NCBI RefSeq assembly: GCF_001747095.1
Contig: NZ_MDGP01000001.1
Coordinates: 3,765,001 to 3,829,000 of the forward strand
Origin: Roseivirga sp. 4D4
GTDB lineage: Bacteria; Bacteroidota; Bacteroidia; Cytophagales; Cyclobacteriaceae
DNA length: 64,000 nucleotides
Direction of reading: 5' to 3'
Part shown: positions 1 to 64,000 of the stretch, one piece after another
Position numbering within the stretch: position 1 is the stretch's first letter
Layout: each line of letters begins with the position of its first letter
Program-made: the position numbers and the translations under genes
The notes under the pieces: model-generated
What the model saw: the letters and a program-made list of their open reading frames with translations, nothing else
Databases searched by the model: none
Told to the model about the DNA's origin: nothing

Positions 1-1191
1 AGCAGTATCACCAGAAAAGATGCCGATCAATTAAACACAGCTACGACCTCGGCAGACTTCAGAGTAGTCTTCTCAGAAGATGTACTCGGTGTTGACCTGA
101 CTGACTTTGAGGTAGCCTTGACAGGTACTACAGGTGCACTGAATTCAGTGAATCAGGTAGATGCGAAAACCTATGATGTGAATGTCAATGGTATTTCAGG
201 ACAAGGAACCATAGGACTGAATCTAAAAGATGATGATAGCATCCTAGATAATGCAGCCAACAAACTTGGCGGCACAGGTACAGGCAATGGTGACTTCGCT
301 GGAGATGTCTATACGACCAATTTCTTACCAACCGATATCATCAGTACGCCATCTAGCATAGCAGAGAATAATGCCATAGGAGATATAGTAGGAGCACTAA
401 CTAGTACAGATGCAGACACAGAAGATAGTCATACCTACACATTAGTGTCTGGTACTGGCGATACTGACAATGCAAGCTTCATAATAGATGGTACCAACCT
501 GAAGGCAGCAGCATTCTTTGACTTTGAGAGCAAAGACAGCTATAGCATTCGAGTTAAGACAGATGATGGTAATGGCGGAAGCTTTGAGAAAGCGCTAACT
601 ATAACGATAGACAATGTGCTTGAGCCATCGATTTTTGTGACGGGTGATGGAGCATTTGATATATCTGCCTTAGGCCTAAGCCAAACCCGTACACTGACAG
701 TGACCAATGATGGAGAGAAGCCTGTAGAAGTGAGGGTTACCTCCACTCCAGCAGGCTTTAGTGTACTACCAGGATCACTAGTGCTACGGACAGGAACAAG
801 TGCTGAGGTTACAGTCACCTTTATGCCAACAGCTGTTGGGAACTTTGGAGGCAATATCATCTTCAACCATGAAGGTGGAAATCAGGCCCACCCAGTTTCA
901 GGAGAGGGCGCAATAATTACCTCAGTTGACGATGGCATTATCAATGCCACTGACATAGTGATGTACCCGAACCCAGCCAGTAGGCGATTGACCATAGATC
1001 TATCGGCACTAAGTAGAAGTAAGCTGGATATAGAGATTGTCAATACCACAGGCGTTTCGATGTTCAGTAAGAAAGACCATACTGATCAGCAGTTGACCTT
1101 AAATGTGTCAGGCTATGAGATGGGTATTTACATTGTCCAGTTTAGTAATGGGCAGTCAGTGGTGAGAAAGAAAGTAATGATTAAACGATAG
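1..1191 (+). CDS. C-terminal part of a large T9SS-secreted surface protein (5' end outside window)
   Basis: The frame is open from base 1, so only the last 396 residues are seen; the true start is upstream of the window. In order: a Ca-dependent-adhesion-like (cadherin) repeat at about residues 110-204, with the SIAENNAIGDIVG and DTEDSHTYTLVSG signatures; an ASH / choice-of-anchor-D-like beta sandwich at about 207-307 (TLTVTNDGEKPVEV, TVTFMPTAVGNF); and a C-terminal type IX secretion sorting domain at about 321-396 starting MYPNPASRRLTI and ending VVRKKVMIKR. The family is exported across the outer membrane by T9SS, with the sorting domain cleaved and the protein often anchored to the cell surface. 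Adhesion is inferred from the repeats only. It is followed 11 bp later by a lipoprotein gene. Confidence 0.85.
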   Translation, partial: SSITRKDADQLNTATTSADFRVVFSEDVLGVDLTDFEVALTGTTGALNSVNQVDAKTYDVNVNGISGQGTIGLNLKDDDSILDNAANKLGGTGTGNGDFAGDVYTTNFLPTDIISTPSSIAENNAIGDIVGALTSTDADTEDSHTYTLVSGTGDTDNASFIIDGTNLKAAAFFDFESKDSYSIRVKTDDGNGGSFEKALTITIDNVLEPSIFVTGDGAFDISALGLSQTRTLTVTNDGEKPVEVRVTSTPAGFSVLPGSLVLRTGTSAEVTVTFMPTAVGNFGGNIIFNHEGGNQAHPVSGEGAIITSVDDGIINATDIVMYPNPASRRLTIDLSALSRSKLDIEIVNTTGVSMFSKKDHTDQQLTLNVSGYEMGIYIVQFSNGQSVVRKKVMIKR

Positions 1192-1202
1192 AAGAGATAG
1201 CA

Positions 1203-1631
1203 ATGAAAATTCAAAAATATATATCAATGGTGTTTGTGCTGGCAGTATTACTGGTTTCAGCCTGCAAAAGTGATGATGGAGCTCCAACTGCAACAGAGCT
1301 TGCCTTTGAAAGGTTGGCTGGGAGTTGGAGTATGGGTACTCAAGGCAGTATAGTGCTTGATGGAGAAGACGTCAGTTCGAACTATCCTGGCTTCACCCTA
1401 TCGTTTGCTGATGGTACCTACCAGACGACTAATGGTGGAGATCTCTTCAGGGCCAGTGGCACCTGGCGATGGACAGGAGATACTGGCAGATTGCTTATCC
1501 TTGATACGGGTGAAGAGGTAACTATTAACAACTTAACATTAACAGAATTTGAGTTTTCCTTCTTCCATGCCGGCACCACTCCGGTAAGAGCAGGCATTCA
1601 AGGAAATTATACAGTTTCAGTTTCAAAATAG
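1203..1631 (+). CDS. small lipoprotein, lipocalin-like
   Basis: 142 residues starting at ATG 11 bp after the surface protein stop. The N-terminus is a lipoprotein signal peptide with a lipobox ending VSAC (Cys21), followed by an acidic SDDG, the pattern that often sends Bacteroidota lipoproteins to the cell surface. The mature part (LAGSWSMGTQGS ... GTWRWTGDTGRLLILDTGEEVTI ... LTEFEFSF) has the beta-rich layout of lipocalin-like lipoproteins that are common next to T9SS proteins in this phylum. No enzymatic motif is visible. It is probably cotranscribed with the gene before it and ends ahead of a strong hairpin terminator. Confidence 0.75.
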   Translation: MKIQKYISMVFVLAVLLVSACKSDDGAPTATELAFERLAGSWSMGTQGSIVLDGEDVSSNYPGFTLSFADGTYQTTNGGDLFRASGTWRWTGDTGRLLILDTGEEVTINNLTLTEFEFSFFHAGTTPVRAGIQGNYTVSVSK

Positions 1632-1773
1632 AAGGGTATGAGAGTGTATTGGATATATCAATTTTTACCATTCATAACGATGCTGAAACAGAATATCCGC
1701 TTGAATTTTTTCGACTAGTACATAATAATAATCATGTTTCACTGACTTGTGTTAACATGTGTTTTGGTGAATG

Positions 1774-1808
1774 GAGGCCAAGCTCATTTTGAGTTTGGCC
1801 TCGCTTTT
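1774..1808 (+). terminator. Rho-independent terminator, probably bidirectional
   Basis: A 12-bp stem (1774-1785 with 1791-1802, one G-U pair) with a 5-nt ATTTT loop is followed by GCTTTTTC. It lies between convergent genes and also reads as a hairpin for the reverse strand. Confidence 0.8.
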
Positions 1809-1827
1809 TCAAAAGCAGCGAATCCTC

Positions 1828-3033
1828 TTAGAAGTACTTATTTAAACTGAATTGCAAGAAACTATCCCTGCGAATAAAGTTTAGAAATTCATTTTGATCA
1901 ACATCGTCAAACAGCCTCATCTCAACTTCGGCCTTCCAGGAGTTACCGAGCCTTCGACTGCCTTCGATACTCCACAACTTTGTGCTTTTGTCAAGGTCGA
2001 AAACTCCTCCTATAAGGAATTCGGTACTCTGCGTGTCGTTGAAAGCGAAGCGTGTTCCTGCAAACAAGTCGTTATCCAAACTGCTAAACGAAAGCAAGCC
2101 TCTGTCATCATGCAGGTATTCGGCAACAATACCGATGTCCAGGCCTGTACTGGCGACATCAAAAAAGCTGTATTCTATACCGGCAGCCAGTGCCCACATA
2201 TCTTGAAAGTCACTTTTCCTGGCAATGCTTTCCACCTTCCATAATACTGGTCCCGTAGTCGCTTGAATGTCAATCCCTATTTGTTCTATTATCCCATAGA
2301 ACAATTGAAAATCACCTCCCGTAGTCTGACGAAAGAATGGCTCTCTTCCGGTGCCATTGAAGTAAGATAAACCAATGTCAAAGGGTCCTGTAAAGGCTGA
2401 CCACCGCGCGGCAAAACTTGGTCTCGTTTCCTCCGCGTCAGACTCGAACGCCACATCATCATTGTCAATGATAAAAGAGGTTCTCAAACGTCCTCTTTCT
2501 CCGGGGAATACTCTTTTCCGAAAGTAAGGCAGGTAAAAAAGATCAAATGTTCCTATGGATGAAGCATAAGAAAATTGAACCATAGCTTCACCGAGCTTTT
2601 CTTCACCATCGAAGCTTTCGACAAAATCTGTTTGGTTGATAATGTCAACTAGGTGTACAGCCTCTGTTTTACCCCAAAAGACTTTCTTAAACCCAATACT
2701 GAGTTCCCAATTGTTCTTTACGGTTTGATAGTAGAGCTCTCGAACATCGAAATGCGTTCTTCTGCTGTCTCTATCAAATCGACCGAAACCAATGAACTTG
2801 ATGCGATTGTCGCCTCCATTCCATTCATATAAGTATTCAGGTTGAATGACTAGCGATGGAAAACTATTTTTCTGTCCACCATAAAGACCGTCTTCAAAGA
2901 AGTAGCGGTAATCCGCACCAATGTAACCCGAGAATTCCTGGTAGACACTCTCGTCTTTTTGAGCCCATGCCGGAAGGGATAACAAGAGGCATAGGGAACC
3001 GATGGAAAACGTCTTTCTCCATCGGTTATTCAT
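1828..3033 (-). CDS. outer-membrane beta-barrel protein of the RND/LolA-like operon
   Basis: 401 residues if begun at ATG 3033, chosen because it gives a clean signal peptide (MNNRWRKTFSIGSLCLLLSLPAWAQ) at the N-terminus; an upstream in-frame ATG at 3063 and TTG at 3069 would only add a non-signal extension. The mature protein is rich in alternating aromatic strands (IKFIGFGRFDRDS, NWELSIGFKKVFWGK, IGTFDLFYLPYF) and ends in an aromatic C-terminus (SLNKYF), as expected of a barrel. It is the last gene of a three-gene reverse-strand set behind a LolA-like protein and an MMPL-type exporter; in other bacteria such trios are thought to move lipids or lipoproteins to the outer membrane. The exact substrate cannot be read from sequence. 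Confidence 0.7.
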   Translation of the reverse strand: MNNRWRKTFSIGSLCLLLSLPAWAQKDESVYQEFSGYIGADYRYFFEDGLYGGQKNSFPSLVIQPEYLYEWNGGDNRIKFIGFGRFDRDSRRTHFDVRELYYQTVKNNWELSIGFKKVFWGKTEAVHLVDIINQTDFVESFDGEEKLGEAMVQFSYASSIGTFDLFYLPYFRKRVFPGERGRLRTSFIIDNDDVAFESDAEETRPSFAARWSAFTGPFDIGLSYFNGTGREPFFRQTTGGDFQLFYGIIEQIGIDIQATTGPVLWKVESIARKSDFQDMWALAAGIEYSFFDVASTGLDIGIVAEYLHDDRGLLSFSSLDNDLFAGTRFAFNDTQSTEFLIGGVFDLDKSTKLWSIEGSRRLGNSWKAEVEMRLFDDVDQNEFLNFIRRDSFLQFSLNKYF

Positions 3034-3073
3034 AGGCTTGGAATTGATTATTCTTAATATCATGCCCAATGGC

Positions 3074-3856
3074 TTAGCGACTTGCTCTCTGAAGACTGTT
3101 CTGAGAGAAGTCAGATTCTTTTAGATTAAGGTCGAATTGATAATCTTCGAACTTGAGAAGCGTCTTTTTCCCTGTTTGATGATTTATCATGTTCATTTCA
3201 CCTGCTCGCCAATGCTTCTCTTCGTACACTTTGTATTTTCCATAGGTAAGTGTTTTCAGTAATGCATTTTTACGATCATAGAAATCCATTTTTTCAAGGC
3301 GATAGTTGTCTTTGTTGTACCAAACCACCTGTCTGGCGTAACCTGATTTTGGGTCAACTGGACCTCTCTCTACTACATAAGCGCTTACACCGTTGATTTC
3401 TTCCTCTCTCAAAAATTTGTAGGTGTACTTTTCAACTTCTTGAGAAGACAAATCTTCATAAGCGAATTCACTTCCCATAAAAGGACCTGATTTGTTGTTA
3501 GAAGAGATCCTTTTCACCCTCTTAAGGGCTGGCAAGTAGAGCCATTGATCATCAGAGCCTTCCTTATGCGTAAAAGTCAGGGTCGCGGTGCCTTTGACAT
3601 CTCTTGGACTATCAAAAACGATCAGCGATTTATCTCCGTCTTCAGTCAACTCCAATGTCTGATTACTCATGTATCGTGTACTTTCCTGACCTTGCTTGTT
3701 GGTCAAAATCATAGTGAGCTTGGTGACTGAACTACCAAACCCTTGATCGTATGCATCAGCAGCCTTGGCTACTTCAATGCCTTTTTCCTCTGCAGACTGA
3801 CCTTGCAAGCCAATGGCAATGAACAGTCCTACTATGGTTAATAATATGTTTTTCAT
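3074..3856 (-). CDS. outer membrane lipoprotein-sorting (LolA-like) periplasmic protein
   Basis: 260 residues with signal peptide (MKNILLTIVGLFIAIGLQGQ). The body matches the outer-membrane lipoprotein-sorting family that accompanies RND/MMPL exporters: MILTNKQGQESTRYMS, DVKGTATLTFTH, DDQWLYLPALKRVKRISS, GPFMGSEFAYEDL, then DNYRLEKMDFYDRK and YQFDLNLKESDFS. This fold is a half-barrel that shields a lipid or lipoprotein in the periplasm. It sits 26 bp behind the exporter gene and immediately before the outer-membrane protein, so the three probably form one transport path. It is not the housekeeping LolA; cargo is unknown. Confidence 0.85.
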   Translation of the reverse strand: MKNILLTIVGLFIAIGLQGQSAEEKGIEVAKAADAYDQGFGSSVTKLTMILTNKQGQESTRYMSNQTLELTEDGDKSLIVFDSPRDVKGTATLTFTHKEGSDDQWLYLPALKRVKRISSNNKSGPFMGSEFAYEDLSSQEVEKYTYKFLREEEINGVSAYVVERGPVDPKSGYARQVVWYNKDNYRLEKMDFYDRKNALLKTLTYGKYKVYEEKHWRAGEMNMINHQTGKKTLLKFEDYQFDLNLKESDFSQNSLQRASR

Positions 3857-3882
3857 CTGTTTACTATTTTCTTGATTTTGAA

Positions 3883-6276
3883 TTAAGTAGCTGGAATAGC
3901 ACTTATGTCTCCAGTGCTTTCTATTGAGCTTGTATCTTTTAAGTCTTGAGTCCTTTTTACTGGCGAAAGCATCAGCAATGCAGGAAGCATTAAGAAGTCC
4001 AGCACCAAGGCCATAATGATAATGATGGTGGTAATCTTAGCCATGTCTGAATTGAGGCCAAAATTGGATTGCGCCAGTACCAGGAAGCCAGCAACCAACA
4101 CAAATGTTGTTACCAACAACGCTTGTCCTACAGTAGAAAAAGCATACCGTACTGAGTCCTCTGGACTTTTGCCTAATTCTCTTCTTGCTCTTAGATATTT
4201 TGAAAGAAAGTGAACGGTGTCATCCACGATAATACCCAGCGTCATTCCAAATACGATTGAAATACCAGTATTGATATAACCGTAAAAGAGGCCCCAAATT
4301 CCCAAGCCGATAATGACTGGGGTGATATTTGGTATAAGACTTAGGAAGCCGAATTTCCCACTTCGAATAGCAAAGGCCAGAACAAATGATATTAAAAGAA
4401 GGGCAACGGCTGTTCCGCTGATCATACTCATAATCTGTCTTTCCGACAAATGAGCAAACATCATAGTGCTACTCACACCTTCTGCCCTCATATGGCTAGG
4501 AGCGTTTTCTTCAAGCCAATTGGTAGCCTTGTCACTAAGGCTAAGCATGCTTTGTGTCGGGATGTTTTTGATGGTTACAATTACCCTCGTCTCAGATTTG
4601 TCCACGTTGACTTGATTATTCAAGTCAAGCCCAAACGGTAATGACATTTCATATAAAAGCAGGTATTGAGCGGCCTCTTCCCGATTGTCTGGCATCTTGT
4701 AATAGGAGAGATCGTCTCCGTGCATGGACTTGTTCACCTGTTCCATCACCTCTGTGAATGAGTTTACATGAACAACTTCTTCGTTGGTATAGAGCCAATC
4801 TTCAAAGGCCTTTAATCTATTAAGGTATTCAGGATCATTAATGCCGCCTTCTTCTTTAGCCGCTATAGAGAATTCCACTGTATAGATGCCTGTCAGGTTA
4901 TCTGAGATGTAATCCGTATCTGACCTGAAGGGAACTTCTTTGCTGAAGTATTTGATGAATTCATCATTCAACTCATTTTTGAAGACTAGGAAAGAAGATG
5001 TGATGATAAGCAATGCTGATACACCGATCACCGGTCGCTTGTTCGCAATAACAAATTCGGCCAAACGCTCGAGAAAAGGGCTTTTTCCACCTTCAGCAGT
5101 TCTTTGTTTTACTTTTACTGGAAGGATTGCCAGCAAGGCGGGCAGCGTTAATGTTGAATAGAGGAATGCAGCTACCATACCCACGGCAGTTAGGTTTCCG
5201 AGATCATGAAAAGGAGGTGAGTCTGAAAAGTTCATAGATAAGAATCCTATGACAGTGGTGAGACTTGTGATAAACACTGGCATAAAATTCAGCCTTAATG
5301 ACTCCACAATGGCGGCTCTTTTCTCAATTCCCTTTCGCATTTGCTGAATTATAGTGATCAATACATGAATACTATCTGCAACAGCAAGTGTGAGAATTAT
5401 ATTGATGAATGCCCCTGACGGTGGTGTAAGACCAATGCCCATGTAAGCACCAAAACCCATAGCGGTCATTATCGAAAGGACAATGACTATTAGAGTGGAA
5501 AAGGTACCTGAGAATGTTCTGGTAGTTAAAAGAATGGTGATGATAACAATTAGAAACATCAAAGGAGTCAAAGTTTGAAAGTCACCATTTGCAGCCTCAA
5601 AAAAGGCACTGTTTAACATGACCATTCCAGAAAGGTAGGTGTCGAGGTTAGGGTATTTCGCCTCTAATTTGGCCACCATATCCCTGGCAAAGGCGGTTAC
5701 TTCGGCACTTTCTCCATTATCTATCTCTGGCAGTCTGACGGTGACATTCACCGCTGTCACACTTCCATTCTCATTGATAAGTCTGTGGACAAGCCTCGGG
5801 TCTTCGGTAGCGATTTTCTTGAATTCCGCCAGTTCTTCATCGGACTTACTCGCGGCATCCTCTATTAAATCTTCTACAAACAAGTCGTCCTCTACCGCCC
5901 TCGTATATTGGAAGTTGGTTATGGCATCTACTCTGCTGGAGTATGGTGTCTGCCATGACTCTGCTGTCAATTCTTCAATGGCTGTAAGCGTCTCTTGCGT
6001 AAACACCTGCCCATCTTTTGGTGAAATGACTATAAAGACGTTATCGTCTTTCGTATACTTATTTTGGAGGCCGTCATAGGCCAACATTTGTGGGTTGTCT
6101 TCACTAAAGAAGACATGGTAGTCACTATTGAAGCCCATTTGGCCTCCGGCTCCAAAAGCCATTGCGAGAAGGATTGTACCAATTAGCACAGGCCATCTAA
6201 ACTTGACTACTGTTCTACCCCATCGCTCACCGAATTGACGCGAGCCTTCTTTGAGGTTTTCAATGTTTTTTTTCAT
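3883..6276 (-). CDS. MMPL/RND-superfamily exporter, inner membrane
   Basis: 797 residues with the duplicated RND layout: TM1 near residues 27-47, a first periplasmic domain, a five-helix bundle near 236-384 (LMFLIVIITILL, FINIILTLAVADSIHVL), TM7 near 413-431, a second periplasmic domain and a second bundle near 616-785 (GMTLGIIVDDTVHFLSKYL). The paired VADSIHVL / VDDTVHFL helices carry the acidic residues used for proton coupling in this family. It is shorter than drug-efflux RNDs and lacks the docking domains, like HpnN/MMPL exporters of lipids. It starts at ATG 6276, 174 bp downstream of a MarR gene on the same strand and upstream of the LolA-like gene. Confidence 0.85.
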   Translation of the reverse strand: MKKNIENLKEGSRQFGERWGRTVVKFRWPVLIGTILLAMAFGAGGQMGFNSDYHVFFSEDNPQMLAYDGLQNKYTKDDNVFIVISPKDGQVFTQETLTAIEELTAESWQTPYSSRVDAITNFQYTRAVEDDLFVEDLIEDAASKSDEELAEFKKIATEDPRLVHRLINENGSVTAVNVTVRLPEIDNGESAEVTAFARDMVAKLEAKYPNLDTYLSGMVMLNSAFFEAANGDFQTLTPLMFLIVIITILLTTRTFSGTFSTLIVIVLSIMTAMGFGAYMGIGLTPPSGAFINIILTLAVADSIHVLITIIQQMRKGIEKRAAIVESLRLNFMPVFITSLTTVIGFLSMNFSDSPPFHDLGNLTAVGMVAAFLYSTLTLPALLAILPVKVKQRTAEGGKSPFLERLAEFVIANKRPVIGVSALLIITSSFLVFKNELNDEFIKYFSKEVPFRSDTDYISDNLTGIYTVEFSIAAKEEGGINDPEYLNRLKAFEDWLYTNEEVVHVNSFTEVMEQVNKSMHGDDLSYYKMPDNREEAAQYLLLYEMSLPFGLDLNNQVNVDKSETRVIVTIKNIPTQSMLSLSDKATNWLEENAPSHMRAEGVSSTMMFAHLSERQIMSMISGTAVALLLISFVLAFAIRSGKFGFLSLIPNITPVIIGLGIWGLFYGYINTGISIVFGMTLGIIVDDTVHFLSKYLRARRELGKSPEDSVRYAFSTVGQALLVTTFVLVAGFLVLAQSNFGLNSDMAKITTIIIIMALVLDFLMLPALLMLSPVKRTQDLKDTSSIESTGDISAIPAT

Positions 6277-6345
6277 CTGGGTAAATTTTGATTTCTATTG
6301 GTTGTGCGAAATGACGTCACTCGGTCATGATAGGGGACAGCCATT

Positions 6346-6359
6346 CGAAAAATATTTCG
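6346..6359. promoter_or_regulatory. candidate MarR operator before the exporter
   Basis: CGAAA-AATA-TTTCG is an inverted repeat in the 174-bp gap between the MarR gene and the exporter. A second related stretch, TTCGAAATTCGAA, lies at 6420-6432. Assignment to the MarR protein is inference from position and symmetry. Confidence 0.35.
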
Positions 6360-6450
6360 GTTATTAAGATATTCGATGAACGTAAAATACGATTGAAGTA
6401 TATTTTAGTTCCCAAATAGTTCGAAATTCGAAATATATTTTCAAAAAAAA

Positions 6451-6912
6451 TTAGGAAGTGGCCTCTGCCTTCAGTTTAAAGTCGAGGTTTTGGGTAGCTT
6501 TTTGCATCAGAAAAATGAATTGCTGTCGCTCTTCGTCTGAGAATCCATCCAGGATGTGTTGGCCGAACATATTCATCATGGATTCTAGCATTTCGTAAAG
6601 TTCCTTTCCGTATTTACTTAAACCAATTCTGATGATTCTTCTGTCTTCCTCGGAGTAGAAACGCATTAAATAGCCTTTATTGACCAGTTTATCTACGATT
6701 CCAGTTGCCGTGCTCATAGGAACTCCTGTGAAGTCTGCGACTTCTTTCATGATAAGTGACTTATGCTTACCAAGCAATACAACCAAACCGAACTCTCTTT
6801 TCGATAAATCTTTCGATACTTCAATACACGAATTATCTACTTCTTGCATCTTCATAAGCATTGCCTCAAGGGCATCTGTGAATTGCTTTACGTTCTTTTC
6901 GCTGGTTTTCAT
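6451..6912 (-). CDS. MarR-family transcriptional regulator
   Basis: 153 residues with the MarR winged helix: LSKREFGLVVLLGKHKSLIMKEVADFTGVPMSTATGIVDKLVNKGYLMRF (helices and recognition helix, about residues 33-82) followed by the wing SEEDRRIIRIGLSKYGKEL. Helices at both ends serve dimerisation in this family. It is transcribed ahead of the MMPL exporter operon on the same strand, so it probably represses that operon and itself in response to a small ligand. Start ATG at 6912 is supported by a Bacteroidota-type promoter about 30 bp upstream. Confidence 0.9.
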   Translation of the reverse strand: MKTSEKNVKQFTDALEAMLMKMQEVDNSCIEVSKDLSKREFGLVVLLGKHKSLIMKEVADFTGVPMSTATGIVDKLVNKGYLMRFYSEEDRRIIRIGLSKYGKELYEMLESMMNMFGQHILDGFSDEERQQFIFLMQKATQNLDFKLKAEATS

Positions 6913-6942
6913 TTTTGTTCTCCTAACAACTAGACAACGTCA

Positions 6943-6974
6943 CAAATTTACTTCGGGTTCCGGAGCAAATCAAA
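6943..6974 (-). promoter_or_regulatory. Bacteroidota-type promoter for the MarR gene
   Basis: On the reverse strand a -33 TTTG (complement of 6971-6974) is followed after 20 nt by TAAATTTG (complement of 6943-6950), matching the -7 consensus TAnnTTTG. Transcription would begin near 6936, some 24 nt before the ATG. Confidence 0.55.
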
Positions 6975-7164
6975 CCGTCAGTCAGATTAACTACTATATT
7001 TCAGAATATGTTCGAATACAATTGTAGGGTCTTTATCTTTCGCATGACCATTGGTTCCAAACAATAGCATGATATCCAGTGTTGCCCTTTTGAATTTTCT
7101 TAATTTCGTTTTTCGGTTCTTGGCTTAATCTACTTACCAGACAATACTACAGTCTGACTACCCT

Positions 7165-8718
7165 ATGAATTTCATACCTAAATCGCTTCTCAAAAAGCTC
7201 TACACCCGTGGTAGTCTGACCAAAGTGGATCAAGGCTTCACATTTAATATCAAGAACCGATTGATCGATGTACACTTTCAGGGCCTAAAAGCAATAGAGG
7301 TTGCAGGCAATGAGATATCACAAGATCTCGTATTCGCAGACTTAGGAGATGGCGAATGGGTATCGGTAAATCAAATCAATACCCAAAATGGGTTCGGCCT
7401 TAAGCTTGGTAAAAGCTTTGACGTGCTTGTGAAATCACAGCTTAATGGCCAGGCTAATTTGGAACTTGACTTTAAGTTTGACACCAAGCCCTTTGGCACA
7501 TTGAGCTTTGGAGTGAATGATCAGGTAAATGAGTTTCAGAAAGAACGAGAGATTAAGATTCCTAGAAATCATGACGATGACTACAGTCGTGAGGCAATGG
7601 CCGAAAGACTCGACTTCGTAAAATCCTTCACGGGAAATGATCCAGAACATATACATGAGTTGATTGATGATACATCTGTTTATCAAGGCAATATTGAACA
7701 CCTGACCGGGTTTGCCCAGGTACCTCTTGGAATCGCTGGGCCAATCAGAATAAATGGTGAACATGCCCAAGGAGACTTTCTTATCCCTTTAGCAACAACG
7801 GAAGGGACATTAGTGGCTTCCTACAATAAAGGGATCAAACTTGTTAATGAGTCAGGAGGTGTGAACTGTCGAGTTGTAAAGGACGGAATGCAACGCGCAC
7901 CTGTCTTTATTTTCGATAATGTGAATAGGGCAGTTGACTTCAGTCAATGGATCGAAACCGTTACTGACGATTTAAAATCAGAGGCAGAATCGGGTTCAAG
8001 GCACTTGAAATATCAAAATGTCGAAGTCTATCAGGCAGGGAATAATGTATTTCTGAGGTTCAACTTCTTTACCGGAGATGCCGCTGGGCAGAATATGGTG
8101 AATAAAGCTACATTCCAGATTTGTCAGTGGATTTTGGAATCCTTTGAAGGGATCAAGCACTTCTTTTTGGAATCCAACATGGCGAGTGATAAAAAGCATT
8201 CCTTTATCAACTCTTTGAACTCAAGAGGAAAGCGAGTTATTGCTGAGATAACCTTTACAGAAAAATTGCTGGTCCAAAACTTTGGTGTTGATGCACACCA
8301 ATTACAAAAGCACTTAGGGGTGGCGAACCTTGGGGGCATGATGGCTGGCGTTAACAATAACGGATTACACACCGCCAATGCCTTGGCAGCGATGTTCATT
8401 GCCATGGGACAAGATGTAGCTAATTTGGCCGAGAGTACGGCAGGATTTTTACATTCTGAGGTCACCGCAGATAACAGCCTTTATGGTACCATCACCTTGC
8501 CATCTCTCATCGTGGGAACGGTAGGTGGAGGGACTGGACTTCCAACGCAAAGAGACTGTTTGGAGATGATCGGTTGTTATGGAGCCGGTAAAGCCAAAAA
8601 ATTGGCTGAAATCATTGCTGGAGTGGTCTTGGCTGGCGAAATTTCCCTAGCTGCCGCTATCTCTTCATTAGATTGGGTAGCAGCACATGAAGATTTAGGA
8701 AGAAACTCAATTCCATAG
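7165..8718 (+). CDS. hydroxymethylglutaryl-CoA reductase, class I-like, with N-terminal extra domain
   Basis: 517 residues. Makes mevalonate from HMG-CoA for isoprenoid synthesis. The catalytic part (about 140-517) has ATTEGTLVAS (catalytic Glu), GDAAGQNMV (nucleotide site), NMASDKKHS (catalytic Lys), AMGQDVANLAES (catalytic Asp), GTVGGGTGLPTQ and a C-terminal His in WVAAHEDLGR, so all expected catalytic residues are present. The motif pattern is nearer to class I (NADPH) than to the biosynthetically reversed class II enzymes. Residues 1-135 form an unrecognised soluble, beta-rich domain in place of the membrane anchor of eukaryotic enzymes. A glycosyltransferase follows within a few bases. 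Confidence 0.9.
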   Translation: MNFIPKSLLKKLYTRGSLTKVDQGFTFNIKNRLIDVHFQGLKAIEVAGNEISQDLVFADLGDGEWVSVNQINTQNGFGLKLGKSFDVLVKSQLNGQANLELDFKFDTKPFGTLSFGVNDQVNEFQKEREIKIPRNHDDDYSREAMAERLDFVKSFTGNDPEHIHELIDDTSVYQGNIEHLTGFAQVPLGIAGPIRINGEHAQGDFLIPLATTEGTLVASYNKGIKLVNESGGVNCRVVKDGMQRAPVFIFDNVNRAVDFSQWIETVTDDLKSEAESGSRHLKYQNVEVYQAGNNVFLRFNFFTGDAAGQNMVNKATFQICQWILESFEGIKHFFLESNMASDKKHSFINSLNSRGKRVIAEITFTEKLLVQNFGVDAHQLQKHLGVANLGGMMAGVNNNGLHTANALAAMFIAMGQDVANLAESTAGFLHSEVTADNSLYGTITLPSLIVGTVGGGTGLPTQRDCLEMIGCYGAGKAKKLAEIIAGVVLAGEISLAAAISSLDWVAAHEDLGRNSIP

Positions 8719-8722
8719 TAAG

Positions 8723-9451
8723 CTGAAAGTATCAGTCATCATACCAACCTATAATGAAGAGACTTGTATCGGTGCTCTGCTAGATAGTTTGGATAAGCTT
8801 GAGCCCAAACCTTATGAGGTGATTGTTGTGGATGGGGGTAGCGATGACAACACCACCGCCTTAGCTCAAAGGCAAAACGTTCACTTAATCAGATCTTCTA
8901 AACGTGGTAGAGCAGCCCAGATGCACTGTGGAGCACTTGAAGCCAATGGCGATATTCTCTGCTTTTTACACGCAGATACTTTTGCTCCGAAGAACCTGGT
9001 ACAGATTGTCGAAGAAACCCTAAGTGACAATCGTATAAAACTGGCTGGTTTTCGAAGTATCATGACAGGAACTTGCCACCAGCGAATGACCACCTGGCAT
9101 AATAGGATCAAAACATATTATGCCCCCTTTATTTACAACCCTTACCGAACTATTTTTAAAGGCCTAAGACTGTTGTTCGGAGATCAATTACTCTTTTGCC
9201 GAAAGACTGATTATCTCTCCTCAGGAGGATTTAATCCAGAAATGATGATTTTGGAAGAAGCTGACCTGTGTATCAAAATGAATCGCATTGGCAGAATCCG
9301 GCAGATCAAAACTAAAGTGTATTCTTCGGACAGAAGAGTGGCCAAATGGGGAGTAATAAAGTCCAACATCATATTCGTGGCGATCACTAGCCTTTGGGCA
9401 CTTGGCGTCTCCAACAAAAGACTAGCTCGATTCTACGGCAACGTACGCTAG
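8723..9451 (+). CDS. family 2 glycosyltransferase, TIGR04283-like, with apparent CTG start
   Basis: The product reads KVSVIIPTYNEE from the first codons, then VVDGGSDDN (metal/nucleotide site), SSKRGRAAQMHCGALEANGDILCFLHADTFAP and a C-terminal FGDQLLFCRKTDYLSSGGF...EEADLCIKMNRIGRI, which fits the rSAM/selenodomain-associated transferase 2 family. The frame has no ATG, GTG or TTG before this conserved N-terminus; the first such codon (TTG 8789) would cut off the first beta strand. CTG at 8723, five bases after the HMG-CoA reductase stop, gives the exact expected N-terminus and is the best start. A sequencing or natural A-to-C change of an ATG is the alternative. About 242 residues; acceptor sugar or lipid unknown. 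Confidence 0.75.
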   Translation: MKVSVIIPTYNEETCIGALLDSLDKLEPKPYEVIVVDGGSDDNTTALAQRQNVHLIRSSKRGRAAQMHCGALEANGDILCFLHADTFAPKNLVQIVEETLSDNRIKLAGFRSIMTGTCHQRMTTWHNRIKTYYAPFIYNPYRTIFKGLRLLFGDQLLFCRKTDYLSSGGFNPEMMILEEADLCIKMNRIGRIRQIKTKVYSSDRRVAKWGVIKSNIIFVAITSLWALGVSNKRLARFYGNVR

Positions 9452-9624
9452 CAACTCTTTCTAGGCCATCTATTGCACAAGTAGTATATCACATGAATAT
9501 GGTAATTGTGGTGTCCCATATACTTCGTAAGACTTCCTTTGCTTAATTATTTCGTTGGTAACTGTAACGAATTGTGATTTCCAAAGTCTGTTAGTACAAC
9601 AGCCGAATCAAAATCTCAAAAACT

Positions 9625-12027
9625 ATGGTCAGAAACTATCTGAAAATCGCCTTACGTTCTCTTCTAAAGAACAAAGTCTACGCCTTTCTGAACATTTTTG
9701 GACTCACAGTAGGCATCACTTGCTCATTATTAATCTTCCTTTATGTACAAGATGAAGTAACCTACGACAGTAATCATTCACAAGCCGATAATATCTATCG
9801 CGTTTCATGCGAGTATTTTCTACCAAATGATGGAGGTTCTGAGAAATGGGCACCAATTTCAGCCTATGTAGCCCAATATTTTGTCAGCGATTATCCTGAG
9901 ATTTTGGAATCAGTAAGGTTTCAAAGAAACACCAATGTAGTTGTGCAAAAGACTGGTCAGACGGAGCTTTTCTATGAATCTGTTGTTTATGCAGATTCTA
10001 ATGTCTTTAATGTTTTTGACTATGATTTGCTTGAGGGGAATCCTTTGACTGCCTTAAAAGAGCCTAACACTACAGTAGTATCCGAGGCCACTGCGCTTAA
10101 ATATTTTGGTAGAACGAATATCGTAGGAGAGACTTTGGAGCTACCCGACAACCAATACCTGCTGACAGTCACAGGCGTCTTGGATAAAATACCGAGCAAT
10201 ACCCACCTTAAGTTTGATATGTTAGTGTCCTTTGAGACACTAAGAGCAGCAGGAAGGGTCAGTCCCACCTGGTGGAACTTCAATACCCATACTTATTTAA
10301 AAACTACCCCGGGTGTAGATCCAGTAGCGCTTGAAAAAAAGATAAAGCGTATTTCTGCCGAGTACATTCTAAACCAAGAAACTGGCTCTGGCTATAGACA
10401 AGAATATTTCCTGACCTCCTTGAATGATATTCACTTGAGGTCTAATGTGAGAGCCGAGTTTGAAACCAATAGTCAGGAGGCCTATGTTTATATTTTCTCA
10501 TCTGTGGGAATTTTTATCCTCATCATTGCATGTATCAACTTTATGAATTTGGCGACTGCAAGATCAGTCAATAGGGCAAAAGAAGTTGGCGTGAGGAAAG
10601 TAGTGGGTGCATTTAGAAAGCACTTGATTGCCCAATTTCTAAGCGAATCGATCTTCATCGCCTTTGTGTCTCTAGTCTTGTCTGTTGCGCTTACGCTGTT
10701 GGCGCTTCCACAATTAAATGCCTTCACAGGAAAGGCCTTAGTATTTAATCCCCTTGAAAATGTTCTTTTGGGTGCGGCATTGATCGGCATAACGCTCTTT
10801 GTAGGTCTCGTTTCTGGTAGTTATCCTGCATTTGTATTATCGGCATTTAAACCGACCGAAACCCTAAAAGGTAGCTTTAAGACATCCTCAAAGGGAATCA
10901 TCTTAAGGAAAGGACTAGTGGTTATGCAGTTCTTGATTTCCATAGGTCTTATTATCTCCACATTGATCGTGTTTAACCAACTCAATTACATGAGAGATTT
11001 GGAACTGGGCTTTGAAAAAGAGCGCGTCATTTTTGTTCCATCACGTTTTGGCGCAGGAACTGATCAGGGTTTTCAGGTACTGAAAGACAGGTTGGAGCAA
11101 TTTTCAGAAGTGAGTCAAGTCTCACTCTCTTCACGTGTTCCGGGAAGAGAAATGGGAAATAATGTCGTACGCTTGGGTTGGGACCAAAGTGCAGATTGGA
11201 GTGATATGCGCTTTATTACCGTTGATTATGACTTTATCAATACATATGACCTGGAACTTGTTGCTGGACGAGGATTTGATGAATCATTTGGTACAGACTT
11301 AAATGAGGCCTTTATTTTAAATGAAACCGGTGTCAATAGGCTAGGCTTTGCAAGCCCTGAAGATGCCATTGGCAAGCAACTCGCCTGGCGGAATAGGCAG
11401 GGCAGGGTCATCGGAGTGTTGAAAGATTTCTATTTCATGTCTGTTCAGAATGAAATTGAACCCTTTATTATGCCAATGCAACAAGGAACCCCAGGGTATC
11501 TTTCTGCGAAAGTTGAGACGGCAAATTTTGCCAATGTCATCGAACGTATCGAGTCTACCTTCAAAGAGGTAATGCCTGGCAGAATATTTGAGTACTCTTT
11601 TCTCAATCAGGACTTTGATCAGCAATACAAAAACGAAGAGAGCTTTAGTAAGGTATTTACCTTCTTTGCCATTATAGCCATCCTAATCGCTTGTTTAGGA
11701 CTCTATGGTTTGGCAGCTTTCACAGCGCAGCAAAAAGTGAAGGAAATTGGCATTAGAAAGGTCTTAGGTGCGTCTGCATTCGGTATGGTTTTTCTGCTAT
11801 CCAAAGATTTCGTTAAGCTGGTTTCTATTTCGTTTCTGATTGCAGCCCCTGCGGCTTATTTCTTAATGGATGGTTGGCTCAAAGATTTTGCGGAGCGCGT
11901 CAATGTAGGTGCAGTGACATTTCTGATTGCCGCAGGAGTATCCCTTTCTATAGCCATATTGACGGTAAGTTATCAGTCAATAAAAGCGGCTGTAACCAAT
12001 CCAATAAAGGCACTGAGGTACGAATAG
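9625..12027 (+). CDS. FtsX-like ABC transporter permease (MacB-type)
   Basis: 800 residues. TM1 near residues 20-42 is followed by a MacB-type periplasmic core, an FtsX domain near 285-410 (FILIIACINFMNLATARSVNRAKEVGVRKVVGA), a second TM and periplasmic unit near 425-670, and a second FtsX domain near 675-795 (FFAIIAILIACLGLYGLAAFTAQQKVKEIGIRKVLGAS). This duplicated architecture is the large orphan permease family abundant in Cytophagales, which works with a separate MacB-like ATPase and usually moves peptides or lipoproteins or transmits force across the envelope. No ATPase gene is adjacent. Start ATG 9625 stands 173 bp after the glycosyltransferase. Confidence 0.9.
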   Translation: MVRNYLKIALRSLLKNKVYAFLNIFGLTVGITCSLLIFLYVQDEVTYDSNHSQADNIYRVSCEYFLPNDGGSEKWAPISAYVAQYFVSDYPEILESVRFQRNTNVVVQKTGQTELFYESVVYADSNVFNVFDYDLLEGNPLTALKEPNTTVVSEATALKYFGRTNIVGETLELPDNQYLLTVTGVLDKIPSNTHLKFDMLVSFETLRAAGRVSPTWWNFNTHTYLKTTPGVDPVALEKKIKRISAEYILNQETGSGYRQEYFLTSLNDIHLRSNVRAEFETNSQEAYVYIFSSVGIFILIIACINFMNLATARSVNRAKEVGVRKVVGAFRKHLIAQFLSESIFIAFVSLVLSVALTLLALPQLNAFTGKALVFNPLENVLLGAALIGITLFVGLVSGSYPAFVLSAFKPTETLKGSFKTSSKGIILRKGLVVMQFLISIGLIISTLIVFNQLNYMRDLELGFEKERVIFVPSRFGAGTDQGFQVLKDRLEQFSEVSQVSLSSRVPGREMGNNVVRLGWDQSADWSDMRFITVDYDFINTYDLELVAGRGFDESFGTDLNEAFILNETGVNRLGFASPEDAIGKQLAWRNRQGRVIGVLKDFYFMSVQNEIEPFIMPMQQGTPGYLSAKVETANFANVIERIESTFKEVMPGRIFEYSFLNQDFDQQYKNEESFSKVFTFFAIIAILIACLGLYGLAAFTAQQKVKEIGIRKVLGASAFGMVFLLSKDFVKLVSISFLIAAPAAYFLMDGWLKDFAERVNVGAVTFLIAAGVSLSIAILTVSYQSIKAAVTNPIKALRYE

Positions 12028-12046
12028 CAGCCAAAGCGTCCATTGA

Positions 12047-12095
12047 TTTTAGGATAGTATTGTGAAGTGTCATCCACCGTGATACTATTCTAAAA
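12047..12095. repeat. 14-bp inverted repeat with 21-nt loop
   Basis: Arms TTTTAGGATAGTAT (12047-12060) and ATACTATTCTAAAA (12082-12095) pair with one G-U. It lies just after the ABC permease and 100 bp ahead of the sigma factor. It could act as a terminator without a classical T run or as an operator. Confidence 0.5.
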
Positions 12096-12194
12096 ATCTC
12101 CACTACTTTTACTTGTCAAAAGTCATTGGCATTTTTTGTTCTACTACGCAGCCTTTTTTGATAACAGGCTGTAAAGGGAGCATAAGGGCTACAT

Positions 12195-12749
12195 TTGACC
12201 AAGATCGAAAAACTATTGGAAGCGATTATTCTAGGCTGCAAGGAGAATGATAGGCAGAGCCAAAAGGAATTGTATAGCAATTTCTATAGCTATGCCATGA
12301 GCATTTGCCTGCGCTACACCGGAGGTGAAGCGGACGCTGTGGAGGTGCTTAATGATGGTTTTTTGAAGGTCTTTAAAAACATTGAAAAGTTTGATGAGAC
12401 TAAGCCTTTTAAGCCTTGGTTACGCAGAATTCTAGTGAATGCATGTATTGACCATATAAAAAAGAATGCCAAGCACAACCATCTGGCCGATATATCGGAA
12501 GCACAGGTGGAAGAAACAGACCAAGTGGCTCCAGATCATGATATGGACTATCAGGAGATATTGGAGAAAATTGGACAATTGTCCCCAGCCTATAGAGCAG
12601 TTTTCAACTTGTACGTCATTGACGGATACAAGCATCATGAGATTGCTGAACAGTTGGGGATTACGACAAGTACTTCGAAAGCGAATTTGACGCGAGCAAA
12701 GGCAGCCCTAAGGTCCTTGCTTAGTAAGGAGGTGTACAATTATGGATGA
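12195..12749 (+). CDS. ECF-type RNA polymerase sigma factor
   Basis: 184 residues. Region 2 is at about 23-90 (YSNFYSYAMSICLRYTGGEADAVEVLNDGFLKVFKNIEKFD, PFKPWLRRILVNACIDHIKK) and region 4 at about 125-178 (LSPAYRAVFNLYVIDGYKHHEIAEQLGITTSTSKANLTRAKAAL). A linker without region 3 marks the ECF group. The start is TTG 12195: there is no in-frame ATG before region 2 and AAGGG sits six bases upstream. The stop overlaps the start of the next gene by 8 bp, which carries the expected anti-sigma-like N-terminal layout; the two are almost certainly a regulatory pair. Confidence 0.9.
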   Translation: MTKIEKLLEAIILGCKENDRQSQKELYSNFYSYAMSICLRYTGGEADAVEVLNDGFLKVFKNIEKFDETKPFKPWLRRILVNACIDHIKKNAKHNHLADISEAQVEETDQVAPDHDMDYQEILEKIGQLSPAYRAVFNLYVIDGYKHHEIAEQLGITTSTSKANLTRAKAALRSLLSKEVYNYG

Positions 12750-14175
12750 GGCGAAGAACGGAGATAGATTAGAACAGCTTGTAAGGGAAGCAGCAGAGGG
12801 AGCTCAATTTGAGTTTAACCCATCGGCATGGAGTGCGATGGAGCAAAAGCTTGATGCGCCTAAGAAAGGTTTCTTCTGGTGGAAGCTATGGGGTGGACTG
12901 GGATTATTGGCAATTATAGTTTTGCTGATCATCTACATTCCGGGTGGTGCAAAGGAAGGTGAAACCACCTCAGATTCTGCTTTGACCGAAAATGCTATTC
13001 AAAAAGACAATCCAGAAAGTACCGATCAGAAAAATTCGGAAAGTGTAAACCCAGAGGGTGATAAAGCTGACAAGAGTGAAAAGACATTGGCTGAACCTCA
13101 AGAGGGAAATGAGCCGAATCAAGAGGAGAAAAACACCGATACACCTTCAAGCGAACCAGCCAATTCTGCGACCGCTGCAGCGAGTAGAGGTATAACCACA
13201 GATCAAAATCAGGTTGCTGAAACTGAGGTGACAACAGATAAGACGAGTGTAAAAGATAAAACTAGTTTGAACTTGCGCAATTCGGGTCAAGAAACCGCGC
13301 TCGCCACAACCCAATCATCTGCAGATGTGAGTAAAATCAACAGATCGGTAAGCTCTGTTACAACGAAACAAACGGAGAAATCAACTTCGGCAGTGACTTA
13401 TTTTGATCCTGAGCAGCCTATTGGTGCTTTGGACAGTATAGGAGAGCAACAAGCCCAACTATACGAGTTAGGTATGGAAACCATAGCACCGAGGTGGGTA
13501 CCTAGCGTCTTTCTATTCGATCTGTCATTAAAGCCCATGACTTTAGACACTAGTAACTACCAAACAGCCGACTTAGATAGTCTGCAGGCATTCAAAAGAT
13601 GGTCGTTTGGTGCTTTGGTTTCTTTAGACTTAAGCGCAACAGGTTTAGAGGGCTTTACCGATCCGGGTACCATGATTGGGTTGCTGGCTGAATACAGGTT
13701 TTCCAGAAACTGGAGTATTCAATCTGGTTTAAGCTATTCTGTTAAGAACTATAGTGCCTTGGGTGAAGAATATGATACATCCACCTGGCCTGGAGGGCGT
13801 TCGGATAATCTGGTAAGTGCGCTGGCCAGATGTTTGGTGATTGATATACCGATCAACGTGCGGAGATACTTTGCTGCTAAAAATGGTAATCAATGGTTCA
13901 TTAGCACTGGATTATCCACATACCTCATGTTGAGAGAGGATTACGAGTACGAGTACACTCGACCCAGTCCAAATTGGGCACCAAATGGTCAGGTCAGAGG
14001 CGAGAACAACCACTTCTTTGGCATTGCCAATTTCAGTGTGGGCTATGAAACCCCAATTAACAAGAAATTAGGTCTTGCCATTGAGCCATTCATGAAGCTA
14101 CCATTGACTGGTATAGGCCAGGGAAGAGTGAAGTTTTTGAGCTTTGGTGCCAATGTGGCCATCAAATTAAGATAA
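12742..14175 (+). CDS. one-TM protein with C-terminal outer-membrane barrel-like domain; probable membrane partner of the sigma factor
   Basis: 477 residues in three parts. Residues 1-46 are cytosolic, of the size and helical character of an anti-sigma peptide (EAAEGAQFEFNPSAWSAMEQKL); 48-68 form one membrane helix (WGGLGLLAIIVLLIIYIPGG); 70-220 are a Ser/Thr/Glu/Asn-rich periplasmic linker without structure motifs; 285-477 look like a small eight-strand OmpA/PorT-type barrel (GLLAEYRFSRNWSIQSGLSYS, IDIPINVRRYF, HFFGIANFSVGYETPINKKLGLAIEPF, FLSFGANVAIKLR). An inner-membrane helix and an outer-membrane barrel in one chain would span the periplasm. The gene overlaps the sigma gene by 8 bp. Anti-sigma function is inferred from this linkage only. 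Confidence 0.7.
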   Translation: MDEAKNGDRLEQLVREAAEGAQFEFNPSAWSAMEQKLDAPKKGFFWWKLWGGLGLLAIIVLLIIYIPGGAKEGETTSDSALTENAIQKDNPESTDQKNSESVNPEGDKADKSEKTLAEPQEGNEPNQEEKNTDTPSSEPANSATAAASRGITTDQNQVAETEVTTDKTSVKDKTSLNLRNSGQETALATTQSSADVSKINRSVSSVTTKQTEKSTSAVTYFDPEQPIGALDSIGEQQAQLYELGMETIAPRWVPSVFLFDLSLKPMTLDTSNYQTADLDSLQAFKRWSFGALVSLDLSATGLEGFTDPGTMIGLLAEYRFSRNWSIQSGLSYSVKNYSALGEEYDTSTWPGGRSDNLVSALARCLVIDIPINVRRYFAAKNGNQWFISTGLSTYLMLREDYEYEYTRPSPNWAPNGQVRGENNHFFGIANFSVGYETPINKKLGLAIEPFMKLPLTGIGQGRVKFLSFGANVAIKLR

Positions 14176-14202
14176 TTACTAGCAAGTCGATTGAGTCGAA
14201 GA

Positions 14203-14228
14203 GGTCCTCATTTCATGAGGGCCTTTTC
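14203..14228 (+). terminator. Rho-independent terminator
   Basis: GGTCCTCAT (14203-14211) pairs with ATGAGGGCC (14215-14223, one G-U) around a TTC loop and is followed by TTTT. It ends the sigma/barrel operon. Confidence 0.8.
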
Positions 14229-14298
14229 ATTTTACAGGTATTCATTAGCTTAGCATCAAGCTGAACTGTCTTATGAATTTCAAACCTGCTATATCGAT

Positions 14299-14898
14299 AT
14301 GGGCTTAAGCGCGATCAGAAGACTGGGCCTCATTAAAAGAATAATTTATAAAGGCTGGTATTGGGATGCGAAAAACAAAATCAAGCGCATTCAGCCCTTA
14401 ATCTCCAAAGGTGAAACAATTGCAGACATAGGTTCAGGTTACGGTACGGTGACAGATTTACTGCGAAAGGAGGGTTATGATGTCACCCCGGTGGACGTCA
14501 AGGATCACTCTATCAAACAAGACTTAAAACCTATTTGCTATGATGGCACCACCTTACCATTTGTCGACAATAGCTTCGATCAGTCACTATTGTTAACTGT
14601 TTTGCATCATACGCCAAATCCTCAGGCGATAATATCCGAGGTAGCAAGAGTAAGTAATGAGATCATCATCATCGAAGATGTATACCGAAACAAGATCCAA
14701 CAATACCTCACTTACTTTGCTGATAGTCTGTTCAACTTTGAGTTCAAAGGACACCCACATACTAACAATACTCGAGAGGGCTGGGAGGCCATATGCAGAT
14801 TGCTAAACTTGAATTTGAAAGTGATTCGTTCCGATCGTTTCTTACTTTTCTTCCGGCAAGAAACCTATCTGGTCACACACAATATTCAAAGTGATTGA
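14299..14898 (+). CDS. class I SAM-dependent methyltransferase
   Basis: 199 residues. Motif I is IADIGSGYGTVTDLL (about residues 39-53), the acidic end of strand 2 is VTPVDVKDHS, and DGTTLPFVDNSFDQSLLLTVLHHTPNPQAIISEVARV matches motifs of the Methyltransf_11 group, including the LHH signature of ubiquinone/lipid-type methyltransferases. Substrate cannot be told from sequence. It is a single gene with its own start ATG, 123 bp after the sigma operon, and has no obvious functional link to its neighbours. Confidence 0.85.
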   Translation: MGLSAIRRLGLIKRIIYKGWYWDAKNKIKRIQPLISKGETIADIGSGYGTVTDLLRKEGYDVTPVDVKDHSIKQDLKPICYDGTTLPFVDNSFDQSLLLTVLHHTPNPQAIISEVARVSNEIIIIEDVYRNKIQQYLTYFADSLFNFEFKGHPHTNNTREGWEAICRLLNLNLKVIRSDRFLLFFRQETYLVTHNIQSD

Positions 14899-14981
14899 CC
14901 TTTGAGAAAGGCTTGCAAACGTGAGCGTTTAAAAGTATCATTTCACAAGCTTCTTTCTATTGAATTTGCTTTCTTAGGTAG

Positions 14982-15935
14982 ATGAATTGGGGATTTTTAG
15001 GTTTCGGAAGAATAGCAAGAAAGTTTTTAGAAAGTCTTAATGCAGTAGATGGTGAAGTGGCCTATGCTTTTGCTTCGAGGTCTAATGCTGAAGCATTGCA
15101 GGAGGAATTCCCGAATGTTAAGGTTTACGATACTTACGAAGCCTTATTGGCCGATCCTCAAGTAGATATTGTTTATATCAGTACCACCCATAATTTTCAC
15201 TGTCAAAATGCAATTGATGCACTCCAGGCGGGTAAGCATGTGCTTTGCGAAAAACCAATGGGGATTTCTAGCGATGAGATCAGTCGGATGACTCAAGTGG
15301 CTAAGCAAAGCGGAAAGTTCTTGATGGAAGCAATGTGGATGCGCTTTCTCCCAGCTTACCGAAAAGCGATCGAGGTGGTCAAGTCAGGAGAAATAGGAGA
15401 GGTTAAGTATATGACCGCAAGCTTCGGGTTTCGATCCGAAGATAAACTCACTCAGGATGGTCGTCTCTTAAACCCTGATTTAGCGGGGGGAGCCCTTTAC
15501 GATGTTGGTGTTTATCCATTGACCATCGTTTCGGATCTTTTTGGCTGGGAGCCTAGAGACTTCAAAGCACACGCCATCAAGTCCAGTACAGGTGTTGATG
15601 AAACCATTCAGATACAGTTTGATTTTGGGAATGACCGGATGGCTCAGGTGCTGGGTAGTATAGCCCTTCATACCAACAAAGAAGCCTGTATTTATGGAGA
15701 AAAGGGATTTGTCAGAATGCCTATGTTTTGGAAAGGCGAATCTTATGAGATTGTAAAAGGAGATGAAACTCAGGTCTTTGAACTGCCTATGACCAGCACG
15801 GGCTATGCACACGAAATTATCGAAGTAAGAGACTGTATTCTTCAAGGAAAAACAGAATCAGACTTATTTACCCTTAACGATAGCTTAATGAGTGCCAGGT
15901 TGGTAGAACGTATTCTTTCAACCATCTTCAATTAG
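14982..15935 (+). CDS. Gfo/Idh/MocA family oxidoreductase
   Basis: 317 residues. N-terminal Rossmann fold begins GFLGFGRIARKFLESL (NAD(P) site GxGxxA/xxF); the catalytic-lysine motif is CEKPMGIS near residue 93; the C-terminal domain (MWMRFLPAYRKAIEVVKSGEIG, GGALYDVGVYPL) is the usual substrate beta sheet, and the motif GGALYDVGVYPL marks dehydrogenases of the xylose/trans-dihydrodiol type. Placed 13 bp before the HAD gene and upstream of xylB-xylA, so an NAD(P)-dependent pentose or related sugar dehydrogenase in the same cluster is likely. Confidence 0.85.
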   Translation: MNWGFLGFGRIARKFLESLNAVDGEVAYAFASRSNAEALQEEFPNVKVYDTYEALLADPQVDIVYISTTHNFHCQNAIDALQAGKHVLCEKPMGISSDEISRMTQVAKQSGKFLMEAMWMRFLPAYRKAIEVVKSGEIGEVKYMTASFGFRSEDKLTQDGRLLNPDLAGGALYDVGVYPLTIVSDLFGWEPRDFKAHAIKSSTGVDETIQIQFDFGNDRMAQVLGSIALHTNKEACIYGEKGFVRMPMFWKGESYEIVKGDETQVFELPMTSTGYAHEIIEVRDCILQGKTESDLFTLNDSLMSARLVERILSTIFN

Positions 15936-15948
15936 AAAAGTAAAGGAC

Positions 15949-16722
15949 ATGTCAAAAGGATTTTTAATCGATCAGGATGGGGTTATCTACGTAGAAGATC
16001 AGATGATACCGGGTGCGGATATCTTTGTGAAATCGCTACAAGACAATAACATCCCATTCACTTTTATGACCAATAATAGTCAGCGTACCCCATTGGATGC
16101 AGTGCGTAAGCTGGAGAAAATGGGGATTCATGTGGAGGAGAAAAATGTCTATACAAGTGCGATGGCCACTGCTCACTTCATGGCACAACAGTTTCCCAAT
16201 GGAACGGCCTATGTTCTGGGCGAAGGAGGCTTGATCTCCAGCCTTCATGAAAATGGACTTACACTAGTGCAAAATGATCCCGACTTCGTAGTGGTGGGTG
16301 AAGGGATCAATTTTACCTTGGAGATGGTGCGTAAAGCCATCGATTTTATTTTGGAAGGGGCTAAATTCATTGCAACAAATCTAGATGCTTCACCCCGAAA
16401 GAAAGGCTGGAATAATCTGGGGATTGCTTCTATAGTCGCTATGATTGAAGCGGCAACAGGCAAAAAAGCATTTTCTGTGGGCAAGCCCAGTCCGGTTATG
16501 ATGCGACAAGCCAGAAAGTATATTGGCCTGGCGACAGATGAAGTGACCGTTATCGGTGATACCCTCTCAACAGACATTCAAGGCGGTGTACAAGTGGGTT
16601 ATAAGACAATCCTCACACTCAGTGGAATGTCTAGTCGCGATCAACTAAATGATTTTCCTTTCAAGCCTGATTTGGTAGTCGAGTCCATCGCTGATTTGAC
16701 ATTGGACAGCATTCCCTGGTAA
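15949..16722 (+). CDS. HAD-IIA family sugar phosphatase (NagD-like)
   Basis: 257 residues. HAD motif I is FLIDQDGVIYVEDQMIPGA (nucleophile in DQDGV), motif II FMTNNSQRT, motif III Lys in SVGKPSPVM and motif IV VIGDTLSTDIQGGVQVG; the C2-type cap between motifs II and III fits NagD/AraL. Such enzymes remove phosphate from sugar phosphates, and the closest AraL-type members sit in pentose operons to relieve sugar-phosphate build-up. A good ribosome site (AAAGGA, 15942-15947) precedes the ATG. It is followed 55 bp later by xylulokinase, supporting a housekeeping role in xylose use. Confidence 0.85.
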   Translation: MSKGFLIDQDGVIYVEDQMIPGADIFVKSLQDNNIPFTFMTNNSQRTPLDAVRKLEKMGIHVEEKNVYTSAMATAHFMAQQFPNGTAYVLGEGGLISSLHENGLTLVQNDPDFVVVGEGINFTLEMVRKAIDFILEGAKFIATNLDASPRKKGWNNLGIASIVAMIEAATGKKAFSVGKPSPVMMRQARKYIGLATDEVTVIGDTLSTDIQGGVQVGYKTILTLSGMSSRDQLNDFPFKPDLVVESIADLTLDSIPW

Positions 16723-16777
16723 GAAGATTGGTCTTTCGGATCGTCATTTCGACCCTTGGAATTAGTATATTTCTATC

Positions 16778-18262
16778 ATGTACTTTTTAGGCTATGATGT
16801 GGGAAGCAGCTCGATAAAAGCGGCTTTAGTAAATGCCAAAACGCATGAGGCTGTTCATGTGGTAAAGTATCCTGATCATGAAATGCCGATCGATTCGCCC
16901 CAGAAGGGTTGGGCTGAACAGAACCCCGAGGATTGGTGGAAAAACCTTCAAATGGCTACTAAGCAATTGCTTTCCGAGGCCGGGGTTGATGGAAAAGAGG
17001 TTCAATCAATCGGTATCGCTTATCAAATGCATGGGTTGGTATTGGTTGATGAAAAGATGGAAGTACTTCGCCCTGCTATTATTTGGTGTGATAGCAGAGC
17101 AACAGCATCGGCAGATGGAGCGGTTTCGATGTTGGGTGAAGAATACTGTCTCAGTCATTTACTTAATCTTCCGGGCAATTTCACTGCTTCAAAGCTCAAG
17201 TGGGTCGAAGCCAATGAGCCTGAAATATATAAGCGAATACATAAATTCATGTTGCCAGGTGACTTTATCGCCATGAAGATGACAGACCGCATGAACACAA
17301 CCATCGGAGGCCTTTCCGAGGGTGTTTTTTGGGATTTTGAGTCCAATAGGTTTTCAACGGAACTTATGAATTCACTAGGCCTACCAGATCGATTGGTACC
17401 AACTGTTGTTGACACCATTGGGCATCAAGGCACATTGAGTGAATCAGCTTCAAAAATACTCGGACTCAAGGCAGGTACACCGATTAGCTACAGAGCTGGT
17501 GACCAGCCCAACAATGCCATGTCGCTTAATGTCTTGAAGGCTGGAGAGGTAGCGGCAACTGCAGGTACCTCAGGTGTGATTTATGGTGTCACCAATGAGG
17601 CTATCCATGATATAAAATCCCGCGTAAACGGGTTTGCCCACGTCAATCATACGATAGATCACGCGAGCATTGGTATCTTGCTCTGCATTAACGGCACCGG
17701 TATCCAGTACAGCTGGGTACGCAGGATGCTCGATACCACTGAGAAGTCGTATGAAACAATAGAACAGGAGGCGGCTCAAATTCCTGTAGGATCCGATGGC
17801 CTCATTTGCCTTCCCTTCGGCAATGGAGCAGAAAGAATTTTTGAAAACAAAGAGATCGGTTCCCACCTAATGGGTATTGATTTCAACCGACATAATAAAG
17901 CCCACATCTATCGTGCGACATTGGAGGGGATCGCTTTTGCTTTCGCCTATGGCGCCAACCTTATGAAGCAAATGGGTATGGAGATCAGAACCATGAAAGT
18001 GGGTAACGATAACTTGTTCCAATCCTCAATTTTTTCAGAGACTTTGGCAACTACCCTGGACTGCACTATTGAAGTATTTGATACAACAGGTGCCGCTGGT
18101 GCTGCCAAGGCATCTGGTGTCGGGGCGGGTCATCTAGCTGAGTTGAAAGAAGCAATGGGCAAGCAAGACAAGATCAAAACAATAGAACCTGCTGAGCATA
18201 GTGGGACATATGAGAAGGCCTATGACCTATGGGTCAAAAAATTAGAAACGCAATTAAAATAG
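16778..18262 (+). CDS. xylB: xylulokinase
   Basis: 494 residues of the FGGY kinase fold. Phosphorylates D-xylulose to xylulose 5-phosphate. Visible: GYDVGSSSIKAALV (phosphate-binding loop), GWAEQNPEDWW (sugar-binding segment typical of xylulokinases), AIIWCDSRA, PGDFIAMKMT, YRAGDQPNNAMSLN (catalytic Asp), AATAGTSGVIYG and GNDNLFQSSIFSETLAT. Length is normal for the family. The gene stands 9 bp before xylA, so kinase and isomerase are cotranscribed. Confidence 0.95.
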   Translation: MYFLGYDVGSSSIKAALVNAKTHEAVHVVKYPDHEMPIDSPQKGWAEQNPEDWWKNLQMATKQLLSEAGVDGKEVQSIGIAYQMHGLVLVDEKMEVLRPAIIWCDSRATASADGAVSMLGEEYCLSHLLNLPGNFTASKLKWVEANEPEIYKRIHKFMLPGDFIAMKMTDRMNTTIGGLSEGVFWDFESNRFSTELMNSLGLPDRLVPTVVDTIGHQGTLSESASKILGLKAGTPISYRAGDQPNNAMSLNVLKAGEVAATAGTSGVIYGVTNEAIHDIKSRVNGFAHVNHTIDHASIGILLCINGTGIQYSWVRRMLDTTEKSYETIEQEAAQIPVGSDGLICLPFGNGAERIFENKEIGSHLMGIDFNRHNKAHIYRATLEGIAFAFAYGANLMKQMGMEIRTMKVGNDNLFQSSIFSETLATTLDCTIEVFDTTGAAGAAKASGVGAGHLAELKEAMGKQDKIKTIEPAEHSGTYEKAYDLWVKKLETQLK

Positions 18263-18271
18263 ATTTCAACT

Positions 18272-19600
18272 ATGGGGATTATCACTGGTGATCAAGAATT
18301 TTTTAAGGGAATAGGGTCCATTCCGTTTGAGGGAAAAGACTCAGATAATCCCTTTGCCTTCAAGTATTACAATGCCGATCAGGAAGTGGCTGGTAAGTCT
18401 ATGAAAGAGCATTTTCGTTTTGCGGTAGCCTGGTGGCATACCCTCTGCGGAACGGGTGGAGATCCATTTGGCCCAGGCACCAAAGTATTTCCGTGGAATG
18501 CTTCAAGTGACCCAATTCAAAGAGCGAAAGACAAGATGGATGCGGGCTTCGAGTTCATTACCAAAATGGGGGTTCCTTATTATTGCTTTCATGATTTTGA
18601 CTTAATAGACGAGGGACCAACGCTGGCTGAGTCCGAGAAACGGCTAAGTATCATATCTGATTATGCTTTGGAGAAGCAAAGGGCATCTGGCGTCAAGGTG
18701 CTTTGGGGTACTGCCAACCTCTTTTCCAATCCAAGATACATGAATGGGGCAGCCACTAATCCGGACTTTAAGGTAGTAGCCTATGCGGGTGCACAGGTAA
18801 AGAATGCGTTGGATGTTACCATCAAGTTGGGAGGTGAAAACTACGTATTCTGGGGAGGAAGAGAAGGCTACATGTCACTGCTCAATACCAATATGAAGGC
18901 AGAACTTGATCATATGGCGCAATTTCTCCATATGGCGAGAGACTACGCACGAGGTCAGGGCTTTAAAGGTAATTTCTTCATTGAGCCTAAGCCGGCAGAG
19001 CCGTCTAAGCATCAATACGATTTTGATGCAGCTACAGTAATTGGCTTTCTGAGACAGTATGATCTCATGGATGATTTTAAGTTGAACCTTGAGGTTAATC
19101 ATGCTACACTCGCACAGCACACTTTCGAACATGAAATGCAGGTAGCAGCGGATGTAGGTTTGCTGGGGAGTATGGATGCCAACAGGGGAGATTATCAGAA
19201 TGGCTGGGATACCGATCAGTTTCCTAACAACCTCAATGAATTGGCGCAAGCCATGATTGTGTTCCTGAAAGCAGGAGGACTCCAGGGTGGAGGCATCAAT
19301 TTCGATGCAAAAACGAGAAGGAACTCAACTGATCTCGAAGACATCTTTTTGGCTCACATTGGAGGTATGGATGTTTTTGCAAGGGCATTGATCATTGCGG
19401 ATAAAATTCTCTCAGAAAGCAAATACAATCAGATGCTGGCCGATCGATATGCATCGTTTAACCAAGCTCAGGGTCAGGAGTTTGAGCAAGGGAAACTTTC
19501 GCTGAATGACTTACATCAAATAGCAGCGACTAATGGAGAGTTGCCACTGACAAGTGGGAAACAGGAGCTCTTCGAAAATATTATCAATCAGTATATCTAG
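18272..19600 (+). CDS. xylA: xylose isomerase
   Basis: 442 residues, normal for class II xylose isomerases. Converts D-xylose to D-xylulose, the first step of this pathway, in the cytosol. Visible: [29 protein letters not shown] (catalytic His), [41 protein letters not shown] (metal-binding Glu and Lys), [26 protein letters not shown] and [16 protein letters not shown] (second metal site). All metal and catalytic residues are present. No xylose transporter or XylR is in view, though a palindrome lies between this gene and the epimerase. Confidence 0.97.
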
Positions 19601-19650
19601 GACCATTGGTTTCCTAGTGATTTAACTCTAGCTTTATCAAGAGGATTGGA

Positions 19651-19670
19651 GTACATGTATATACTTGTAC
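19651..19670. promoter_or_regulatory. 20-bp near-perfect palindrome, candidate operator
   Basis: GTACATGTATATACTTGTAC is symmetrical except for one pair and sits 37 bp before the aldose epimerase start, behind xylA. Its size fits a GntR/LacI-type operator; no such regulator gene is in the window. Confidence 0.4.
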
Positions 19671-19706
19671 ATGATTATTAAGTAAACGATTAGAAATTTT
19701 GTAGCC

Positions 19707-20570
19707 TTGGAACTTAAAAGCCATGGTCAGTACCTAAGCTTAGACTCTTTTATGGGAGGGGCTATTCGCGAGTTGACCCTTTCTATAGATGGAATTACAA
19801 AGACTGTTATCAGCCCTCAGGAGGGCTATCATTATCAGTCTTCATTACTGTTCCCATTTCCCAATCGATTGGCATCAGGCAGTTTTGAATTCGAAGGGAA
19901 GAACTACCAATTTCCCTTAAACGATTTCGGTTTACCCAATGCACTTCATGGTATGCTCCATGATCGTACATTTGAAGTAAAGTCTCTGGGAGATAGTCAT
20001 ATAGAATTGGTACATATATATAAGGGTGAGCTGCCATACTACCCCTTTCCTTGTGAGATAAATCTTCGTTATGAATTGATTTCTGGAGGTTTATCCGTCA
20101 AGGTCACTATTCTCAATACAGGTTCTTCAGCACTACCTTGTGTTTTTGGTTGGCACCCCTATTTCAATTTGCCTGATGACAATGAATTGGGCTCACTTCA
20201 CATGCATGGAGTGGATTTGATAGAAGTAGATGAGCATATGATTCCAACAGGGAAAATGACGCCATATCGTACCCTCGAGGAAGGGGCTGAGATTTCAGAA
20301 TTGAAGCTTGACAACTGCTTCAAGTTTGTCAAAAAAGAAGATAGAAACTATACCCATCTGATTTATCCGGATAAAAGCTTACTTGAAGTATGGCAAGATG
20401 ATCAGCACCCCTATGTTCAAGTATTCACCCCTGATGATAGGCGAACGATTGCCATTGAACCAATGACAGGTAATATCAATGCACTAAATACCAAAGAAGG
20501 CCTCAGTCTAGTTGAACCTCAGCAATCTTTGGTATTGTGTTTTGGTGTTTCGCTTTCCGCTCCAAAATAG
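19707..20570 (+). CDS. aldose 1-epimerase family protein
   Basis: 287 residues. Interconverts alpha and beta anomers of aldoses so that xylose isomerase or kinases receive the right form. Visible: LLFPFPNRLASGSFEFEGKNYQFP, NALHGMLHD (catalytic His of NxxHG), VFGWHPYFNLP (second His), VWQDDQHPYVQVFTPDDRRTIAIEPMTGNINALN (catalytic Glu in IEPMT). No in-frame ATG exists before residue 16, and an N-terminal strand would be lost there, so TTG 19707 is taken as start. It lies 106 bp after xylA and converges with a stress gene 2 bp later. Confidence 0.88.
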   Translation: MELKSHGQYLSLDSFMGGAIRELTLSIDGITKTVISPQEGYHYQSSLLFPFPNRLASGSFEFEGKNYQFPLNDFGLPNALHGMLHDRTFEVKSLGDSHIELVHIYKGELPYYPFPCEINLRYELISGGLSVKVTILNTGSSALPCVFGWHPYFNLPDDNELGSLHMHGVDLIEVDEHMIPTGKMTPYRTLEEGAEISELKLDNCFKFVKKEDRNYTHLIYPDKSLLEVWQDDQHPYVQVFTPDDRRTIAIEPMTGNINALNTKEGLSLVEPQQSLVLCFGVSLSAPK

Positions 20571-20572
20571 TA

Positions 20573-21397
20573 CTAATCATGGATAACCATGATCGGCATG
20601 GGAATATCCAGAATCATCTTTCTAGTATGGCTTGCGTGCCTTAGTCTATCCAAAAAGCTATGGTGTTTAGAGATCATGGCGATCATTTCAACATTGGCCT
20701 CCTTGGCGAATTCCAAAAGTCCTTCTTCCACATCATCAAATTTCCTGAAGTGAAATGAATGGTTGATATGCTTTAAGTACTTGTCCATACTTCTGGCAAT
20801 ATCTATTTGCTCCTTAACCAATACATCTCCTTTGTCGATATGAATGACATGCAGTTGTGCTAGAAAAGCCTTGACAATATCTACTACTAGGTGGATCGCG
20901 TCATGGTCGGGAACATTGCGATAGTCACCGGCCAAAGCAATGTGCTTCATTCTGCTAACATTTGCGTCTTCAGGCAATGCAATGACAGGAATTTCAACAT
21001 GCTTAATCACATGGTAGGCATTGCTTCCGATCAGCGCCTTTGCGATTCCACTTGCACCGTGAGTTCCCATCACAATCAGTGCGATCTCTTCATCCTTAGA
21101 AAGTTCATTGATGCTTTCATGAAGAGAACCATACTGAATAATACTGCGATGAGGAACCTTTGATAAAGAGGGAGTTTTGTCTATAAGTTCTTCGATCCTA
21201 TTCCGTGAGCTTTTCTCCAACTCTTCGAAATCATAACCAATGTTTCCTACGGGCACTCCCTCGGCTAGCCCGATCGGTACAATGACAGAATGAAATAGAA
21301 GAACCTCCATTTGCATTCTTTCTGCAATTTGTACGGCATTCGATAAGGCGTTTTTTGAACATTCGGAAAAATCAACGGGTACTAATAGCTTTTTCAT
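20573..21397 (-). CDS. universal stress protein with two UspA domains
   Basis: 274 residues. Domain 1 (about 1-140) starts MKKLLVPVDFSECSKNALSNAVQIA and carries the ATP-binding type signature VMGTHGASGIAKALIGSNAYHVIKHVEIPVIALP. Domain 2 (about 150-274) is degenerate, ending MISKHHSFLDRLRHASHTRKMILDIPMPIMVIHD, without the glycine-rich loop. The tandem form is common in Bacteroidota and dimerises within one chain. Function is general stress survival by ATP-linked signalling; the precise role is not readable. It is a single gene with an unusually strong ribosome site. Confidence 0.9.
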   Translation of the reverse strand: MKKLLVPVDFSECSKNALSNAVQIAERMQMEVLLFHSVIVPIGLAEGVPVGNIGYDFEELEKSSRNRIEELIDKTPSLSKVPHRSIIQYGSLHESINELSKDEEIALIVMGTHGASGIAKALIGSNAYHVIKHVEIPVIALPEDANVSRMKHIALAGDYRNVPDHDAIHLVVDIVKAFLAQLHVIHIDKGDVLVKEQIDIARSMDKYLKHINHSFHFRKFDDVEEGLLEFAKEANVEMIAMISKHHSFLDRLRHASHTRKMILDIPMPIMVIHD

Positions 21398-21402
21398 CGT
21401 TA

Positions 21403-21410
21403 CCTCCTTT
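21403..21410 (-). promoter_or_regulatory. strong ribosome binding site of the universal stress gene
   Basis: AAAGGAGG on the reverse strand, 5 nt before the ATG at 21397. A full Shine-Dalgarno is unusual here, where most genes lack one. Confidence 0.7.
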
Positions 21411-21673
21411 AAGTCTGTTAAATGATATAATGAAACTACTCCGACTTATAGCTTTAAGGGCTGATCGCTATCAGATAGACACATGATTATCATCATGTTT
21501 TAATAGAACCACTGCATGAAACCAATGAGATGTATCTAATCTTTGTGAAATTTCTTGTCATTGGCAAGGGGCATGGTTTATTCAGAGAATCCTTTCTGCA
21601 CAATTATATCTAGTATAAGGTTTTCAATTGATATAGAGGATTATTATATTTTAATCTAAACAATAAACTAAAT

Positions 21674-21946
21674 ATGAAAAATTCTATTAAACTCAGCCTA
21701 ATAATTGGAACGTTCTTAACTATTGCTTCTGTATCCTTTGCTCAAAATGTCATCCCTGGTATTGATAATTTAAGATATGGTCCCCCAAAGGGAAGCGACT
21801 TGCCTACTATTGAAGAGTGGCAATGTAATGACGTAACTACAACAACATGGATATGGATACCTATAGCAGGATCCTTTGTATCGTTACCAATGTTAGTAGA
21901 AACAACAACTCAAGAATGTGGTTGGGCATGTATTCAAAACTGTTGA
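21674..21946 (+). CDS. small exported protein of unknown function
   Basis: 90 residues. A clear signal peptide (MKNSIKLSLIIGTFLTIASVSFAQ) leaves a mature peptide of about 66 residues with four cysteines (EWQCND, QECGWACIQNC) that could form two disulfides, and a Thr/Trp/Ile-rich middle (TTTTWIWIPIAGSF). I do not recognise the family. It is a single gene with a strong terminator 40 bp later and is the last gene before the tRNA-linked element boundary, so it belongs to the host chromosome. Confidence 0.6.
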   Translation: MKNSIKLSLIIGTFLTIASVSFAQNVIPGIDNLRYGPPKGSDLPTIEEWQCNDVTTTTWIWIPIAGSFVSLPMLVETTTQECGWACIQNC

Positions 21947-21988
21947 TATGTGATTAAGAATACTTGCACACTGCTAGAAAGACTAGAA

Positions 21989-22016
21989 AGCCTCATCATT
22001 TGCTGAGGCTTTTTTG
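21989..22016 (+). terminator. Rho-independent terminator
   Basis: AGCCTCA (21989-21995) pairs with TGAGGCT (22004-22010), extended by flanking A/T pairs, followed by six T. It ends the small exported gene. Confidence 0.8.
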
Positions 22017-22093
22017 ATTGTAAGTTTTTGAGAAAAGTCTGAATACTCCAGTTGCTAATTGGAAAGAGGGTAATGAAAATCGATTTTTGAGTA

Positions 22094-22124
22094 CAAAAAA
22101 AGGCACTAATTCATTAGTGCCTTT
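22094..22124 (-). terminator. terminator of the tRNA-Met gene (reverse strand)
   Basis: A perfect 12-bp stem (22099-22110 with 22113-22124) and, on the reverse strand, a run of seven T (22094-22100). It lies 6 bp beyond the tRNA 3' end, so the native 3' flank of the tRNA gene is still here. Confidence 0.8.
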
Positions 22125-22129
22125 CTGAG

Positions 22130-22177
22130 TAGCGGGAGCAAGACTCGAACTTGCGACCTTCGGGTTATGAGCCCGAA
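22130..22177 (-). tRNA. 3' half of an initiator-like tRNA-Met (CAT); attachment site of the element
   Basis: On the reverse strand the anticodon arm TCGGG-CTCATAA-CCCGA (22160-22176), variable AGGTC, T arm GCAAG-TTCGAGT-CTTGC (22138-22154), the acceptor 3' strand TCCCGCT and discriminator A (22130) are intact. The three G-C pairs of the anticodon stem mark an initiator tRNA. No D arm or 5' acceptor strand exists upstream; AT-rich DNA joins right at the anticodon stem. This is what is left on one side when an element inserts into a tRNA gene. It cannot fold as a tRNA alone. Confidence 0.88.
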
Positions 22178-22183
22178 GATATA

Positions 22184-22200
22184 TGATTCAATATGAATCA
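22184..22200. repeat. inverted repeat beside the attachment site
   Basis: TGATTCA-ATA-TGAATCA, perfect 7-bp arms, begins 7 bp inside the element from the tRNA fragment. Likely a binding site for the integrase or excisionase. Confidence 0.45.
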
Positions 22201-22286
22201 AAATGTGACCAAATATGCCAATAATAGCGTTTTAGCTAATAAGTAATAGTTATATAAAGCCACTTTTAACCATATAAATTCAAAAA

Positions 22287-22308
22287 ATGTTGTACCTATG
22301 TTGTACCT
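22287..22308 (+). repeat. tandem 11-bp repeat before the integrase
   Basis: ATGTTGTACCT occurs twice without gap, 46 bp before the integrase start. Candidate arm-type integrase sites or autoregulatory sites. Confidence 0.45.
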
Positions 22309-22353
22309 ATTCTGCTTTCTTTTTCGTATCTTAAAGTACCAAATTCGAAGCAT

Positions 22354-23577
22354 ATGGCCTCTATTAAGGCAGTACTTAGACGGAACAAACAGAGAAAAGA
22401 TGGGACTATTCCTGTCGCTATACGTATTACGAAGGATCGAAAGACTCGTTTTATTTTTACTGGACAATATGTTTTGGAGAAGGACTGGAATGATGACTCG
22501 CAGGTGAATATGATTCGTAAGTCGCATCCCAATGCGAAGCGATTGAATAACTTGATCAGGACAAAAATCTCTGAAGCCAATGACAGCATTTTACAAGCCG
22601 ATACTGCAGATGAAAACATTTCTGTTGAGCAAATTAAGAATCGTGTAAAAAGGTCGAGAGCGAACACTGATTTCTTTGATGTCGCGAATGAGAGGATAAA
22701 GGCTTACAGGGCAAAGGGCACATTTTCAGTCGCTCAGGCTGAAGAGTCGATTTGTAATAATCTAAAAAGATTCATTAAGAAGGAAGAGCTTTCATTTCAA
22801 GAGATTACTGTTGGTTTTTTGGAGAGGTTTAAAACTTTCTGTTCTGCCGAAAGAAAGCAGAAAACAAGAACTGTAACCAACCAATTGATTTTCATAAGGA
22901 CTATTTTCAACATTGCCTTATCCGAAGGCATGGTAGACCAGAAGGCTTATCCGTTTGCAGGTGAAAAAATAAAGATTCGCATCAAATCTGGGTTAAAGAT
23001 TGGTTTGACCCAAGAAGAGATTGAAGCAATTCTCTGTTTAGATTTGGAGCCAGGGACACCTATTTGGCATACACGGAATGTTTGGTTGTTCTCATTCTAT
23101 TTTGCTGGGGTTCGAATTTCTGATGTGCTCAAACTTAAATGGTCTGATTTCAAAGACGGGCGATTGTATTACCTCATGAATAAGAATGAGAAACCCGTCT
23201 CGTTGAAAGTGCCAGAGCGAGCTCAAATAATTCTGGATGCATATAAAGGTGATCGAGAATTCAAGGATGATTATATATTCCCTGACTTGAAACTCGCCAA
23301 CCAGGAGGATCAGCGGGATGTCTTTGTTAAATCACGTAATGCTACGAGCCGTTTCAATAAATATCTCAAAAGGATTGCTGAGAAAGCTGGTATAGAGAAG
23401 AACCTATCCAATCACATTTCTCGACATTCCTTTGGCAATATAGCAGGCGATAAAATCAATCCCCTGATGCTGCAAAAGCTCTACCGTCATTCTAGTTTGA
23501 AAACCACAATTGGTTATCAAGGGAATTTCATTCACAAGGAAGCCGATGATGCGTTGGATCAAGTAGTAGGGTTCTAA
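22354..23577 (+). CDS. int: tyrosine recombinase (integrase)
   Basis: 407 residues. An N-terminal arm-binding domain (about 1-90, MASIKAVLRRNKQRKDGTIPVAIRI) typical of Bacteroidota integrases precedes a SAM-like core-binding domain (about 105-205, NNLKRFIKKEELSFQEITVGFLERFKTFC) and the catalytic domain (about 215-407). Catalytic residues are visible: Arg in FYFAGVRISDVLKL, Lys in MNKNEKPVSLKV, HisxxArg in NHISRHSFGNIAG, His in LYRHSSLKTT and the nucleophile Tyr in TIGYQG. It catalyses insertion into and excision from the tRNA-Met site 180 bp upstream. Appears intact. Confidence 0.95.
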   Translation: MASIKAVLRRNKQRKDGTIPVAIRITKDRKTRFIFTGQYVLEKDWNDDSQVNMIRKSHPNAKRLNNLIRTKISEANDSILQADTADENISVEQIKNRVKRSRANTDFFDVANERIKAYRAKGTFSVAQAEESICNNLKRFIKKEELSFQEITVGFLERFKTFCSAERKQKTRTVTNQLIFIRTIFNIALSEGMVDQKAYPFAGEKIKIRIKSGLKIGLTQEEIEAILCLDLEPGTPIWHTRNVWLFSFYFAGVRISDVLKLKWSDFKDGRLYYLMNKNEKPVSLKVPERAQIILDAYKGDREFKDDYIFPDLKLANQEDQRDVFVKSRNATSRFNKYLKRIAEKAGIEKNLSNHISRHSFGNIAGDKINPLMLQKLYRHSSLKTTIGYQGNFIHKEADDALDQVVGF

Positions 23578-23701
23578 ATCTTGGATTCATAAGTTCATCT
23601 GTGACTTTTGAATCTGGATGTAAGCTTTTGAGTTTGAAAGTAAATATGAAAGTACTTCCGAGGAAATTATTAGCTTTGGTTAAACCCATTTAGAAACTCC
23701 G

Positions 23702-23983
23702 GTGAATGTAATCTGTTTAGAAGAGGAAGCATTTCACAGCCTTATTGAGGAGGTTGTGAAGAGAATGTCGGCAAAGGTATCAATAGTCGAACAAGAGGCA
23801 GATTGGAAGTGGATTTCAGATGTTCAAGCAATGGAGCTTTTGAAGATCAAGTCTAAGACCACACTTCAGGAATTACGAGATAATGGTGAGGTCAGGTTTT
23901 CTCAACCACGTAAGAAGATCATTCTTTATGATAGGGATTCTATTAATGAGTATTTAGAACGGCACGCTAGAGAAACATTTTAG
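23702..23983 (+). CDS. excisionase-like helix-turn-helix protein
   Basis: 93 residues from GTG 23702; an internal ATG at 23765 is possible. The C-terminal two thirds (WKWISDVQAMELLKIKSKTTLQELRDNGEVRFSQPRKKIILYDRDSINEYLERH) is the HTH_17 excisionase-type winged helix common in Bacteroidota transposable elements, with the N-terminal EEAFHSLIEEVVKRM helix seen in the same family. It lies next to the integrase and probably biases it toward excision or regulates the element. The following gene starts directly at its stop codon. Confidence 0.8.
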   Translation: MNVICLEEEAFHSLIEEVVKRMSAKVSIVEQEADWKWISDVQAMELLKIKSKTTLQELRDNGEVRFSQPRKKIILYDRDSINEYLERHARETF

Positions 23984-24211
23984 ATGGACGAGACCAAATA
24001 TTTAAAAGGATTTAATGACGGTTATTTCACAGCCAAAACGATGCCTGATATACGACAATCGATGACGTTTAAGAATGTTGATGGTCCAACAGATTATCAG
24101 CTCGGGTTTGAAGACGGTCAAAAGGAGTATAAAATGGAAAAAGAGCGAGGCTTGTCTAAAGATGATTTCTCCAGGGATGACCAAAAAAGGAACTTGGACT
24201 TAGATCGTTGA
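23984..24211 (+). CDS. small acidic/basic hypothetical protein of the element
   Basis: 75 residues, ATG directly after the stop of the excisionase-like gene, so translation is coupled. Highly charged, with the repeated pattern KGFNDGYFTAK ... YQLGFEDGQKEYKMEKE, two G-F-x-D-G units that suggest a short internal duplication. No membrane segment, signal or known domain. Family not recognised; the close coupling suggests a job with the excisionase-like protein. Confidence 0.6.
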   Translation: MDETKYLKGFNDGYFTAKTMPDIRQSMTFKNVDGPTDYQLGFEDGQKEYKMEKERGLSKDDFSRDDQKRNLDLDR

Positions 24212-24513
24212 TTTAACCACCCTACTCTCAAATATGCTTTGTTTTCGATTTTAAGCTTCGTTCACTGCCTTTCATTCTTCGAGCTGTAAAATGTTACGGA
24301 TAGAGACTAAGGCTATTGAGCGAGCCTTATTTGCTAGATACAGAATTGTCCAAGCTCTCATTGTTGCTTGAATGCTGGATACCTGAAACCTTCATTCCCT
24401 GATAGCAAAACAACTGACTTACCGTACCAACGGATTAAAATTATAGGCATAGAGCTTCAGTCCAGGCATTTGGATCTAGTGAGAAAGACTGTTTGGTTGG
24501 ATAGGTGTAGTGA
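24212..24513. other. 302-bp stretch without a gene
   Basis: No convincing ORF, hairpin or repeat is seen. A 94-codon open frame from 24368 runs antisense into the next gene and is rejected as a shadow. Confidence 0.5.
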
Positions 24514-25080
24514 CTATTCGTGTTTTTGGTCTATATGTCTTCCGAGACTTTCGAGTTTGAGCTCTAATTCATCATCTTTATTATATAGATTCTTTAAGAA
24601 TGTATTAGTGTCAGACTTTAATGTCCGGGCCGGTTTTCTGCCATTTTTTTGATTTTTCTGTGCTGTATATCTTATCAGATCAAAGCTCAGAAAGACTTTG
24701 ATGCCCGTTATCATACCAAGCCGGTTCTTTGTGTAATTATAACTTAAGTACCCTTCCCTGGCCGCATCCTTCAGGTACCGATAAACTTGTCTGACTGACC
24801 TACCGATATGTTTAGCGATGGTACCTTGGGTCAATTGGAGCACCCTGCCCTTTCCAGCCCAACCTAGGAGCAATGCCAGCATGCACCTGGTGCCGGGCAT
24901 AAGCCTGGCATCTTTAATAAAGCTTTGTTTCAAAGGTAGAATAAATGCCCCATTGTCATCTGGTCTTTCGATAAAGTATCTCCTGGGCAAGTTCGAGCCC
25001 TGCCATAAAAGTGATTGGAGTTCTGAGGGCATGTGTGTGGTGATGTTGATCAGAGAGTTTTGAAGAATTGCATTGGTCAT
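24514..25080 (-). CDS. helix-turn-helix protein, possible replication or mobilisation regulator
   Basis: 188 residues from ATG 25080 (upstream TTG 25125 is less likely). Residues about 80-125 form an HTH_36-like winged helix (LQLTQGTIAKHIGRSVRQVYRYLKDAAREGYLSYNYT). HTH_36 domains are common in replication initiators and element regulators. The C-terminal third is Lys/Asn/Glu-rich and probably disordered. It faces the TGWWCA repeat cluster upstream of its promoter and a replicon-type protein beyond it. Function is inferred only from this layout. Confidence 0.6.
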   Translation of the reverse strand: MTNAILQNSLINITTHMPSELQSLLWQGSNLPRRYFIERPDDNGAFILPLKQSFIKDARLMPGTRCMLALLLGWAGKGRVLQLTQGTIAKHIGRSVRQVYRYLKDAAREGYLSYNYTKNRLGMITGIKVFLSFDLIRYTAQKNQKNGRKPARTLKSDTNTFLKNLYNKDDELELKLESLGRHIDQKHE

Positions 25081-25172
25081 GATTGTTGTAGCCCGCCAGA
25101 TAAAAACTTGTGAATAAGGATGCAAAAATCCTTTGCAGAGTCAGAAATGACTTGCATTCGATTCGTCAGGGA

Positions 25173-25185
25173 GGTACCATGAGTA
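25173..25185 (+). promoter_or_regulatory. copy of the AbiE operator core
   Basis: GGTACCATGAGTA is identical over 13 nt to the operator-like site at the abiEi start codon (28738). A chance match of 13 nt in the window is very unlikely (about 0.002 expected). It precedes a terminator and may regulate a short RNA. Confidence 0.4.
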
Positions 25186-25219
25186 TATAAGTTTTAGAGG
25201 TTCCCCCTCGTATCTAAAG

Positions 25220-25245
25220 ACCCCCGCTGCAACGGGGGTTTTTGT
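25220..25245 (+). terminator. strong Rho-independent terminator with no gene in front
   Basis: ACCCCCG (25220-25226) pairs with CGGGGGT (25233-25239) around CTGCAA, followed by five T. No forward gene ends nearby; the closest forward stop is 1 kb upstream. It may end a short RNA made from about 25130-25245, antisense to the 5' leader of the HTH gene. Confidence 0.7.
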
Positions 25246-25366
25246 TTAGGTCTTTAAAAAGGTGCAAGCTCCTCCTTGATAGTGGGTTGAAATTGGTGAG
25301 AAACCTGAGCAGTTTCCCGGAAAGTACCCTGCCCGATTCGAGCAGAGACTATTCACAATACTACAA

Positions 25367-25812
25367 TGTACAAGTTTGCACAAGGTTATGCACAGTTTTA
25401 GATGATTGTTAAGGTGTCCAGTATAGCCCAAATTATATAGGAGAGCACATGTACATTCTGTACACCCTACTCTGAGTTTTGTTCCTACCACAGGGTTTCA
25501 GTGGTTTGGGTGAACAGTTTTCGATGCAACTGAACATGTTCAGTGCAATGTGCAAAAGTTTCTGGCATAGGGATGAACACGCAGACGCGTTGTACAAGTG
25601 GTGAACAATGGACATACATATTATGCCCTTTAAGATGTGTTCATTTGGACGTTCAATGCTGACCAACTGAACTGTACATCACTCAACAGTGCTTATGCAG
25701 TTTAATCGAAAATTAGTTTTGACAACTCACTTCTAAGCCACAGAAACCCTTGAATATGGAAGGAAAGTCTGATAGGCTCTGTTCGATGTCTAATTCTGTA
25801 CAGAGGTGTTCA
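25367..25812. repeat. cluster of 13 TGWWCA hexamers (iteron-like)
   Basis: TGTACA at 25367, 25450, 25459, 25591, 25673, 25797; TGAACA at 25511, 25531, 25574, 25602; TGTTCA at 25537, 25638, 25807. About 0.3 would be expected by chance in 446 bp. 25531-25542 is a perfect 12-bp palindrome. Three copies extend to longer similarity (TGTACAAGTTTGCACAAGG, TGTACAAGTGGTGAACAATG, TGTACAGAGGTGTTCACAATG). The cluster stops right at the start of the replicon-type HTH gene and fills most of a 734-bp gap. Origin iterons, partition site or cooperative operator are possible. Confidence 0.65.
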
Positions 25813-25814
25813 CA

Positions 25815-26411
25815 ATGACTAAATCGAAATTCAATCAATCAGAAGCACAACGGATAACCGGTAAATCCAGGACTACAATTAATAAACACATGAAAGGGGG
25901 TAAGCTTTCATTCGAGTTGGATCATGAAGGGAATAAGGTTATCCAAGCCGCTGAGTTGATCCGTGTGTATGGTGAGGAGAATTGTGATTTTGACTCTGCT
26001 ATTGGTGGAACGAGAAAACGGACCGTAAGCCCAAAGCCCCAACTATCGGAGGGCAGGGGAGTGATGGAGGGCATGATCCCCATGGTACTTCATGATAAAA
26101 TCACCGAACAATACGAGGCGCACATCAAAACCATCGAGAAGGCGCTTGAAAAGGCACAAGAGGTACCCAAACTTTTGGAGGATAAAAGGAAGAGAGAAAA
26201 TGATGTCAGTCCTTGGAAAAAGACCGTGGCCGCATTGGAAGGGCAGGCGGCTAATAAGGATAGTTTGCTGGAAGAAGAAAAAAAACGCAGGCTGAGACTA
26301 TTCAAGAAGTACCGGGCCATGGAAAAAGAATTAAAGGAATTCAAGGAAGCATCCAGAGAGAAGAGAGGAAGTAAATGGAAACTCTTTGGCTCAAAGAACA
26401 ATGGGGCATAA
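25815..26411 (+). CDS. plasmid-replicon-type DNA-binding protein with coiled coil
   Basis: 198 residues from ATG 25815 (GTG 25806 also in frame). N-terminus FNQSEAQRITGKSRTTINKHMKGGKLSFELDHEGNKVIQAAELIRVYGEE is the short HTH found in plasmid replication or entry-exclusion-type DNA-binding proteins of small plasmids, where KSRTTINKHMKGGKLS and the ELIRVYG tail are hallmarks. Residues 95-185 are a long charged coiled coil (EQYEAHIKTIEKALEKAQEV ... EEEKKRRLRLFKKYRAMEKEL). It begins within the TGWWCA cluster, so binding those hexamers is a fair guess. Suggests a plasmid-derived replicon inside the element. Confidence 0.7.
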   Translation: MTKSKFNQSEAQRITGKSRTTINKHMKGGKLSFELDHEGNKVIQAAELIRVYGEENCDFDSAIGGTRKRTVSPKPQLSEGRGVMEGMIPMVLHDKITEQYEAHIKTIEKALEKAQEVPKLLEDKRKRENDVSPWKKTVAALEGQAANKDSLLEEEKKRRLRLFKKYRAMEKELKEFKEASREKRGSKWKLFGSKNNGA

Positions 26412-26484
26412 CGGGGTCAGAAGGGTGTCAGGTATTGCACAAAGGGACCATTTAAGGTTCAAACGACCTGGTAAATGTACTGCC

Positions 26485-26712
26485 TTAAAGACCCCTAAAG
26501 AATTCTTCGAGAGATATTTGGTGAATCTCAGCTATACGCAGGAGGGTGGTCATTTTAAAGTCTTTTCCTGATTCCAATCGCCAATACTGCTTTCCTTCTA
26601 TACCGTGATCGAGGGCGAACTTCTCATAACTAGAATAACCTGCTTTAACTCTTAAATCTTTAATGCGCTTTCCTATTTCGATTAAACCATTGTTTGCGCC
26701 TTCTTCTTGCAT
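26485..26712 (-). CDS. XRE/Cro-family repressor
   Basis: 75 residues. The five-helix HTH_3 fold spans most of the chain: LIEIGKRIKDLRVKAGYSSYEKFALDHGIEGKQYWRLESGKDFKMTTLLRIAEIHQISLEEFF. It is divergent from the exported-protein gene at 26804, and two large palindromes lie in the 91-bp gap between them, one overlapping the other gene's ATG. It therefore probably represses both itself and that gene. Typical of element-borne switches. Confidence 0.88.
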   Translation of the reverse strand: MQEEGANNGLIEIGKRIKDLRVKAGYSSYEKFALDHGIEGKQYWRLESGKDFKMTTLLRIAEIHQISLEEFFRGL

Positions 26713-26744
26713 AAGGAAAAGGTCATGAAAGCTTCAGAAATTAA

Positions 26745-26762
26745 TTACGTCACACATGACGC
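26745..26762. promoter_or_regulatory. operator 1 of the XRE repressor (candidate)
   Basis: TTACGTCACACATGACGC: half-sites ACGTCA and TGACG separated by 4 bp. Centre is 39 bp from operator 2. Confidence 0.6.
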
Positions 26763-26782
26763 TATTCGATTTTATCATTATC

Positions 26783-26804
26783 TTTACGTCATATATGACG
26801 TAAA
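26783..26804. promoter_or_regulatory. operator 2 of the XRE repressor, 22-bp perfect palindrome
   Basis: TTTACGTCATATATGACGTAAA is perfectly symmetrical and its last base is the A of the ATG of the 26804 gene. A near-consensus -7 element TATCTTTA (26779-26786) overlaps it, so bound repressor would block both promoter and start codon. Confidence 0.7.
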
Positions 26805-27223
26805 TGAAAGCTCAGTTCTTAATCATAGCTTTAGCCACCCTATCTGGATTTTCGAATTTGACTGTCCATGGCCAATCAGGTAAGGGTAATGAAGTCGCTG
26901 CAGAAGTCCCATTTGAAATGCAGACTGACAAGAGTGTGAGGTTTACTGAGCGTTATGCCTCGGCACTTTCTGCTGACAGTACAATAGTTATTCTTTTTAA
27001 TGGTGATAGTGAGTTTTTTGCTAACCTTATTCGTGATGCAGCAATCTTAGCTGAGAAGCGTGGAATTGAAGTGAAAAAGATGGTGATAGGCAAACCACAT
27101 GAGGATCATCCACAGAGTTTCGTTATCTATGAAGCAGGGCAGCCCATATACAATCGTATAAAGGCGGATAGTCTGGCCGGACTAATGGTGTATGAGGCAT
27201 TGCTAACAAAGCACAAACGCTAA
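26804..27223 (+). CDS. exported hypothetical protein under the XRE operator
   Basis: 139 residues with a signal peptide (MKAQFLIIALATLSGFSNLTVHGQ). The mature part reads like a small alpha/beta fold (STIVILFNGDSEFFANLIRDAAILAEKRGIEVKKMVIGKPHEDHPQSFVIYEAGQPIYN), somewhat thioredoxin-like in order of strands and helices but without a CxxC pair. Family not recognised. Its ATG overlaps a perfect palindromic operator; its stop overlaps the convergent coiled-coil gene by 4 bp. Element-specific and tightly controlled. Confidence 0.6.
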   Translation: MKAQFLIIALATLSGFSNLTVHGQSGKGNEVAAEVPFEMQTDKSVRFTERYASALSADSTIVILFNGDSEFFANLIRDAAILAEKRGIEVKKMVIGKPHEDHPQSFVIYEAGQPIYNRIKADSLAGLMVYEALLTKHKR

Positions 27224-28083
27224 TTCCAGGTTTTTGGAATGCCTTTAAATCCGCCAGTTGGGTCCAGACTCGGAGTGGGTGAGGGTATGTGATTTGTTGT
27301 GTCTGTTCCTTGGGCACTTTCAAAGACCTGTTTAAGGCTTACAGTAGTGATTGGTGTTTCATCCAGTGTACTTGCAAAGGATACTTTGTCATTATTACCC
27401 ACCTTGTCCTTACCTGCTCTTGCTGCCGTTAACAGAGCCATTTCTTCTGGGCTGAAGTCTAGCGCTTCGTCCATTTCAGTAGCAAGCCTGGAGTCAACCT
27501 TATTAGCCAGAATGTCGCTTTGGACCTGACCTTGATTGGTGGATTCCAGTTGCCTAATGGCTGCTGCCAAACTCTGGGAATGTGGATTGGTCTGTGTTTC
27601 GTGTCTAAGCTTTTTAGCTTCTTCCAGGTTTTGTTCTAGCCTGTAGAGTTCAATACGTTCGTGGTTGATCCTTTCGTTAACTGTTTCTGTATTGGCCTGG
27701 TCAGCTTTGATTTCAGCTTGTTGCAGGAGCAGTATATGATCGGGGTTTGAAAGATTGAGCTTTTCGGTTTGAAGTAATTCTTGTAGCCGTTCAAGTGCTT
27801 GAATGCGCACTTTTACATCTTTTATTTCTTGTTCCAGTACCTTGATGTGTTCATCCAGCAGGTTGAGTAAGAGGCGTAACTCATAGTCCAGGGTTTTCTC
27901 TTTCTTTTCACTTCGCAATTTTTCTTCTGTATGAGAGGCATTGGTAGCAATAATGCCGGTGTTGTCCGCTTCACCTTTTACTGTAAGGTTGTGTCGGTTA
28001 ACCTTTTCTTTTTCCTCGCGTTCTTTTGCTTCTACATCCCGGATTTGCACAACTGTATCCTCAATCACTTCACCTTGGTCCAT
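27220..28083 (-). CDS. coiled-coil hypothetical protein of the element
   Basis: 287 residues. Residues about 55-190 are strongly predicted coiled coil by eye (ELRLLLNLLDEHIKVLEQEIKDVKVRIQALERLQELLQTEK; QQAEIKADQANTETVNERINHERIELYRLEQNLEEAKKLRHE). The last 80 residues are acidic and then Pro/Thr-rich, ending HIPSPTPSLDPTGGFKGIPKTWN. No signal peptide, TM or enzymatic motif. Family not recognised. Start ATG 28083. It could be a structural or partner protein for the nearby short coiled-coil products at 28185 and 28468. Confidence 0.55.
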   Translation of the reverse strand: MDQGEVIEDTVVQIRDVEAKEREEKEKVNRHNLTVKGEADNTGIIATNASHTEEKLRSEKKEKTLDYELRLLLNLLDEHIKVLEQEIKDVKVRIQALERLQELLQTEKLNLSNPDHILLLQQAEIKADQANTETVNERINHERIELYRLEQNLEEAKKLRHETQTNPHSQSLAAAIRQLESTNQGQVQSDILANKVDSRLATEMDEALDFSPEEMALLTAARAGKDKVGNNDKVSFASTLDETPITTVSLKQVFESAQGTDTTNHIPSPTPSLDPTGGFKGIPKTWN

Positions 28084-28184
28084 TTTACACCCAGGCCGGT
28101 AAAGATTTGGTTAAAGCGATCCTTTATGCCTGTTTTTGGAAGAGAGTGGTTGAATCTTTGGGCCAGTTCTGATAGGATAGTACT

Positions 28185-28418
28185 ATGCCTGATGAAGTAA
28201 CCAATGAATTGTTGTATGAAGTCCTGAAGTCGATCCAGTCTCAGGTTGCGATTGTACGTGAAGATACCGAAAGCATAAAGAGCAGGCTTTCACAAGTAGA
28301 TACTAAGCTGGCTACTTTACACACTGATATAGCGCATCAATCGGACAGAATGGACCGGGTGGAGAGCAGGCTGGGACGGGTTGAAACCAGACTGAATTTC
28401 GGTGACCAACCACAATAG
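28185..28418 (+). CDS. short coiled-coil protein
   Basis: 77 residues, nearly all heptad pattern (LLYEVLKSIQSQVAIVREDTESIKSRLSQVDTKLATLHTDIAHQSDRMDRVESRLGRVETRL). This resembles small coiled-coil proteins that occur in many bacterial elements, where the C-terminal RVESRLGRVETRL register is common. Divergent from the larger coiled-coil gene 101 bp away. Function unknown. Confidence 0.6.
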   Translation: MPDEVTNELLYEVLKSIQSQVAIVREDTESIKSRLSQVDTKLATLHTDIAHQSDRMDRVESRLGRVETRLNFGDQPQ

Positions 28419-28467
28419 TCAGATGTATTTTCTGGACAAGTGATAACGCCTGTTGTATAAGATTGGT

Positions 28468-28638
28468 ATGTCAACTATTCCCAAAGAAAAGCTTGGTAAA
28501 GTTATAGATGCCTTGATTGACTCTTCAGTAGAGCTTCATCATGTAGAAATCAAGATCAAGGGTCTACAGAACTCCATAGATGAATTGTCCACCAAATTGT
28601 TTTTTCACTATACCGATTCCGGTGAAGGGGATGAATAG
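28468..28638 (+). CDS. small hypothetical protein
   Basis: 56 residues from ATG 28468 (TTG 28453 in frame is less likely). MSTIPKEKLGKVIDALIDSSVELHHVEIKIKGLQNSIDELSTKLFFHY is helical with a weak heptad pattern and an acidic tail. Lies 49 bp after the previous coiled-coil gene on the same strand and before the AbiE operon. Unrecognised. Confidence 0.45.
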   Translation: MSTIPKEKLGKVIDALIDSSVELHHVEIKIKGLQNSIDELSTKLFFHYTDSGEGDE

Positions 28639-28665
28639 CAGTTGGTTTGAAAACTGTTTGATTTA

Positions 28666-28680
28666 GGTACTATGAGTACC
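28666..28680. promoter_or_regulatory. AbiE operator, distal copy (candidate)
   Basis: GGTACT-ATG-AGTACC: 6-bp inverted arms, 13/15 shared pattern with the copy at 28738. AbiEi antitoxins are known to autoregulate by binding two inverted repeats in their promoter. Confidence 0.55.
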
Positions 28681-28693
28681 TGTTTTATGTATT

Positions 28694-28724
28694 TTTTAAA
28701 CTAATCCCTTGAATTGGTTTAAAA
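28694..28724. promoter_or_regulatory. 12-bp inverted repeat in the AbiE promoter region
   Basis: TTTTAAACTAAT (28694-28705) and ATTGGTTTAAAA (28713-28724) pair 11 of 12. It lies between the two GGTAC sites and could be part of the operator or a promoter-proximal terminator-like hairpin. Confidence 0.4.
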
Positions 28725-28737
28725 TATGTGAGATATT

Positions 28738-28752
28738 GGTACCATGAGTACC
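28738..28752. promoter_or_regulatory. AbiE operator, proximal copy overlapping the abiEi start codon
   Basis: GGTACC-ATG-AGTACC places the abiEi ATG exactly in the centre of the repeat. With the copy 72 bp upstream it fits a two-site autoregulatory arrangement. Confidence 0.55.
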
Positions 28753-29514
28753 GAAAAAGGGACTAAAATAAACCAGTTGCTAACCACATTTCCGGGCGAG
28801 AAGGTATTTGTTTCATCATGGCTGGTGCGGAGAGGGTATAGTTTAGAGCTGCAAAAACGCTATAAAAAAAGTGGTTGGCTGAAGTCGATCGGACATGGCG
28901 CGTTAATACGTTCAGGAGATCATGTGACGGTTGAAGATGGTATTCGTTCGTTACAGTTTCAGCTTGGAATGACCATCCATCCCGGAGGAAAAAGTGCTCT
29001 TTCAATGCAAGGGAAATCCCATTATTTAGAATTTTCAAGAAGCAAGCTCGATATCTTTGGAGGGACTAATGAGAAACTTCCCAGTTGGTTTCTTAAGCAT
29101 GATTGGGGCTTAACCATTCGCTATCACAGCTCCACATTTCTGCCTCCTAAAATGGGGCTAACCACGATAGCAGCAGGAAGGCAAGAACTGGGAGTTTCTA
29201 ATTTGGCAAGAGCCATGATGGAATGTCTGTATTTAGCACCTGAAAAACAGGAACTGATGGAGTGCTATGAGTTGATGGAATCATTAAATGCCCTCAATCC
29301 GAAGCAAGTGCAGCCCTTATTGGAAGAGTGCAAATCGATAAAGGTGAAGCGCTTGTTCCTCTATATGGCTGAAAAGGCGGACCACAAATGGATGAAATAC
29401 CTGAGCATGAATAACATTGATTTGGGAAGTGGAAAAAGAAGTTTAGTTGAGGGAGGGGTCTATAACCACAAGTATATGATCACCTTGCCCAGAGCCCTAG
29501 AAGAGCATGGCTAG
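28744..29514 (+). CDS. abiEi: AbiEi-type antitoxin, type IV toxin-antitoxin system
   Basis: 256 residues. N-terminal winged helix (about 8-85: INQLLTTFPGEKVFVSSWLVRRGYSLELQKRYKKSGWLKSIGHGALIRSG) binds the operator; the C-terminal domain (HPGGKSALSMQGKSHYLEFSRSKLDIFGG ... LGVSNLARAMMECLYLAP) is the AbiEi antitoxin domain that counteracts AbiEii without contacting it. The HPGGKSAL and SNLARAMMECL motifs are family hallmarks. It overlaps the toxin gene by 8 bp. Two inverted repeats cover its promoter and start codon. Protects the element or blocks phage by abortive infection. Confidence 0.9.
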   Translation: MSTEKGTKINQLLTTFPGEKVFVSSWLVRRGYSLELQKRYKKSGWLKSIGHGALIRSGDHVTVEDGIRSLQFQLGMTIHPGGKSALSMQGKSHYLEFSRSKLDIFGGTNEKLPSWFLKHDWGLTIRYHSSTFLPPKMGLTTIAAGRQELGVSNLARAMMECLYLAPEKQELMECYELMESLNALNPKQVQPLLEECKSIKVKRLFLYMAEKADHKWMKYLSMNNIDLGSGKRSLVEGGVYNHKYMITLPRALEEHG

Positions 29515-30415
29515 AGAACCATACAAGAATCAAGTATCCCTTCTACTTGTGGTTTTGCCAGAAGTAGCAAAAGAACCGTGTTTTGCCCTACATGGCGGTA
29601 CGGCCATTAACTTATTCGTCCGAGAGATGCCGCGTCTCTCAGTAGATATTGACCTAACATACATTCCTTTGGAAGATCGCGAAACTTCATTGCAAAACAT
29701 TGGAGATGCCTTGGAAAATATCCAAAAACGAATTGAGAAGGTAATTAGCAAGGTTCAGATTGAGTTAAATAGGAAAACATCTAAACTACAGATTTCGCAA
29801 GAGGGCGCTCAAATAAAGCTGGAGGTTAATCAAACTAACAGGGGAGTGTTAGTCGATCCATCGGAAATGGCGCTATGTGGATTGGCACAAGAGGAGTTTG
29901 AGGCTTTTTGTGTTATGCCAATCGTTTCGTTGGGGCAACTCTATGGAGGCAAAGTTTGTGCAGCGCTCGACAGACAGCATCCCAGGGATTTATTTGATGT
30001 AAAATACCTCTTGGACAATGAGGGCTTTACTGATGAGGTCAAAGAGGGTTTTTTATTATTTTTATTATGTAGCAACCGGCCTATTCATGTTTTGCTGAAC
30101 CCCAATCTTCAAGACCAGAGGAGAGCTATGGAAAATCAGTTTGAAGGTATGACCGAGGAACCTTTTAGCTACGAGCAGTACGAGGAGACGAGAATCAGGC
30201 TAATAAAAACCATTCAAGGTTCATTGACTGAAATGGACAAGGCCTTTTTACTTGGAGTAAAAGAGTTGGCACCCGATTGGAGTATCTATGACTTCGAACG
30301 ATTTCCGGGTGTGCAATGGAAAATGCGGAACCTGGAAAAGCTTAAGACGGAAAACCCTAATGCGCATTTAGAATTATTAGCTAAGCTGAATAAAGTCCTA
30401 GGTCGAGAAGGATAG
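29507..30415 (+). CDS. abiEii: AbiEii toxin, nucleotidyltransferase
   Basis: 302 residues. The DNA polymerase beta-like nucleotidyltransferase core is clear: LHGGTAINLFVREMPRLSVDIDLTY (GG-T/S and DxD metal pair) and later RQHPRDLFDVKYLLDNEG, the lysine/aspartate helix typical of AbiEii. Homologues add nucleotides to tRNA acceptor ends or bind GTP and stop growth. Four conserved motifs appear present, so the toxin is probably active. Start ATG overlaps the antitoxin stop. Marks the inner boundary between element maintenance genes and copper cargo. Confidence 0.92.
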   Translation: MAREPYKNQVSLLLVVLPEVAKEPCFALHGGTAINLFVREMPRLSVDIDLTYIPLEDRETSLQNIGDALENIQKRIEKVISKVQIELNRKTSKLQISQEGAQIKLEVNQTNRGVLVDPSEMALCGLAQEEFEAFCVMPIVSLGQLYGGKVCAALDRQHPRDLFDVKYLLDNEGFTDEVKEGFLLFLLCSNRPIHVLLNPNLQDQRRAMENQFEGMTEEPFSYEQYEETRIRLIKTIQGSLTEMDKAFLLGVKELAPDWSIYDFERFPGVQWKMRNLEKLKTENPNAHLELLAKLNKVLGREG

Positions 30416-30442
30416 ACTGACCATAATTTCATTAACCTAACC

Positions 30443-30459
30443 CAAAATTCTATACATCT
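30443..30459 (+). promoter_or_regulatory. copper-regulon box at the HMA-AraC regulator gene
   Basis: CAAAATTCTATACATCT, one of five close copies. Here it overlaps a probable -7 element (CATCTTTG, 30455-30462, 5 of 6 conserved positions), unlike the other copies, which lie 38-39 nt upstream of -7. This suggests the regulator represses its own gene. Confidence 0.6.
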
Positions 30460-30501
30460 TTGAATGGAAGAAATGGTTTTGTTGGGAAAGAAGATTATCT
30501 A

Positions 30502-31068
30502 ATGAGCAAAAATCTACATATCAAGAATATGGTTTGCCAACGTTGCATCATGACGGTGGAGTCAGACCTGAAATCTTTAGGTATTCCTTACACTGAGGTT
30601 CACCTCGGCCAAGTTAATTTGAAAGCCCCACTCACGATCAATGAGAAAAACTTATTGGTAGAAAGGCTTGTAAAACAGGGATTTGAGTTGCTTGAGGAGG
30701 GAAATAGTTCACTAATAGACAAGGTAAAGACGGTGATTATCGATATGATCCATCATCGGCAGGAGTTGCCAAGAATCAATTATTCAGAATATATATCGGA
30801 ACAGGTTCATAAAGACTATAGCTATTTGAGTAAGCTATTTTCCTCTGTAGAGGGAATTACCATTGAGAAATTCATCATCAAACAAAAAATCGAAAAGGTG
30901 AAAGAGCTATTGTCCTATGGCGAAAAGGCTTTCAAAGAGATAGCCTTCGATCTTGATTACAGCAGTGTACAACATCTTTCTAATCAATTTAAAAAAGAGA
31001 CAGGAATGACTCCCAGTCAGTTTAAACAAATGAGTAGGCCCGAACGAAAGCCACTCGATTCCCTATAG
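30502..31068 (+). CDS. AraC-family regulator with N-terminal HMA-like metal-sensing domain
   Basis: 188 residues from ATG 30502 (TTG 30460 would add a non-conserved tail and overlap the operator box). Residues 3-65 fold like a heavy-metal-associated domain: LHIKNMVCQRCIMTVESDLKSLGI with Cys12 and Cys15 in NMVCxRC, ending KQGFELLEE. Residues 105-175 are an AraC HTH (DYSYLSKLFSSVEGITIEKFIIKQKIEKVKELL; FKEIAFDLDYSSVQHLSNQFKKETG). The CxxC is the natural place for Cu(I). Adjacent to copA and probable autorepressor of its own promoter and activator of copper operons (inference). A longer paralogue is at 54683. Confidence 0.85.
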   Translation: MSKNLHIKNMVCQRCIMTVESDLKSLGIPYTEVHLGQVNLKAPLTINEKNLLVERLVKQGFELLEEGNSSLIDKVKTVIIDMIHHRQELPRINYSEYISEQVHKDYSYLSKLFSSVEGITIEKFIIKQKIEKVKELLSYGEKAFKEIAFDLDYSSVQHLSNQFKKETGMTPSQFKQMSRPERKPLDSL

Positions 31069-31069
31069 T

Positions 31070-31086
31070 TGAAATCTTGTTAAGCT
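31070..31086 (+). promoter_or_regulatory. degenerate copper-regulon box before copA (weak)
   Basis: TGAAATCTTGTTAAGCT matches the 17-bp box at 11 positions and is exactly 39 nt before GAGATTTG (31126-31133), a 5-of-6 -7 element. The spacing equals that of the strong sites, which is the only reason to list it. Confidence 0.3.
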
Positions 31087-31160
31087 TAGCCCAAATTATG
31101 TAATAGAAGTATCTGTTCAAGTTCGGAGATTTGCAGTATCACAAAGAAAATAGGTCAGAA

Positions 31161-33413
31161 ATGGATACAGCAATATTATCAAAAACAGACAGAGGAGATA
31201 GCCCTGCGGGTGGTATTAAAGAGTCTTACCCGGTAACGGGCATGACCTGTGCGGCTTGTGCCGCCAGTGTAGAATCAATCTTAAAGCATACCGAAGGAGT
31301 AACCGAGGCCAGTGTTAACTTTGCCTCAGGTTCAGTACTTGTAGAGTATGAAGATGTTTTAGAGCCTTCAGATTTGAGAGAAGCCCTTCAATCGGTCGGT
31401 TATGATTTGATCATAAATGTTGAAGATCCAGCTGAGGTTCAGCGGGAATTGCAGCATAAGCACTATCAAGATATAAAATGGAGGACTATATGGTCGGCCA
31501 TTTTAACGCTACCAGTATTTGTGCTGGGAATGTTCTTTATGAGTTGGGTACCAGGCCAGTGGATTTCTATGGCCTTTACAATTCCCATCCTTTTCTGGTT
31601 TGGAAGAAGCTTTTACATCAATGCCTGGAAACAGGCACGCCATAAGAAGGCCAACATGGATACTCTGGTTGCCCTCAGTACTGGAATTGCTTTTATATTC
31701 AGCGTTTTCAATACCATTTTTCCTGATTTCTGGCATGTCAGAGGGATTCATCCCCATGTCTATTATGAAGCTGCTACGGTAATTATCACCTTCATTTCAC
31801 TCGGTAAACTACTAGAAGAAAGAGCCAAGTCCAATACTTCATCAGCCATAAAGAAACTTATCGGTTTGCAACCGAAGACCCTGAAGGTGATACAAAACGG
31901 TGAAGAGGTAGAAATGCCAATTGCTGCGGTCCAAAAAGGCTTCACTATTGTAGTAAGACCAGGAGAAAAGATACCCGTTGATGGAGCGGTAGTTAGAGGC
32001 AGTTCCTTTGTGGATGAAAGTATGATAACCGGTGAGCCTGTTCCGGTTGAAAAAGTGGTGGGCTCAGAAGTCTTTGCCGGTACGGTGAACCAGAAGGGCA
32101 GCTTTCAGTTTACGGCCAAAAAGGTAGGTGATGAAACGCTGCTTTCTCAAATCATCAAAATGGTGCAGGAAGCCCAAGGTAGTAAAGCACCAGTACAAAA
32201 GTTGGTCGATAAGATAGCAGGTATCTTTGTGCCTATAGTGATTATTGTATCTATTGCAACGTTCAGTACCTGGATGCTGACTGGTGGCGATGACGCCTTT
32301 ACTCACGCCTTACTTACATCAGTTGCCGTACTCGTTATAGCCTGTCCCTGTGCATTAGGACTAGCCACTCCAACGGCTATTATGGTTGGGATAGGTAAAG
32401 GAGCTGAAAACAATATTCTTATAAAAGATGCAGAAAGCCTGGAGCTTGGTCATAAGACCAATGCTATAGTGCTTGACAAAACGGGTACAATAACAAAAGG
32501 CAAACCTATCGTAACAGCTTGGCACTGGGAGAATGAGAATAACTACTATAAAGAGATGCTTTTGGCGATTGAAACACAGTCGGAACACCCCTTGGCCGAT
32601 GCCGTGGTAGTAAAATTAAAGGAGGAAGGTTTCAAACCAGAGGCTATTGAGTCCTTTCAGAGCATTACTGGAATGGGTGTTGAGGCCCAATCTGTTGAAG
32701 GGGAAGTATTTTATGTAGGGAATCAACGTCTGTTAGCGAGCAAGAAGATCTCTGTTTCGACTGTTCAGGCAGATCAATCAAGTCATTGGAGAAGTCAAGG
32801 CAAAACCGTCATTTTCTTTGCAAGCAGTAGGAGTGTGCTCGCCATTTTGGCCATAGCTGATGAAATCAAAGAAAGTTCTGCTAAGGCAATTAAATCACTT
32901 CAGAACAGGGGTATAAGGGTCTATATGCTGACAGGTGACAATGAGCAAACAGCTAAAGCCGTGGCTGACAAGGTTGGTATTGAAAACTACAAAGCAGAAG
33001 TAATGCCCTCTGAGAAAGCAGAATTTGTAAAAGCATTGCAAGAGCAGGGTAAGGTCGTGGCAATGGTCGGTGACGGAATCAACGATTCACATGCGCTGGC
33101 CCAGGCTGATGTGAGCATTGCCATGGGGAAAGGTTCAGACATAGCCATGGACGTAGCCAAGATGACGCTCATTACTTCAGACCTGCTTGCAATTCCCAAG
33201 GCATTGAAGTTGTCAAGAAAAACAGTTCAAGGTATAAGGCAAAACCTGTTCTGGGCCTTTATCTACAACATTATCGGTATTCCTATTGCTGCTGGGGTGT
33301 TATACAGCTACAATGGGTTTTTGCTCGACCCTATGATTGCCGGGGCCGCTATGGCTTTTAGCTCGGTCTCTGTTGTGGCAAACAGCCTGAGGCTGAAAAC
33401 AGCCAAATTATAG
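31161..33413 (+). CDS. copA: copper-translocating P1B-1-type ATPase
   Basis: 750 residues from ATG 31161. Pumps Cu(I) from the cytosol. One N-terminal HMA domain with GMTCAACA (Cys30, Cys33); TM helices; phosphatase TGEPVP; transmembrane metal site [13 protein letters not shown] (CPC); phosphorylation [20 protein letters not shown] (HP motif); [22 protein letters not shown]. Downstream TM residues FIYNIIGIP and [14 protein letters not shown] give the Asn and Met-Ser-Ser-type signature of Cu(I) ATPases. Intact. Followed by a small HMA chaperone 28 bp later. TTG 31131 upstream is in frame but extends beyond the usual start. Confidence 0.95.
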
Positions 33414-33441
33414 TAAACATAAACCATCAAAACAGATCAAA

Positions 33442-33654
33442 ATGAATACGTTAAAGTTTAAATCAAATATCAATTGTACAGGATGCTTGTCAAAGGTCAC
33501 TCCATTTTTGGAGAAAGAAGAGAGTATTGAAAAATGGGAGGTTGATCTTGAAAACCCAAATAAGTTACTGACTATAGAGGGTAGTAGAGTCTCCGAGGAA
33601 AAAGTAATCTCTATCCTTAGCAAGGTTGGGTTCGATGCTCAACCCATTAGATAA
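33442..33654 (+). CDS. small HMA-domain copper chaperone
   Basis: 70 residues, a single HMA fold: KFKSNINCTGCLSKVTPFLEKEESIEKWEVDLENPNKLLTIEG...EEKVISILSKVGFDAQPI. The metal site is NCTGC; the usual MxCxxC Met is replaced by Asn-Ile, and Lys/Phe positions differ, yet both cysteines are kept. Delivers Cu(I) to the CopA N-terminal HMA domain in the cytosol, as CopZ does. Same strand, 28 bp after copA, surely one operon. Confidence 0.88.
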   Translation: MNTLKFKSNINCTGCLSKVTPFLEKEESIEKWEVDLENPNKLLTIEGSRVSEEKVISILSKVGFDAQPIR

Positions 33655-34049
33655 GTTACAGCCCGAAGAAAAATATCTAAGCAAATACTAATGAGATTCG
33701 TATTGCTGGATGTTTAGAATAAGTGCAGGAGTGTTGACCTTTTTCTAAGCTCGTTCTTGTCGTGCAAGCAATGGCGTTTTACCGCTGAACTCGAAGAAGG
33801 TCACATCCTTTTAAAGTAAAAAAGCAGGAACTCTGTAAACAGAAGCTTCTAGTACCTGCGAAAAAGAATATGAAAAGCACATTGATGGTAATGTTATCAG
33901 AGTGGTCTACTTCCTGCTTTTCCCTCTTCATATAAGGCCTGCCCAGGACAAAACTTCATACATCATAGTCGCAATGCTGTAACGACTATCAAGGGTTGGC
34001 TTAATACTTTTGAATTCAAGGAAAATCAACATCCCTCCTTGTTTTTAAA
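33655..34049. other. 395-bp intergenic region with stacked inverted repeats
   Basis: GCAGGAACT (33824-33832) can pair with AGTACCTGC (33851-33859, one mismatch), or the AAAGCAGGAA of 33821-33830 with TTCCTGCTTT (33911-33920, perfect), but not with both. A 21-codon frame MKSTLMVMLSEWSTSCFSLFI (33870-33935) lies between. This could be an attenuator-type leader, though no T-run terminator is seen. The copper box for the next gene is at 33949. Confidence 0.35.
33949..34012 (+). promoter_or_regulatory. copper-regulon box plus -7 element for the YceI/porin operon
   Basis: Box CAAAACTTCATACATCA (33949-33965), then 39 nt, then -7 element TACTTTTG (34005-34012, full TAnnTTTG consensus). No -33 TTTG at proper spacing, so an activator bound at the box (centre near -58) is likely. 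The ATG is 38 nt beyond the -7. Confidence 0.7.
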
Positions 34050-34658
34050 ATGGAGAAAACGCACATAGTGATTTGTCAGAAAAGGCAAAGAAGCTTCAAG
34101 AATTGGACTTATTTATTGATCACACTCCTCCTGGCTTTTGGAGAGTTAAAAGCACAGACAACTTTTTCCCTTACTCCTGATCAAAGCTTCAAAGTAGCAG
34201 GTACATCCACCTTGCATGATTGGGAAATGGTGTCAGATGAAGCTCTAGGCAACGCGAAAATCGTGTTGACAGATGGCCAGATCACCAGCATCCAATTACT
34301 TACTGTCGATTTGCCGGCTAATTCATTAAAGAGTGGTAAAAAGGCTATGGATAAGAATGCCTACAAAGCACTTGATACAAAGGAGTATCCTAACATACAT
34401 TTTGAATTGACTGAGTTTGAGACGTTGACAGATCAGCGAATAAAAGCGAAAGGCCGGCTTACTATAGCGGGGACAATTCAAGAGGTGCTGCTCGATGTCA
34501 GTTACGAGATTTCTGAAAATGCTATCCTTTTTGAGGCAGAGTTTCCCATCACTTTCACACAATTTAAAATAGAGCCTCCGAAGGCCCTGTTAGGAACCAT
34601 TAAAACGGGTGATGAGCTACAAATTTCCTTTCGAACAACCTTTAAATCAGTAAACTAA
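34050..34658 (+). CDS. YceI-family periplasmic lipid-binding-like protein
   Basis: 202 residues with a long signal peptide (N-terminal basic tail, hydrophobic FKNWTYLLITLLLAFGELKAQ). The YceI barrel is plain: SFKVAGTSTLHDWEM, SGKKAMDKNAYKALDTKEYPNIHFELTEFE, IKAKGRLTIAGTIQEVLLDV, FTQFKIEPPKALLGTIKTGDELQISF. Members bind isoprenoid or other hydrophobic ligands in the periplasm, and Bacteroidota variants are often copper-induced. First gene after a copper box, 13 bp before the porin. Second, more divergent YceI at 36189. Confidence 0.9.
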   Translation: MEKTHIVICQKRQRSFKNWTYLLITLLLAFGELKAQTTFSLTPDQSFKVAGTSTLHDWEMVSDEALGNAKIVLTDGQITSIQLLTVDLPANSLKSGKKAMDKNAYKALDTKEYPNIHFELTEFETLTDQRIKAKGRLTIAGTIQEVLLDVSYEISENAILFEAEFPITFTQFKIEPPKALLGTIKTGDELQISFRTTFKSVN

Positions 34659-34671
34659 AATTTGAGCAATT

Positions 34672-35940
34672 ATGAAAAAAATGAATATCGGTAATCAATT
34701 GATGTTGTTGGCCTTTATGTTATTGGCATCAACTACTATATATGCACAGCAACCTGCTTTACAGTACTTTCGATCCAATGACAAAGGAGGTCTCAATGTA
34801 TTCGAAACCCCTAAAAAAGATACCATAAAATTCGAAGGGTTAAAAGTTCGAATAGGGGGTGATTTTGCCTTACAATTTCAAGGTCTTTCCCAGTCAAATG
34901 ATATGGTAGGTGACATTTTGGTAGACCTTTCATCTAATTTTAATCTTCCTACGGCCAACTTAAATATTGATGTTCAATTGGCCGATGGATTGCGGATGCA
35001 TTTACGAAACTACTTATCCTCCAGAAATCACAATGAAGGATGGGTAAAAGGAGGGTATCTGCAATTGGATAAGCTGGATTTCATTCAGGAAGGTTTTTTA
35101 AGTGAGTTTATGAAATTCGCCACCTTAAGATTTGGTATGGACGAAATTAATTATGGAGATACCCACTTTCGAAGATCCGATAACGCACGGGCTATATTCA
35201 ATCCTTTTGTTGGAAATTATATTATGGACGCTTTTACAACCGAACCCTTTGCAGAGTTAACACTGCAAAAGTCAGGTTTGATTGGTGTAGTTGGAGTAAG
35301 TAATGGCCGCTTAAATCAAGACCCCATTTCAGGCGATGATGGAATCGCCTTTTTTGCTAAGCTAGGGTACGACAATCAAATAAATGAAGACCTAAGAATT
35401 AGGTTAACAGGCTCAGTTTACAGCAGTTCAGATAAAAGTACCAGAGACTATTTGTACAATGGTGATCGGGCCGGGGCTCGCTATTACAGTGTGCTTGAGG
35501 GAGTCAATGATACCCGTGTCAGTGCATTCCTGCCGCGATTAAACCCAGGATTTGGTTATCAGACTGCCTATCAAATTAATCCATTTGTAAAAATGAGAGG
35601 GCTTGAATTTTTCGGAGTATTTGAAGTGGCCAACAATGGTGATGATACCGTAGGTGGAGGATACACCCAGCTGGGAGCAGAGGCCATTTACCGCTTTGGT
35701 ATTACTGAGCAGCTCTATATCGGTGGACGTTACAATTCGGTAACCGGTGAATCTTCGGATGCTACCCCTTCAGTAGATATCAACAGACTAAACATTGGTG
35801 GTGGCTGGTATATGACCAAAAATGTGTTGACTAAACTCGAATATGTGAGCCAGAAATATGATGGAAATGGGTTTAACGGCTCTAAATTTCAAGGAGCAGA
35901 ATTTGATGGTATTGTAATCGAAGCCGTAATCAGCTTTTAA
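34672..35940 (+). CDS. outer-membrane porin-like beta-barrel
   Basis: 422 residues with signal peptide (MNIGNQLMLLAFMLLASTTIYAQ). The mature chain has many amphipathic strands (GGDFALQFQGLSQS, LNIDVQLADGLRMHLRNYLS, RIRLTGSVYSS, LYIGGRYNSVTGE) and ends GIVIEAVISF with terminal Phe. Resembles porins of the phosphate/carbohydrate-selective (OprP-like) type found with YceI in Bacteroidota copper islands. Substrate not known; altered uptake or export of metal is possible. A clear terminator follows. Confidence 0.8.
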   Translation: MKKMNIGNQLMLLAFMLLASTTIYAQQPALQYFRSNDKGGLNVFETPKKDTIKFEGLKVRIGGDFALQFQGLSQSNDMVGDILVDLSSNFNLPTANLNIDVQLADGLRMHLRNYLSSRNHNEGWVKGGYLQLDKLDFIQEGFLSEFMKFATLRFGMDEINYGDTHFRRSDNARAIFNPFVGNYIMDAFTTEPFAELTLQKSGLIGVVGVSNGRLNQDPISGDDGIAFFAKLGYDNQINEDLRIRLTGSVYSSSDKSTRDYLYNGDRAGARYYSVLEGVNDTRVSAFLPRLNPGFGYQTAYQINPFVKMRGLEFFGVFEVANNGDDTVGGGYTQLGAEAIYRFGITEQLYIGGRYNSVTGESSDATPSVDINRLNIGGGWYMTKNVLTKLEYVSQKYDGNGFNGSKFQGAEFDGIVIEAVISF

Positions 35941-35951
35941 GAAAATGTTAT

Positions 35952-35985
35952 AAGTGTCGACCTAAGAGATGATCGACACTTTTTC
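35952..35985 (+). terminator. Rho-independent terminator
   Basis: AAGTGTCGA (35952-35960) pairs with TCGACACTT (35973-35981), loop of 12, followed by TTTT. Ends the YceI/porin operon. Confidence 0.75.
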
Positions 35986-36008
35986 ATTACGCTTATGTTC
36001 ACTTGTAT

Positions 36009-36173
36009 ATGAAACGGCTTCAGTACAGCAAAAAAATACTCGATAAAGTAAGCTTTGACAGGGAATTGCTTGGCAAGGAATACAATAAAGCATTGAAGTT
36101 ACTCTCAAAAGACGAAGCAATTACACTCAAACTCTGGTACTATTCAAAATTTGGAAACGGAATTGGGAAATGA
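36009..36173 (+). CDS. 54-residue conserved small protein
   Basis: ATG 36009 to TGA 36173. MKRLQYSKKILDKVSFDREL then LGKEYNKALKLLSKDEAITLKLWYYSKFGNG. The opening L-Q-Y-x-K-x-I-L-x-K-V-S-F-D and the E-Y-x-K-A-L-x-x-L are patterns I recall from short cytoplasmic proteins common in Bacteroidota, so the frame is likely real. Helical, basic, no signal. Function unknown. Lies between the porin terminator and a divergent YceI gene, 15 bp ahead of it. Confidence 0.6.
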   Translation: MKRLQYSKKILDKVSFDRELLGKEYNKALKLLSKDEAITLKLWYYSKFGNGIGK

Positions 36174-36188
36174 CCAAGTGATTCGCGC

Positions 36189-36782
36189 ATGACGTTATTC
36201 TATACATTTCTATTGACAACAATTCCGTTTTTTTCAGGTCCTGGAAATTGTACAGAGATACAATGGCATGTTACAGGTAAAAGTAAAGTGGAAATATCTG
36301 GTACCACTAATGTGAGTGATTTTCATTGCCTCTCTGTCAATTATGAGGGACAAGACACTATGGAAGAATCCTGTCCACTCAGGGATGGCTCGTCATCCCT
36401 GAGTGGACAAATAATCATGAAATCAGTGGGTTTTGATTGTCACAAACCCAGCATGAACAAAGATTTTGCTAAAACAATAAAGGCAAATGAATTTCCTGAA
36501 ATAGGAATCAGGTTTGTCGAGCTTAAGAAAAGCCTGTTGGACAAAAAAGTACTTTTTGGGAAAGTAGAAATTACACTTGCTGGAAAATCCAAGACATATT
36601 CCGTTTCGTGTGTGGTGAAAGAAGATGGTGAGAATACTAAGCAGTTGGATGGCAATCAGGTTTTTCGCTTTTCAGACTTTGGATTGCAAGCTCCCAAGAA
36701 GTTGTTTGGAGTAATTCGAACAAGCGATTCGATTATCGTAAGTTTTCAGTTGGATTTAAAAAAATGTAAGAGCTGTGATTGA
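36189..36782 (+). CDS. divergent YceI-like exported protein
   Basis: 197 residues. Short N-terminal signal (MTLFYTFLLTTIPFFSGPGN). The YceI elements are recognisable: HVTGKSKVEISGTTNVSDFHCLS, SLSGQIIMKSVGFDCHKPSMNKDFAKTIKANEFPEIGIRFVEL, LFGKVEITLAGKSKTYSVSCVV, FSDFGLQAPKKLFGVIRTSDSIIVSFQL. Unlike the typical family it has at least six cysteines (four in FHC, SCP, DCH and SCVV), plus a C-terminal CKSCD pair that could bind metal. A perfect 16-bp inverted repeat lies inside the gene at 36372. Confidence 0.75.
   Translation: MTLFYTFLLTTIPFFSGPGNCTEIQWHVTGKSKVEISGTTNVSDFHCLSVNYEGQDTMEESCPLRDGSSSLSGQIIMKSVGFDCHKPSMNKDFAKTIKANEFPEIGIRFVELKKSLLDKKVLFGKVEITLAGKSKTYSVSCVVKEDGENTKQLDGNQVFRFSDFGLQAPKKLFGVIRTSDSIIVSFQLDLKKCKSCD
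36372..36409. repeat. perfect 16-bp inverted repeat inside the YceI-like CDS
   Basis: TGTCCACTCAGGGATG (36372-36387), loop GCTCGT, CATCCCTGAGTGGACA (36394-36409): no mismatch in 16 pairs. It encodes CPLRDGSSSLSG. No T run follows. Confidence 0.85.
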
Positions 36783-36866
36783 AGCGGTTTAAATGAATAG
36801 AAGACCTTCGACTGATGCTCACATCTGTTGATTATCGACCTGAACAACGTTAGACTTTATAAAAAC

Positions 36867-36930
36867 CAAAATCTTATACATCTAAAACCAAATATTGAAC
36901 AAAGCCAGTAGGCCATTTTCTATACATTTG
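36867..36930 (+). promoter_or_regulatory. copper-regulon box plus -7 element for the HYC/cus operon
   Basis: Box CAAAATCTTATACATCT (36867-36883), 39 nt, -7 element TACATTTG (36923-36930). The nearest TTG (36895-36897) is too far (25 nt) for a -33, so activation from the box is likely. Confidence 0.7.
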
Positions 36931-36961
36931 CGTTAGTTAAAATGACAACTCATTTGAGTTA

Positions 36962-37342
36962 ATGAAAAAAATCAGTCGCATATTGCTCGTAATTCTGTTG
37001 ATTACCATTTCCATGGGAGTGACGATTAACAAGCACTTCTGTGGAGAAATGTTGGAGAGCATAGCGATCTATCAACAAGTCGACTCCTGCTGCGAAGGAG
37101 CTGATATGCCTAAAGGCTGTTGTCATGATGAACAGGAAGCATACCAGCTGGATGAATATCAGGTTAACAGCTTTAATTTCATTTTTAAGGCTCCTCAGCT
37201 TGTAAACCCTATCGCATTTGCTGATTTGCAAATGCTGTTCAGGGTTATGCAAATAGATCATTCTGATTCTTTTTACACTGCAGAACCGCCTCCATTAGCT
37301 GAATCCGACCTGCTGGTAGAGATTCAGACATTCCTTCTTTAA
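36962..37342 (+). CDS. HYC_CC_PP family exported protein
   Basis: 126 residues. Signal peptide/anchor at residues 5-22 (SRILLVILLITISMGVTINK) followed by the three family motifs: HFC (variant of HYC), a Cys cluster DSCCEGADMPKGCCHDE, and PPP near the C-terminus (FYTAEPPPLAESDLL). These Bacteroidota proteins sit next to RND heavy-metal efflux genes and probably bind Cu or Ag in the periplasm. It directly follows the copper box, 95 bp before cusA. A His-rich relative is at 54054. Confidence 0.82.
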   Translation: MKKISRILLVILLITISMGVTINKHFCGEMLESIAIYQQVDSCCEGADMPKGCCHDEQEAYQLDEYQVNSFNFIFKAPQLVNPIAFADLQMLFRVMQIDHSDSFYTAEPPPLAESDLLVEIQTFLL

Positions 37343-37437
37343 TACACGCCTCTTTGGGTGATTACAGGTAGCCACAAATGTGAGTTGTGCCTTGACGCCC
37401 CTCGATTGACTAGTTCATAGTATCAATTAAAAAGGCC

Positions 37438-40400
37438 ATGTTAAATAAAACAATCAAATTCTTTTTAGAGAATAAGCTGGTAACAGTATTGCTGTTACTC
37501 ATATTCATCGGCTGGGGAGTTTCCACTGCGCCATTCAATTGGAAGATGGATTTCTTTCCCAGAGACCCGGTGGCGGTAGACGCCATACCGGATATTGGTG
37601 AAAACCAGCAAATCGTATTTACCACCTGGATGGGGCGGTCTCCTCAAGATATTGAAGACCAGATCTCTTATCCATTGACCACGGCACTCCTGGGGATTCC
37701 AGGGGTTAAAACAATCCGTAGTAACTCTATTTTCGGACTGTCGAGTATCTATATCATTTTTGAAGAAGATATAGAATTTTACTGGAGTAGATCCAGAATT
37801 CTGGAGAAGTTAAACTCCCTACCGGCAGGGATTTTGCCCAATGGCGTTCAACCAGCACTTGGACCGGATGCAACAGCATTGGGTCAGATCTTCTGGTACA
37901 CACTGGAAGGGCGAAATCCGGAGACTGGAGAGCCCACCGGGGGCTGGGACCCACAAGAGCTTCGCACCATTCAGGACTATTATGTAGGCTATTCTCTCAC
38001 TTCGGCAAAGGGTGTTTCTGAAGTTGCGGCTATCGGAGGATTTATCAAAGAGTATCAGGTCGATATAGACCCTGTAGCCATGAAAGAGAACAATGTCACT
38101 GTTTCTCAGATTATGAACGCAGTCAGGAAGAGCAACCTCGATGTCGGGGCCCGAACCATTGAATTCAATAGAGCGGAATACTTGGTAAGGGGGCTCGGAT
38201 ATATTGAAAACCTGGAAGACTTAGAGAAGGCGGTAGTGGTAGCCAATGATAACACTCCCATTCGCATTAAAGATGTGGCAGTAGTCAATTTTGGGCCTGC
38301 CACAAGGCGCGGTGGTTTAGATAAGGAGGGTGCTGAAGCTACCGGAGCTGTAGTGGTATCCAGGTACGGAGCCAACCCACTGGAAGTCATTGAAAACGTC
38401 AAGGAAAAGATAAAGGAAATAGCTCCCGGACTTCCTTCCAAAACATTGGCAGACGGTACAGTGTCTAAGGTGACCATTGTCCCGTTTTACGATCGTACGG
38501 GGCTGATCAAAGAAACCCTGGGTACCTTGGAAAAGGCGCTAACCGAAGAAATTCTGATTAGTATCATTGTGGTGATCATTGTGGTGATGAACCTTCGTGC
38601 CTCAGTGATCATCTCTACACTTCTTCCTTTAGGTGTATTGATGACATTTATTGTCATGAGGTATGCCGGGGTAGATGCAAACATTGTGGCACTTTCGGGT
38701 ATTGCCATTGCGATTGGAGTCATGGTGGATGTGGGGGTAGTTTTCACGGAAAACATTATTCGGCACCTTGATAAGCCTGAAAATAAAGGCATATCCAACA
38801 AAGAAAAGTTGGAGGTGATCTATCGAGCGACTACAGAAGTAGCTACCGCTGTGATTACAGCCCTCACCACTACGGTAGTGAGTTTTCTACCCGTTTTTGC
38901 TATGGAGGCGGCAGAAGGCAAACTCTTTAAGCCGTTGGCCTTTACTAAAACCTTTGCTATGCTTGCTGCCCTGTTTATAGGCCTGGCGGTTATCCCAGCT
39001 TTAGCACATTGGTTGTTTTCCATTAGGTTAGGCAAAGAACGGACCGTAAGAATTTGGAACACAGCACTTATTGCTCTCGGAATCTTCATACTCATTTACT
39101 CATCCAGTTGGATGGGAATTATTTTGATACTACTAGGGGCGAATAAGGTATCGGAAAAATGGATATCCAAAAAATGGCGGTGGGTCTCCGAGTACCTTAA
39201 TGTTGCCATTATCATCGTATCACTTGCCATTTTACTAACACGAGAGTGGTTACCCTTAGGTGCACAAAACAGCTTGCTGACCAACTTTACTTTTGTGGGT
39301 GCGGTGATTGTTTTGGTGCTTGGATCTTTGCTGCTCCTGGTAAAATTTTATACCCCAATTCTGAGATGGTGTCTCAACAATAAATGGAAATTCCTGGCAC
39401 TCCCGGTTTTCGTGCTGTTGTTCGGGATACTCTCATGGACAGGGTTTGAAAGTATGTTTGGTTGGGCAGGCCATACAGCTGAAAAAGCAGGTTGGGAGGT
39501 TCGTCAAACAAGTCTTTGGCAATCACTTAACAAAAACTTCCCGGGCACTGGTAAAGAATTTATGCCAGCGCTCGATGAGGGTTCATATTTATTGATGCCC
39601 ACCACTATGGCTCATTCCGGAGTAGAGGAAAATGTTGATGTCATCCGAAAAGTAGATGCCTATGTATCCGCTATTCCAGAGGTAGATCAGGTAGTGGGCA
39701 AGTGGGGTCGCGTCAACTCAGCATTAGACCCTGCACCCATTTCCATGTTTGAGAATACCATCAATTATTTGCCCGAGTATATGGTGAATGAAAATGGCAA
39801 CCGTATGCGGTTTAAGGTAGACAAGGAAGGGGCCTATGTATTAAAGGATGGTAGTTCTTATAATCCAGAGAACGGTTTTAAAAAGGTTTCCAAAGAAGAG
39901 CTGGTTGAAGATAAAAACGGTGAATATTTCCGGCAATGGCGACCAGAGATTCAGTCTCCAAATGATATTTGGGATGAGATCATCAGAGTGGCCAAAGTAC
40001 CTGGTATGACTTCGGCTCCAAAACTGCAGCCAATTCAAACACGGCTCATTATGCTTTCAACAGGCATGCGGGCGCCAATAGGTATCAAGGTTTATGGGCC
40101 TGACCTACAAACCATAGAGACCGTTGGTTTGGAGTTAGAGCGTATTCTCCAGCAGGTACCCAGTGTTCAGGCTTCATCGGTATTTGCCGATCGAATTGTT
40201 GGAAAACCGTATCTCGAATTCAAAGTGGATCGAGACGAAATAGCACGCTATGGCCTTACGGTAGAAGACTTTCAAAAGTCAGTGGAAGTGGCCATTGGGG
40301 GTGTAAAACTTACGTCTACTGTAGAGGGCAGAGAGAGATTTCCCGTACGTGTACGCTATGCCCGTGAATTCCGGGACAATCCAGAGGACATGAAGAAGGT

Positions 40401-41262
40401 CTTAATCCCCACGCCATCCGGTACTCAGGTTCCTTTAGGTGAACTGGCTAAAGTCACTTATAGACGTGGACCGCAGGTGATCAAAAGTGAAGATACTTTC
40501 CTGGTAGGCTATGTGATCTTTGACAAAAAAGAAGGCACTGCAGAGGTTGATGTAGTCGAAGAAGCACAACGATTTATAGATGCTAAGATCGCATCCGGTG
40601 AATTTACAGTACCGGCTGGGGTCAATTTCAAGTTTACTGGAAACTATGAAAACCAGATCAGAGCAACCAAAAGACTGGCTATAGTAGTACCAGTATGTCT
40701 TTTGGCAATTTTTCTGATTCTGTACTTTCAGTTCGGAAATGTTTCTACCACTGCTATGGTATTCTCAGGAGTATTTGTGGCGTTTTCAGGAGGCTTTTTG
40801 CTGATCTGGCTATATGGACAGGAATGGTTTCTCAATTTTTCCATGGTGGGAATTAACATGAGAGACCTCTTTCAGGTAGATACAGTCAATCTAAGTGTAG
40901 CGGTATGGGTGGGATTCATAGCCTTGTTTGGAGTAGCCTCAGACAATGGTGTGATTATGGCTACTTATCTTAAGCAAATCTTCGAGGAGCGAAAACCGTC
41001 CGATGTTGCCGCTGTGAAAGAAGCTGTGCTTCATGCGGGTAAGCTAAGAATCAGACCGGCTATTATGACCACAGCCACAACACTGATAGCCTTACTTCCG
41101 ATTTTCACCTCAACTGGTAAAGGATCTGATATTATGGTGCCTATGGCGATCCCCACGTTTGGAGGAATGTTGGTTCAGGCCATCACCGTGTTCGTTGTGC
41201 CCGTGCTCTACTGCATGTGGCAAGAGGGCAGAGTGAAGCGATTAATGAGAAAGGAGGCCTAA
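37438..41262 (+). CDS. cusA: CusA/CzcA-type heavy-metal efflux RND pump, inner membrane
   Basis: 1274 residues, about 200 longer than enteric CusA. Twelve-TM RND layout: TM1 after residue 10, GVMVDVGVVFTENIIRHL (proton relay) near 425, and the C-terminal bundle with FGVASDNGVIMATYL. Extra length is mostly an added hydrophobic block after the first bundle (IILILLGANKVSEKWISKKW ... LILVLGSLLLL, about 535-640) and a periplasmic insert around 780-840. The Cu-transport methionines are plausible in EFMPALDEGSYLLMPTTMAHSG and RLIMLSTGMRAPIG. Exports Cu(I)/Ag(I) with CusC and CusB, which follow. Confidence 0.92.
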   Translation: MLNKTIKFFLENKLVTVLLLLIFIGWGVSTAPFNWKMDFFPRDPVAVDAIPDIGENQQIVFTTWMGRSPQDIEDQISYPLTTALLGIPGVKTIRSNSIFGLSSIYIIFEEDIEFYWSRSRILEKLNSLPAGILPNGVQPALGPDATALGQIFWYTLEGRNPETGEPTGGWDPQELRTIQDYYVGYSLTSAKGVSEVAAIGGFIKEYQVDIDPVAMKENNVTVSQIMNAVRKSNLDVGARTIEFNRAEYLVRGLGYIENLEDLEKAVVVANDNTPIRIKDVAVVNFGPATRRGGLDKEGAEATGAVVVSRYGANPLEVIENVKEKIKEIAPGLPSKTLADGTVSKVTIVPFYDRTGLIKETLGTLEKALTEEILISIIVVIIVVMNLRASVIISTLLPLGVLMTFIVMRYAGVDANIVALSGIAIAIGVMVDVGVVFTENIIRHLDKPENKGISNKEKLEVIYRATTEVATAVITALTTTVVSFLPVFAMEAAEGKLFKPLAFTKTFAMLAALFIGLAVIPALAHWLFSIRLGKERTVRIWNTALIALGIFILIYSSSWMGIILILLGANKVSEKWISKKWRWVSEYLNVAIIIVSLAILLTREWLPLGAQNSLLTNFTFVGAVIVLVLGSLLLLVKFYTPILRWCLNNKWKFLALPVFVLLFGILSWTGFESMFGWAGHTAEKAGWEVRQTSLWQSLNKNFPGTGKEFMPALDEGSYLLMPTTMAHSGVEENVDVIRKVDAYVSAIPEVDQVVGKWGRVNSALDPAPISMFENTINYLPEYMVNENGNRMRFKVDKEGAYVLKDGSSYNPENGFKKVSKEELVEDKNGEYFRQWRPEIQSPNDIWDEIIRVAKVPGMTSAPKLQPIQTRLIMLSTGMRAPIGIKVYGPDLQTIETVGLELERILQQVPSVQASSVFADRIVGKPYLEFKVDRDEIARYGLTVEDFQKSVEVAIGGVKLTSTVEGRERFPVRVRYAREFRDNPEDMKKVLIPTPSGTQVPLGELAKVTYRRGPQVIKSEDTFLVGYVIFDKKEGTAEVDVVEEAQRFIDAKIASGEFTVPAGVNFKFTGNYENQIRATKRLAIVVPVCLLAIFLILYFQFGNVSTTAMVFSGVFVAFSGGFLLIWLYGQEWFLNFSMVGINMRDLFQVDTVNLSVAVWVGFIALFGVASDNGVIMATYLKQIFEERKPSDVAAVKEAVLHAGKLRIRPAIMTTATTLIALLPIFTSTGKGSDIMVPMAIPTFGGMLVQAITVFVVPVLYCMWQEGRVKRLMRKEA

Positions 41263-41263
41263 G

Positions 41264-42517
41264 ATGAATATGAAAAAGAACCTACTACAATTATTCGTTT
41301 TGTTCACACTCATGCTTTCGCCCAATGTGGTGAATGCCCAAAGCGAACTGGATAGTTACGTGCAAATTGCGGGAGAAAACAACCCTCAGCTTAAATCCTT
41401 GTTTCAGCAGTATATGGCAGCCCTGGAACGATTGCCACAGGCCAAATCATTGCCTGACCCTACGGTTGCATTTGGAGTTTTTGTAAGTCCGGTCGAAACC
41501 CGGGTTGGTGCTCAAAGGGCCAATATTTCGATTTCGCAAATGTTCCCATGGTTTGGCCAATTGAAAGCGCAGGAAAGCGTTGTGGCCGATCTTGCCAAAG
41601 CAAGATACCAAGAGTTCGAAGATGCAAAGAATAAGCTGCAGTTCGAAGTAAGGTCTACTTACAACAACTTGTACGTCTTGCACTCGGCAATTGATATTAC
41701 TCAGGAGAATATCGTACTACTGAACAGCTTCAAAGAATTGGCCAAGGTCAGGTTTGAATCAGGTAAAGGGAGTTTTGTCAACGTCTTGAGAATAGACATG
41801 GAAGTGTTGGAGTTGGATTCACAACTTGAATTACTCAGAGACAGTGAGACTCCCATTCTTTCCAGATTCAAAGAACTGCTCAACACTGAGCTTCCTTCGG
41901 TGATTGCCTTTCCGGATACACTTTGGAGCGATGACTTGGAGACTGATCGTGCCTTTTTGAATGACTCTCTTCTGGCAAATAACCCAGTCCTGAGTAAGTA
42001 TGATTATGAGATGTCATCATTGACTAATCAGGCCAGAGTGGCAGAGTTAAAGGGAAAGCCGTCATTCAGTGTTGGGTTGAGCTATATAAATATTGCCAAG
42101 CGTGATGGCGTGGATGTTTCAGGCAATGGAAGAGACGCCATTGCCTTGCCTCAGGTAGGTATCAGAATACCCCTTTACCGCAAGAAATATCAGGCTATGG
42201 TTAAGGAGAAGCAGATTTTGAGAGAGTCTGTGCGATTGCAAAAGGATAATACAATCAATCGCTTGCAGACCAATCTTGAAGAGTGGATAAAGGACTATCG
42301 CGATGCAGTAAGGCGCGAAGAGCTATACGAGCAATTGAGTGGGATAGCCCGTCAGTCGCTGAATTTACTGGTATCGGAATATACCACGGAAGGGTCAGAC
42401 TTCGAGGAAGTACTGAGAATGGATCGCCAACTACTGAAATATGAGTTGGAACTGGAAAAAGCAAGGGCCGACAGAAATACGACTGTAGCCTACATCAATT
42501 ACTTAATCGGAAAATAA
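41264..42517 (+). CDS. cusC: TolC-family outer membrane efflux protein
   Basis: 417 residues, signal peptide MKKNLLQLFVLFTLMLSPNVVNAQ. Two repeats of the TolC helical barrel: QLKSLFQQYMAALERLPQAKSLPDPTVAFGVFVSP and LSKYDYEMSSLTNQARVAELKGKPSFSVGLSYINIAK; helical QNEKL-type stretches with long coiled coils and the ending EKARADRNTTVAYINYLIG fit the family. Forms the exit duct with CusA. Starts 1 bp after the cusA stop, so strictly coupled. Symbol cusC given for function, not identity. Confidence 0.9.
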   Translation: MNMKKNLLQLFVLFTLMLSPNVVNAQSELDSYVQIAGENNPQLKSLFQQYMAALERLPQAKSLPDPTVAFGVFVSPVETRVGAQRANISISQMFPWFGQLKAQESVVADLAKARYQEFEDAKNKLQFEVRSTYNNLYVLHSAIDITQENIVLLNSFKELAKVRFESGKGSFVNVLRIDMEVLELDSQLELLRDSETPILSRFKELLNTELPSVIAFPDTLWSDDLETDRAFLNDSLLANNPVLSKYDYEMSSLTNQARVAELKGKPSFSVGLSYINIAKRDGVDVSGNGRDAIALPQVGIRIPLYRKKYQAMVKEKQILRESVRLQKDNTINRLQTNLEEWIKDYRDAVRREELYEQLSGIARQSLNLLVSEYTTEGSDFEEVLRMDRQLLKYELELEKARADRNTTVAYINYLIGK

Positions 42518-42527
42518 ATCAAGTGTC

Positions 42528-44363
42528 ATGACAATATTAAGCATCACTAAAAACCGAAATATCTGGGTGGGCATCGGCTTTCTCATAGTAGGTATACTCC
42601 TTGGTTGGTTGATCTTCGGAGGCAGTGGTGGTAGCTCGCAGACGAGTGAGCCGGCCAGCCTAATTGCAGACGATCACGAACATGAAGGTGGTTCTATATG
42701 GACTTGTTCAATGCACCCGCAAATTCGAGAAGATGAGCCTGGTTCGTGCCCCATATGTGGTATGGACCTGATACCTCTTGAGACAAGTGCAGATGATGAT
42801 GAAGGGCCGACCAGCATCATTATGTCGGCCAGAGCCATGAAGATTGCTGAAGTTGAAACTACAGTGATCGAGTCAAAAGCACCCTACAACGAACTCTACT
42901 TGCCTGGAAAAATTAAGGCAGATGAAACCCGGATCGCAGAATTGACGGCCAGGTTTCCAGGGAGGATTGAAGACTTAACAATCAATTTCACAGGACAGAA
43001 GGTGAACAAAGGAGAGGTACTGGCATCGGTGTATTCACCCGATTTGGTAACCGCTCAAAAAGAGCTCTTTGAAGCCAAAAAACTCAAAGAAAGCAACCCA
43101 GAGTTCTATCAGGCCGCAATAACGAAACTCTCCTTGTGGGACCTGACCAAAGGACAGATCAGTGCAATTGAAAAATCTGGGGAGGTACAATATTACTTTG
43201 ACATACTTTCTCCTATTACCGGCACTGTGACCATGCGTCATGTAAGTAAGGGAGACTATGTAAAGGAAGGTTCGTTGCTATTTGAAGTGACTGACCTGAG
43301 CCGAGTTTGGGTAATGTTTGACGCTTATGAAAGTGACCTGCCGTGGGTGAAAATGAGCGATAAGATCAATTTCACGGTGAAGTCCATCCCTGGCAGAGAG
43401 TTTACAGGTAAGGTGTCTTTTATAGACCCTGTAATAGACCCAAAAGCACGGGTAGCTAAGGTGAGAGCAGAGTTAAACAACCCAAGCGATCTGCTTAAAC
43501 CCGATATGTTTGTGAAGGGAATTTTAAAAGCAATGCTCTCTGGTAATGCCATGGCCGTGACCGTACCTAAGTCGGCTATTCTTTGGACAGGTAAAAAAGC
43601 AGTTGTCTATGTGAGAAACCTGGAGTCAGAAAAAAGCATGTTCGACTACCGGGAGATCGTATTGGGAGAAGAAGCCGGAGATTATTATGTAGTTAAAGAA
43701 GGGCTTAACCCAGGAGAGATGGTAGCCACCAATGGAGTCTTCAAGATAGATGCAGCTGCTCAGCTTTTGGGTAAATCCAGTATGATGAACCCTGATGGTG
43801 GCAAAGTGTCGATGGCGCATGATCATGGAGCAATGGAAGGAGGAGATGCTGGTAAAGAGGAAGAGAAGGTTGACCATTCTCAACATGACATGGGAGCAAT
43901 GGAGACCATGACTGTAGATGATGCTTTCAAAAAGCAATTGGCAGCTGTTTTTGATCAGTATCTTCTCATGAAAGACGCCTTTGTTGCAACGGATGCAGGC
44001 AAGGTGAAGAAGGAGGCAGAAAAGATTTCTACCAGCCTTGAAAAAGTAGATATGAGTCTGTTGAAAGGGGATGCTCATTTAAAGTGGATGGAGATTTTAA
44101 AGAAGATTGAAACCCCACTCAAAACCATATCTACCAGTGACGACATAGCAGCACAACGCATGGTTTTGGGAACCTTAAGCGATGCGTTCTTCGAAGGTAT
44201 TAAAACCTTTGCCATTACAGGGCTGAACGCCTTTTACCAGTACTGTCCAATGGCCAATGATAACAAGGGGGCATACTGGTTGAGTGTAACCCAGGAGATC
44301 AATAATCCTTATTTCGGTGATGCCATGCTCCGTTGTGGAGAAACAAAAGAAACGATCAAGTAA
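42528..44363 (+). CDS. cusB: CusB-type periplasmic adaptor with N-terminal metal-binding and C-terminal DUF3347 domains
   Basis: 611 residues. One TM (16-36), then a heavy-metal-binding domain (SMHPQIREDEPGSCPICGMDLIP, Cys/Met/His about 57-85), then the membrane-fusion core (LPGKIKADETRIAELTARFPG, lipoyl-like YFDILSPITGTVTMRHVSKGDYVKEG, beta-barrel and membrane-proximal parts to about 455). A His/Met-rich linker leads to a DUF3347 domain (about 475-611, FDQYLLMKDAFVATDAGKVKKEAEKI ... FYQYCPMANDNKGAYWLS ... NPYFGDAMLRCGE), a Cu-binding module in Bacteroidota. Links CusA and CusC; the two metal domains may load Cu(I). Confidence 0.92.
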   Translation: MTILSITKNRNIWVGIGFLIVGILLGWLIFGGSGGSSQTSEPASLIADDHEHEGGSIWTCSMHPQIREDEPGSCPICGMDLIPLETSADDDEGPTSIIMSARAMKIAEVETTVIESKAPYNELYLPGKIKADETRIAELTARFPGRIEDLTINFTGQKVNKGEVLASVYSPDLVTAQKELFEAKKLKESNPEFYQAAITKLSLWDLTKGQISAIEKSGEVQYYFDILSPITGTVTMRHVSKGDYVKEGSLLFEVTDLSRVWVMFDAYESDLPWVKMSDKINFTVKSIPGREFTGKVSFIDPVIDPKARVAKVRAELNNPSDLLKPDMFVKGILKAMLSGNAMAVTVPKSAILWTGKKAVVYVRNLESEKSMFDYREIVLGEEAGDYYVVKEGLNPGEMVATNGVFKIDAAAQLLGKSSMMNPDGGKVSMAHDHGAMEGGDAGKEEEKVDHSQHDMGAMETMTVDDAFKKQLAAVFDQYLLMKDAFVATDAGKVKKEAEKISTSLEKVDMSLLKGDAHLKWMEILKKIETPLKTISTSDDIAAQRMVLGTLSDAFFEGIKTFAITGLNAFYQYCPMANDNKGAYWLSVTQEINNPYFGDAMLRCGETKETIK

Positions 44364-44401
44364 GTGATCGGTAATGATAAGGCAGTATAAAATTAAGCAA
44401 T

Positions 44402-44932
44402 ATGAAAAGGCCAACGAAAATTCTGATCACGGGGATTTTGGCAGTTTTGACTGTCGCTGCCTGTGAGAGCTCGGATGACACTCCCGATGATGTGGGAGTA
44501 GAGATCCAAGGTACTTACACCGGCACAATTAGTCGGATTGAAAGTAACGGTGTGAGTAGCGATTCCTTTACAGGAACTGCTACGGTCACATTGATAGGAG
44601 ACCGTGAAATAGAGGTTCATTGTTATGGTCTCGATCTGGATACTACCCTGGTATTGAATTATTATGAGCATCAAGATGAGGTCAATGTATGCCTGACCGG
44701 AGATGCTTTTGAGAACATGTATGGTCATAGGCTCGGAGCCGGCCATGCTGGAGGTATGATGGGTGATATGCACGATGGAGAGTCGGAATGGGAGCACCAC
44801 ATGGAAGATGAACATCAAGAGGACGATGAGCATTTTGGTGGATTTGGGATGACTGACCATTCATTCGGGTTTGACTTCAGAATGACGAATGAAGGCAATC
44901 CTTACACCTTGAGGTTTCAAGGGCAAAAATAA
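44402..44932 (+). CDS. His/Met-rich lipoprotein
   Basis: 176 residues. Lipoprotein signal with lipobox VAAC (Cys20) and acidic ESSDD after it. The middle is beta-rich (GTYTGTISRIESNGVSSDSFTGTATVTLIGDREIEVHCYG) and the C-terminal half is crowded with His, Met, Asp and Glu (GGMMGDMHDGESEWEHHMEDEHQEDDEHFGGFGMTDHSF), a likely Cu(I)/Cu(II) sponge. In operon behind cusB. Family not recognised beyond that. Confidence 0.75.
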   Translation: MKRPTKILITGILAVLTVAACESSDDTPDDVGVEIQGTYTGTISRIESNGVSSDSFTGTATVTLIGDREIEVHCYGLDLDTTLVLNYYEHQDEVNVCLTGDAFENMYGHRLGAGHAGGMMGDMHDGESEWEHHMEDEHQEDDEHFGGFGMTDHSFGFDFRMTNEGNPYTLRFQGQK

Positions 44933-44998
44933 TAATTAAGTAAATGGTGCAGGAAGGCTCAGCGATGAAAGAGTATCCTGCACCCTTAAAAAGAAAAC

Positions 44999-45130
44999 AT
45001 GAAAGACTGTTGTAAAACCGGGAATGAGCCCCAGCCTTCGAGATGGAAAATATGGACGAGTAGGGTGGTTTGGGGTCTCGTCCTGGTAATAGTCATAGGA
45101 GTTGTAATCATACAAGTTTTGAATCAATAA
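44999..45130 (+). CDS. 43-residue one-TM protein with N-terminal Cys pair
   Basis: ATG 44999 to TAA 45130. Cytosolic MKDCCKTGNEPQPSRWKIW, then a hydrophobic helix (VVWGLVLVIVIGVVIIQVL). The CC pair and the position between two copper-binding products suggest that it is a real, small copper-operon protein. Too short for family assignment; I recall similar short MKxCC-type membrane peptides in Bacteroidota metal loci, without certainty. Confidence 0.6.
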   Translation: MKDCCKTGNEPQPSRWKIWTSRVVWGLVLVIVIGVVIIQVLNQ

Positions 45131-45141
45131 AAATTAAGAAA

Positions 45142-45714
45142 ATGAGAAAGTCTATCATAATTATGGCACTGGCTTTAGTGAGCTGGTCCGTTTATGCACA
45201 ACACGACCATGCCAACATGCATGGTAAGCAGGAAGAGGGTCAGGAAGTTAAGCGCTATGATACCGATAAGAAGTTCCAGGATCAGTTGGGAGGGCTTTAC
45301 GAATCTAGCTTGATTCTGACAGAAGCCTTTGTTTCGTCAGATCCAGCATTGGTCAAGCGTAAAGCTGTAGATATAAAAAAGGCCATGGGAAAAGTGGATA
45401 TGAAACTGCTGAAAGGGCAGGCCCATATGGATTGGATGAAGTACAGCACACTGATGAATAGCAGTATTATCGTTTTTGAAAAAGCTGAATCCCTTGCTGA
45501 GCAAAGAGAGGCCTATGCCACTTTCAGCGCCAACCTTTATAAAAGCTTAAAAGCATTCGGTAGCAATGGTAAAGAGGCATATTATCAACATTGCCCTATG
45601 GCACTCAATAATACAGGTGCTTATTGGCTCAGCGATAAAGCTGAGATTAGAAACCCATATTTCGGTGATGCTATGATGAAATGTGGTAGTACCAAGGAAA
45701 AAATCAACGATTAG
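45142..45714 (+). CDS. DUF3347 exported copper-binding-type protein
   Basis: 190 residues from ATG 45142 (an upstream in-frame GTG lies inside the previous gene). Signal peptide MRKSIIIMALALVSWSVYAQ, then His/Met-rich HDHANMHGK and a DUF3347 domain (FQDQLGGLYESSLILTEAFVSSDPALVKRKAVDIKKAMGKVDMKLLKG ... YYQHCPMALNNTGAYWLSDKAEIRNPYFGDAMMKCGS). Same signature cysteines and methionine as the CusB tail, i.e. a free copy of that domain. Probably a periplasmic Cu carrier that feeds the efflux pump, as CusF does in enteric bacteria. Confidence 0.85.
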   Translation: MRKSIIIMALALVSWSVYAQHDHANMHGKQEEGQEVKRYDTDKKFQDQLGGLYESSLILTEAFVSSDPALVKRKAVDIKKAMGKVDMKLLKGQAHMDWMKYSTLMNSSIIVFEKAESLAEQREAYATFSANLYKSLKAFGSNGKEAYYQHCPMALNNTGAYWLSDKAEIRNPYFGDAMMKCGSTKEKIND

Positions 45715-45726
45715 TGAATTGGTTGT

Positions 45727-45787
45727 CCCGCAGGTGTTGAGGGTAATAAAGTGATCAAGTCGTGGTAGACTGACCTCACCCTGCGGG
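45727..45787 (+). repeat. imperfect inverted repeat between operon segments
   Basis: CCCGCAG (45727-45733) with CTGCGGG (45781-45787), the pairing extended inside by GAGG (45739-45742) and CCTC (45774-45777). No T run. May form a processing or attenuation stem. Confidence 0.4.
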
Positions 45788-45804
45788 TACTAAAACCCTT
45801 TGTT

Positions 45805-46203
45805 ATGGATAAGCAATCAATAATTAGTTTGAGCATACTGGGAATCTTTATGCTAGCCATAATCGGTTACCAGGTTTACAGGACTCTTCCTACACATCAA
45901 GTGTTGGAAGAGGGGAGGCATGTTGAAAATGAGTTGGTGTGCATGGTCAATGATGCTTATATGGGTATAGCACAAATCCCTGTTGAAGTAGAAGACAAGA
46001 CTTATTATGGTTGTTGCGAAATGTGCGAAGCCAAATTAAAAGACAGCCTTCATTACAGGTATGCCATTGACCCCTATACTGGTGAAAAGGTGGATAAGGC
46101 TAAGGCCTACATTGTGCTGAAAAGCTCGTCAGATATTGGCATCCATTATTTTAAATCTGAGGAAAACTATCAGGCCTATGCCAGGAAACAAGAAGGCAAA
46201 TAG
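45805..46203 (+). CDS. membrane-anchored TRASH-like metal-binding protein
   Basis: 132 residues. N-terminal helix anchor (SIISLSILGIFMLAIIGYQVY), then a soluble domain with VCMVNDAYMGIAQIPVEVEDKTYYGCCEMCEAKLKDS, i.e. a C-x-M pair, a Y-x-C-C-x-x-C cluster; this is the TRASH/YHS-like metal-site layout. It resembles MlpB-type proteins of Bacteroidota metal operons. Faces the periplasm if N-in. The channel gene starts 26 bp before its stop. Confidence 0.7.
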   Translation: MDKQSIISLSILGIFMLAIIGYQVYRTLPTHQVLEEGRHVENELVCMVNDAYMGIAQIPVEVEDKTYYGCCEMCEAKLKDSLHYRYAIDPYTGEKVDKAKAYIVLKSSSDIGIHYFKSEENYQAYARKQEGK

Positions 46204-46741
46204 CAGACCGGTTATCTCTTCTTTTCTGAAGCGAATCATTCGGTACGAACTGCCTCTTTTGACGGCAGGCATTCTGATCTATGGCGTGTTATTCTACGCC
46301 ATAGATCATCATTTTTATGGGCCAATACTCTCAAACTTCGTGTTGCTCTTTGCCTTTTTTAAAATCATCTATATTCTGATTTACACTTTCAAAAGGCTGA
46401 CAGCTCACCTGCGCGAATGCTGTTCGTTTTATGACCTGGTAGCTGTTTACGGCATTGTTATAGGCCTCATTGTATTTTCATTTGCGGCAGATTACTACTG
46501 CCTTCAGAATTGTCTTTCGGGAGCGTTTTCAGGAATTGAGGCCAATAACGGCCAGCCGGGGCAGGCCTTTGATTTCATCTATTTCAGCGTGGTGACCTTT
46601 GCTACTATAGGATTTGGAGATATCACGCCAGTATTGATGAAGGCCAAACTACTTGTGGTGCTGGAAATAGCCACCAGTTTTATAATGATATTTTTCGTGA
46701 TTTCGAATTTTGATAAAATACACCAGCCTAAAGAAGGTTGA
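46178..46741 (+). CDS. potassium-channel-like two-pore-loop protein
   Basis: 187 residues from ATG 46178, overlapping the previous gene by 26 bp; an upstream TTG start is less likely. Four hydrophobic helices (IRYELPLLTAGILIYGVLFYAI, LSNFVLLFAFFKIIYILIYTF, YDLVAVYGIVIGLIVFSFAADYY, LLVVLEIATSFIMIFFVI) with a pore loop FIYFSVVTFATIGFGDITP; TIGFGD is the selectivity-filter variant of TVGYGD. Cysteines (ECCSFYD, YYCLQNCLSG) near the membrane are unusual and could sense or bind copper. Ion_trans_2 family. Role in a copper operon unknown. Confidence 0.78.
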   Translation: MPGNKKANSRPVISSFLKRIIRYELPLLTAGILIYGVLFYAIDHHFYGPILSNFVLLFAFFKIIYILIYTFKRLTAHLRECCSFYDLVAVYGIVIGLIVFSFAADYYCLQNCLSGAFSGIEANNGQPGQAFDFIYFSVVTFATIGFGDITPVLMKAKLLVVLEIATSFIMIFFVISNFDKIHQPKEG

Positions 46742-46763
46742 TACTAATTTAATTAACTCTACT

Positions 46764-47348
46764 ATGAAAAAGATAAACCTATTATTACTGTCGCTATTGG
46801 CTGTAACCTTAATTGCTTGTGGTAACAATAAAAAGCAGAAAGAAGCCGAAGCAGACCATGATCATGCAACAGCACAAACCACCTCTCCTGGCAAATCAAA
46901 AAGCCCGGCTAGTCAGGCCATGACCAATATTGGTGATACTCATGTACACATAGAATACCATGCCCCAAGTGTCAGAGGCAGACAGATCTTCGGTGGACTG
47001 GTGGCCTACAACGAAGTTTGGGTAACGGGGGCACATAGTGCTACTTCCATCAATTTCCCGAACGATGTTAGCTTAAATGGCAACAAGGTACCCAAGGGCA
47101 AATACGCTTTTTTCACCATTCCAGGAGAATCAGAATGGACCATCATCATCAATGAAAACTATGAGCAGCACCTGGCAGATGACTACGACCAGGAGTTGGA
47201 TGTTACAAGGTTCACCGTCAAACCTGAAAAGCTCGCGGAAACCCAAGAACAATTGCTTTATGAGGTGAAACCCACCGGAGATAAAGAAGGAACCATATCT
47301 ATTTCATGGGCAGACGTAAAAGTGTCATTCAATGTGAAGGAACTATGA
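46764..47348 (+). CDS. DUF2911 lipoprotein
   Basis: 194 residues from ATG 46764. Lipoprotein signal LLLSLLAVTLIAC, then a His-rich DHDHATAQTT linker and the DUF2911 core: IEYHAPSVRGRQIFGGLVAYNEVWVTGAHSATSINFPNDVSLNGNKVPKGKYAFFTIPGESEWTIIINEN. DUF2911 is a jelly-roll-like Bacteroidota family of unknown function often near copper genes. Stop overlaps the next ATG by 4 bp (ATGA). Confidence 0.85.
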   Translation: MKKINLLLLSLLAVTLIACGNNKKQKEAEADHDHATAQTTSPGKSKSPASQAMTNIGDTHVHIEYHAPSVRGRQIFGGLVAYNEVWVTGAHSATSINFPNDVSLNGNKVPKGKYAFFTIPGESEWTIIINENYEQHLADDYDQELDVTRFTVKPEKLAETQEQLLYEVKPTGDKEGTISISWADVKVSFNVKEL

Positions 47349-47827
47349 ACCGGGGCCCGATAAACTTGGTGTTCTTACTGGTGTTTTTGTTGATAGCTTG
47401 TTCGCCCAAAAAAGAAAAGTCCTTTTTTGACAAGCTTGAGTTAAGGACCATGGATAACAAAATCCTCACAGTAGCCGATTTGGAGGGCAAGCCTGCCTTT
47501 ATCAATTTTTGGGCCACGTGGTGTAAACCCTGCCTTCAGGAAATGCCATCTATTGAAAATGCCAAAAGCATTCTGGAAAAGGAGGGCTATCAGTTCATTG
47601 CCGTTTCTAATGAGGACAAAGACAGAATACAAAGTTTTGTAGACAGAAGTGAGTACACCTTTGAATTCGCTCAATTTGCAGTAGGGCTCGAAGCCCTGAA
47701 TATATATTCGCTTCCCACTTCCTATGTTGTTGATGGCCAGGGCAACCTGGTCTATGAGCATGTGGGAGCTGAATATTGGGATAGCGATAAAAATCTTAAA
47801 ATACTCAAATCACACCTTAAAAATTAA
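47345..47827 (+). CDS. TlpA-like thioredoxin-family lipoprotein
   Basis: 160 residues from ATG 47345 (an earlier in-frame ATG at 47306 lies within the previous gene). Lipoprotein signal LVFLLVFLLIAC (Cys21 approx), then TlpA fold: ADLEGKPAFINFWATWCKPCLQEMPSIENA with active WCKPC, SNEDKDRIQSFVDR, and cis-Pro SLPTSYVVDGQGNLV. Reduces or transfers copper-binding cysteines in the periplasm; TlpA-like proteins help reduce Cu sites. ATGA overlap with DUF2911. Confidence 0.9.
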   Translation: MNRGPINLVFLLVFLLIACSPKKEKSFFDKLELRTMDNKILTVADLEGKPAFINFWATWCKPCLQEMPSIENAKSILEKEGYQFIAVSNEDKDRIQSFVDRSEYTFEFAQFAVGLEALNIYSLPTSYVVDGQGNLVYEHVGAEYWDSDKNLKILKSHLKN

Positions 47828-47831
47828 TGCC

Positions 47832-49040
47832 ATGAGAGCAAAAGTGTATTTTTTCATGATGGCCATTTTGGGACTATGGTCTTGCCAAAACCCTGAGAAT
47901 AAAGGACCAATTGTATCCGCCATTCAAACACCGGCTGCCTTATCTAGTGAAGAACCAAACCTGTTTACAGACCAGAGGGGTGATGTTTATTTATCCTGGA
48001 TAGAGAAATCTGAAGAGCAGGCCAAACTGCTTTTTTCCAAGCTGGAGTCAGGGGCCTGGTCGGCATCAAATGTGATCAGCAAGGGTAATAATTGGTTCGT
48101 GAATTGGGCTGATTTTCCCTCGTTCATAGCACAAGATCAGTTAATGGCGGCACACTGGCTACAAAAACGCGATGAGGGAACCTACGACTATGATGTAAGG
48201 ATGGTGATTTCCAATAATAGCGGACAAAGCTGGAATGACTCCTTTGTGCCCCATACTGATGGTGTAAGTGCAGAACATGGTTTTGTGAGCTTGCTCCCGA
48301 TGGAGGGTGATAGAATATTTGCTACCTGGTTGGATGGTCGCAATACCAAAGGAGGAAGCCACGGGAATCATTCAGGAGGTGGCGCAATGACTTTGAGGGC
48401 TGCGATTTTTGATAATGAAGGAATCCCCCTGGAAGAATGGGAATTAGATGACCGGGTTTGCGATTGTTGCCAAACTTCAGCGGCTTTGACGACCAATGGA
48501 CCAGTGGTGGTTTATCGCAATCGAACCGAGGATGAAATAAGAGATATGTCGATTGTGCGTTGGGTTGATGGTAGTTGGACAAGTCCTGAGATTATCTACA
48601 ACGACAATTGGAACATTGCAGGCTGCCCGGTCAATGGGCCGGCAATAACCGCTAATGTGAATGCCGTGGCAGTGGCCTGGTTCACGGCAAGTGGTGGACA
48701 GCCGAGAGTAAAGTTGGCTTTATCCAGTGACGCGGGAGCCACATTTCTACCAGCGGTAACCTTACGTGAGGGAGCCACTAACGGACGTGTAGGTATTGCT
48801 ATGTTGGCAGATCAATCGCTGGTCGTAAGTTGGATGGAAACTGAAGGAGAGTTAGCCAAGGTTGTATTGGGGCATTACACCAGTCAGGGAGCATTAAAGG
48901 AAAAATTGACTGTTGCAGAGTCAACTTCTTCACGAAACAGTGGTTTTCCGGTCATTACCAGCTCGGGAAATACGGTTTATATGGCCTGGACCGAAACGGG
49001 TGAAAACTCCAGGATCAGAACTGCAAATATCCAGTTTTAA
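47832..49040 (+). CDS. sialidase-like (BNR-fold) lipoprotein
   Basis: 402 residues from ATG 47832, after rejecting longer in-frame TTG starts. Lipobox LWSC. Beta-propeller style repeats with Asp-box-like turns (SNNSGQSWNDSFVPH; SSDAGATFLPAVTL), EPNLFTDQRGDVYLSWIE at the start and FPVITSSGNTVYMAWTETGE at the end. The unusual RVCDCCQTSAAL with AGCPVNGPA gives two more cysteine clusters, which may hold metal. Not a proven sialidase: catalytic Arg triad cannot be assigned. It is the last gene of the cus operon. Confidence 0.75.
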   Translation: MRAKVYFFMMAILGLWSCQNPENKGPIVSAIQTPAALSSEEPNLFTDQRGDVYLSWIEKSEEQAKLLFSKLESGAWSASNVISKGNNWFVNWADFPSFIAQDQLMAAHWLQKRDEGTYDYDVRMVISNNSGQSWNDSFVPHTDGVSAEHGFVSLLPMEGDRIFATWLDGRNTKGGSHGNHSGGGAMTLRAAIFDNEGIPLEEWELDDRVCDCCQTSAALTTNGPVVVYRNRTEDEIRDMSIVRWVDGSWTSPEIIYNDNWNIAGCPVNGPAITANVNAVAVAWFTASGGQPRVKLALSSDAGATFLPAVTLREGATNGRVGIAMLADQSLVVSWMETEGELAKVVLGHYTSQGALKEKLTVAESTSSRNSGFPVITSSGNTVYMAWTETGENSRIRTANIQF

Positions 49041-49497
49041 CAGACCAAAGACACTAACCTTGGGAGACTACATGAAGATCTGAAGCTATTTTTAGTAGGA
49101 GCTGTATGCATTTGGTGCATAGGCAGCACCGTCACCCAGACACTTTAATACTGAATGTAATTGGCGAAATATTTACCCAGTGTTGTAGAGAATTTGTCAC
49201 TTATGCTTTGGACTTACTTACAAAAGCGCCATGAAATAGCTTGAATTGCAAAACTTTTATTTTGGCTCGAATTGGCATGTTCATTTCTTTTAATCGGACC
49301 TATAGAGATAAAAACATTTGGGAAGCAGCCATTATTCAGAATACCAGCATTTTGCATTAAGACCGTTCGATCATCAACAGCATGATTTTATGATGTGTCT
49401 GAGTTGTAAGATACGAACTAGCAGAAAAGCGTTAAGGGGAAAAAGTAAATAACTCTGAGAAAAAGTAAAGTTTCAATCAAAAGGAAATAAATCAAAA
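49041..49497. other. 457-bp gap before the multicopper oxidase
   Basis: No ORF of coding quality and no strong hairpin were found. AACATTTG at 49313-49320 is a 5-of-6 -7-like element but lacks a copper box upstream. The last 60 bp are A/G-rich before the ATG. Confidence 0.4.
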
Positions 49498-51780
49498 ATG
49501 AAAAGAGCTACGATCGCTTTTATTTTGACATTGTTCATTGCGCAGACCACCTTTGCCCAGGTTGGAACTAACGGGCAGGACAGAAAAGAAGAAGGTAGAC
49601 CGGTTAAGGAATACAAGCTTATCATAGAGAAAAATGAAATGAGGCTTGGTGGCATCACTGCTGATGCGATGACTATAAATGGCGGTATTCCAGGCCCTTC
49701 ATTAGAGTTTACAGAAGGTGACCTTGCCATAATCAATGTTACCAATAAGATGGATGTAGAAACCTCGGTCCATTGGCATGGACTGATACTTCCAAATTTT
49801 TATGACGGTGTTCCTTATTTAACAACACCACCGATAGAGCCGGGAGAGACTTTTCAGTACAGAATTCCTCTCAACCAGGCGGGGACGTATTGGTATCACT
49901 CTCATACTTTACTACAAGAACAAAAGGGGGTTTACGGTTCAATAGTGATTCAACCAAAAGAAAAGACGTTGGACTATGATAAAGATTTAGTCGTGGTGCT
50001 ATCTGACTGGACGAATGAAAAACCAATGAATGTATTACGAAACCTCAAAAGAGGAAACGAATGGTATCAGGTAAAAAAGAACACAGCGGTACCGCTGAGC
50101 AGGGTCATAGGAGAAGGTGCCTTAGGGGCTCAACTTAAGTTTTGGCGTGACCGAATGGAGGGTGCAGATATCGCAGATATTTATTATCCTGCGTTTTTGA
50201 CTAATGGCAAAAAACTGGCGGAATATCCTGGATTTCAGCCTGGAGAAAAAGTAAGGCTACGTTTTATAAACGCTTCAGCTTCTACTTATTATTGGATGGA
50301 CTTTGGAGGTGGAAACCCAATGGTGATTTCAAGTGACGGCATTGATGTCCAACCCGTATCTAAGAGTCGATTTCTCTTTGGAATTGCTGAAACCTATGAT
50401 GTCATCGTCACTATTCCCGAGGGAACTCTAGAAATTATAGCCACGGCACAAGATGGTTCTGGTCACACCTCAATCCGTTTGGGAAGAGGAACACTTTATC
50501 CTGCAAGCGTGGTCGGAAGACCTGACAAAATAGAGATGATGAAGCAGATGGCTAAGATGGATATGAAGATGGGTGCATCGGCAATGGTTGGAAATAGCAA
50601 GAAAAAAACCCCCGAATTTTTGATGCAGAAGTACGGTATGAGTATGGATATGAAAGGTGACCAGATGGAAATGGGTTCGATGTCTGAGGACCATAGCGAA
50701 GCATCACATCAGGTGAACAACAAAATGCTTTTGATGCAAAAAGATAGTACGGATTTTGACTACAGCACTCGTAAAACCTATTTCAACTATGATTTTTTGA
50801 AAGCGCAGGCAAGCACCTCTTTTAAGGCAGGTCTGCCTGTAAATGAAATTCTATTGAATCTAAGCGGAAATATGCAGCGATACGTTTGGAGTACGAACGG
50901 TGTACCACTGTCTGAAACTGACAAAATTAAAATTAGCGGTGGAGAAGTAACAAGAATTACACTTAATAACCTCACCATGATGCATCATCCCATGCACCTC
51001 CATGGTCATTACTTTCGGGTGATTAATGAAAATGGGGATCGCTCGCCCTTAAAGCATACGGTCAATGTGCCGCCAATGCAAAAAATTGTTATCGAGTTTT
51101 ATAATGAAGAATATGGTGATTGGTTCTTTCACTGCCATATTCTATATCACATGATGGGAGGCATGGCACGTGTGTTCAGTTATGAGACGCCCCGCGATGA
51201 GAGATTAAAACGATTCCCCATACAAAAACTTATTGATGAGACGGACCATTATTATTCTTGGGGATTGGCGCGAGCTGGCTCAAACTTTACTGAGCTTAAT
51301 TTAGTGTCAAGCAATATCCGTAATGAATTTTCGCTCAGAGCTGAGTTGGATTATGATCGAAATACGGAAATAGAGGTAAATTATAATAGGTATTTGAATG
51401 ATTGGATTCGCATTTATGCAGGCGTTAATACAGAAACTGAAATCCCCGATTCTTATGAGGAATTCAATACCGTAGGGCTGGTTGGAGTTAAATATTTTAC
51501 ACCCTACATGTTTAATGTAGATGTGAGTCTAGACCATCAATTACGCCCTAGAATTCGCTTAGACAGAGAGTTATTAATTTTTCCAAGAATTTTTCTTGAA
51601 GGAGAATATGAGCATCGAGCCGATCTTGGTTTGGTCAATGATTTAGAAAATGACAGTTCTTACGAAGGTGAAACTCAATGGCTCGTTGGAGTTTCTTATA
51701 TACTTTCACGCAACTTTTCAATTCAAGGAAACTATAACAACCGCTTTGGTTGGGGGGGTGGATTGTTGGTGAGATTTTAG
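49498..51780 (+). CDS. copA2: copper-resistance multicopper oxidase fused to a C-terminal outer-membrane barrel-like domain
   Basis: 760 residues; a PcoA/CopA-like oxidase followed by a PcoB-like part. Signal peptide, then three cupredoxin domains: HWHGLILP and TYWYHSH (copper ligands, near 92 and 133), Met-rich insert (KQMAKMDMKMGASAMVG ... MSMDMKGDQMEMGSM), HHPMHLHGHYFR (near 495) and FHCHILYHMMGGM (type 1 HCH-x3-H-x4-M). From about 580 on the chain is a barrel-like series ending GWGGGLLVRF. Oxidises Cu(I) in the periplasm; the fusion could anchor it to the outer membrane. The symbol is provisional. Confidence 0.85.
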   Translation: MKRATIAFILTLFIAQTTFAQVGTNGQDRKEEGRPVKEYKLIIEKNEMRLGGITADAMTINGGIPGPSLEFTEGDLAIINVTNKMDVETSVHWHGLILPNFYDGVPYLTTPPIEPGETFQYRIPLNQAGTYWYHSHTLLQEQKGVYGSIVIQPKEKTLDYDKDLVVVLSDWTNEKPMNVLRNLKRGNEWYQVKKNTAVPLSRVIGEGALGAQLKFWRDRMEGADIADIYYPAFLTNGKKLAEYPGFQPGEKVRLRFINASASTYYWMDFGGGNPMVISSDGIDVQPVSKSRFLFGIAETYDVIVTIPEGTLEIIATAQDGSGHTSIRLGRGTLYPASVVGRPDKIEMMKQMAKMDMKMGASAMVGNSKKKTPEFLMQKYGMSMDMKGDQMEMGSMSEDHSEASHQVNNKMLLMQKDSTDFDYSTRKTYFNYDFLKAQASTSFKAGLPVNEILLNLSGNMQRYVWSTNGVPLSETDKIKISGGEVTRITLNNLTMMHHPMHLHGHYFRVINENGDRSPLKHTVNVPPMQKIVIEFYNEEYGDWFFHCHILYHMMGGMARVFSYETPRDERLKRFPIQKLIDETDHYYSWGLARAGSNFTELNLVSSNIRNEFSLRAELDYDRNTEIEVNYNRYLNDWIRIYAGVNTETEIPDSYEEFNTVGLVGVKYFTPYMFNVDVSLDHQLRPRIRLDRELLIFPRIFLEGEYEHRADLGLVNDLENDSSYEGETQWLVGVSYILSRNFSIQGNYNNRFGWGGGLLVRF

Positions 51781-51943
51781 AACCTTTAGCAAGATAAATT
51801 ATCCATACCTGGTGCTTGATTGTTACTTAAACACCACCGAGAACTCAAGATGTATTTGGTCAGAAAGAGTTTGTGACAAAAGTTACAAGGCAACTCCTCT
51901 CTGTTCCATTAATGTTTAGCATTCAATTAAATACGAAAACCAT

Positions 51944-52330
51944 ATGAAGTATTACCACGAAAAGATTTTGGAAAATGTGTCCTTTGATGAAGCCATCGAG
52001 AAAATAACGTCTTCTCTTAAAAGTGAAGGGTTTGGCATTCTCACAGAGATAGATGTACAGGCTACGATGAAGAAAAAGCTGGATGAGGATTTCAGACCTT
52101 ACAGGATACTGGGAGCCTGCAACCCTCCTTACGCTTTCAAAGCACTTCAGGCCGAAGAAAAAATTGGTACTATGCTGCCTTGCAATGTAATTGTTCAACA
52201 GGTGGAAAAAGGTATAGAAGTAGCTGCCGTTGATCCTATGGCATCCATGCTGGCAGTAGAAAATTCAAAATTAGAGAGTATTGCCAGCGAAATACAAAGA
52301 AAGTTGAAGAACGCAATCAATAATCTCTAA
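51944..52330 (+). CDS. DUF302 protein
   Basis: 128 residues, no signal: MKYYHEKILENVSFDEAIEKITSSLKSEGFGILTEIDVQATMKKKLDEDFRPYRILGACNPPYAFKALQAEEKIGTMLPCNVIVQQVEKGIEVAAVDPMASM. The full DUF302 fold with ILGACNP and PCN is present. DUF302 proteins are small and often found near copper/redox genes; function unproven. 163 bp after the oxidase. Confidence 0.9.
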   Translation: MKYYHEKILENVSFDEAIEKITSSLKSEGFGILTEIDVQATMKKKLDEDFRPYRILGACNPPYAFKALQAEEKIGTMLPCNVIVQQVEKGIEVAAVDPMASMLAVENSKLESIASEIQRKLKNAINNL

Positions 52331-52444
52331 CGGTTAATTATGATTAAGGAAGAGAGCAGAGCCATGTATAACTATAAATAAAGTATGGAAACAGCATGAG
52401 ATTCCCAAGGGATACTGCCCCGTAACTTTTGAAGAACTGGTCTT

Positions 52445-52573
52445 ATGATGGCTTACAAAATTATTCAAGAAGTGGAAGAGGACGGCATTTTAGAAAAATC
52501 TGTCATAAACCTGATGTCTACGGTCTACTCCACAAATGACAAAAAAGTTAAAAGAGGTTGCAAAAAAGTCTAA
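52445..52573 (+). CDS. possible 42-residue protein
   Basis: ATG 52445 to TAA 52573, a charged MMAYKIIQEVEEDGILEKS... with a basic tail ending KRGCKKV. Fills part of a 276-bp gap before the permease. No homology recognised; may be chance. Confidence 0.3.
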   Translation: MMAYKIIQEVEEDGILEKSVINLMSTVYSTNDKKVKRGCKKV

Positions 52574-52606
52574 TCCGAATCATAAATTCAATACTCGAAC
52601 GAAACT

Positions 52607-53905
52607 ATGTCTGATTACAAAAAAGATAGCTTAACCCTGGCCGGTGCTGTTGCACTAGGTACAGGTGTGATGATTGGTGCTGGTATTTTCGCCCTGCTGG
52701 GGCAGGTGGCCGAATTATCCGGAGTGTGGTTTCCATTTGCTTTTATAGTAGGGGCTATCATTTCGGCTTTTAGTGCCTACTCATACATCAAGGTTTCAAA
52801 TACTTACCCATCAGCTGGTGGCATCGCCATGATCTTGAAAAAAGCTTACGGTAAGAGCACTATTACTGCCAGTGCTTCTTTACTTATGGCATTGAGCATG
52901 ATTATCAACGAAAGCCTGGTGGCCAGAACTTTTGGGACTTATACTCTTCAGCTATTTGATGTGGATGACAATACGTTTCTGGTGCCGATATTGGGTGTTG
53001 TACTTCTGGTAGTTGCCTTCCTTGTTAATATTTCCGGGAACAATTTCATTGGCAAATCATCTATGGCCATGGCAGTTATCAAGATCGGTGGGATAGCTGT
53101 CTTCGCGATTGGAGGGCTATGGGCCACGGGATTTTCATTTGAACAGACTTTTTCATCTCAGCAATCAGAAGATTATTCAGTAGCCAGTTATCTGGGCGCT
53201 CTTGCACTGTCAATACTTGCCTTCAAAGGGTTTACTACCATCACCAACAGTGGGGGAGAAGTGGAAAATCCTCATAAAAATGTCGGTCGGGCAATTATCA
53301 TTTCATTGTTCATCTGTTTGGTTATTTATCTTTTGGTAGCCTTTGCAGTTTCGGCCAACCTGTCTATTCAGGAGATTATAGAAGCCAAGGATTATGCCCT
53401 GGCAGAGGCTGCCAAGCCAGCCTTCGGTCAATATGGATTGTGGTTTACAGTAGGTATAGCAATAGTCGCTACTGTTTCTGGTATCATTGCCAGTATTTTT
53501 GCGGTGTCCAGGATGACTGCAATGCTCACGGATATGGACCTTATTCCCCATAGCCACTTAGGTATGTCAGGACGAATTCAAAAGCATATGCTCGTTTACA
53601 TTGTAGTGATTGCCATTATACTGACCATCTTCTTCGACCTGGGCCGAATCGCTTCGCTTGGAGCTATTTTCTATTTGGTGATGGACATAGCGATACATTA
53701 CGGTGTGCTTCGATATCTACGAGAAGATGTGGGTGCAAAAGCTTCCATTGTCTTTACAGCTATAGTTCTCGACTTAATAGTCCTCGGTGCTTTTTTATGG
53801 GTCAAAGGAAACAGTGATATTACAATTGTTTTGACTGCAATGATCATGATATTAATTGTGTTTTTCGCTGAGAAATTATTCTTGAGAACCCAACAGCTAT
53901 CCTAA
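52607..53905 (+). CDS. APC-family amino acid permease
   Basis: 432 residues, twelve hydrophobic helices beginning AGAVALGTGVMIGAGIFALLGQVA, the glycine-rich TM1 of APC permeases, then YPSAGGIAMILKKAYG and ALSILAFKGFTTITNSGGEVENPHKNVGRAI. Imports an amino acid or similar by cation symport. Its link to copper is unclear; it may supply Cys/His or be a passenger. No operon partners at close range. Confidence 0.85.
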   Translation: MSDYKKDSLTLAGAVALGTGVMIGAGIFALLGQVAELSGVWFPFAFIVGAIISAFSAYSYIKVSNTYPSAGGIAMILKKAYGKSTITASASLLMALSMIINESLVARTFGTYTLQLFDVDDNTFLVPILGVVLLVVAFLVNISGNNFIGKSSMAMAVIKIGGIAVFAIGGLWATGFSFEQTFSSQQSEDYSVASYLGALALSILAFKGFTTITNSGGEVENPHKNVGRAIIISLFICLVIYLLVAFAVSANLSIQEIIEAKDYALAEAAKPAFGQYGLWFTVGIAIVATVSGIIASIFAVSRMTAMLTDMDLIPHSHLGMSGRIQKHMLVYIVVIAIILTIFFDLGRIASLGAIFYLVMDIAIHYGVLRYLREDVGAKASIVFTAIVLDLIVLGAFLWVKGNSDITIVLTAMIMILIVFFAEKLFLRTQQLS

Positions 53906-53987
53906 TGAATTAAAAAAAAGTTCAGGTATATGTGACGAGATGTTCCCAAAACTGATGTAAGTCATAAAAAGTAGACCTACAAATTAG

Positions 53988-53995
53988 TATTTTTG
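53988..53995 (+). promoter_or_regulatory. -7 element for the His-rich HYC gene
   Basis: TATTTTTG matches TAnnTTTG. No copper box is found at the expected 38-39 nt upstream. Confidence 0.45.
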
Positions 53996-54010
53996 TTTAG
54001 TGATATCCTC

Positions 54011-54030
54011 AGAGCCTCTCAGAGCCTCTC
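54011..54030 (+). repeat. tandem decamer in the leader of the His-rich gene
   Basis: AGAGCCTCTC occurs twice in a row between the -7 element and the ATG, inside the likely 5' UTR. Confidence 0.5.
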
Positions 54031-54053
54031 TGAGTAGGACAACAGAAAAAGTC

Positions 54054-54539
54054 ATGATCAACCAATTGAACAAGATAAAACTTGGAATAGCCTTGAGTTT
54101 GGTGCTCAGCTTTTCAGGTATGTTCATTTGTGATGCTCTATGTGATGTAGGCATTATCGAGTTTTCTGCGGTTCATGATCATTTTCAAAAGGGCGCAGAT
54201 CATCATTCTCAGGATCATGAAGGAGATCATCACCATACACAACCCATGGTGTCCGATCACCACCACGATCAGTCATCAGGTCATGATCATGATGGCTCTG
54301 AAGAAGATGAGTGTTGTGAGAATTTAACTACTCCATTTTTCGATCAACTCATAAAGCACAAGGCACAGTCTTTTGACTTCAATAAGGTTGAAAAAATAAC
54401 CCTTGTTACTCACTATGATGGTTATGAGGCCTTCATTTACAATAGCCGAAAGGTAGATAATTTATTTCTCTATTCTAACCTACCGCCCCCACTTCCGGGC
54501 GATCAAATACGGATAAGGTTCCAGTCATTTTTGCTTTAA
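54054..54539 (+). CDS. His-rich HYC_CC_PP-type exported protein
   Basis: 161 residues from ATG 54054. Signal helix (IKLGIALSLVLSFSGMFICDALC) followed by a long His/Asp tract (HDHFQKGADHHSQDHEGDHHHTQPMVSDHHHDQSSGHDHD), then DECCENLTTPFFDQL, and the PPPLPG motif near the C-terminus (LYSNLPPPLPGDQIRIRFQSFLL). Shares the C-C and P-P-P order of the 36962 protein, with a much longer His insert; both likely bind periplasmic copper. An upstream GTG at 54000 was rejected because it lies before the -7 start point. Confidence 0.75.
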   Translation: MINQLNKIKLGIALSLVLSFSGMFICDALCDVGIIEFSAVHDHFQKGADHHSQDHEGDHHHTQPMVSDHHHDQSSGHDHDGSEEDECCENLTTPFFDQLIKHKAQSFDFNKVEKITLVTHYDGYEAFIYNSRKVDNLFLYSNLPPPLPGDQIRIRFQSFLL

Positions 54540-54682
54540 AATGTGAGCACATGCCCATTTAGCGATCAGCACGTCCAGGTGCTGACACTGCAATGTCGTC
54601 ATGTGTCATTTCTATTTGGTGTGGTCTCGTCTGACCAGGCCATCAATTAACTCACGTTTTAATCGATCTAAAAGCAAAAGTG

Positions 54683-55477
54683 ATGAAATCAATCAGTTTA
54701 CATATAAAGAATATGGTTTGTCCCAGGTGCATTTTCGTCATAGAAAATGAATTGAAGGAGTTAGGAGCTAATGTGTTGAGCATTGAGTTGGGTCATGCCA
54801 CCATCACTGCTCCGGTGTCACTGACTTTGCCCACAATTGAGTCAAGGCTGGAGCAATTCGGTTTCGAATTGCTGGAAAACAAAGAAGACATGCTGGTAGA
54901 GGAGATCAAGATTGCTATTGGTCACTACGCTCAACTGCAAGAGGAATCATCTACTGAGGTGACCCTGTCAGAATTTCTATCCAGAGAATTGGGCAAAAAC
55001 TATAACTATCTCAGTAAGCTCTTTTCTAAACACGAGTCTCAGACAATAGAAAGACGTTTTATTGAGATTCGGATTGAAAGAGTGAAACAGCTTCTGGATT
55101 ATGAAGAGCTCACGTTAAGTGAGATTGCCATTAAACTGGGTTATAGCAGTGTTCATTATTTATCCAACCAGTTCAAAAAGATTACGGGCCGTTCTGTATC
55201 TGAATACAAAGATCATGTCAAATCACTGCATCACCGGTACAGTTCATTGTCTCAGGCATTGAATGACTTAAAGTCTAAGGGGTTTGTTCATGATTTCAGT
55301 AGGGAAGACAGTCAATTGCACTGTCAACAACTAGGAACACTTTACGATCCAAGGAGTCTGAAGATGGAAGAAGTTTACAGGTTTAAAGAAGCCACCAGTC
55401 GACATGGTAAGTCAGCGGTCTTTGCCATTGATACAGGTAATAATGTTAAAGGTGTTTTGATTGAAAGCAATTTATGA
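54683..55477 (+). CDS. HMA-AraC regulator fused to a C-terminal small domain
   Basis: 264 residues from ATG 54683. Residues 1-66: HMA-like SISLHIKNMVCPRCIFVIENELKEL with Cys13 and Cys16; 105-180: AraC HTH (NYNYLSKLFSKHESQTIERRFIEIRIERVKQLL; LSEIAIKLGYSSVHYLSNQFKKITG). Residues 190-264 (LSQALNDLKSKGFVHDFS ... LGTLYDPRSLKMEEVYRFKEATSRHGKSAVFAIDTGNNVKGVLIES) match the short Bacteroidota protein mis-named phosphoribosylpyrophosphate synthetase. The whole is thus a three-part fusion. Paralogue of 30502; probable second copper regulator. Confidence 0.85.
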   Translation: MKSISLHIKNMVCPRCIFVIENELKELGANVLSIELGHATITAPVSLTLPTIESRLEQFGFELLENKEDMLVEEIKIAIGHYAQLQEESSTEVTLSEFLSRELGKNYNYLSKLFSKHESQTIERRFIEIRIERVKQLLDYEELTLSEIAIKLGYSSVHYLSNQFKKITGRSVSEYKDHVKSLHHRYSSLSQALNDLKSKGFVHDFSREDSQLHCQQLGTLYDPRSLKMEEVYRFKEATSRHGKSAVFAIDTGNNVKGVLIESNL

Positions 55478-55519
55478 ACGTTTGAGGCAAAGCAAGTGCG
55501 GAATAGTGCATATCAAAAA

Positions 55520-55536
55520 CAAAATTTTATACAGGG
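55520..55536 (+). promoter_or_regulatory. partial copper-regulon box before the SnoaL-like gene
   Basis: CAAAATTTTATACAGGG keeps 14 of 17 positions of the box but loses TC at the end. No -7 element at 38-39 nt. Weaker member. Confidence 0.35.
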
Positions 55537-55644
55537 TTGGGTATCTACCGGCATAATTTGCTTAACAAAACTACGTCTCCCTGGTTTCAAACTGATTTGA
55601 CCGGGGTTTGGCTGAAACAATAGAGCAACTTAACCAATAAGACT

Positions 55645-56106
55645 ATGCAAAAAAGATTAATGATTTTTCTGTGCCTATCCTTCGTTGTGTTTTTTTCAAC
55701 GAACGTTCAGGCGCAAAGGAGTGAGAAAAAAGCCGTGGAACAAGTATTGAAAGCTTACAAAGACGGTATTGAAAAATTAAGTACTGAAGGTCTTTCAGAT
55801 CTTTTCACGAAGGATTCAGAGGTTTTTGAATCCGGGGGAGTCGAGGGCAATTTTACTCATTACCTTGAGCATCATTTAGGACCTGAGCTAGGTCATTTTA
55901 AATCCTTTGACTTCTCTGATCATAAAATTGAAACCAAAATTGATCTGCCCTACGCATTTACTACTGAAACCTATATATACACCATTGTTTTGGCAGAAGG
56001 GGATAGAACCATCCAACGTAAAGGAGTAGCCACTTCGGTGCTCAAAAAAATTGATGGGAATTGGAAAATTATGAAAACACATACCTCCGCCCGAAACGCT
56101 AAGTAA
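55645..56106 (+). CDS. SnoaL-like exported protein
   Basis: 153 residues. Signal peptide (MIFLCLSFVVFFSTNVQAQ) then a SnoaL/DUF4440 alpha+beta cone: EKKAVEQVLKAYKDGIEKLSTEGLSDLFTKDSEVFESGGVEGNFTHYLEHHLGPELGHFKSF ... DGNWKIMKTHTSARN. The family is a generic ligand-binding fold; copper link only by position. Two more genes follow in the same direction. Confidence 0.85.
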   Translation: MQKRLMIFLCLSFVVFFSTNVQAQRSEKKAVEQVLKAYKDGIEKLSTEGLSDLFTKDSEVFESGGVEGNFTHYLEHHLGPELGHFKSFDFSDHKIETKIDLPYAFTTETYIYTIVLAEGDRTIQRKGVATSVLKKIDGNWKIMKTHTSARNAK

Positions 56107-56138
56107 CGGGACACGAATTGTCGTAGATAACTGATATT

Positions 56139-56588
56139 ATGCAATTAGTACCTGAGTGGGCACCAAACATACATCCTTTGGTAGTCCACTTTCCCATCGC
56201 CTTGTTGTCACTAGCTGTGGTTGTTTCTTTGGTTGAAGTGTTTTTCAAACCAGAGTGGGTCAACCGCTCCAGGCTATGGTTGTATATCCTGGGCAGTCTT
56301 GGTTTGGTAGTGACTTTGCTCAGCGGCAGAGCAGCAGCGGATTCTGTCAGTCCACCCTTTAGCGCTGAAATGACCTTGAGCAGTCATTCCGACAGTGCTT
56401 ACACCGCACTATGGTATTTCCTGGCTTTCACTCTCATTCAATTGGTCCTGCCCAGATTTATGAAGGTGGACAAAACCTGGGTTAGACTTGTCTATTTTTT
56501 GATTGCTTGTTTCGGTTTATATCTATTGATCACAACCGGAGAATTAGGTGCAAAACTGGTTTATAAATATGGAGTAGGAACTCCTTGA
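56139..56588 (+). CDS. DUF2231 membrane protein
   Basis: 149 residues with four hydrophobic helices; starts WAPNIHPLVVHFPIALLSLAVVVSLVEVFF, the DUF2231 signature with NIHPLVVHFPIAL. Two conserved His suggest heme or metal. The family sits with copper and cytochrome genes in many Bacteroidota. Stop overlaps the region of the next gene's leader. Confidence 0.88.
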   Translation: MQLVPEWAPNIHPLVVHFPIALLSLAVVVSLVEVFFKPEWVNRSRLWLYILGSLGLVVTLLSGRAAADSVSPPFSAEMTLSSHSDSAYTALWYFLAFTLIQLVLPRFMKVDKTWVRLVYFLIACFGLYLLITTGELGAKLVYKYGVGTP

Positions 56589-56614
56589 TTAAATACGAAA
56601 TAATAGAAAAGAAC

Positions 56615-57337
56615 ATGAGAAATAACCCCTTTACATATTTGTTAATGTTAATGATGGTCTTGTCGTTGGGTGCTTGCAGTCAGTCTGGAAAAGAAGCAAA
56701 AGAAACAGACAATACTGAAGTGCAGGCAAGAGGTCAGGAAGAATCTTCTGCCGATCATGATCATCATGCAGCAGCCTTGAGCAAAGAAGAAACTACCATT
56801 TGGAAACCCAGCGGAGAGGGAGAGGAATTGATTGGCAGGGATTTTCATTTTATCGCAGGTAATGTAGACCAAGTGAGACCTGAGGTATTGTTTGAAGGTG
56901 GAGAAGATATTTTGCAGTTGACTACAAAAGATGTTCGACAAGCTGCTTTCGTCTTTCACAATAAAATGGGCAATGTTGGTATTGCTGTGACACTCAAACG
57001 CTCGAATTTTGAAGGCAATCTGAAGATCATACATCATGCTCAAGACGGTAACACCTATGAGTTTGTCTCAATAGATGAGAAAGACATGAGCCTGGGCCGT
57101 TATGTTGAAGGTAAAGAAGATCTTTTTGATAGAAAAAAGTTTGAGGCTGATCAAAGTGATTGGATAACCATCAGGGTATCTGCGGCTGGCACCCATTTCA
57201 AAGGGTACCTGGGAGATGAAAATATAACCCATGGCCATGGGGATGAGTTAGAGGCAGGCTATGTAGGTATTATGCTTGAAGGTACTGGATCAGTCAGTAT
57301 TAAATCGATTGAGGTTACACCTCTGGAAGCAGAATAG
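56615..57337 (+). CDS. LamG/3-keto-disaccharide-hydrolase-like lipoprotein
   Basis: 240 residues from ATG 56615. Lipobox LGAC near 22, His/Glu/Gln-rich linker (DHDHHAAALSKEE), then a jelly-roll domain (WKPSGEGEELIGRDFHFIAGN, AAFVFHNKMGNVGIAVTLKRSNFEGNLKIIHHAQDGNTYEFVSID, EAGYVGIMLEGTGSVSIKSIEV). Resembles the DUF1080-type beta sandwich. Carbohydrate or metal binding uncertain. A strong terminator follows at 57434. Confidence 0.7.
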   Translation: MRNNPFTYLLMLMMVLSLGACSQSGKEAKETDNTEVQARGQEESSADHDHHAAALSKEETTIWKPSGEGEELIGRDFHFIAGNVDQVRPEVLFEGGEDILQLTTKDVRQAAFVFHNKMGNVGIAVTLKRSNFEGNLKIIHHAQDGNTYEFVSIDEKDMSLGRYVEGKEDLFDRKKFEADQSDWITIRVSAAGTHFKGYLGDENITHGHGDELEAGYVGIMLEGTGSVSIKSIEVTPLEAE

Positions 57338-57433
57338 GACTTTTTCTTTTAAAAAATTATTCAAGTGGCTTGATATAAATTCACCTAAACACGAGGAGGG
57401 AGCAATATTACCGATGGTGGGTTATGCTCCCAG

Positions 57434-57461
57434 GGGAGTTGAGTAATCAACTCCCTTTTTT
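57434..57461 (+). terminator. Rho-independent terminator
   Basis: GGGAGTTGA (57434-57442) and TCAACTCCC (57447-57455), loop GTAA, followed by six T. Separates the lipoprotein operon from the cytochrome operon. Confidence 0.85.
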
Positions 57462-57463
57462 GT

Positions 57464-57526
57464 TAAAATATCATACATCATAAACATAATAATTACCCTG
57501 TTTTAGGGATCCTGAGCCTACTTTTA
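57464..57526 (+). promoter_or_regulatory. copper-regulon box plus -7 element for the cytochrome operon
   Basis: Box TAAAATATCATACATCA (57464-57480), 38 nt, then TACTTTTA (57519-57526, 5 of 6). Box begins 2 bp after the upstream terminator; the ATG is 26 nt beyond the -7. Confidence 0.65.
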
Positions 57527-57551
57527 GACATGATCAAAAGCAAAATTTATC

Positions 57552-57974
57552 ATGTCATTCACTAAGTTTTTTCACCTGATTGTGGCGATTTCTACACTGT
57601 CGCTACTAGCATTTACCAGCTCTAATCTGGATAATTCTGATGATCAAAATTCTACATGGAAAGCCCCGAAGGAAGCCGATGAATTAAAGAATCCTTTGGC
57701 GGAGAACGGGGCAGAACTCATAAAGGGCAAGAAACTTTATAATCAGATGTGCGCGGTTTGCCATGGAGCAAAAGGCAAGGGTGATGGAGTAGCTGGAGCA
57801 GCGCTCAACCCCAAACCTACGAACTTCACAATGGCAAATGTGCAGGCCCAAACAGATGGAGCCCTTTTCTGGAAGCTTTCGGAAGGCAGAACCCCTATGG
57901 CTTCTTACAAAAACACTTTGAAAGAGGATCAGCGATGGCAGCTGGTCAATTACCTCAGAACTTTTAAAAAATGA
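57552..57974 (+). CDS. single-heme c-type cytochrome
   Basis: 140 residues. N-terminal signal-like helix (FHLIVAISTLSLLAFTSS), heme site CAVCHGAKGKGDG and axial Met at MASYKNTL, followed by LKEDQRWQLVNYLRTF. Class I cytochrome c of the periplasm. First gene of a copper-boxed redox module, 4 bp before the porin. Confidence 0.9.
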   Translation: MSFTKFFHLIVAISTLSLLAFTSSNLDNSDDQNSTWKAPKEADELKNPLAENGAELIKGKKLYNQMCAVCHGAKGKGDGVAGAALNPKPTNFTMANVQAQTDGALFWKLSEGRTPMASYKNTLKEDQRWQLVNYLRTFKK

Positions 57975-57978
57975 TGAT

Positions 57979-59124
57979 ATGAAGCACTTTTTACTCCTAC
58001 TTCTGGTGTTGATGAGTGGAACCATAGTAGCACAGACTACAGCTAGTTCCTTTTCACCAAAGCCAGGCAATAGCCGCTATATGATCAGAGGCTATGCCGA
58101 TGCAAATTTTATTTCCGGTGAGGGGGAGACCTCTTTTGGAAACGCTAGGTTTGTTCCACTCTTTATCTATAAACAATCAGACCGCTTACTTTTTGAAGGG
58201 GAACTTGAGTTTGAAATTGAAGATGGTGAGGTAGAGATGGCCATTGAATACGCCAACTTCTACTATCAGCTTAGCCCTAACATAACCGTTAGAATGGGGA
58301 AGATTCTAGTACCATTTGGTACCTTTTTTGATCGCTTGCACCCCTCCTGGATCAACAAAATGCCCACGGTTCCTTTAGGTTATGGACACGATGGGATTTT
58401 GCCTACGTCAGATCTGGGGATAGAATTAAGGGGGGCAGGTTTTTTAGGAGGTATGAGAACGAACTATTCGCTTTACCTCACAAATGGCCCTAGAATAGAA
58501 GATGGCGAAGATGAGGCAGAAGAGGTGGGTATGATTGTGCCCGAATCGGATATTGACAATAATAAAAATAAGGCCGTTGGCGGTCGTTTTGGTCTATTCC
58601 CTTTTGCCGATCAATCACTTGAATTGGGTTTTTCCGCACAGTCCGCCAAGCTGGGAAACGAGGGCTCAGAACTGGAAGATGTAGGGGCCTTTTTATACGC
58701 CTTTGACTGGACATATGTAAAGAACATTTCTGCAATTGGAGGGCGGCTCGACATGAGAGGACAGTTGAATTTCGTGAATGTAGATAACCGTATCTATGAG
58801 GTAATTGAGGACGGAAATCTGGAAACCTTTGATTTTGATAATGAATCCAGAACCTCATTTTATCAGCTCGCCTATCGTCCAACATTTGGTAGTCAATTTC
58901 TTCAAAATTTAGAGTTGGTGGGAAGATATTCCCGTATGACAACCCCGGAAGAGGCCCCTTGGGAGTCGGAAAGCACCCAGTGGACGTTTGGTTTGAATTA
59001 TTGGGTGGACTGGAGATCGGCCATAAAAATTGCCTTTCAATCTGATGAGGTCGAAGGAGGGCATGACAGCTCGGGATTGACTAAAACCGACCTGTTTTTT
59101 CTTCAATGGACCATAGGATTTTAA
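57979..59124 (+). CDS. outer-membrane porin-like beta-barrel
   Basis: 381 residues, signal peptide MKHFLLLLLVLMSGTIVAQ. Barrel strands such as YMIRGYADANFISGEGETSFGNARFVPLFIYKQ, LLFEGELEFEI, ITVRMGKILVPFGTFFDRLHP, IDMRGQLNFVNVDNRIYEV, ending LFFLQWTIGF with terminal Phe. Together with three cytochromes it may pass substrates to or from the outer membrane. Not a known substrate. Confidence 0.8.
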   Translation: MKHFLLLLLVLMSGTIVAQTTASSFSPKPGNSRYMIRGYADANFISGEGETSFGNARFVPLFIYKQSDRLLFEGELEFEIEDGEVEMAIEYANFYYQLSPNITVRMGKILVPFGTFFDRLHPSWINKMPTVPLGYGHDGILPTSDLGIELRGAGFLGGMRTNYSLYLTNGPRIEDGEDEAEEVGMIVPESDIDNNKNKAVGGRFGLFPFADQSLELGFSAQSAKLGNEGSELEDVGAFLYAFDWTYVKNISAIGGRLDMRGQLNFVNVDNRIYEVIEDGNLETFDFDNESRTSFYQLAYRPTFGSQFLQNLELVGRYSRMTTPEEAPWESESTQWTFGLNYWVDWRSAIKIAFQSDEVEGGHDSSGLTKTDLFFLQWTIGF

Positions 59125-59128
59125 TAGA

Positions 59129-59404
59129 ATGATCATGAAAAGAAATAATATTTTACTGACGCTATCATTCATCATTTTCGCAGGCATGATGATCGTTGCC
59201 GGATGTGCAGCGCCTGCACATATTTCTGAAAAAAGCGGGGCACAGTTGTGGGGAGAGGCATGCGGACGCTGTCACAATACTGCCTCACCGAGTACATTCA
59301 GTGATGTTGATTGGGACATTGCCGTAAAGCATATGCAATTCAGGGCACAGATTTCAGAAGAAGAAGTTAATAAGATTGTCGAATTCTTGAAGTCGGCAAA
59401 TTAA
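59129..59404 (+). CDS. small c-type cytochrome lipoprotein
   Basis: 91 residues; lipobox VAGC in MMIVAGCAAPAHI, heme motif CGRCHN, and a C-terminal helix pair (HMQFRAQISEEEVNKIVEFL). An axial Met is available in VKHMQF. Its stop shares a base with the start of the next cytochrome. Confidence 0.85.
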   Translation: MIMKRNNILLTLSFIIFAGMMIVAGCAAPAHISEKSGAQLWGEACGRCHNTASPSTFSDVDWDIAVKHMQFRAQISEEEVNKIVEFLKSAN

Positions 59405-59964
59405 TGGAGGCTTTAAGGTTGATTAGTAGAGTAACTGGTTTGGTGCTGGCATTTGCCAGCATCTCTCCGGTTAATGCTCAACAGGTTAACGGAGAAGCGA
59501 TATATAATGGGTACTGTGTGGCCTGCCATAGTATTGGCAGTGGCAATTTGGTTGGGCCTGACCTCAGGGGAGTCAATAGCCGATATGACCAAGGCTGGTT
59601 GGTGAGCTTCATCAAATCCTCTCAAACTATGGTGGCCAACGGTGATGAAAAGGCCATCGCAGTATTCAACCAATTCAATAATATACCCATGCCCGACCAA
59701 GCATTGAGTGATGATGAGATCAAGGGATTATTGTCATTCATTGCTGTTCGTACTGAGACTCTGGACAAAGAAGAAAAAGCGGCCAATCAAGTGGCAGGAC
59801 CAGTGGAGAAGCCCCCAGCCGACCCCGGACTTGCCCCGGCCGCCTCCAAACAACCAGACCCTTATTTACCCTTTATGTGGGTGATCGGAGGATTGTTTTT
59901 TGCCACCATTACACTACTCATTACTTTAATTATGGTACTACTCTACTTAAAACGATTGGTTTAA
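59404..59964 (+). CDS. membrane-bound c-type cytochrome
   Basis: 186 residues; signal peptide, heme site CVACHSIGSGNLVGPDLRGV, likely axial Met in NIPMPDQALSDDE, then a Pro/Ala linker and one C-terminal helix (LPFMWVIGGLFFATITLLITLIMVLLYL). Anchored electron carrier in the periplasm. Directly coupled to the lipoprotein cytochrome (TAATG). Confidence 0.9.
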   Translation: MEALRLISRVTGLVLAFASISPVNAQQVNGEAIYNGYCVACHSIGSGNLVGPDLRGVNSRYDQGWLVSFIKSSQTMVANGDEKAIAVFNQFNNIPMPDQALSDDEIKGLLSFIAVRTETLDKEEKAANQVAGPVEKPPADPGLAPAASKQPDPYLPFMWVIGGLFFATITLLITLIMVLLYLKRLV

Positions 59965-60016
59965 TATCTCCAAGTCGCTTAATGAAAAGAAGTGATGAAA
60001 TTTTAAAGATACTGTT

Positions 60017-60244
60017 ATGAGTAAACATATGATATGGATGATTATAGGGTGTACACTCCCTCTATTGTTCCTCTTTTTTGCACCCGCTTTGGGTATTACG
60101 GGAGATTACTCATTGGTAATTTTCATCGTGGCCATGTTTGCGGTGCATTTGCTCATCCCTCATCATGGGGGACATGGGCATCAACATCAGAATGACGATT
60201 CATCAACCTCAAAAAATCAGGATCATGAACACCATAAACATTAG
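60017..60244 (+). CDS. small DUF2933-like His-rich membrane protein
   Basis: 75 residues: two TMs (MIWMIIGCTLPLLFLFFAPALG, YSLVIFIVAMFAVHLLIP) and a His tail (HHGGHGHQHQNDD ... DHEHHKH). DUF2933 proteins are standard in copper/cytochrome islands and may hold Cu. Overlaps the next gene by 20 bp. Confidence 0.8.
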   Translation: MSKHMIWMIIGCTLPLLFLFFAPALGITGDYSLVIFIVAMFAVHLLIPHHGGHGHQHQNDDSSTSKNQDHEHHKH

Positions 60245-60497
60245 GAAGTTCGGTTTTGCATTTGGCCTTACTGGTGCACTGCTGTATTTAGGCTGCATTA
60301 TTGTGATGTCATTGGCAGGACGAGAGGGTACGGTTCAGTTTTTCAATAGCCTTATTCATGGTATCGATACTGCAGCCATCATCAGAATGGAAATCCCTTG
60401 GTGGAAAGCCTTGATTGGCCTTGTTGAGACCTTTATCCTTGCCTGGCTGATTGGAGCGTGCATTGCAGGGTTTTATAACGTAGCCATGAAAAAGTGA
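60225..60497 (+). CDS. DUF5676 membrane protein
   Basis: 90 residues from ATG 60225 after rejecting longer in-frame TTG starts. NIRKFGFAFGLTGALLYLGCIIVMSLAGREGTVQFFNSLIHGIDTAAIIRMEIPWWKALIGLVETFILAWLIGACIAGFYN is the full DUF5676 pattern, with the conserved LTGALLYLGC and GACIAGFYN. Three hydrophobic segments. Function unknown; found with DUF2933 in many metal islands. Confidence 0.92.
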   Translation: MNTINIRKFGFAFGLTGALLYLGCIIVMSLAGREGTVQFFNSLIHGIDTAAIIRMEIPWWKALIGLVETFILAWLIGACIAGFYNVAMKK

Positions 60498-60499
60498 AC

Positions 60500-60640
60500 A
60501 TGCAATATGTCTGGATCTCCTGGTCTACTATCATTTTAACCCTTTGGTTTGTCTTTGGTGCCTATTGGTCAGGCTTGTTCGAACACCTTTACTGGCAAAA
60601 ATCAGAGAAAGTTAATCCTGAGACCTACAGCTATGGATGA
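60500..60640 (+). CDS. 46-residue one-TM protein
   Basis: ATG 60500 to TGA 60638-60640. MQYVWISWSTIILTLWFVFGAYWSGLF then HLYWQKSEKVNPETYSYG; one helix, aromatic-rich. ATG is 2 bp after the previous stop and its end overlaps the start of NDH-2. Unrecognised family; coupling on both sides argues that it is translated. Confidence 0.55.
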   Translation: MQYVWISWSTIILTLWFVFGAYWSGLFEHLYWQKSEKVNPETYSYG

Positions 60641-61979
60641 TCACTGCGCCATAGATGAACAGGTTTGCCTGCCTGACAATGAGTTACCAAGAGTAGTTGT
60701 GATAGGAGGAGGATTTGCCGGGCTGGCACTGGTGAAATCACTCAAAGCACTTGAGGTACAAGTGGTGCTGATTGATCGAAATAACTTCCACCAATTCCAA
60801 CCGCTTTTATACCAGGTAGCTACCAGTAGCTTGGAACCGGATAGCATCGTTTTTCCTTTCCGGAAACAACTGATTGATTATAAAAACGTGATATTCCGCT
60901 ATGCCGAAGTGCTGGAAATTCAGGCCTCAAAAAGCCGGGTAATTACCAACAAAGGGATTATAGATTATGATTACCTGGTGATAGCGACTGGTACCAGGAC
61001 CAATTTCTACGGACTTGGAGAAATTGAGGCTTATGGTCTTGGTATGAAAAGTATTCAGGACTCTCTCAACATTCGTCATATGATGATCCAGAATCTGGAA
61101 CAAGCGGCTATTACTTGCGATGATATGGAAAGAGATACACTCACCAATTTTGTCATTGTAGGAGGTGGGCCGGCTGGTGTAGAAATGGCTGGGGCTCTGG
61201 CTGAATTTAAAAAGTATATCCTGCCCAAAGATTATCCGGAATATAATGCAGATATCATGGACATTTATCTCCTGGAGGCTGCTGATAAGCTTTTAGGAGC
61301 CATGTCTGAAAAAGCCTCAAGTGAATCATTTAGGTACTTAACCAGGATGGGGGTTAAAGTCTTGTTCAATGAAGCAGTAGAACACTATGATGGATCAATT
61401 GTTTCGACCAGCGCTGGGACTGAATTACGAGCTCGCAATCTGATTTGGACGGCTGGCGTTGAAGGGGCCTTGCCGAGAGGTATTCGTAAGGATAGTTTCG
61501 TACATGGAAACAGGCTGCGTGTAAATGAAACCTTGAATGTTCACGGATATGCCAATGTATTCGCCATAGGTGATATAGCTTCAATGGCTACTGAGGACTC
61601 ACCAAGAGGGCATCCACAAGTAGCTCAGGTAGCCTTACAGCAGGGTAAATACTTAGGTAAGGTAATGAAACATGTGATTTCGGGAAGGAATTATCAAAAA
61701 CCATTTCGATATAAGGACAAAGGCTCATTAGCTACCATTGGTAAGAGAAGAGCCGTGGCAGATTTAGGAAAATTCAGATTTGCCGGATATCTGGCCTGGA
61801 TACTGTGGTCGGTAGTTCACCTTTTTTCTATCAGCGGTTTCAGAAATAAGTTGATGGTTGGGCTTAATTGGGCCTGGAATTACATGACTTTTGACAAAGG
61901 GAATCGCTTAATCATCAGCCACTTTGAGCACAAAGCGGTGAAGGCCGAAGTAATAAAGGAGAAGATGGCAGATGAATGA
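60633..61979 (+). CDS. type II NADH:quinone oxidoreductase (FAD)
   Basis: 448 residues from ATG 60633. First Rossmann site VVVIGGGFAGLALVKSL (FAD), NFHQFQPLLYQVATSSLEPDSIVFPFR, VIATGTRTNFYGL; second Rossmann NFVIVGGGPAGVEMAGALAEF (NAD); DIASMATEDSPRGHPQVAQVALQQGKYLGK near the quinone tunnel. Passes electrons from NADH to quinone without proton pumping. In this operon it probably feeds the nearby cytochromes. Overlaps the MFS gene by 8 bp. Confidence 0.92.
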   Translation: MDDHCAIDEQVCLPDNELPRVVVIGGGFAGLALVKSLKALEVQVVLIDRNNFHQFQPLLYQVATSSLEPDSIVFPFRKQLIDYKNVIFRYAEVLEIQASKSRVITNKGIIDYDYLVIATGTRTNFYGLGEIEAYGLGMKSIQDSLNIRHMMIQNLEQAAITCDDMERDTLTNFVIVGGGPAGVEMAGALAEFKKYILPKDYPEYNADIMDIYLLEAADKLLGAMSEKASSESFRYLTRMGVKVLFNEAVEHYDGSIVSTSAGTELRARNLIWTAGVEGALPRGIRKDSFVHGNRLRVNETLNVHGYANVFAIGDIASMATEDSPRGHPQVAQVALQQGKYLGKVMKHVISGRNYQKPFRYKDKGSLATIGKRRAVADLGKFRFAGYLAWILWSVVHLFSISGFRNKLMVGLNWAWNYMTFDKGNRLIISHFEHKAVKAEVIKEKMADE

Positions 61980-63231
61980 ACTAAAACTAAGTAAGAAATT
62001 CTTCAGCTTGATGGCCTGTTTGTTTGTAGTGGCCATTGGTTATGGTGTTTTGCTGCCCGTACTTCCTTATTTCATTGAAAGGCTCGCTGCAAACACAGCT
62101 TATCAAGGTGATATTTCTTTTCACTTCGGAATTCTTACGGCCATTTACCCAGTCACTCTGGTGTTTACAGCACCCTTTTGGGGCCGCATTTCAGACCGTG
62201 TTGGCCCCAGAGCATTGATCATATTTGGCTTGAGTGGTTTTGTACTCATGCAGCTCGGAATTGCATTTAGTTCAAGTTTAGCTATGCTCTATACCGCTCG
62301 AATTACCGGCAGTTTGCTCTCATCATTTCTGGTACCGGTCATCAATGCGCACATTGCCGATATGACCAACGAGGCACAGCGTACCAAAGCATTGGCTTGG
62401 TCGGGTACTGCTGTAAGTGCGGGCGTGATCATGGGCCCCGGACTGAGTGGCTATTTGATTGGAAGCGATCTGCATATACGTTTGGCAAAAATACATTGGC
62501 TCATTGAGCGATTTAGTTTGCCGTTCCTGGTACTGGCTCTCTTAGGCTTATCAGTGATGATAATCACCCTGCTTTTTTTGAAAAACAGTGAGCGAAGGCC
62601 GGCAGTACAAAGAAATAGAAAACCAATGCATTTGTTCCCGAAAGGCAAGTGGAAAAGCCTCAAGGATTTACTTATCATTTCATTGGTACTACAAGTTGGC
62701 ATTACCCTATTCGAGACTGTTTTTGCACTATTCATTAAAGATTCAGCTGGCTTTTCGGTCACCTTTATCGGTACAAGCTTATTAGTCTGTGGCCTCGTGA
62801 TGGCTTTATTCCAACCTGCCGTAGCCAGATGGGGTACTTTGTTCATCAAAGACCCCAAAAAACAAATGGCTTTAGGTATGCTCATAGCAGGTATGGTATT
62901 GCCAGTCTTTGCTGTGACACAGGTCAAGTGGATGATCTTGTTATTCATTGCATTATTTGGTCTGGGCTCTTCACTGGTAGTACCTAATTTGCTGGCTTTC
63001 ATATCAAAGAAAGATCCTCAATCTTCCGGCTGGGCATTCGGTATGCAATCCTCATTCAGTGGCATTGGCCAAATGCTTGGACCTTTGGCAGGAACCGCAT
63101 TGTATACCATCAATGGTCAAATTCCATTTATAATGGTAGGAGCATTTTTGTTGATCACCTCGTTAGTTCAATGGAAAAAACTATTGGCTGTGAGCGCATT
63201 AAAACCCACCAAACCACATGGAGCCTCATAG
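61972..63231 (+). CDS. MFS exporter, DHA1-type
   Basis: 419 residues, twelve TMs; GILTAIYPVTLVFTAPFWGRISDRVGPRALIIFGLSG gives the A motif of drug exporters, RITGSLLSSFLVPVINAHIADMTNEAQRTKALAWSGTAVSAGVIMGPGLSGYL the C motif. No ArsJ traits, so not an arseno-3-phosphoglycerate exporter despite the adjacent GAPDH. Substrate unknown. Confidence 0.85.
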   Translation: MNELKLSKKFFSLMACLFVVAIGYGVLLPVLPYFIERLAANTAYQGDISFHFGILTAIYPVTLVFTAPFWGRISDRVGPRALIIFGLSGFVLMQLGIAFSSSLAMLYTARITGSLLSSFLVPVINAHIADMTNEAQRTKALAWSGTAVSAGVIMGPGLSGYLIGSDLHIRLAKIHWLIERFSLPFLVLALLGLSVMIITLLFLKNSERRPAVQRNRKPMHLFPKGKWKSLKDLLIISLVLQVGITLFETVFALFIKDSAGFSVTFIGTSLLVCGLVMALFQPAVARWGTLFIKDPKKQMALGMLIAGMVLPVFAVTQVKWMILLFIALFGLGSSLVVPNLLAFISKKDPQSSGWAFGMQSSFSGIGQMLGPLAGTALYTINGQIPFIMVGAFLLITSLVQWKKLLAVSALKPTKPHGAS

Positions 63232-63349
63232 CCATATATACAATTATTTAAGCCCGTTTTTGGTCTGGCTCATTCTGTCAGCAGGTATAGGTGTCTTAAA
63301 AGGCAGTCATGATTTAAAGCGATTCCTAAAGATGGGCTACTCTACATAA
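63218..63349 (+). CDS. 43-residue one-TM protein
   Basis: ATG 63218 to TAA 63349, starting in the last codons of the MFS gene. MEPHSHIYNYLSPFLVWLILSAGIGVLKGSH then a basic tail. Unrecognised. Coupled start suggests translation. Confidence 0.5.
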   Translation: MEPHSHIYNYLSPFLVWLILSAGIGVLKGSHDLKRFLKMGYST

Positions 63350-63372
63350 CAATTTTGTACTTCAGATAAATT

Positions 63373-64000
63373 ATGAAAAAAACCAAAGTAGCAATAAACG
63401 GATACGGAGTTATAGGCAAACGGGTAGCTGATGCTGTGGCGCTACAAAATGACATGGAGTTAGTCGGGATTTGTGATATGGCTGCAGATTGGCGTATTAA
63501 AATGGCGGTAGGAAAGGGATTCCCAGTATTTGCTCTTTACGATGTATATAAACCAAAAATGATAGACTCAGGTATTCCGGTCAAAGGAAACCTTAAGGAT
63601 TTGATAACACGGTCGGAGATCATCATCGATTGTACTCCGAAAGGAGCAGTTAAGAGGAATATTGGGCTGTATCAAAGTGCTGGGCTGAAGTTTATTCTTC
63701 AGGGTGGTGAGAAGCATGAGCTAACAGGTCACTCTTTCAGTGCGGAAAATAACTATACCTCTGCAATAGATAGAAGTTCTACACGGGTGGTCTCCTGTAA
63801 TACCACTTCCATTCTTAGAACACTTACACCAATAAAAAATGCGGGCTTATTAAAAAGGGCCAGGGGTACTCTTTTGAGAAGAGCCACGGACCCCTGGGAG
63901 AGCCACTTAGGGGGAATAATGAACACCCTGGTTCCCGAAAAGGATATTCCCAGCCATCAGGGACCAGATGTACAAACGGTAGATTCGGATATTGATGTAA
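63373..64000 (+). CDS. type II (archaeal-type) glyceraldehyde-3-phosphate dehydrogenase, 3' end outside window
   Basis: First 209 codons seen. INGYGVIGKRVADAVALQNDMELVGICDM (NAD(P) site), EIIIDCTPKGAVKRNIGLYQ, KFILQGGEKHE, SFSAENNYTSA, RVVSCNTTSILRTLTP (catalytic Cys near 141), RRATDPWESHLGGIMNTLVPEKDIPSHQGPDVQTV fit the type II enzyme, which differs strongly from the usual bacterial Gap. Oxidises glyceraldehyde 3-phosphate. Why it rides with copper genes is unclear; see findings. Confidence 0.9.
   Translation, partial: MKKTKVAINGYGVIGKRVADAVALQNDMELVGICDMAADWRIKMAVGKGFPVFALYDVYKPKMIDSGIPVKGNLKDLITRSEIIIDCTPKGAVKRNIGLYQSAGLKFILQGGEKHELTGHSFSAENNYTSAIDRSSTRVVSCNTTSILRTLTPIKNAGLLKRARGTLLRRATDPWESHLGGIMNTLVPEKDIPSHQGPDVQTVDSDIDV

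Follow-up and report, generated by a model that had tools for sequence, protein, structure and literature searches.

The window considered here, that is, the whole stretch of DNA that was analysed, comprises 64,000 nt of Roseivirga sp. 4D4 (GCF_001747095.1, NZ_MDGP01000001.1:3,765,001-3,829,000, forward strand). It encodes two regulators, HMA-AraC1 and HMA-AraC2 (AraC1 and AraC2 below), and contains a 17-bp box that recurs before copper operons, which raises the question of what kind of site the box represents and which protein might read it. The box, CAAAAYHYYATACATCW, was found as exact copies at 30443, 33949 and 36867, with one mismatch (T as first base) at 57464 and with three mismatches at 55520. 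An earlier note had described the copies at 33949, 36867 and 57464 as standing at a near-constant distance from a -7 element, and 39, 39 and 38 nt, respectively, were indeed found between the end of the box and the start of this element. When the strain's own genome (4.58 Mb) was scanned whole for box patterns, the box followed after 36 to 40 nt by TAnnTTT occurred three times, exactly at these sites, with no match in the control. The spacing had been proposed to be too constant for chance.

The single box, on the other hand, could be taken as a chance word or as something common to promoters in these genomes. With up to three mismatches, the window holds 13 copies versus 8.4 ± 2.6 expected, a weak enrichment (5 of 100 shuffles equalled 13), and with up to two mismatches the own genome holds 185 places versus 146 in the control. 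The exact box was found 34 times in 390 genomes versus 15 times in the control, only about twofold by a hand count of the listing, and many single-box matches elsewhere are therefore noise. Four of the 31 single-box places outside the own genome (L204, L207, L213, L230) sit, by reading, at copper/AraC2 loci; the others were inspected where the locus had been fetched, over about 3 kb and by tblastn with the window proteins, and two wider stretches around single boxes (L267 of G181 and L268 of G002) hold no copper gene. More structured patterns argue against chance. The box-gap-7 pattern is present in five of the 390 genomes (control 2), namely the own genome, G004 and those three in which the best AraC2 relatives are encoded (for these last three, the probability by chance is 4e-7), and the exact 16-mer core, a pattern derived from these very sites, occurs four times in the genome, always inside the window (control 0). 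As the tandem pattern described below and the box-gap-7 pattern give zero to two control matches and lie mostly at copper genes, and only 25 of 1953 unannotated ORFs of relatives have the full site upstream, a chance origin is hardly credible.

A tandem site with a period of 21 bp

The 17-bp box is one half of a paired tandem site and not the whole unit for which it had been taken. The full unit, hereafter the module, consists of two direct 17-bp half-sites with a period of 21 bp, followed after 17-18 nt by (T/G/C)AnnTTTG. The half-site consensus is CAAAATYTYATAAAYCW / CAAAATTNYRTAACA; the spelling ATACATC accompanies AraC2-type regulators, and beside AraC1-type relatives the sites mostly read ATAAA. 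This model also resolved what had seemed contrary evidence at first, namely that the box is missing from loci L061-L200 (no exact and three one-mismatch copies in 2.47 Mb). Two other approaches were set aside: de novo gapped-word enrichment against reversed sequences was dominated by codon bias and the selection of extreme words, and a single CAAAATNCTGTAACA-like word as the relatives' site gave small counts only.

Regular-expression pairs of half-sites were found at 55 distinct places with a spacing of 21 and at three places with all other spacings from 13 to 60 together, in a search that included four loci themselves retrieved by the 21-bp pattern (L270, L272, L274, L275); the reversed control gave two and three, respectively. 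A -7 element of the form (T/G/C)AnnTTTG follows these 55 pairs with a gap of 18 in 44 cases, of 17 in five and of 25 once. Matrix-based spacing counts are flattered, since the training modules had been preselected at spacing 21. In loci retrieved without any motif, a looser pair pattern occurred at spacing 21 27 times (L061-120) and 80 times (L121-200), against means of 2.8 and 3.9 at other spacings.

The excerpted text of PMC9723704 places the -7 element of F. psychrophilum at -12 to -5. With the -7 element in this position, the proximal half lies at -47 to -30 and the tandem site extends from about -68 to -30 relative to the predicted start, the centre of the distal half being at about -60. 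Predicted starts for the modules at 31070, 33949, 36867 and 57464 fall at about 31138, 34017, 36935 and 57531, respectively. Of the activator site that had been placed near -58, the activator type is supported by the comparison with relatives, and the single centre gives way to this longer tandem. Since 17-18 nt separate the proximal half from the -7 element, it covers the -33 position; the lack of a proper -33 element was borne out, as none of the six window modules has a TTTG between -38 and -30, the stretch taken up by the proximal half. Direct half-sites two helix turns apart, with the proximal one at the upstream core promoter element, are the operator form of the AraC/XylS type.

Modules in the window and in relatives

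The window was scanned with a module matrix trained without it, using a threshold of 10 bits and 20 nulls. Six modules exceeded the threshold, at 30422 (24.6 bits), 31070 (24.5), 33949 (29.4), 36867 (31.8), 55499 (16.4) and 57464 (10.5), and all except the last also exceed the best null of 12.1 bits. All features given below lie on the + strand.

The first module precedes the HMA-AraC1 gene (30502..31068, 188 aa) and consists of a distal half at 30422..30438 (CATAATTTCATTAACCT) and an exact box as the proximal half at 30443..30459; in L283, L284 and L285 a module stands at the same place before AraC1. The box copy before the regulator is real, but as a proximal half it is not subject to the spacing of 38-39 nt, and the same applies to the partial copy at 55520. 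An in-register -7 element is absent from this module (TTTGTTGG stands at 17-18 nt), and repression is therefore possible there. Derepression is known from some one-component copper sensors (CsoR, CopY), and by this precedent HMA-AraC might be a repressor that copper releases from the site. However, a proximal half in place of the -33 element and a near-fixed gap of 17-18 nt to the -7 element are what would be expected of an activator standing in for the absent upstream element, and a repressor seems quite unlikely.

The second module, recognized earlier from a partial box copy, is real and begins right after the regulator stop, a position kept in many relatives. It reads TGAAATCTTGTTAAGCT (distal half, 31070..31086) / CCAAATTATGTAATAGA (proximal half, 31091..31107), then 18 nt, then the near-consensus -7 element GAGATTTG (31126..31133). 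It is followed by a gene for a CopA-type Cu P-type ATPase (31161..33413; NCBIfam TIGR01511, 612.8 bits, cut-off 397) and one for a small HMA protein resembling copper chaperones (33442..33654; Pfam HMA E 6.5e-5, 23.7 bits, slightly under the cut-off of 24.8). Upstream of the YceI-porin operon, the box forms the distal half (33949..33965), followed by the proximal half CGCAATGCTGTAACGAC (33970..33986) and the -7 element TACTTTTG (34005..34012), an exact TAnnTTTG; the first gene encodes a YceI-like protein (34050..34658; Pfam YceI E 9.6e-17) and the second a protein that reads like a porin, with no Pfam or NCBIfam match (34672..35940). The HYC-cus operon is likewise preceded by the box as distal half (36867..36883), the proximal half CCAAATATTGAACAAAG (36888..36904) and an exact -7 element, TACATTTG (36923..36930). 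It starts with a HYC_CC_PP family gene (36962..37342; NCBIfam NF047658 E 3.3e-16) and continues with efflux genes of the CusA-TolC-CusB type (37438-41262, 41264-42517, 42528-44363), named by reading of the translations and with homologues beside the relatives' regulators.

Behind the HMA-AraC2 gene (54683..55477, 264 aa), a weak distal half (55499..55515, 2.7 bits), the proximal half with three mismatches to the box (55520..55536) and a weak -7-like element, TAATTTGC (55554..55561), precede an operon (55645..57337) of a DUF4440/SnoaL-like and a DUF2231 gene, both identified by family scan, and a third gene. The sixth module, before the cytochrome operon (57552..59964), combines a strong distal half, the box with one mismatch (57464..57480), with a poor proximal half (57485..57501, -7.7 bits) and a near-consensus -7 element, TACTTTTA (57519..57526). 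Its score lies inside the null range; other support comes from the box-gap-7 match in the genome scan and from G310, where a module of 22.6 bits (L257:11933) precedes the homologue of the cytochrome gene. The operon comprises a cytochrome c gene, an outer-membrane-like gene for which no family match passed, and two more genes for small c-type cytochromes, one of them slightly under the Pfam cut-off. No module was found upstream of the window's MCO, DUF302 and AraC2 operon.

Enrichment of the pattern at copper loci of relatives, anticipated by the earlier note, was found. After removal of duplicate ORFs, 63 of 94 CopA-like ORFs have the module upstream, compared with the 25 of 1953 unannotated ORFs, as do 17/27 HYC-like ORFs and 18/25 further ORFs of an HMA/HYC-motif class defined post hoc. 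With training on L121-200 only and the other ORFs of L061-120 as the test set, the counts were 11/22 CopA-like versus 5/879 unannotated. Directly upstream, it was found at none of the CusA (0/52), TolC (0/33) and AraC2-type ORFs (0/18) of relatives, at one of 15 MCO and at five of 40 small HMA ORFs. The exact tandem pattern, with no -7 element required, occurs at six places in 241 genomes of the order and two in 375 of the phylum, which make seven distinct places (one is shared by the overlapping sets); the control gave none in either set, and all seven are near copA, HYC or HMA genes. Matching only two of the 375 phylum genomes, the strict form is rare. A looser form is seen in named regulator loci with titles spanning several orders (some are metagenome bins and maybe mislabelled).

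Overall, among loci chosen for holding the regulator, a module is carried by 68 of the 80 named ones and by 31 of the 60 others, and none was found in the remaining 12 and 29; absence elsewhere was tested with the strict patterns and on 151 kb from loci outside this collection. The latter contain one 19.3-bit module with a poor distal half; it falls within what reads as a threonyl-tRNA synthetase gene of L007 and is a chance match.

The HMA-AraC regulators and the proposed circuit

HMA-AraC1 consists of an HMA-like fold with a CxxC motif (residues 12-15), a linker helix and an AraC-type DNA-binding domain, and HMA-AraC2 of an HMA-like CxxC region, an AraC domain and an extra C-terminal part of about 84 aa, for which no Pfam match was found and a homologue search was empty. 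An AraC/XylS DNA-binding domain is present in both, with Pfam HTH_18 scores of 60.2 bits (E 2.4e-16) and 53.5 bits (E 2.9e-14), respectively, at a cut-off of 33.6. A structure model, made for the 30502 protein only and not for the 54683 protein (pLDDT 89.3), shows an N-terminal ferredoxin-like babbab fold (E4-8 H13-25 E30-34 E37-40 H46-58 E62-64) with the CxxC and six helices over 94-175, a two-HTH AraC-type domain. Profiles of its residues 3-60 or 3-66 match solved HMA domains of Cu-ATPases (ATP7B 7xuk and 2ew9; 1p6t, a 'potential copper-transporting ATPase') with E 1.7e-6 to 9e-4, and the profile search also matches solved AraC-type domains. Since Pfam HMA scores this N-terminal piece at 13.6 bits, below the cut-off of 24.8, and the fold and profile matches carry the assignment, the domain is termed HMA-like. 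Among AraC1-class proteins, the window's included, C12 is kept in 122/142 and C15 in 142/142, and both cysteines are kept in 8/8 AraC2-class proteins. Among plasmid records, tblastn finds 27 with a match to AraC2, and in none does the match cover 80%.

We infer, very probably correctly, that the HMA-AraC proteins are copper-switched transcription activators and that each box is a half-site of their tandem operators. The link to the regulator is correlative, so that HMA-AraC could be a mere neighbour of a site read by another, unlinked copper-stress regulator such as a two-component response regulator; three fetched stretches (L266, L270, L274) do hold modules without an HMA-AraC gene. However, G232 and G198, which have a module with no regulator in view, carry HMA-AraC elsewhere, as does G004. 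In addition, 34 of the 49 distinct modules placed -60 to +300 nt from the regulator stop in L121-200 begin at -10 to +4. Module presence also tracks the CxxC motif, a module being found in 103/133 loci whose regulators keep its first Cys versus 4/19 with Ser there (Fisher 3e-6). Furthermore, the excerpted text of PMC3878776 predicts direct repeats with a mean distance of 21 bp for Bacteroides HTCS, whose monomers would bind to the same face of the DNA with two turns between them. An unlinked regulator therefore appears unlikely, and the earlier proposal of a copper-responsive regulon linked to HMA-AraC gains support from the comparison with relatives.

Under the activator reading, copper on the CxxC of the HMA-like domain would most likely switch HMA-AraC to a form in which AraC domains fill both half-sites, two helix turns apart. 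With its proximal half in the -33 position, 17-18 nt before the Bacteroidota -7 element, the bound protein would recruit RNA polymerase in the manner of AraC at araI1-araI2.

The two regulators may, more tentatively, form a two-tier copper circuit with a recognition code, a possibility to which we give somewhat less than even weight. AraC2, reading ATACATC halves through His157 (30502 numbering, second recognition helix), would control the AraC1 gene and turn it on together with the cus, YceI-porin and cytochrome operons, and AraC1, reading ATAAA-type halves, would turn on copA via the module behind its own stop codon. Such a circuit is suggested by three other genomes (G337, G310, G204), in which an AraC1-type gene is flanked by modules front and back, as in the window. 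There, the front module has a TACATCA half, distal there and proximal in the window, and the rear module, which precedes a copA gene with 81-82% identity to that of the window, has a distal half of the GTAAAAC/ATAAAAC type. Distal position 13 is A in 104/106 modules of loci with only Ala157 regulators and C in 8/9 modules of loci with only His157, the latter essentially one lineage, so that the covariation events are not independent; in 8/9 of these His157 sites the proximal half still has A. The window's AraC1 itself has Gln157, and the modules of loci with Gln157 alone have A in seven cases, C in two and T in one (n=10).

Relation to known systems

Copper export, chaperones, cus-type efflux or multicopper oxidases are controlled by CueR, CsoR, CopY and CusRS. 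HMA-AraC would have similar targets but belongs to a different protein family, and the operators of those regulators are not known to be of the tandem direct form. No description of a copper regulon under an AraC-type one-component sensor was found among the top-ranked matches of an open-licence literature search (copper/AraC/Bacteroidota). Judged from sequence, the reader is most likely a copper sensor of a kind not described before, namely an activator of the AraC type with a copper-binding domain. If so, it would represent a widespread sensor class with operator and target list, and the uncharacterised HYC_CC_PP and small HMA proteins and the c-type cytochrome operon would fall under copper control. 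The 21-bp tandem with its fixed -7 gap is a usable search pattern, and the covariation of His/Ala157 with C/A at position 13 a testable specificity rule.

The HMA-like domain resembles the HMA domains of Cu P-type ATPases by profile match and differs from them in being fused to a DNA-binding domain. E. coli AraC binds at araBAD to the tandem direct 17-bp half-sites araI1-araI2, which have a 21-bp period. The system described here shares with it the half-site length, the period, the proximal half at the upstream promoter element and the AraC-type domain, but an HMA-like CxxC domain replaces the arabinose-binding domain, the half-site sequence is another, the -7 element is that of Bacteroidota and the targets are copper genes. 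As far as the excerpted text of PMC3878776 describes them, Bacteroides HTCS regulons likewise combine an AraC-type domain with 21-bp direct repeats; in contrast to HTCS, which join a periplasmic sensor to a kinase and serve polysaccharide use, HMA-AraC is a one-component protein of 188-264 aa that stands with copper genes.

The 17-bp box and its tandem arrangement

The earlier note had described a 17-bp box at a fixed distance from the -7 elements of copper operons. The box was present as claimed, exactly at 30443, 33949 and 36867, with one mismatch at 57464 and with three at 55520, and its gap to the -7 element was likewise constant, with 39, 39 and 38 nt at 33949, 36867 and 57464. When mismatches were tolerated, the box occurred only weakly above chance (13 vs. 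8.4 places in the window and 185 vs. 146 control places in the genome). The exact core was found four times in the 4.58-Mb genome, always within the window, and the combination of box, gap and -7 element at the same three places as before, with no occurrence in either control.

When 390 genomes of the order were scanned for the box alone, the signal was noisy (34 places in 29 genomes vs. 15 control places). The scan for box, gap and -7 element, which the earlier note had proposed, yielded six places in five genomes and two in the control. Two of these places lie in the window and one each in genomes G337, G310, G204 and G004, the last preceding a small HMA gene. G337, G310 and G204 also encode the best relatives of 54683 (HMA-AraC2), the second putative copper-sensing AraC-type regulator of the window.

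Fifteen site sequences, five of them the window's own, were aligned; their self-similarity reached 8.5 of 17 matches at an offset of 21 bp and 4.5 to 6.2 at the other offsets from 14 to 33. The tandem layout is plain in G035, which reads CAAAATCTTATAAATCT TACC CAAAATCCTGTAAAACT, 18 nt, CAATTTTG. The module thus consists of two direct half-sites and a -7 element. One half clearly dominates at each window promoter, the distal one at 33949, 36867 and 57464 and the proximal one at 30443, 31091 and 55520; this difference accounts for the 38 to 39-nt rule fitting three copies only.

Spacing and matrix scores of the module

Counting near-consensus words directly, with no matrix involved, gave 55 distinct pairs at a spacing of 21 and three at all other spacings combined; a -7 element followed 49 of the 55 after 18 or 17 nt. 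Four of the loci in this count had originally been fetched through the 21-bp pattern itself. Two sets of loci that had been collected solely through their proteins contained 27 and 80 looser pairs at 21, whereas the other spacings averaged 2.8 and 3.9 pairs, and a -7 element stood 17-18 nt behind 16 and 71 of the pairs at 21, respectively. The exact tandem pattern, with no -7 element demanded, occurred at six places in 241 genomes of the order and two in 375 genomes of the phylum, one being common to both, with none in either control. At its seven distinct places, it precedes copA in G035, G049, G232 and G238, a CopZ-like gene and copA in G420, and a HYC gene and cusA in G198, while in G081 it directly follows an HMA-AraC gene and an HMA gene lies farther on.

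A first matrix of both half-sites and the -7 element, trained on 12 sites, scored at least 20 bits at 107 places in the window and the collected loci, of which 95 had not been used for training, and at one place in reversed sequence. With a second matrix built from 92 distinct modules, all outside the window, six window places exceeded 10 bits: 36867 before HYC-cus (31.8), 33949 before YceI-porin (29.4), 30422 before HMA-AraC1 (24.6), 31070 before copA (24.5), 55499 before the 55645 operon (16.4) and 57464 before the cytochrome genes (10.5). As the best of 20 nulls reached 12.1, 57464 is not significant by matrix score alone. The remaining 16 window gene starts examined all scored below 0.

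Genes behind the module and their putative regulators

Modules of at least 18 bits within 350 nt upstream were counted, identical ORFs once, in loci of which the majority had contributed to matrix training. They precede 63 of 94 CopA-like ORFs vs. 25 of 1953 unannotated ones, 18 of 25 further ORFs with HMA/HYC motifs (a class defined post hoc), 5/40 small HMA, 5/135 AraC1-type, 1/75 CusB and 1/15 MCO ORFs; by the same count, none stands directly upstream of CusA (0/52), TolC (0/33) or AraC2-type (0/18) ORFs. In a split test, which used 81 modules of L121-200 for training and ORFs of L061-120 not shared with the training set for testing, the module preceded 11 of 22 CopA-like and 5 of 879 unannotated ORFs. 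In the loci examined, cus genes usually share a strand with copA, HMA or HYC genes and lie downstream of them, and are therefore probably served by a promoter farther upstream. A module was present in 68 of 80 named loci, 31 of 60 unnamed loci and six of 11 fetched for AraC2 hits.

Two window proteins (36962-37342 and 54048-54539, the latter below the family cut-off) belong to the uncharacterised HYC_CC_PP family, and the position of 17 of 27 HYC-like relatives of the former behind a module suggests a copper role for the family. The c-type cytochrome genes and outer-membrane-like gene at 57552-59964 follow a copper-type box, and a module also precedes the G310 homologue of a gene of this operon (L257:11933); electron transport genes may thus belong to the copper response. 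High-scoring modules at AraC2 loci (L255:12978, L257:8703 and L258:605) precede a 70-residue protein (MHWFEGHY...WDIPGQ) that reads like a SHOCT protein.

Both 30502 (HMA-AraC1) and 54683 contain an AraC-type domain. In the structure predicted for 30502 (pLDDT 89.3), residues 4-64 form a babbab domain containing the CxxC motif (residues 12-15), and a linker helix and six AraC-domain helices are also present. Searched against the PDB, a 41-sequence profile matched AraC-type domains and copper-ATPase metal-binding domains, although the Pfam HMA score of the regulator was below the cut-off. Serine replaces the first cysteine of CxxC, the second being invariant, in a subfamily of 20 of 142 HMA-AraC proteins (e.g., at L063, L065, L073, L075 and L077), which may sense another metal or signal. 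Loci with this replacement mostly lack the module, which was found at 4/19 of them vs. 103/133 loci whose regulators keep the first cysteine. HMA-AraC2 carries a C-terminal extension of about 84 residues (55223-55477), for which neither a Pfam match nor a homologue was found; by ORF length, it is present in four of seven AraC2-class relatives and absent from three. Immediately upstream of HMA-AraC1, the first regulator of the copper island, lies an AbiEi/AbiEii type IV toxin-antitoxin pair (28744-30415), identified by Pfam (AbiEi_3) and PADLOC (AbiEi and AbiEii).

G337, G310 and G204 each have an AraC1-type gene that shares about 50% identity with that of the window. A module with a TACATCA half precedes this gene, and a differently spelled module follows it, ahead of a copA that shares 81-82% identity with the window copy. 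The ATACATC spelling tracks His157 (30502 numbering, second recognition helix) of the AraC2 type. A cascade from AraC2 through AraC1 to copA is possible on the evidence of this one lineage. Residue 157 of the window's AraC1 is Gln, the sites of Gln157 relatives are mixed, and in all four genomes the AraC1 promoter has a poor -7 element.

Promoter layout and comparison with known systems

In Flavobacterium psychrophilum, the -7 element lies at -12 to -5 according to PMC9723704, and with this placement the proximal half would span -47 to -30 and cover the -33 position. No TTTG was found at the -33 position of the six window modules. At araBAD, AraC has a half-site placed over the upstream promoter element, and the module, with its proximal half over the -33 position, is laid out alike. 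Most likely, HMA-AraC would act as a copper-switched activator that occupies both half-sites. Among the titles listed by searches of the open-licence literature, none described a copper regulator class or operator of this kind, which is weak evidence of absence. The 21-bp direct repeat is shared with the sites predicted for AraC-type HTCS of Bacteroides (PMC3878776).
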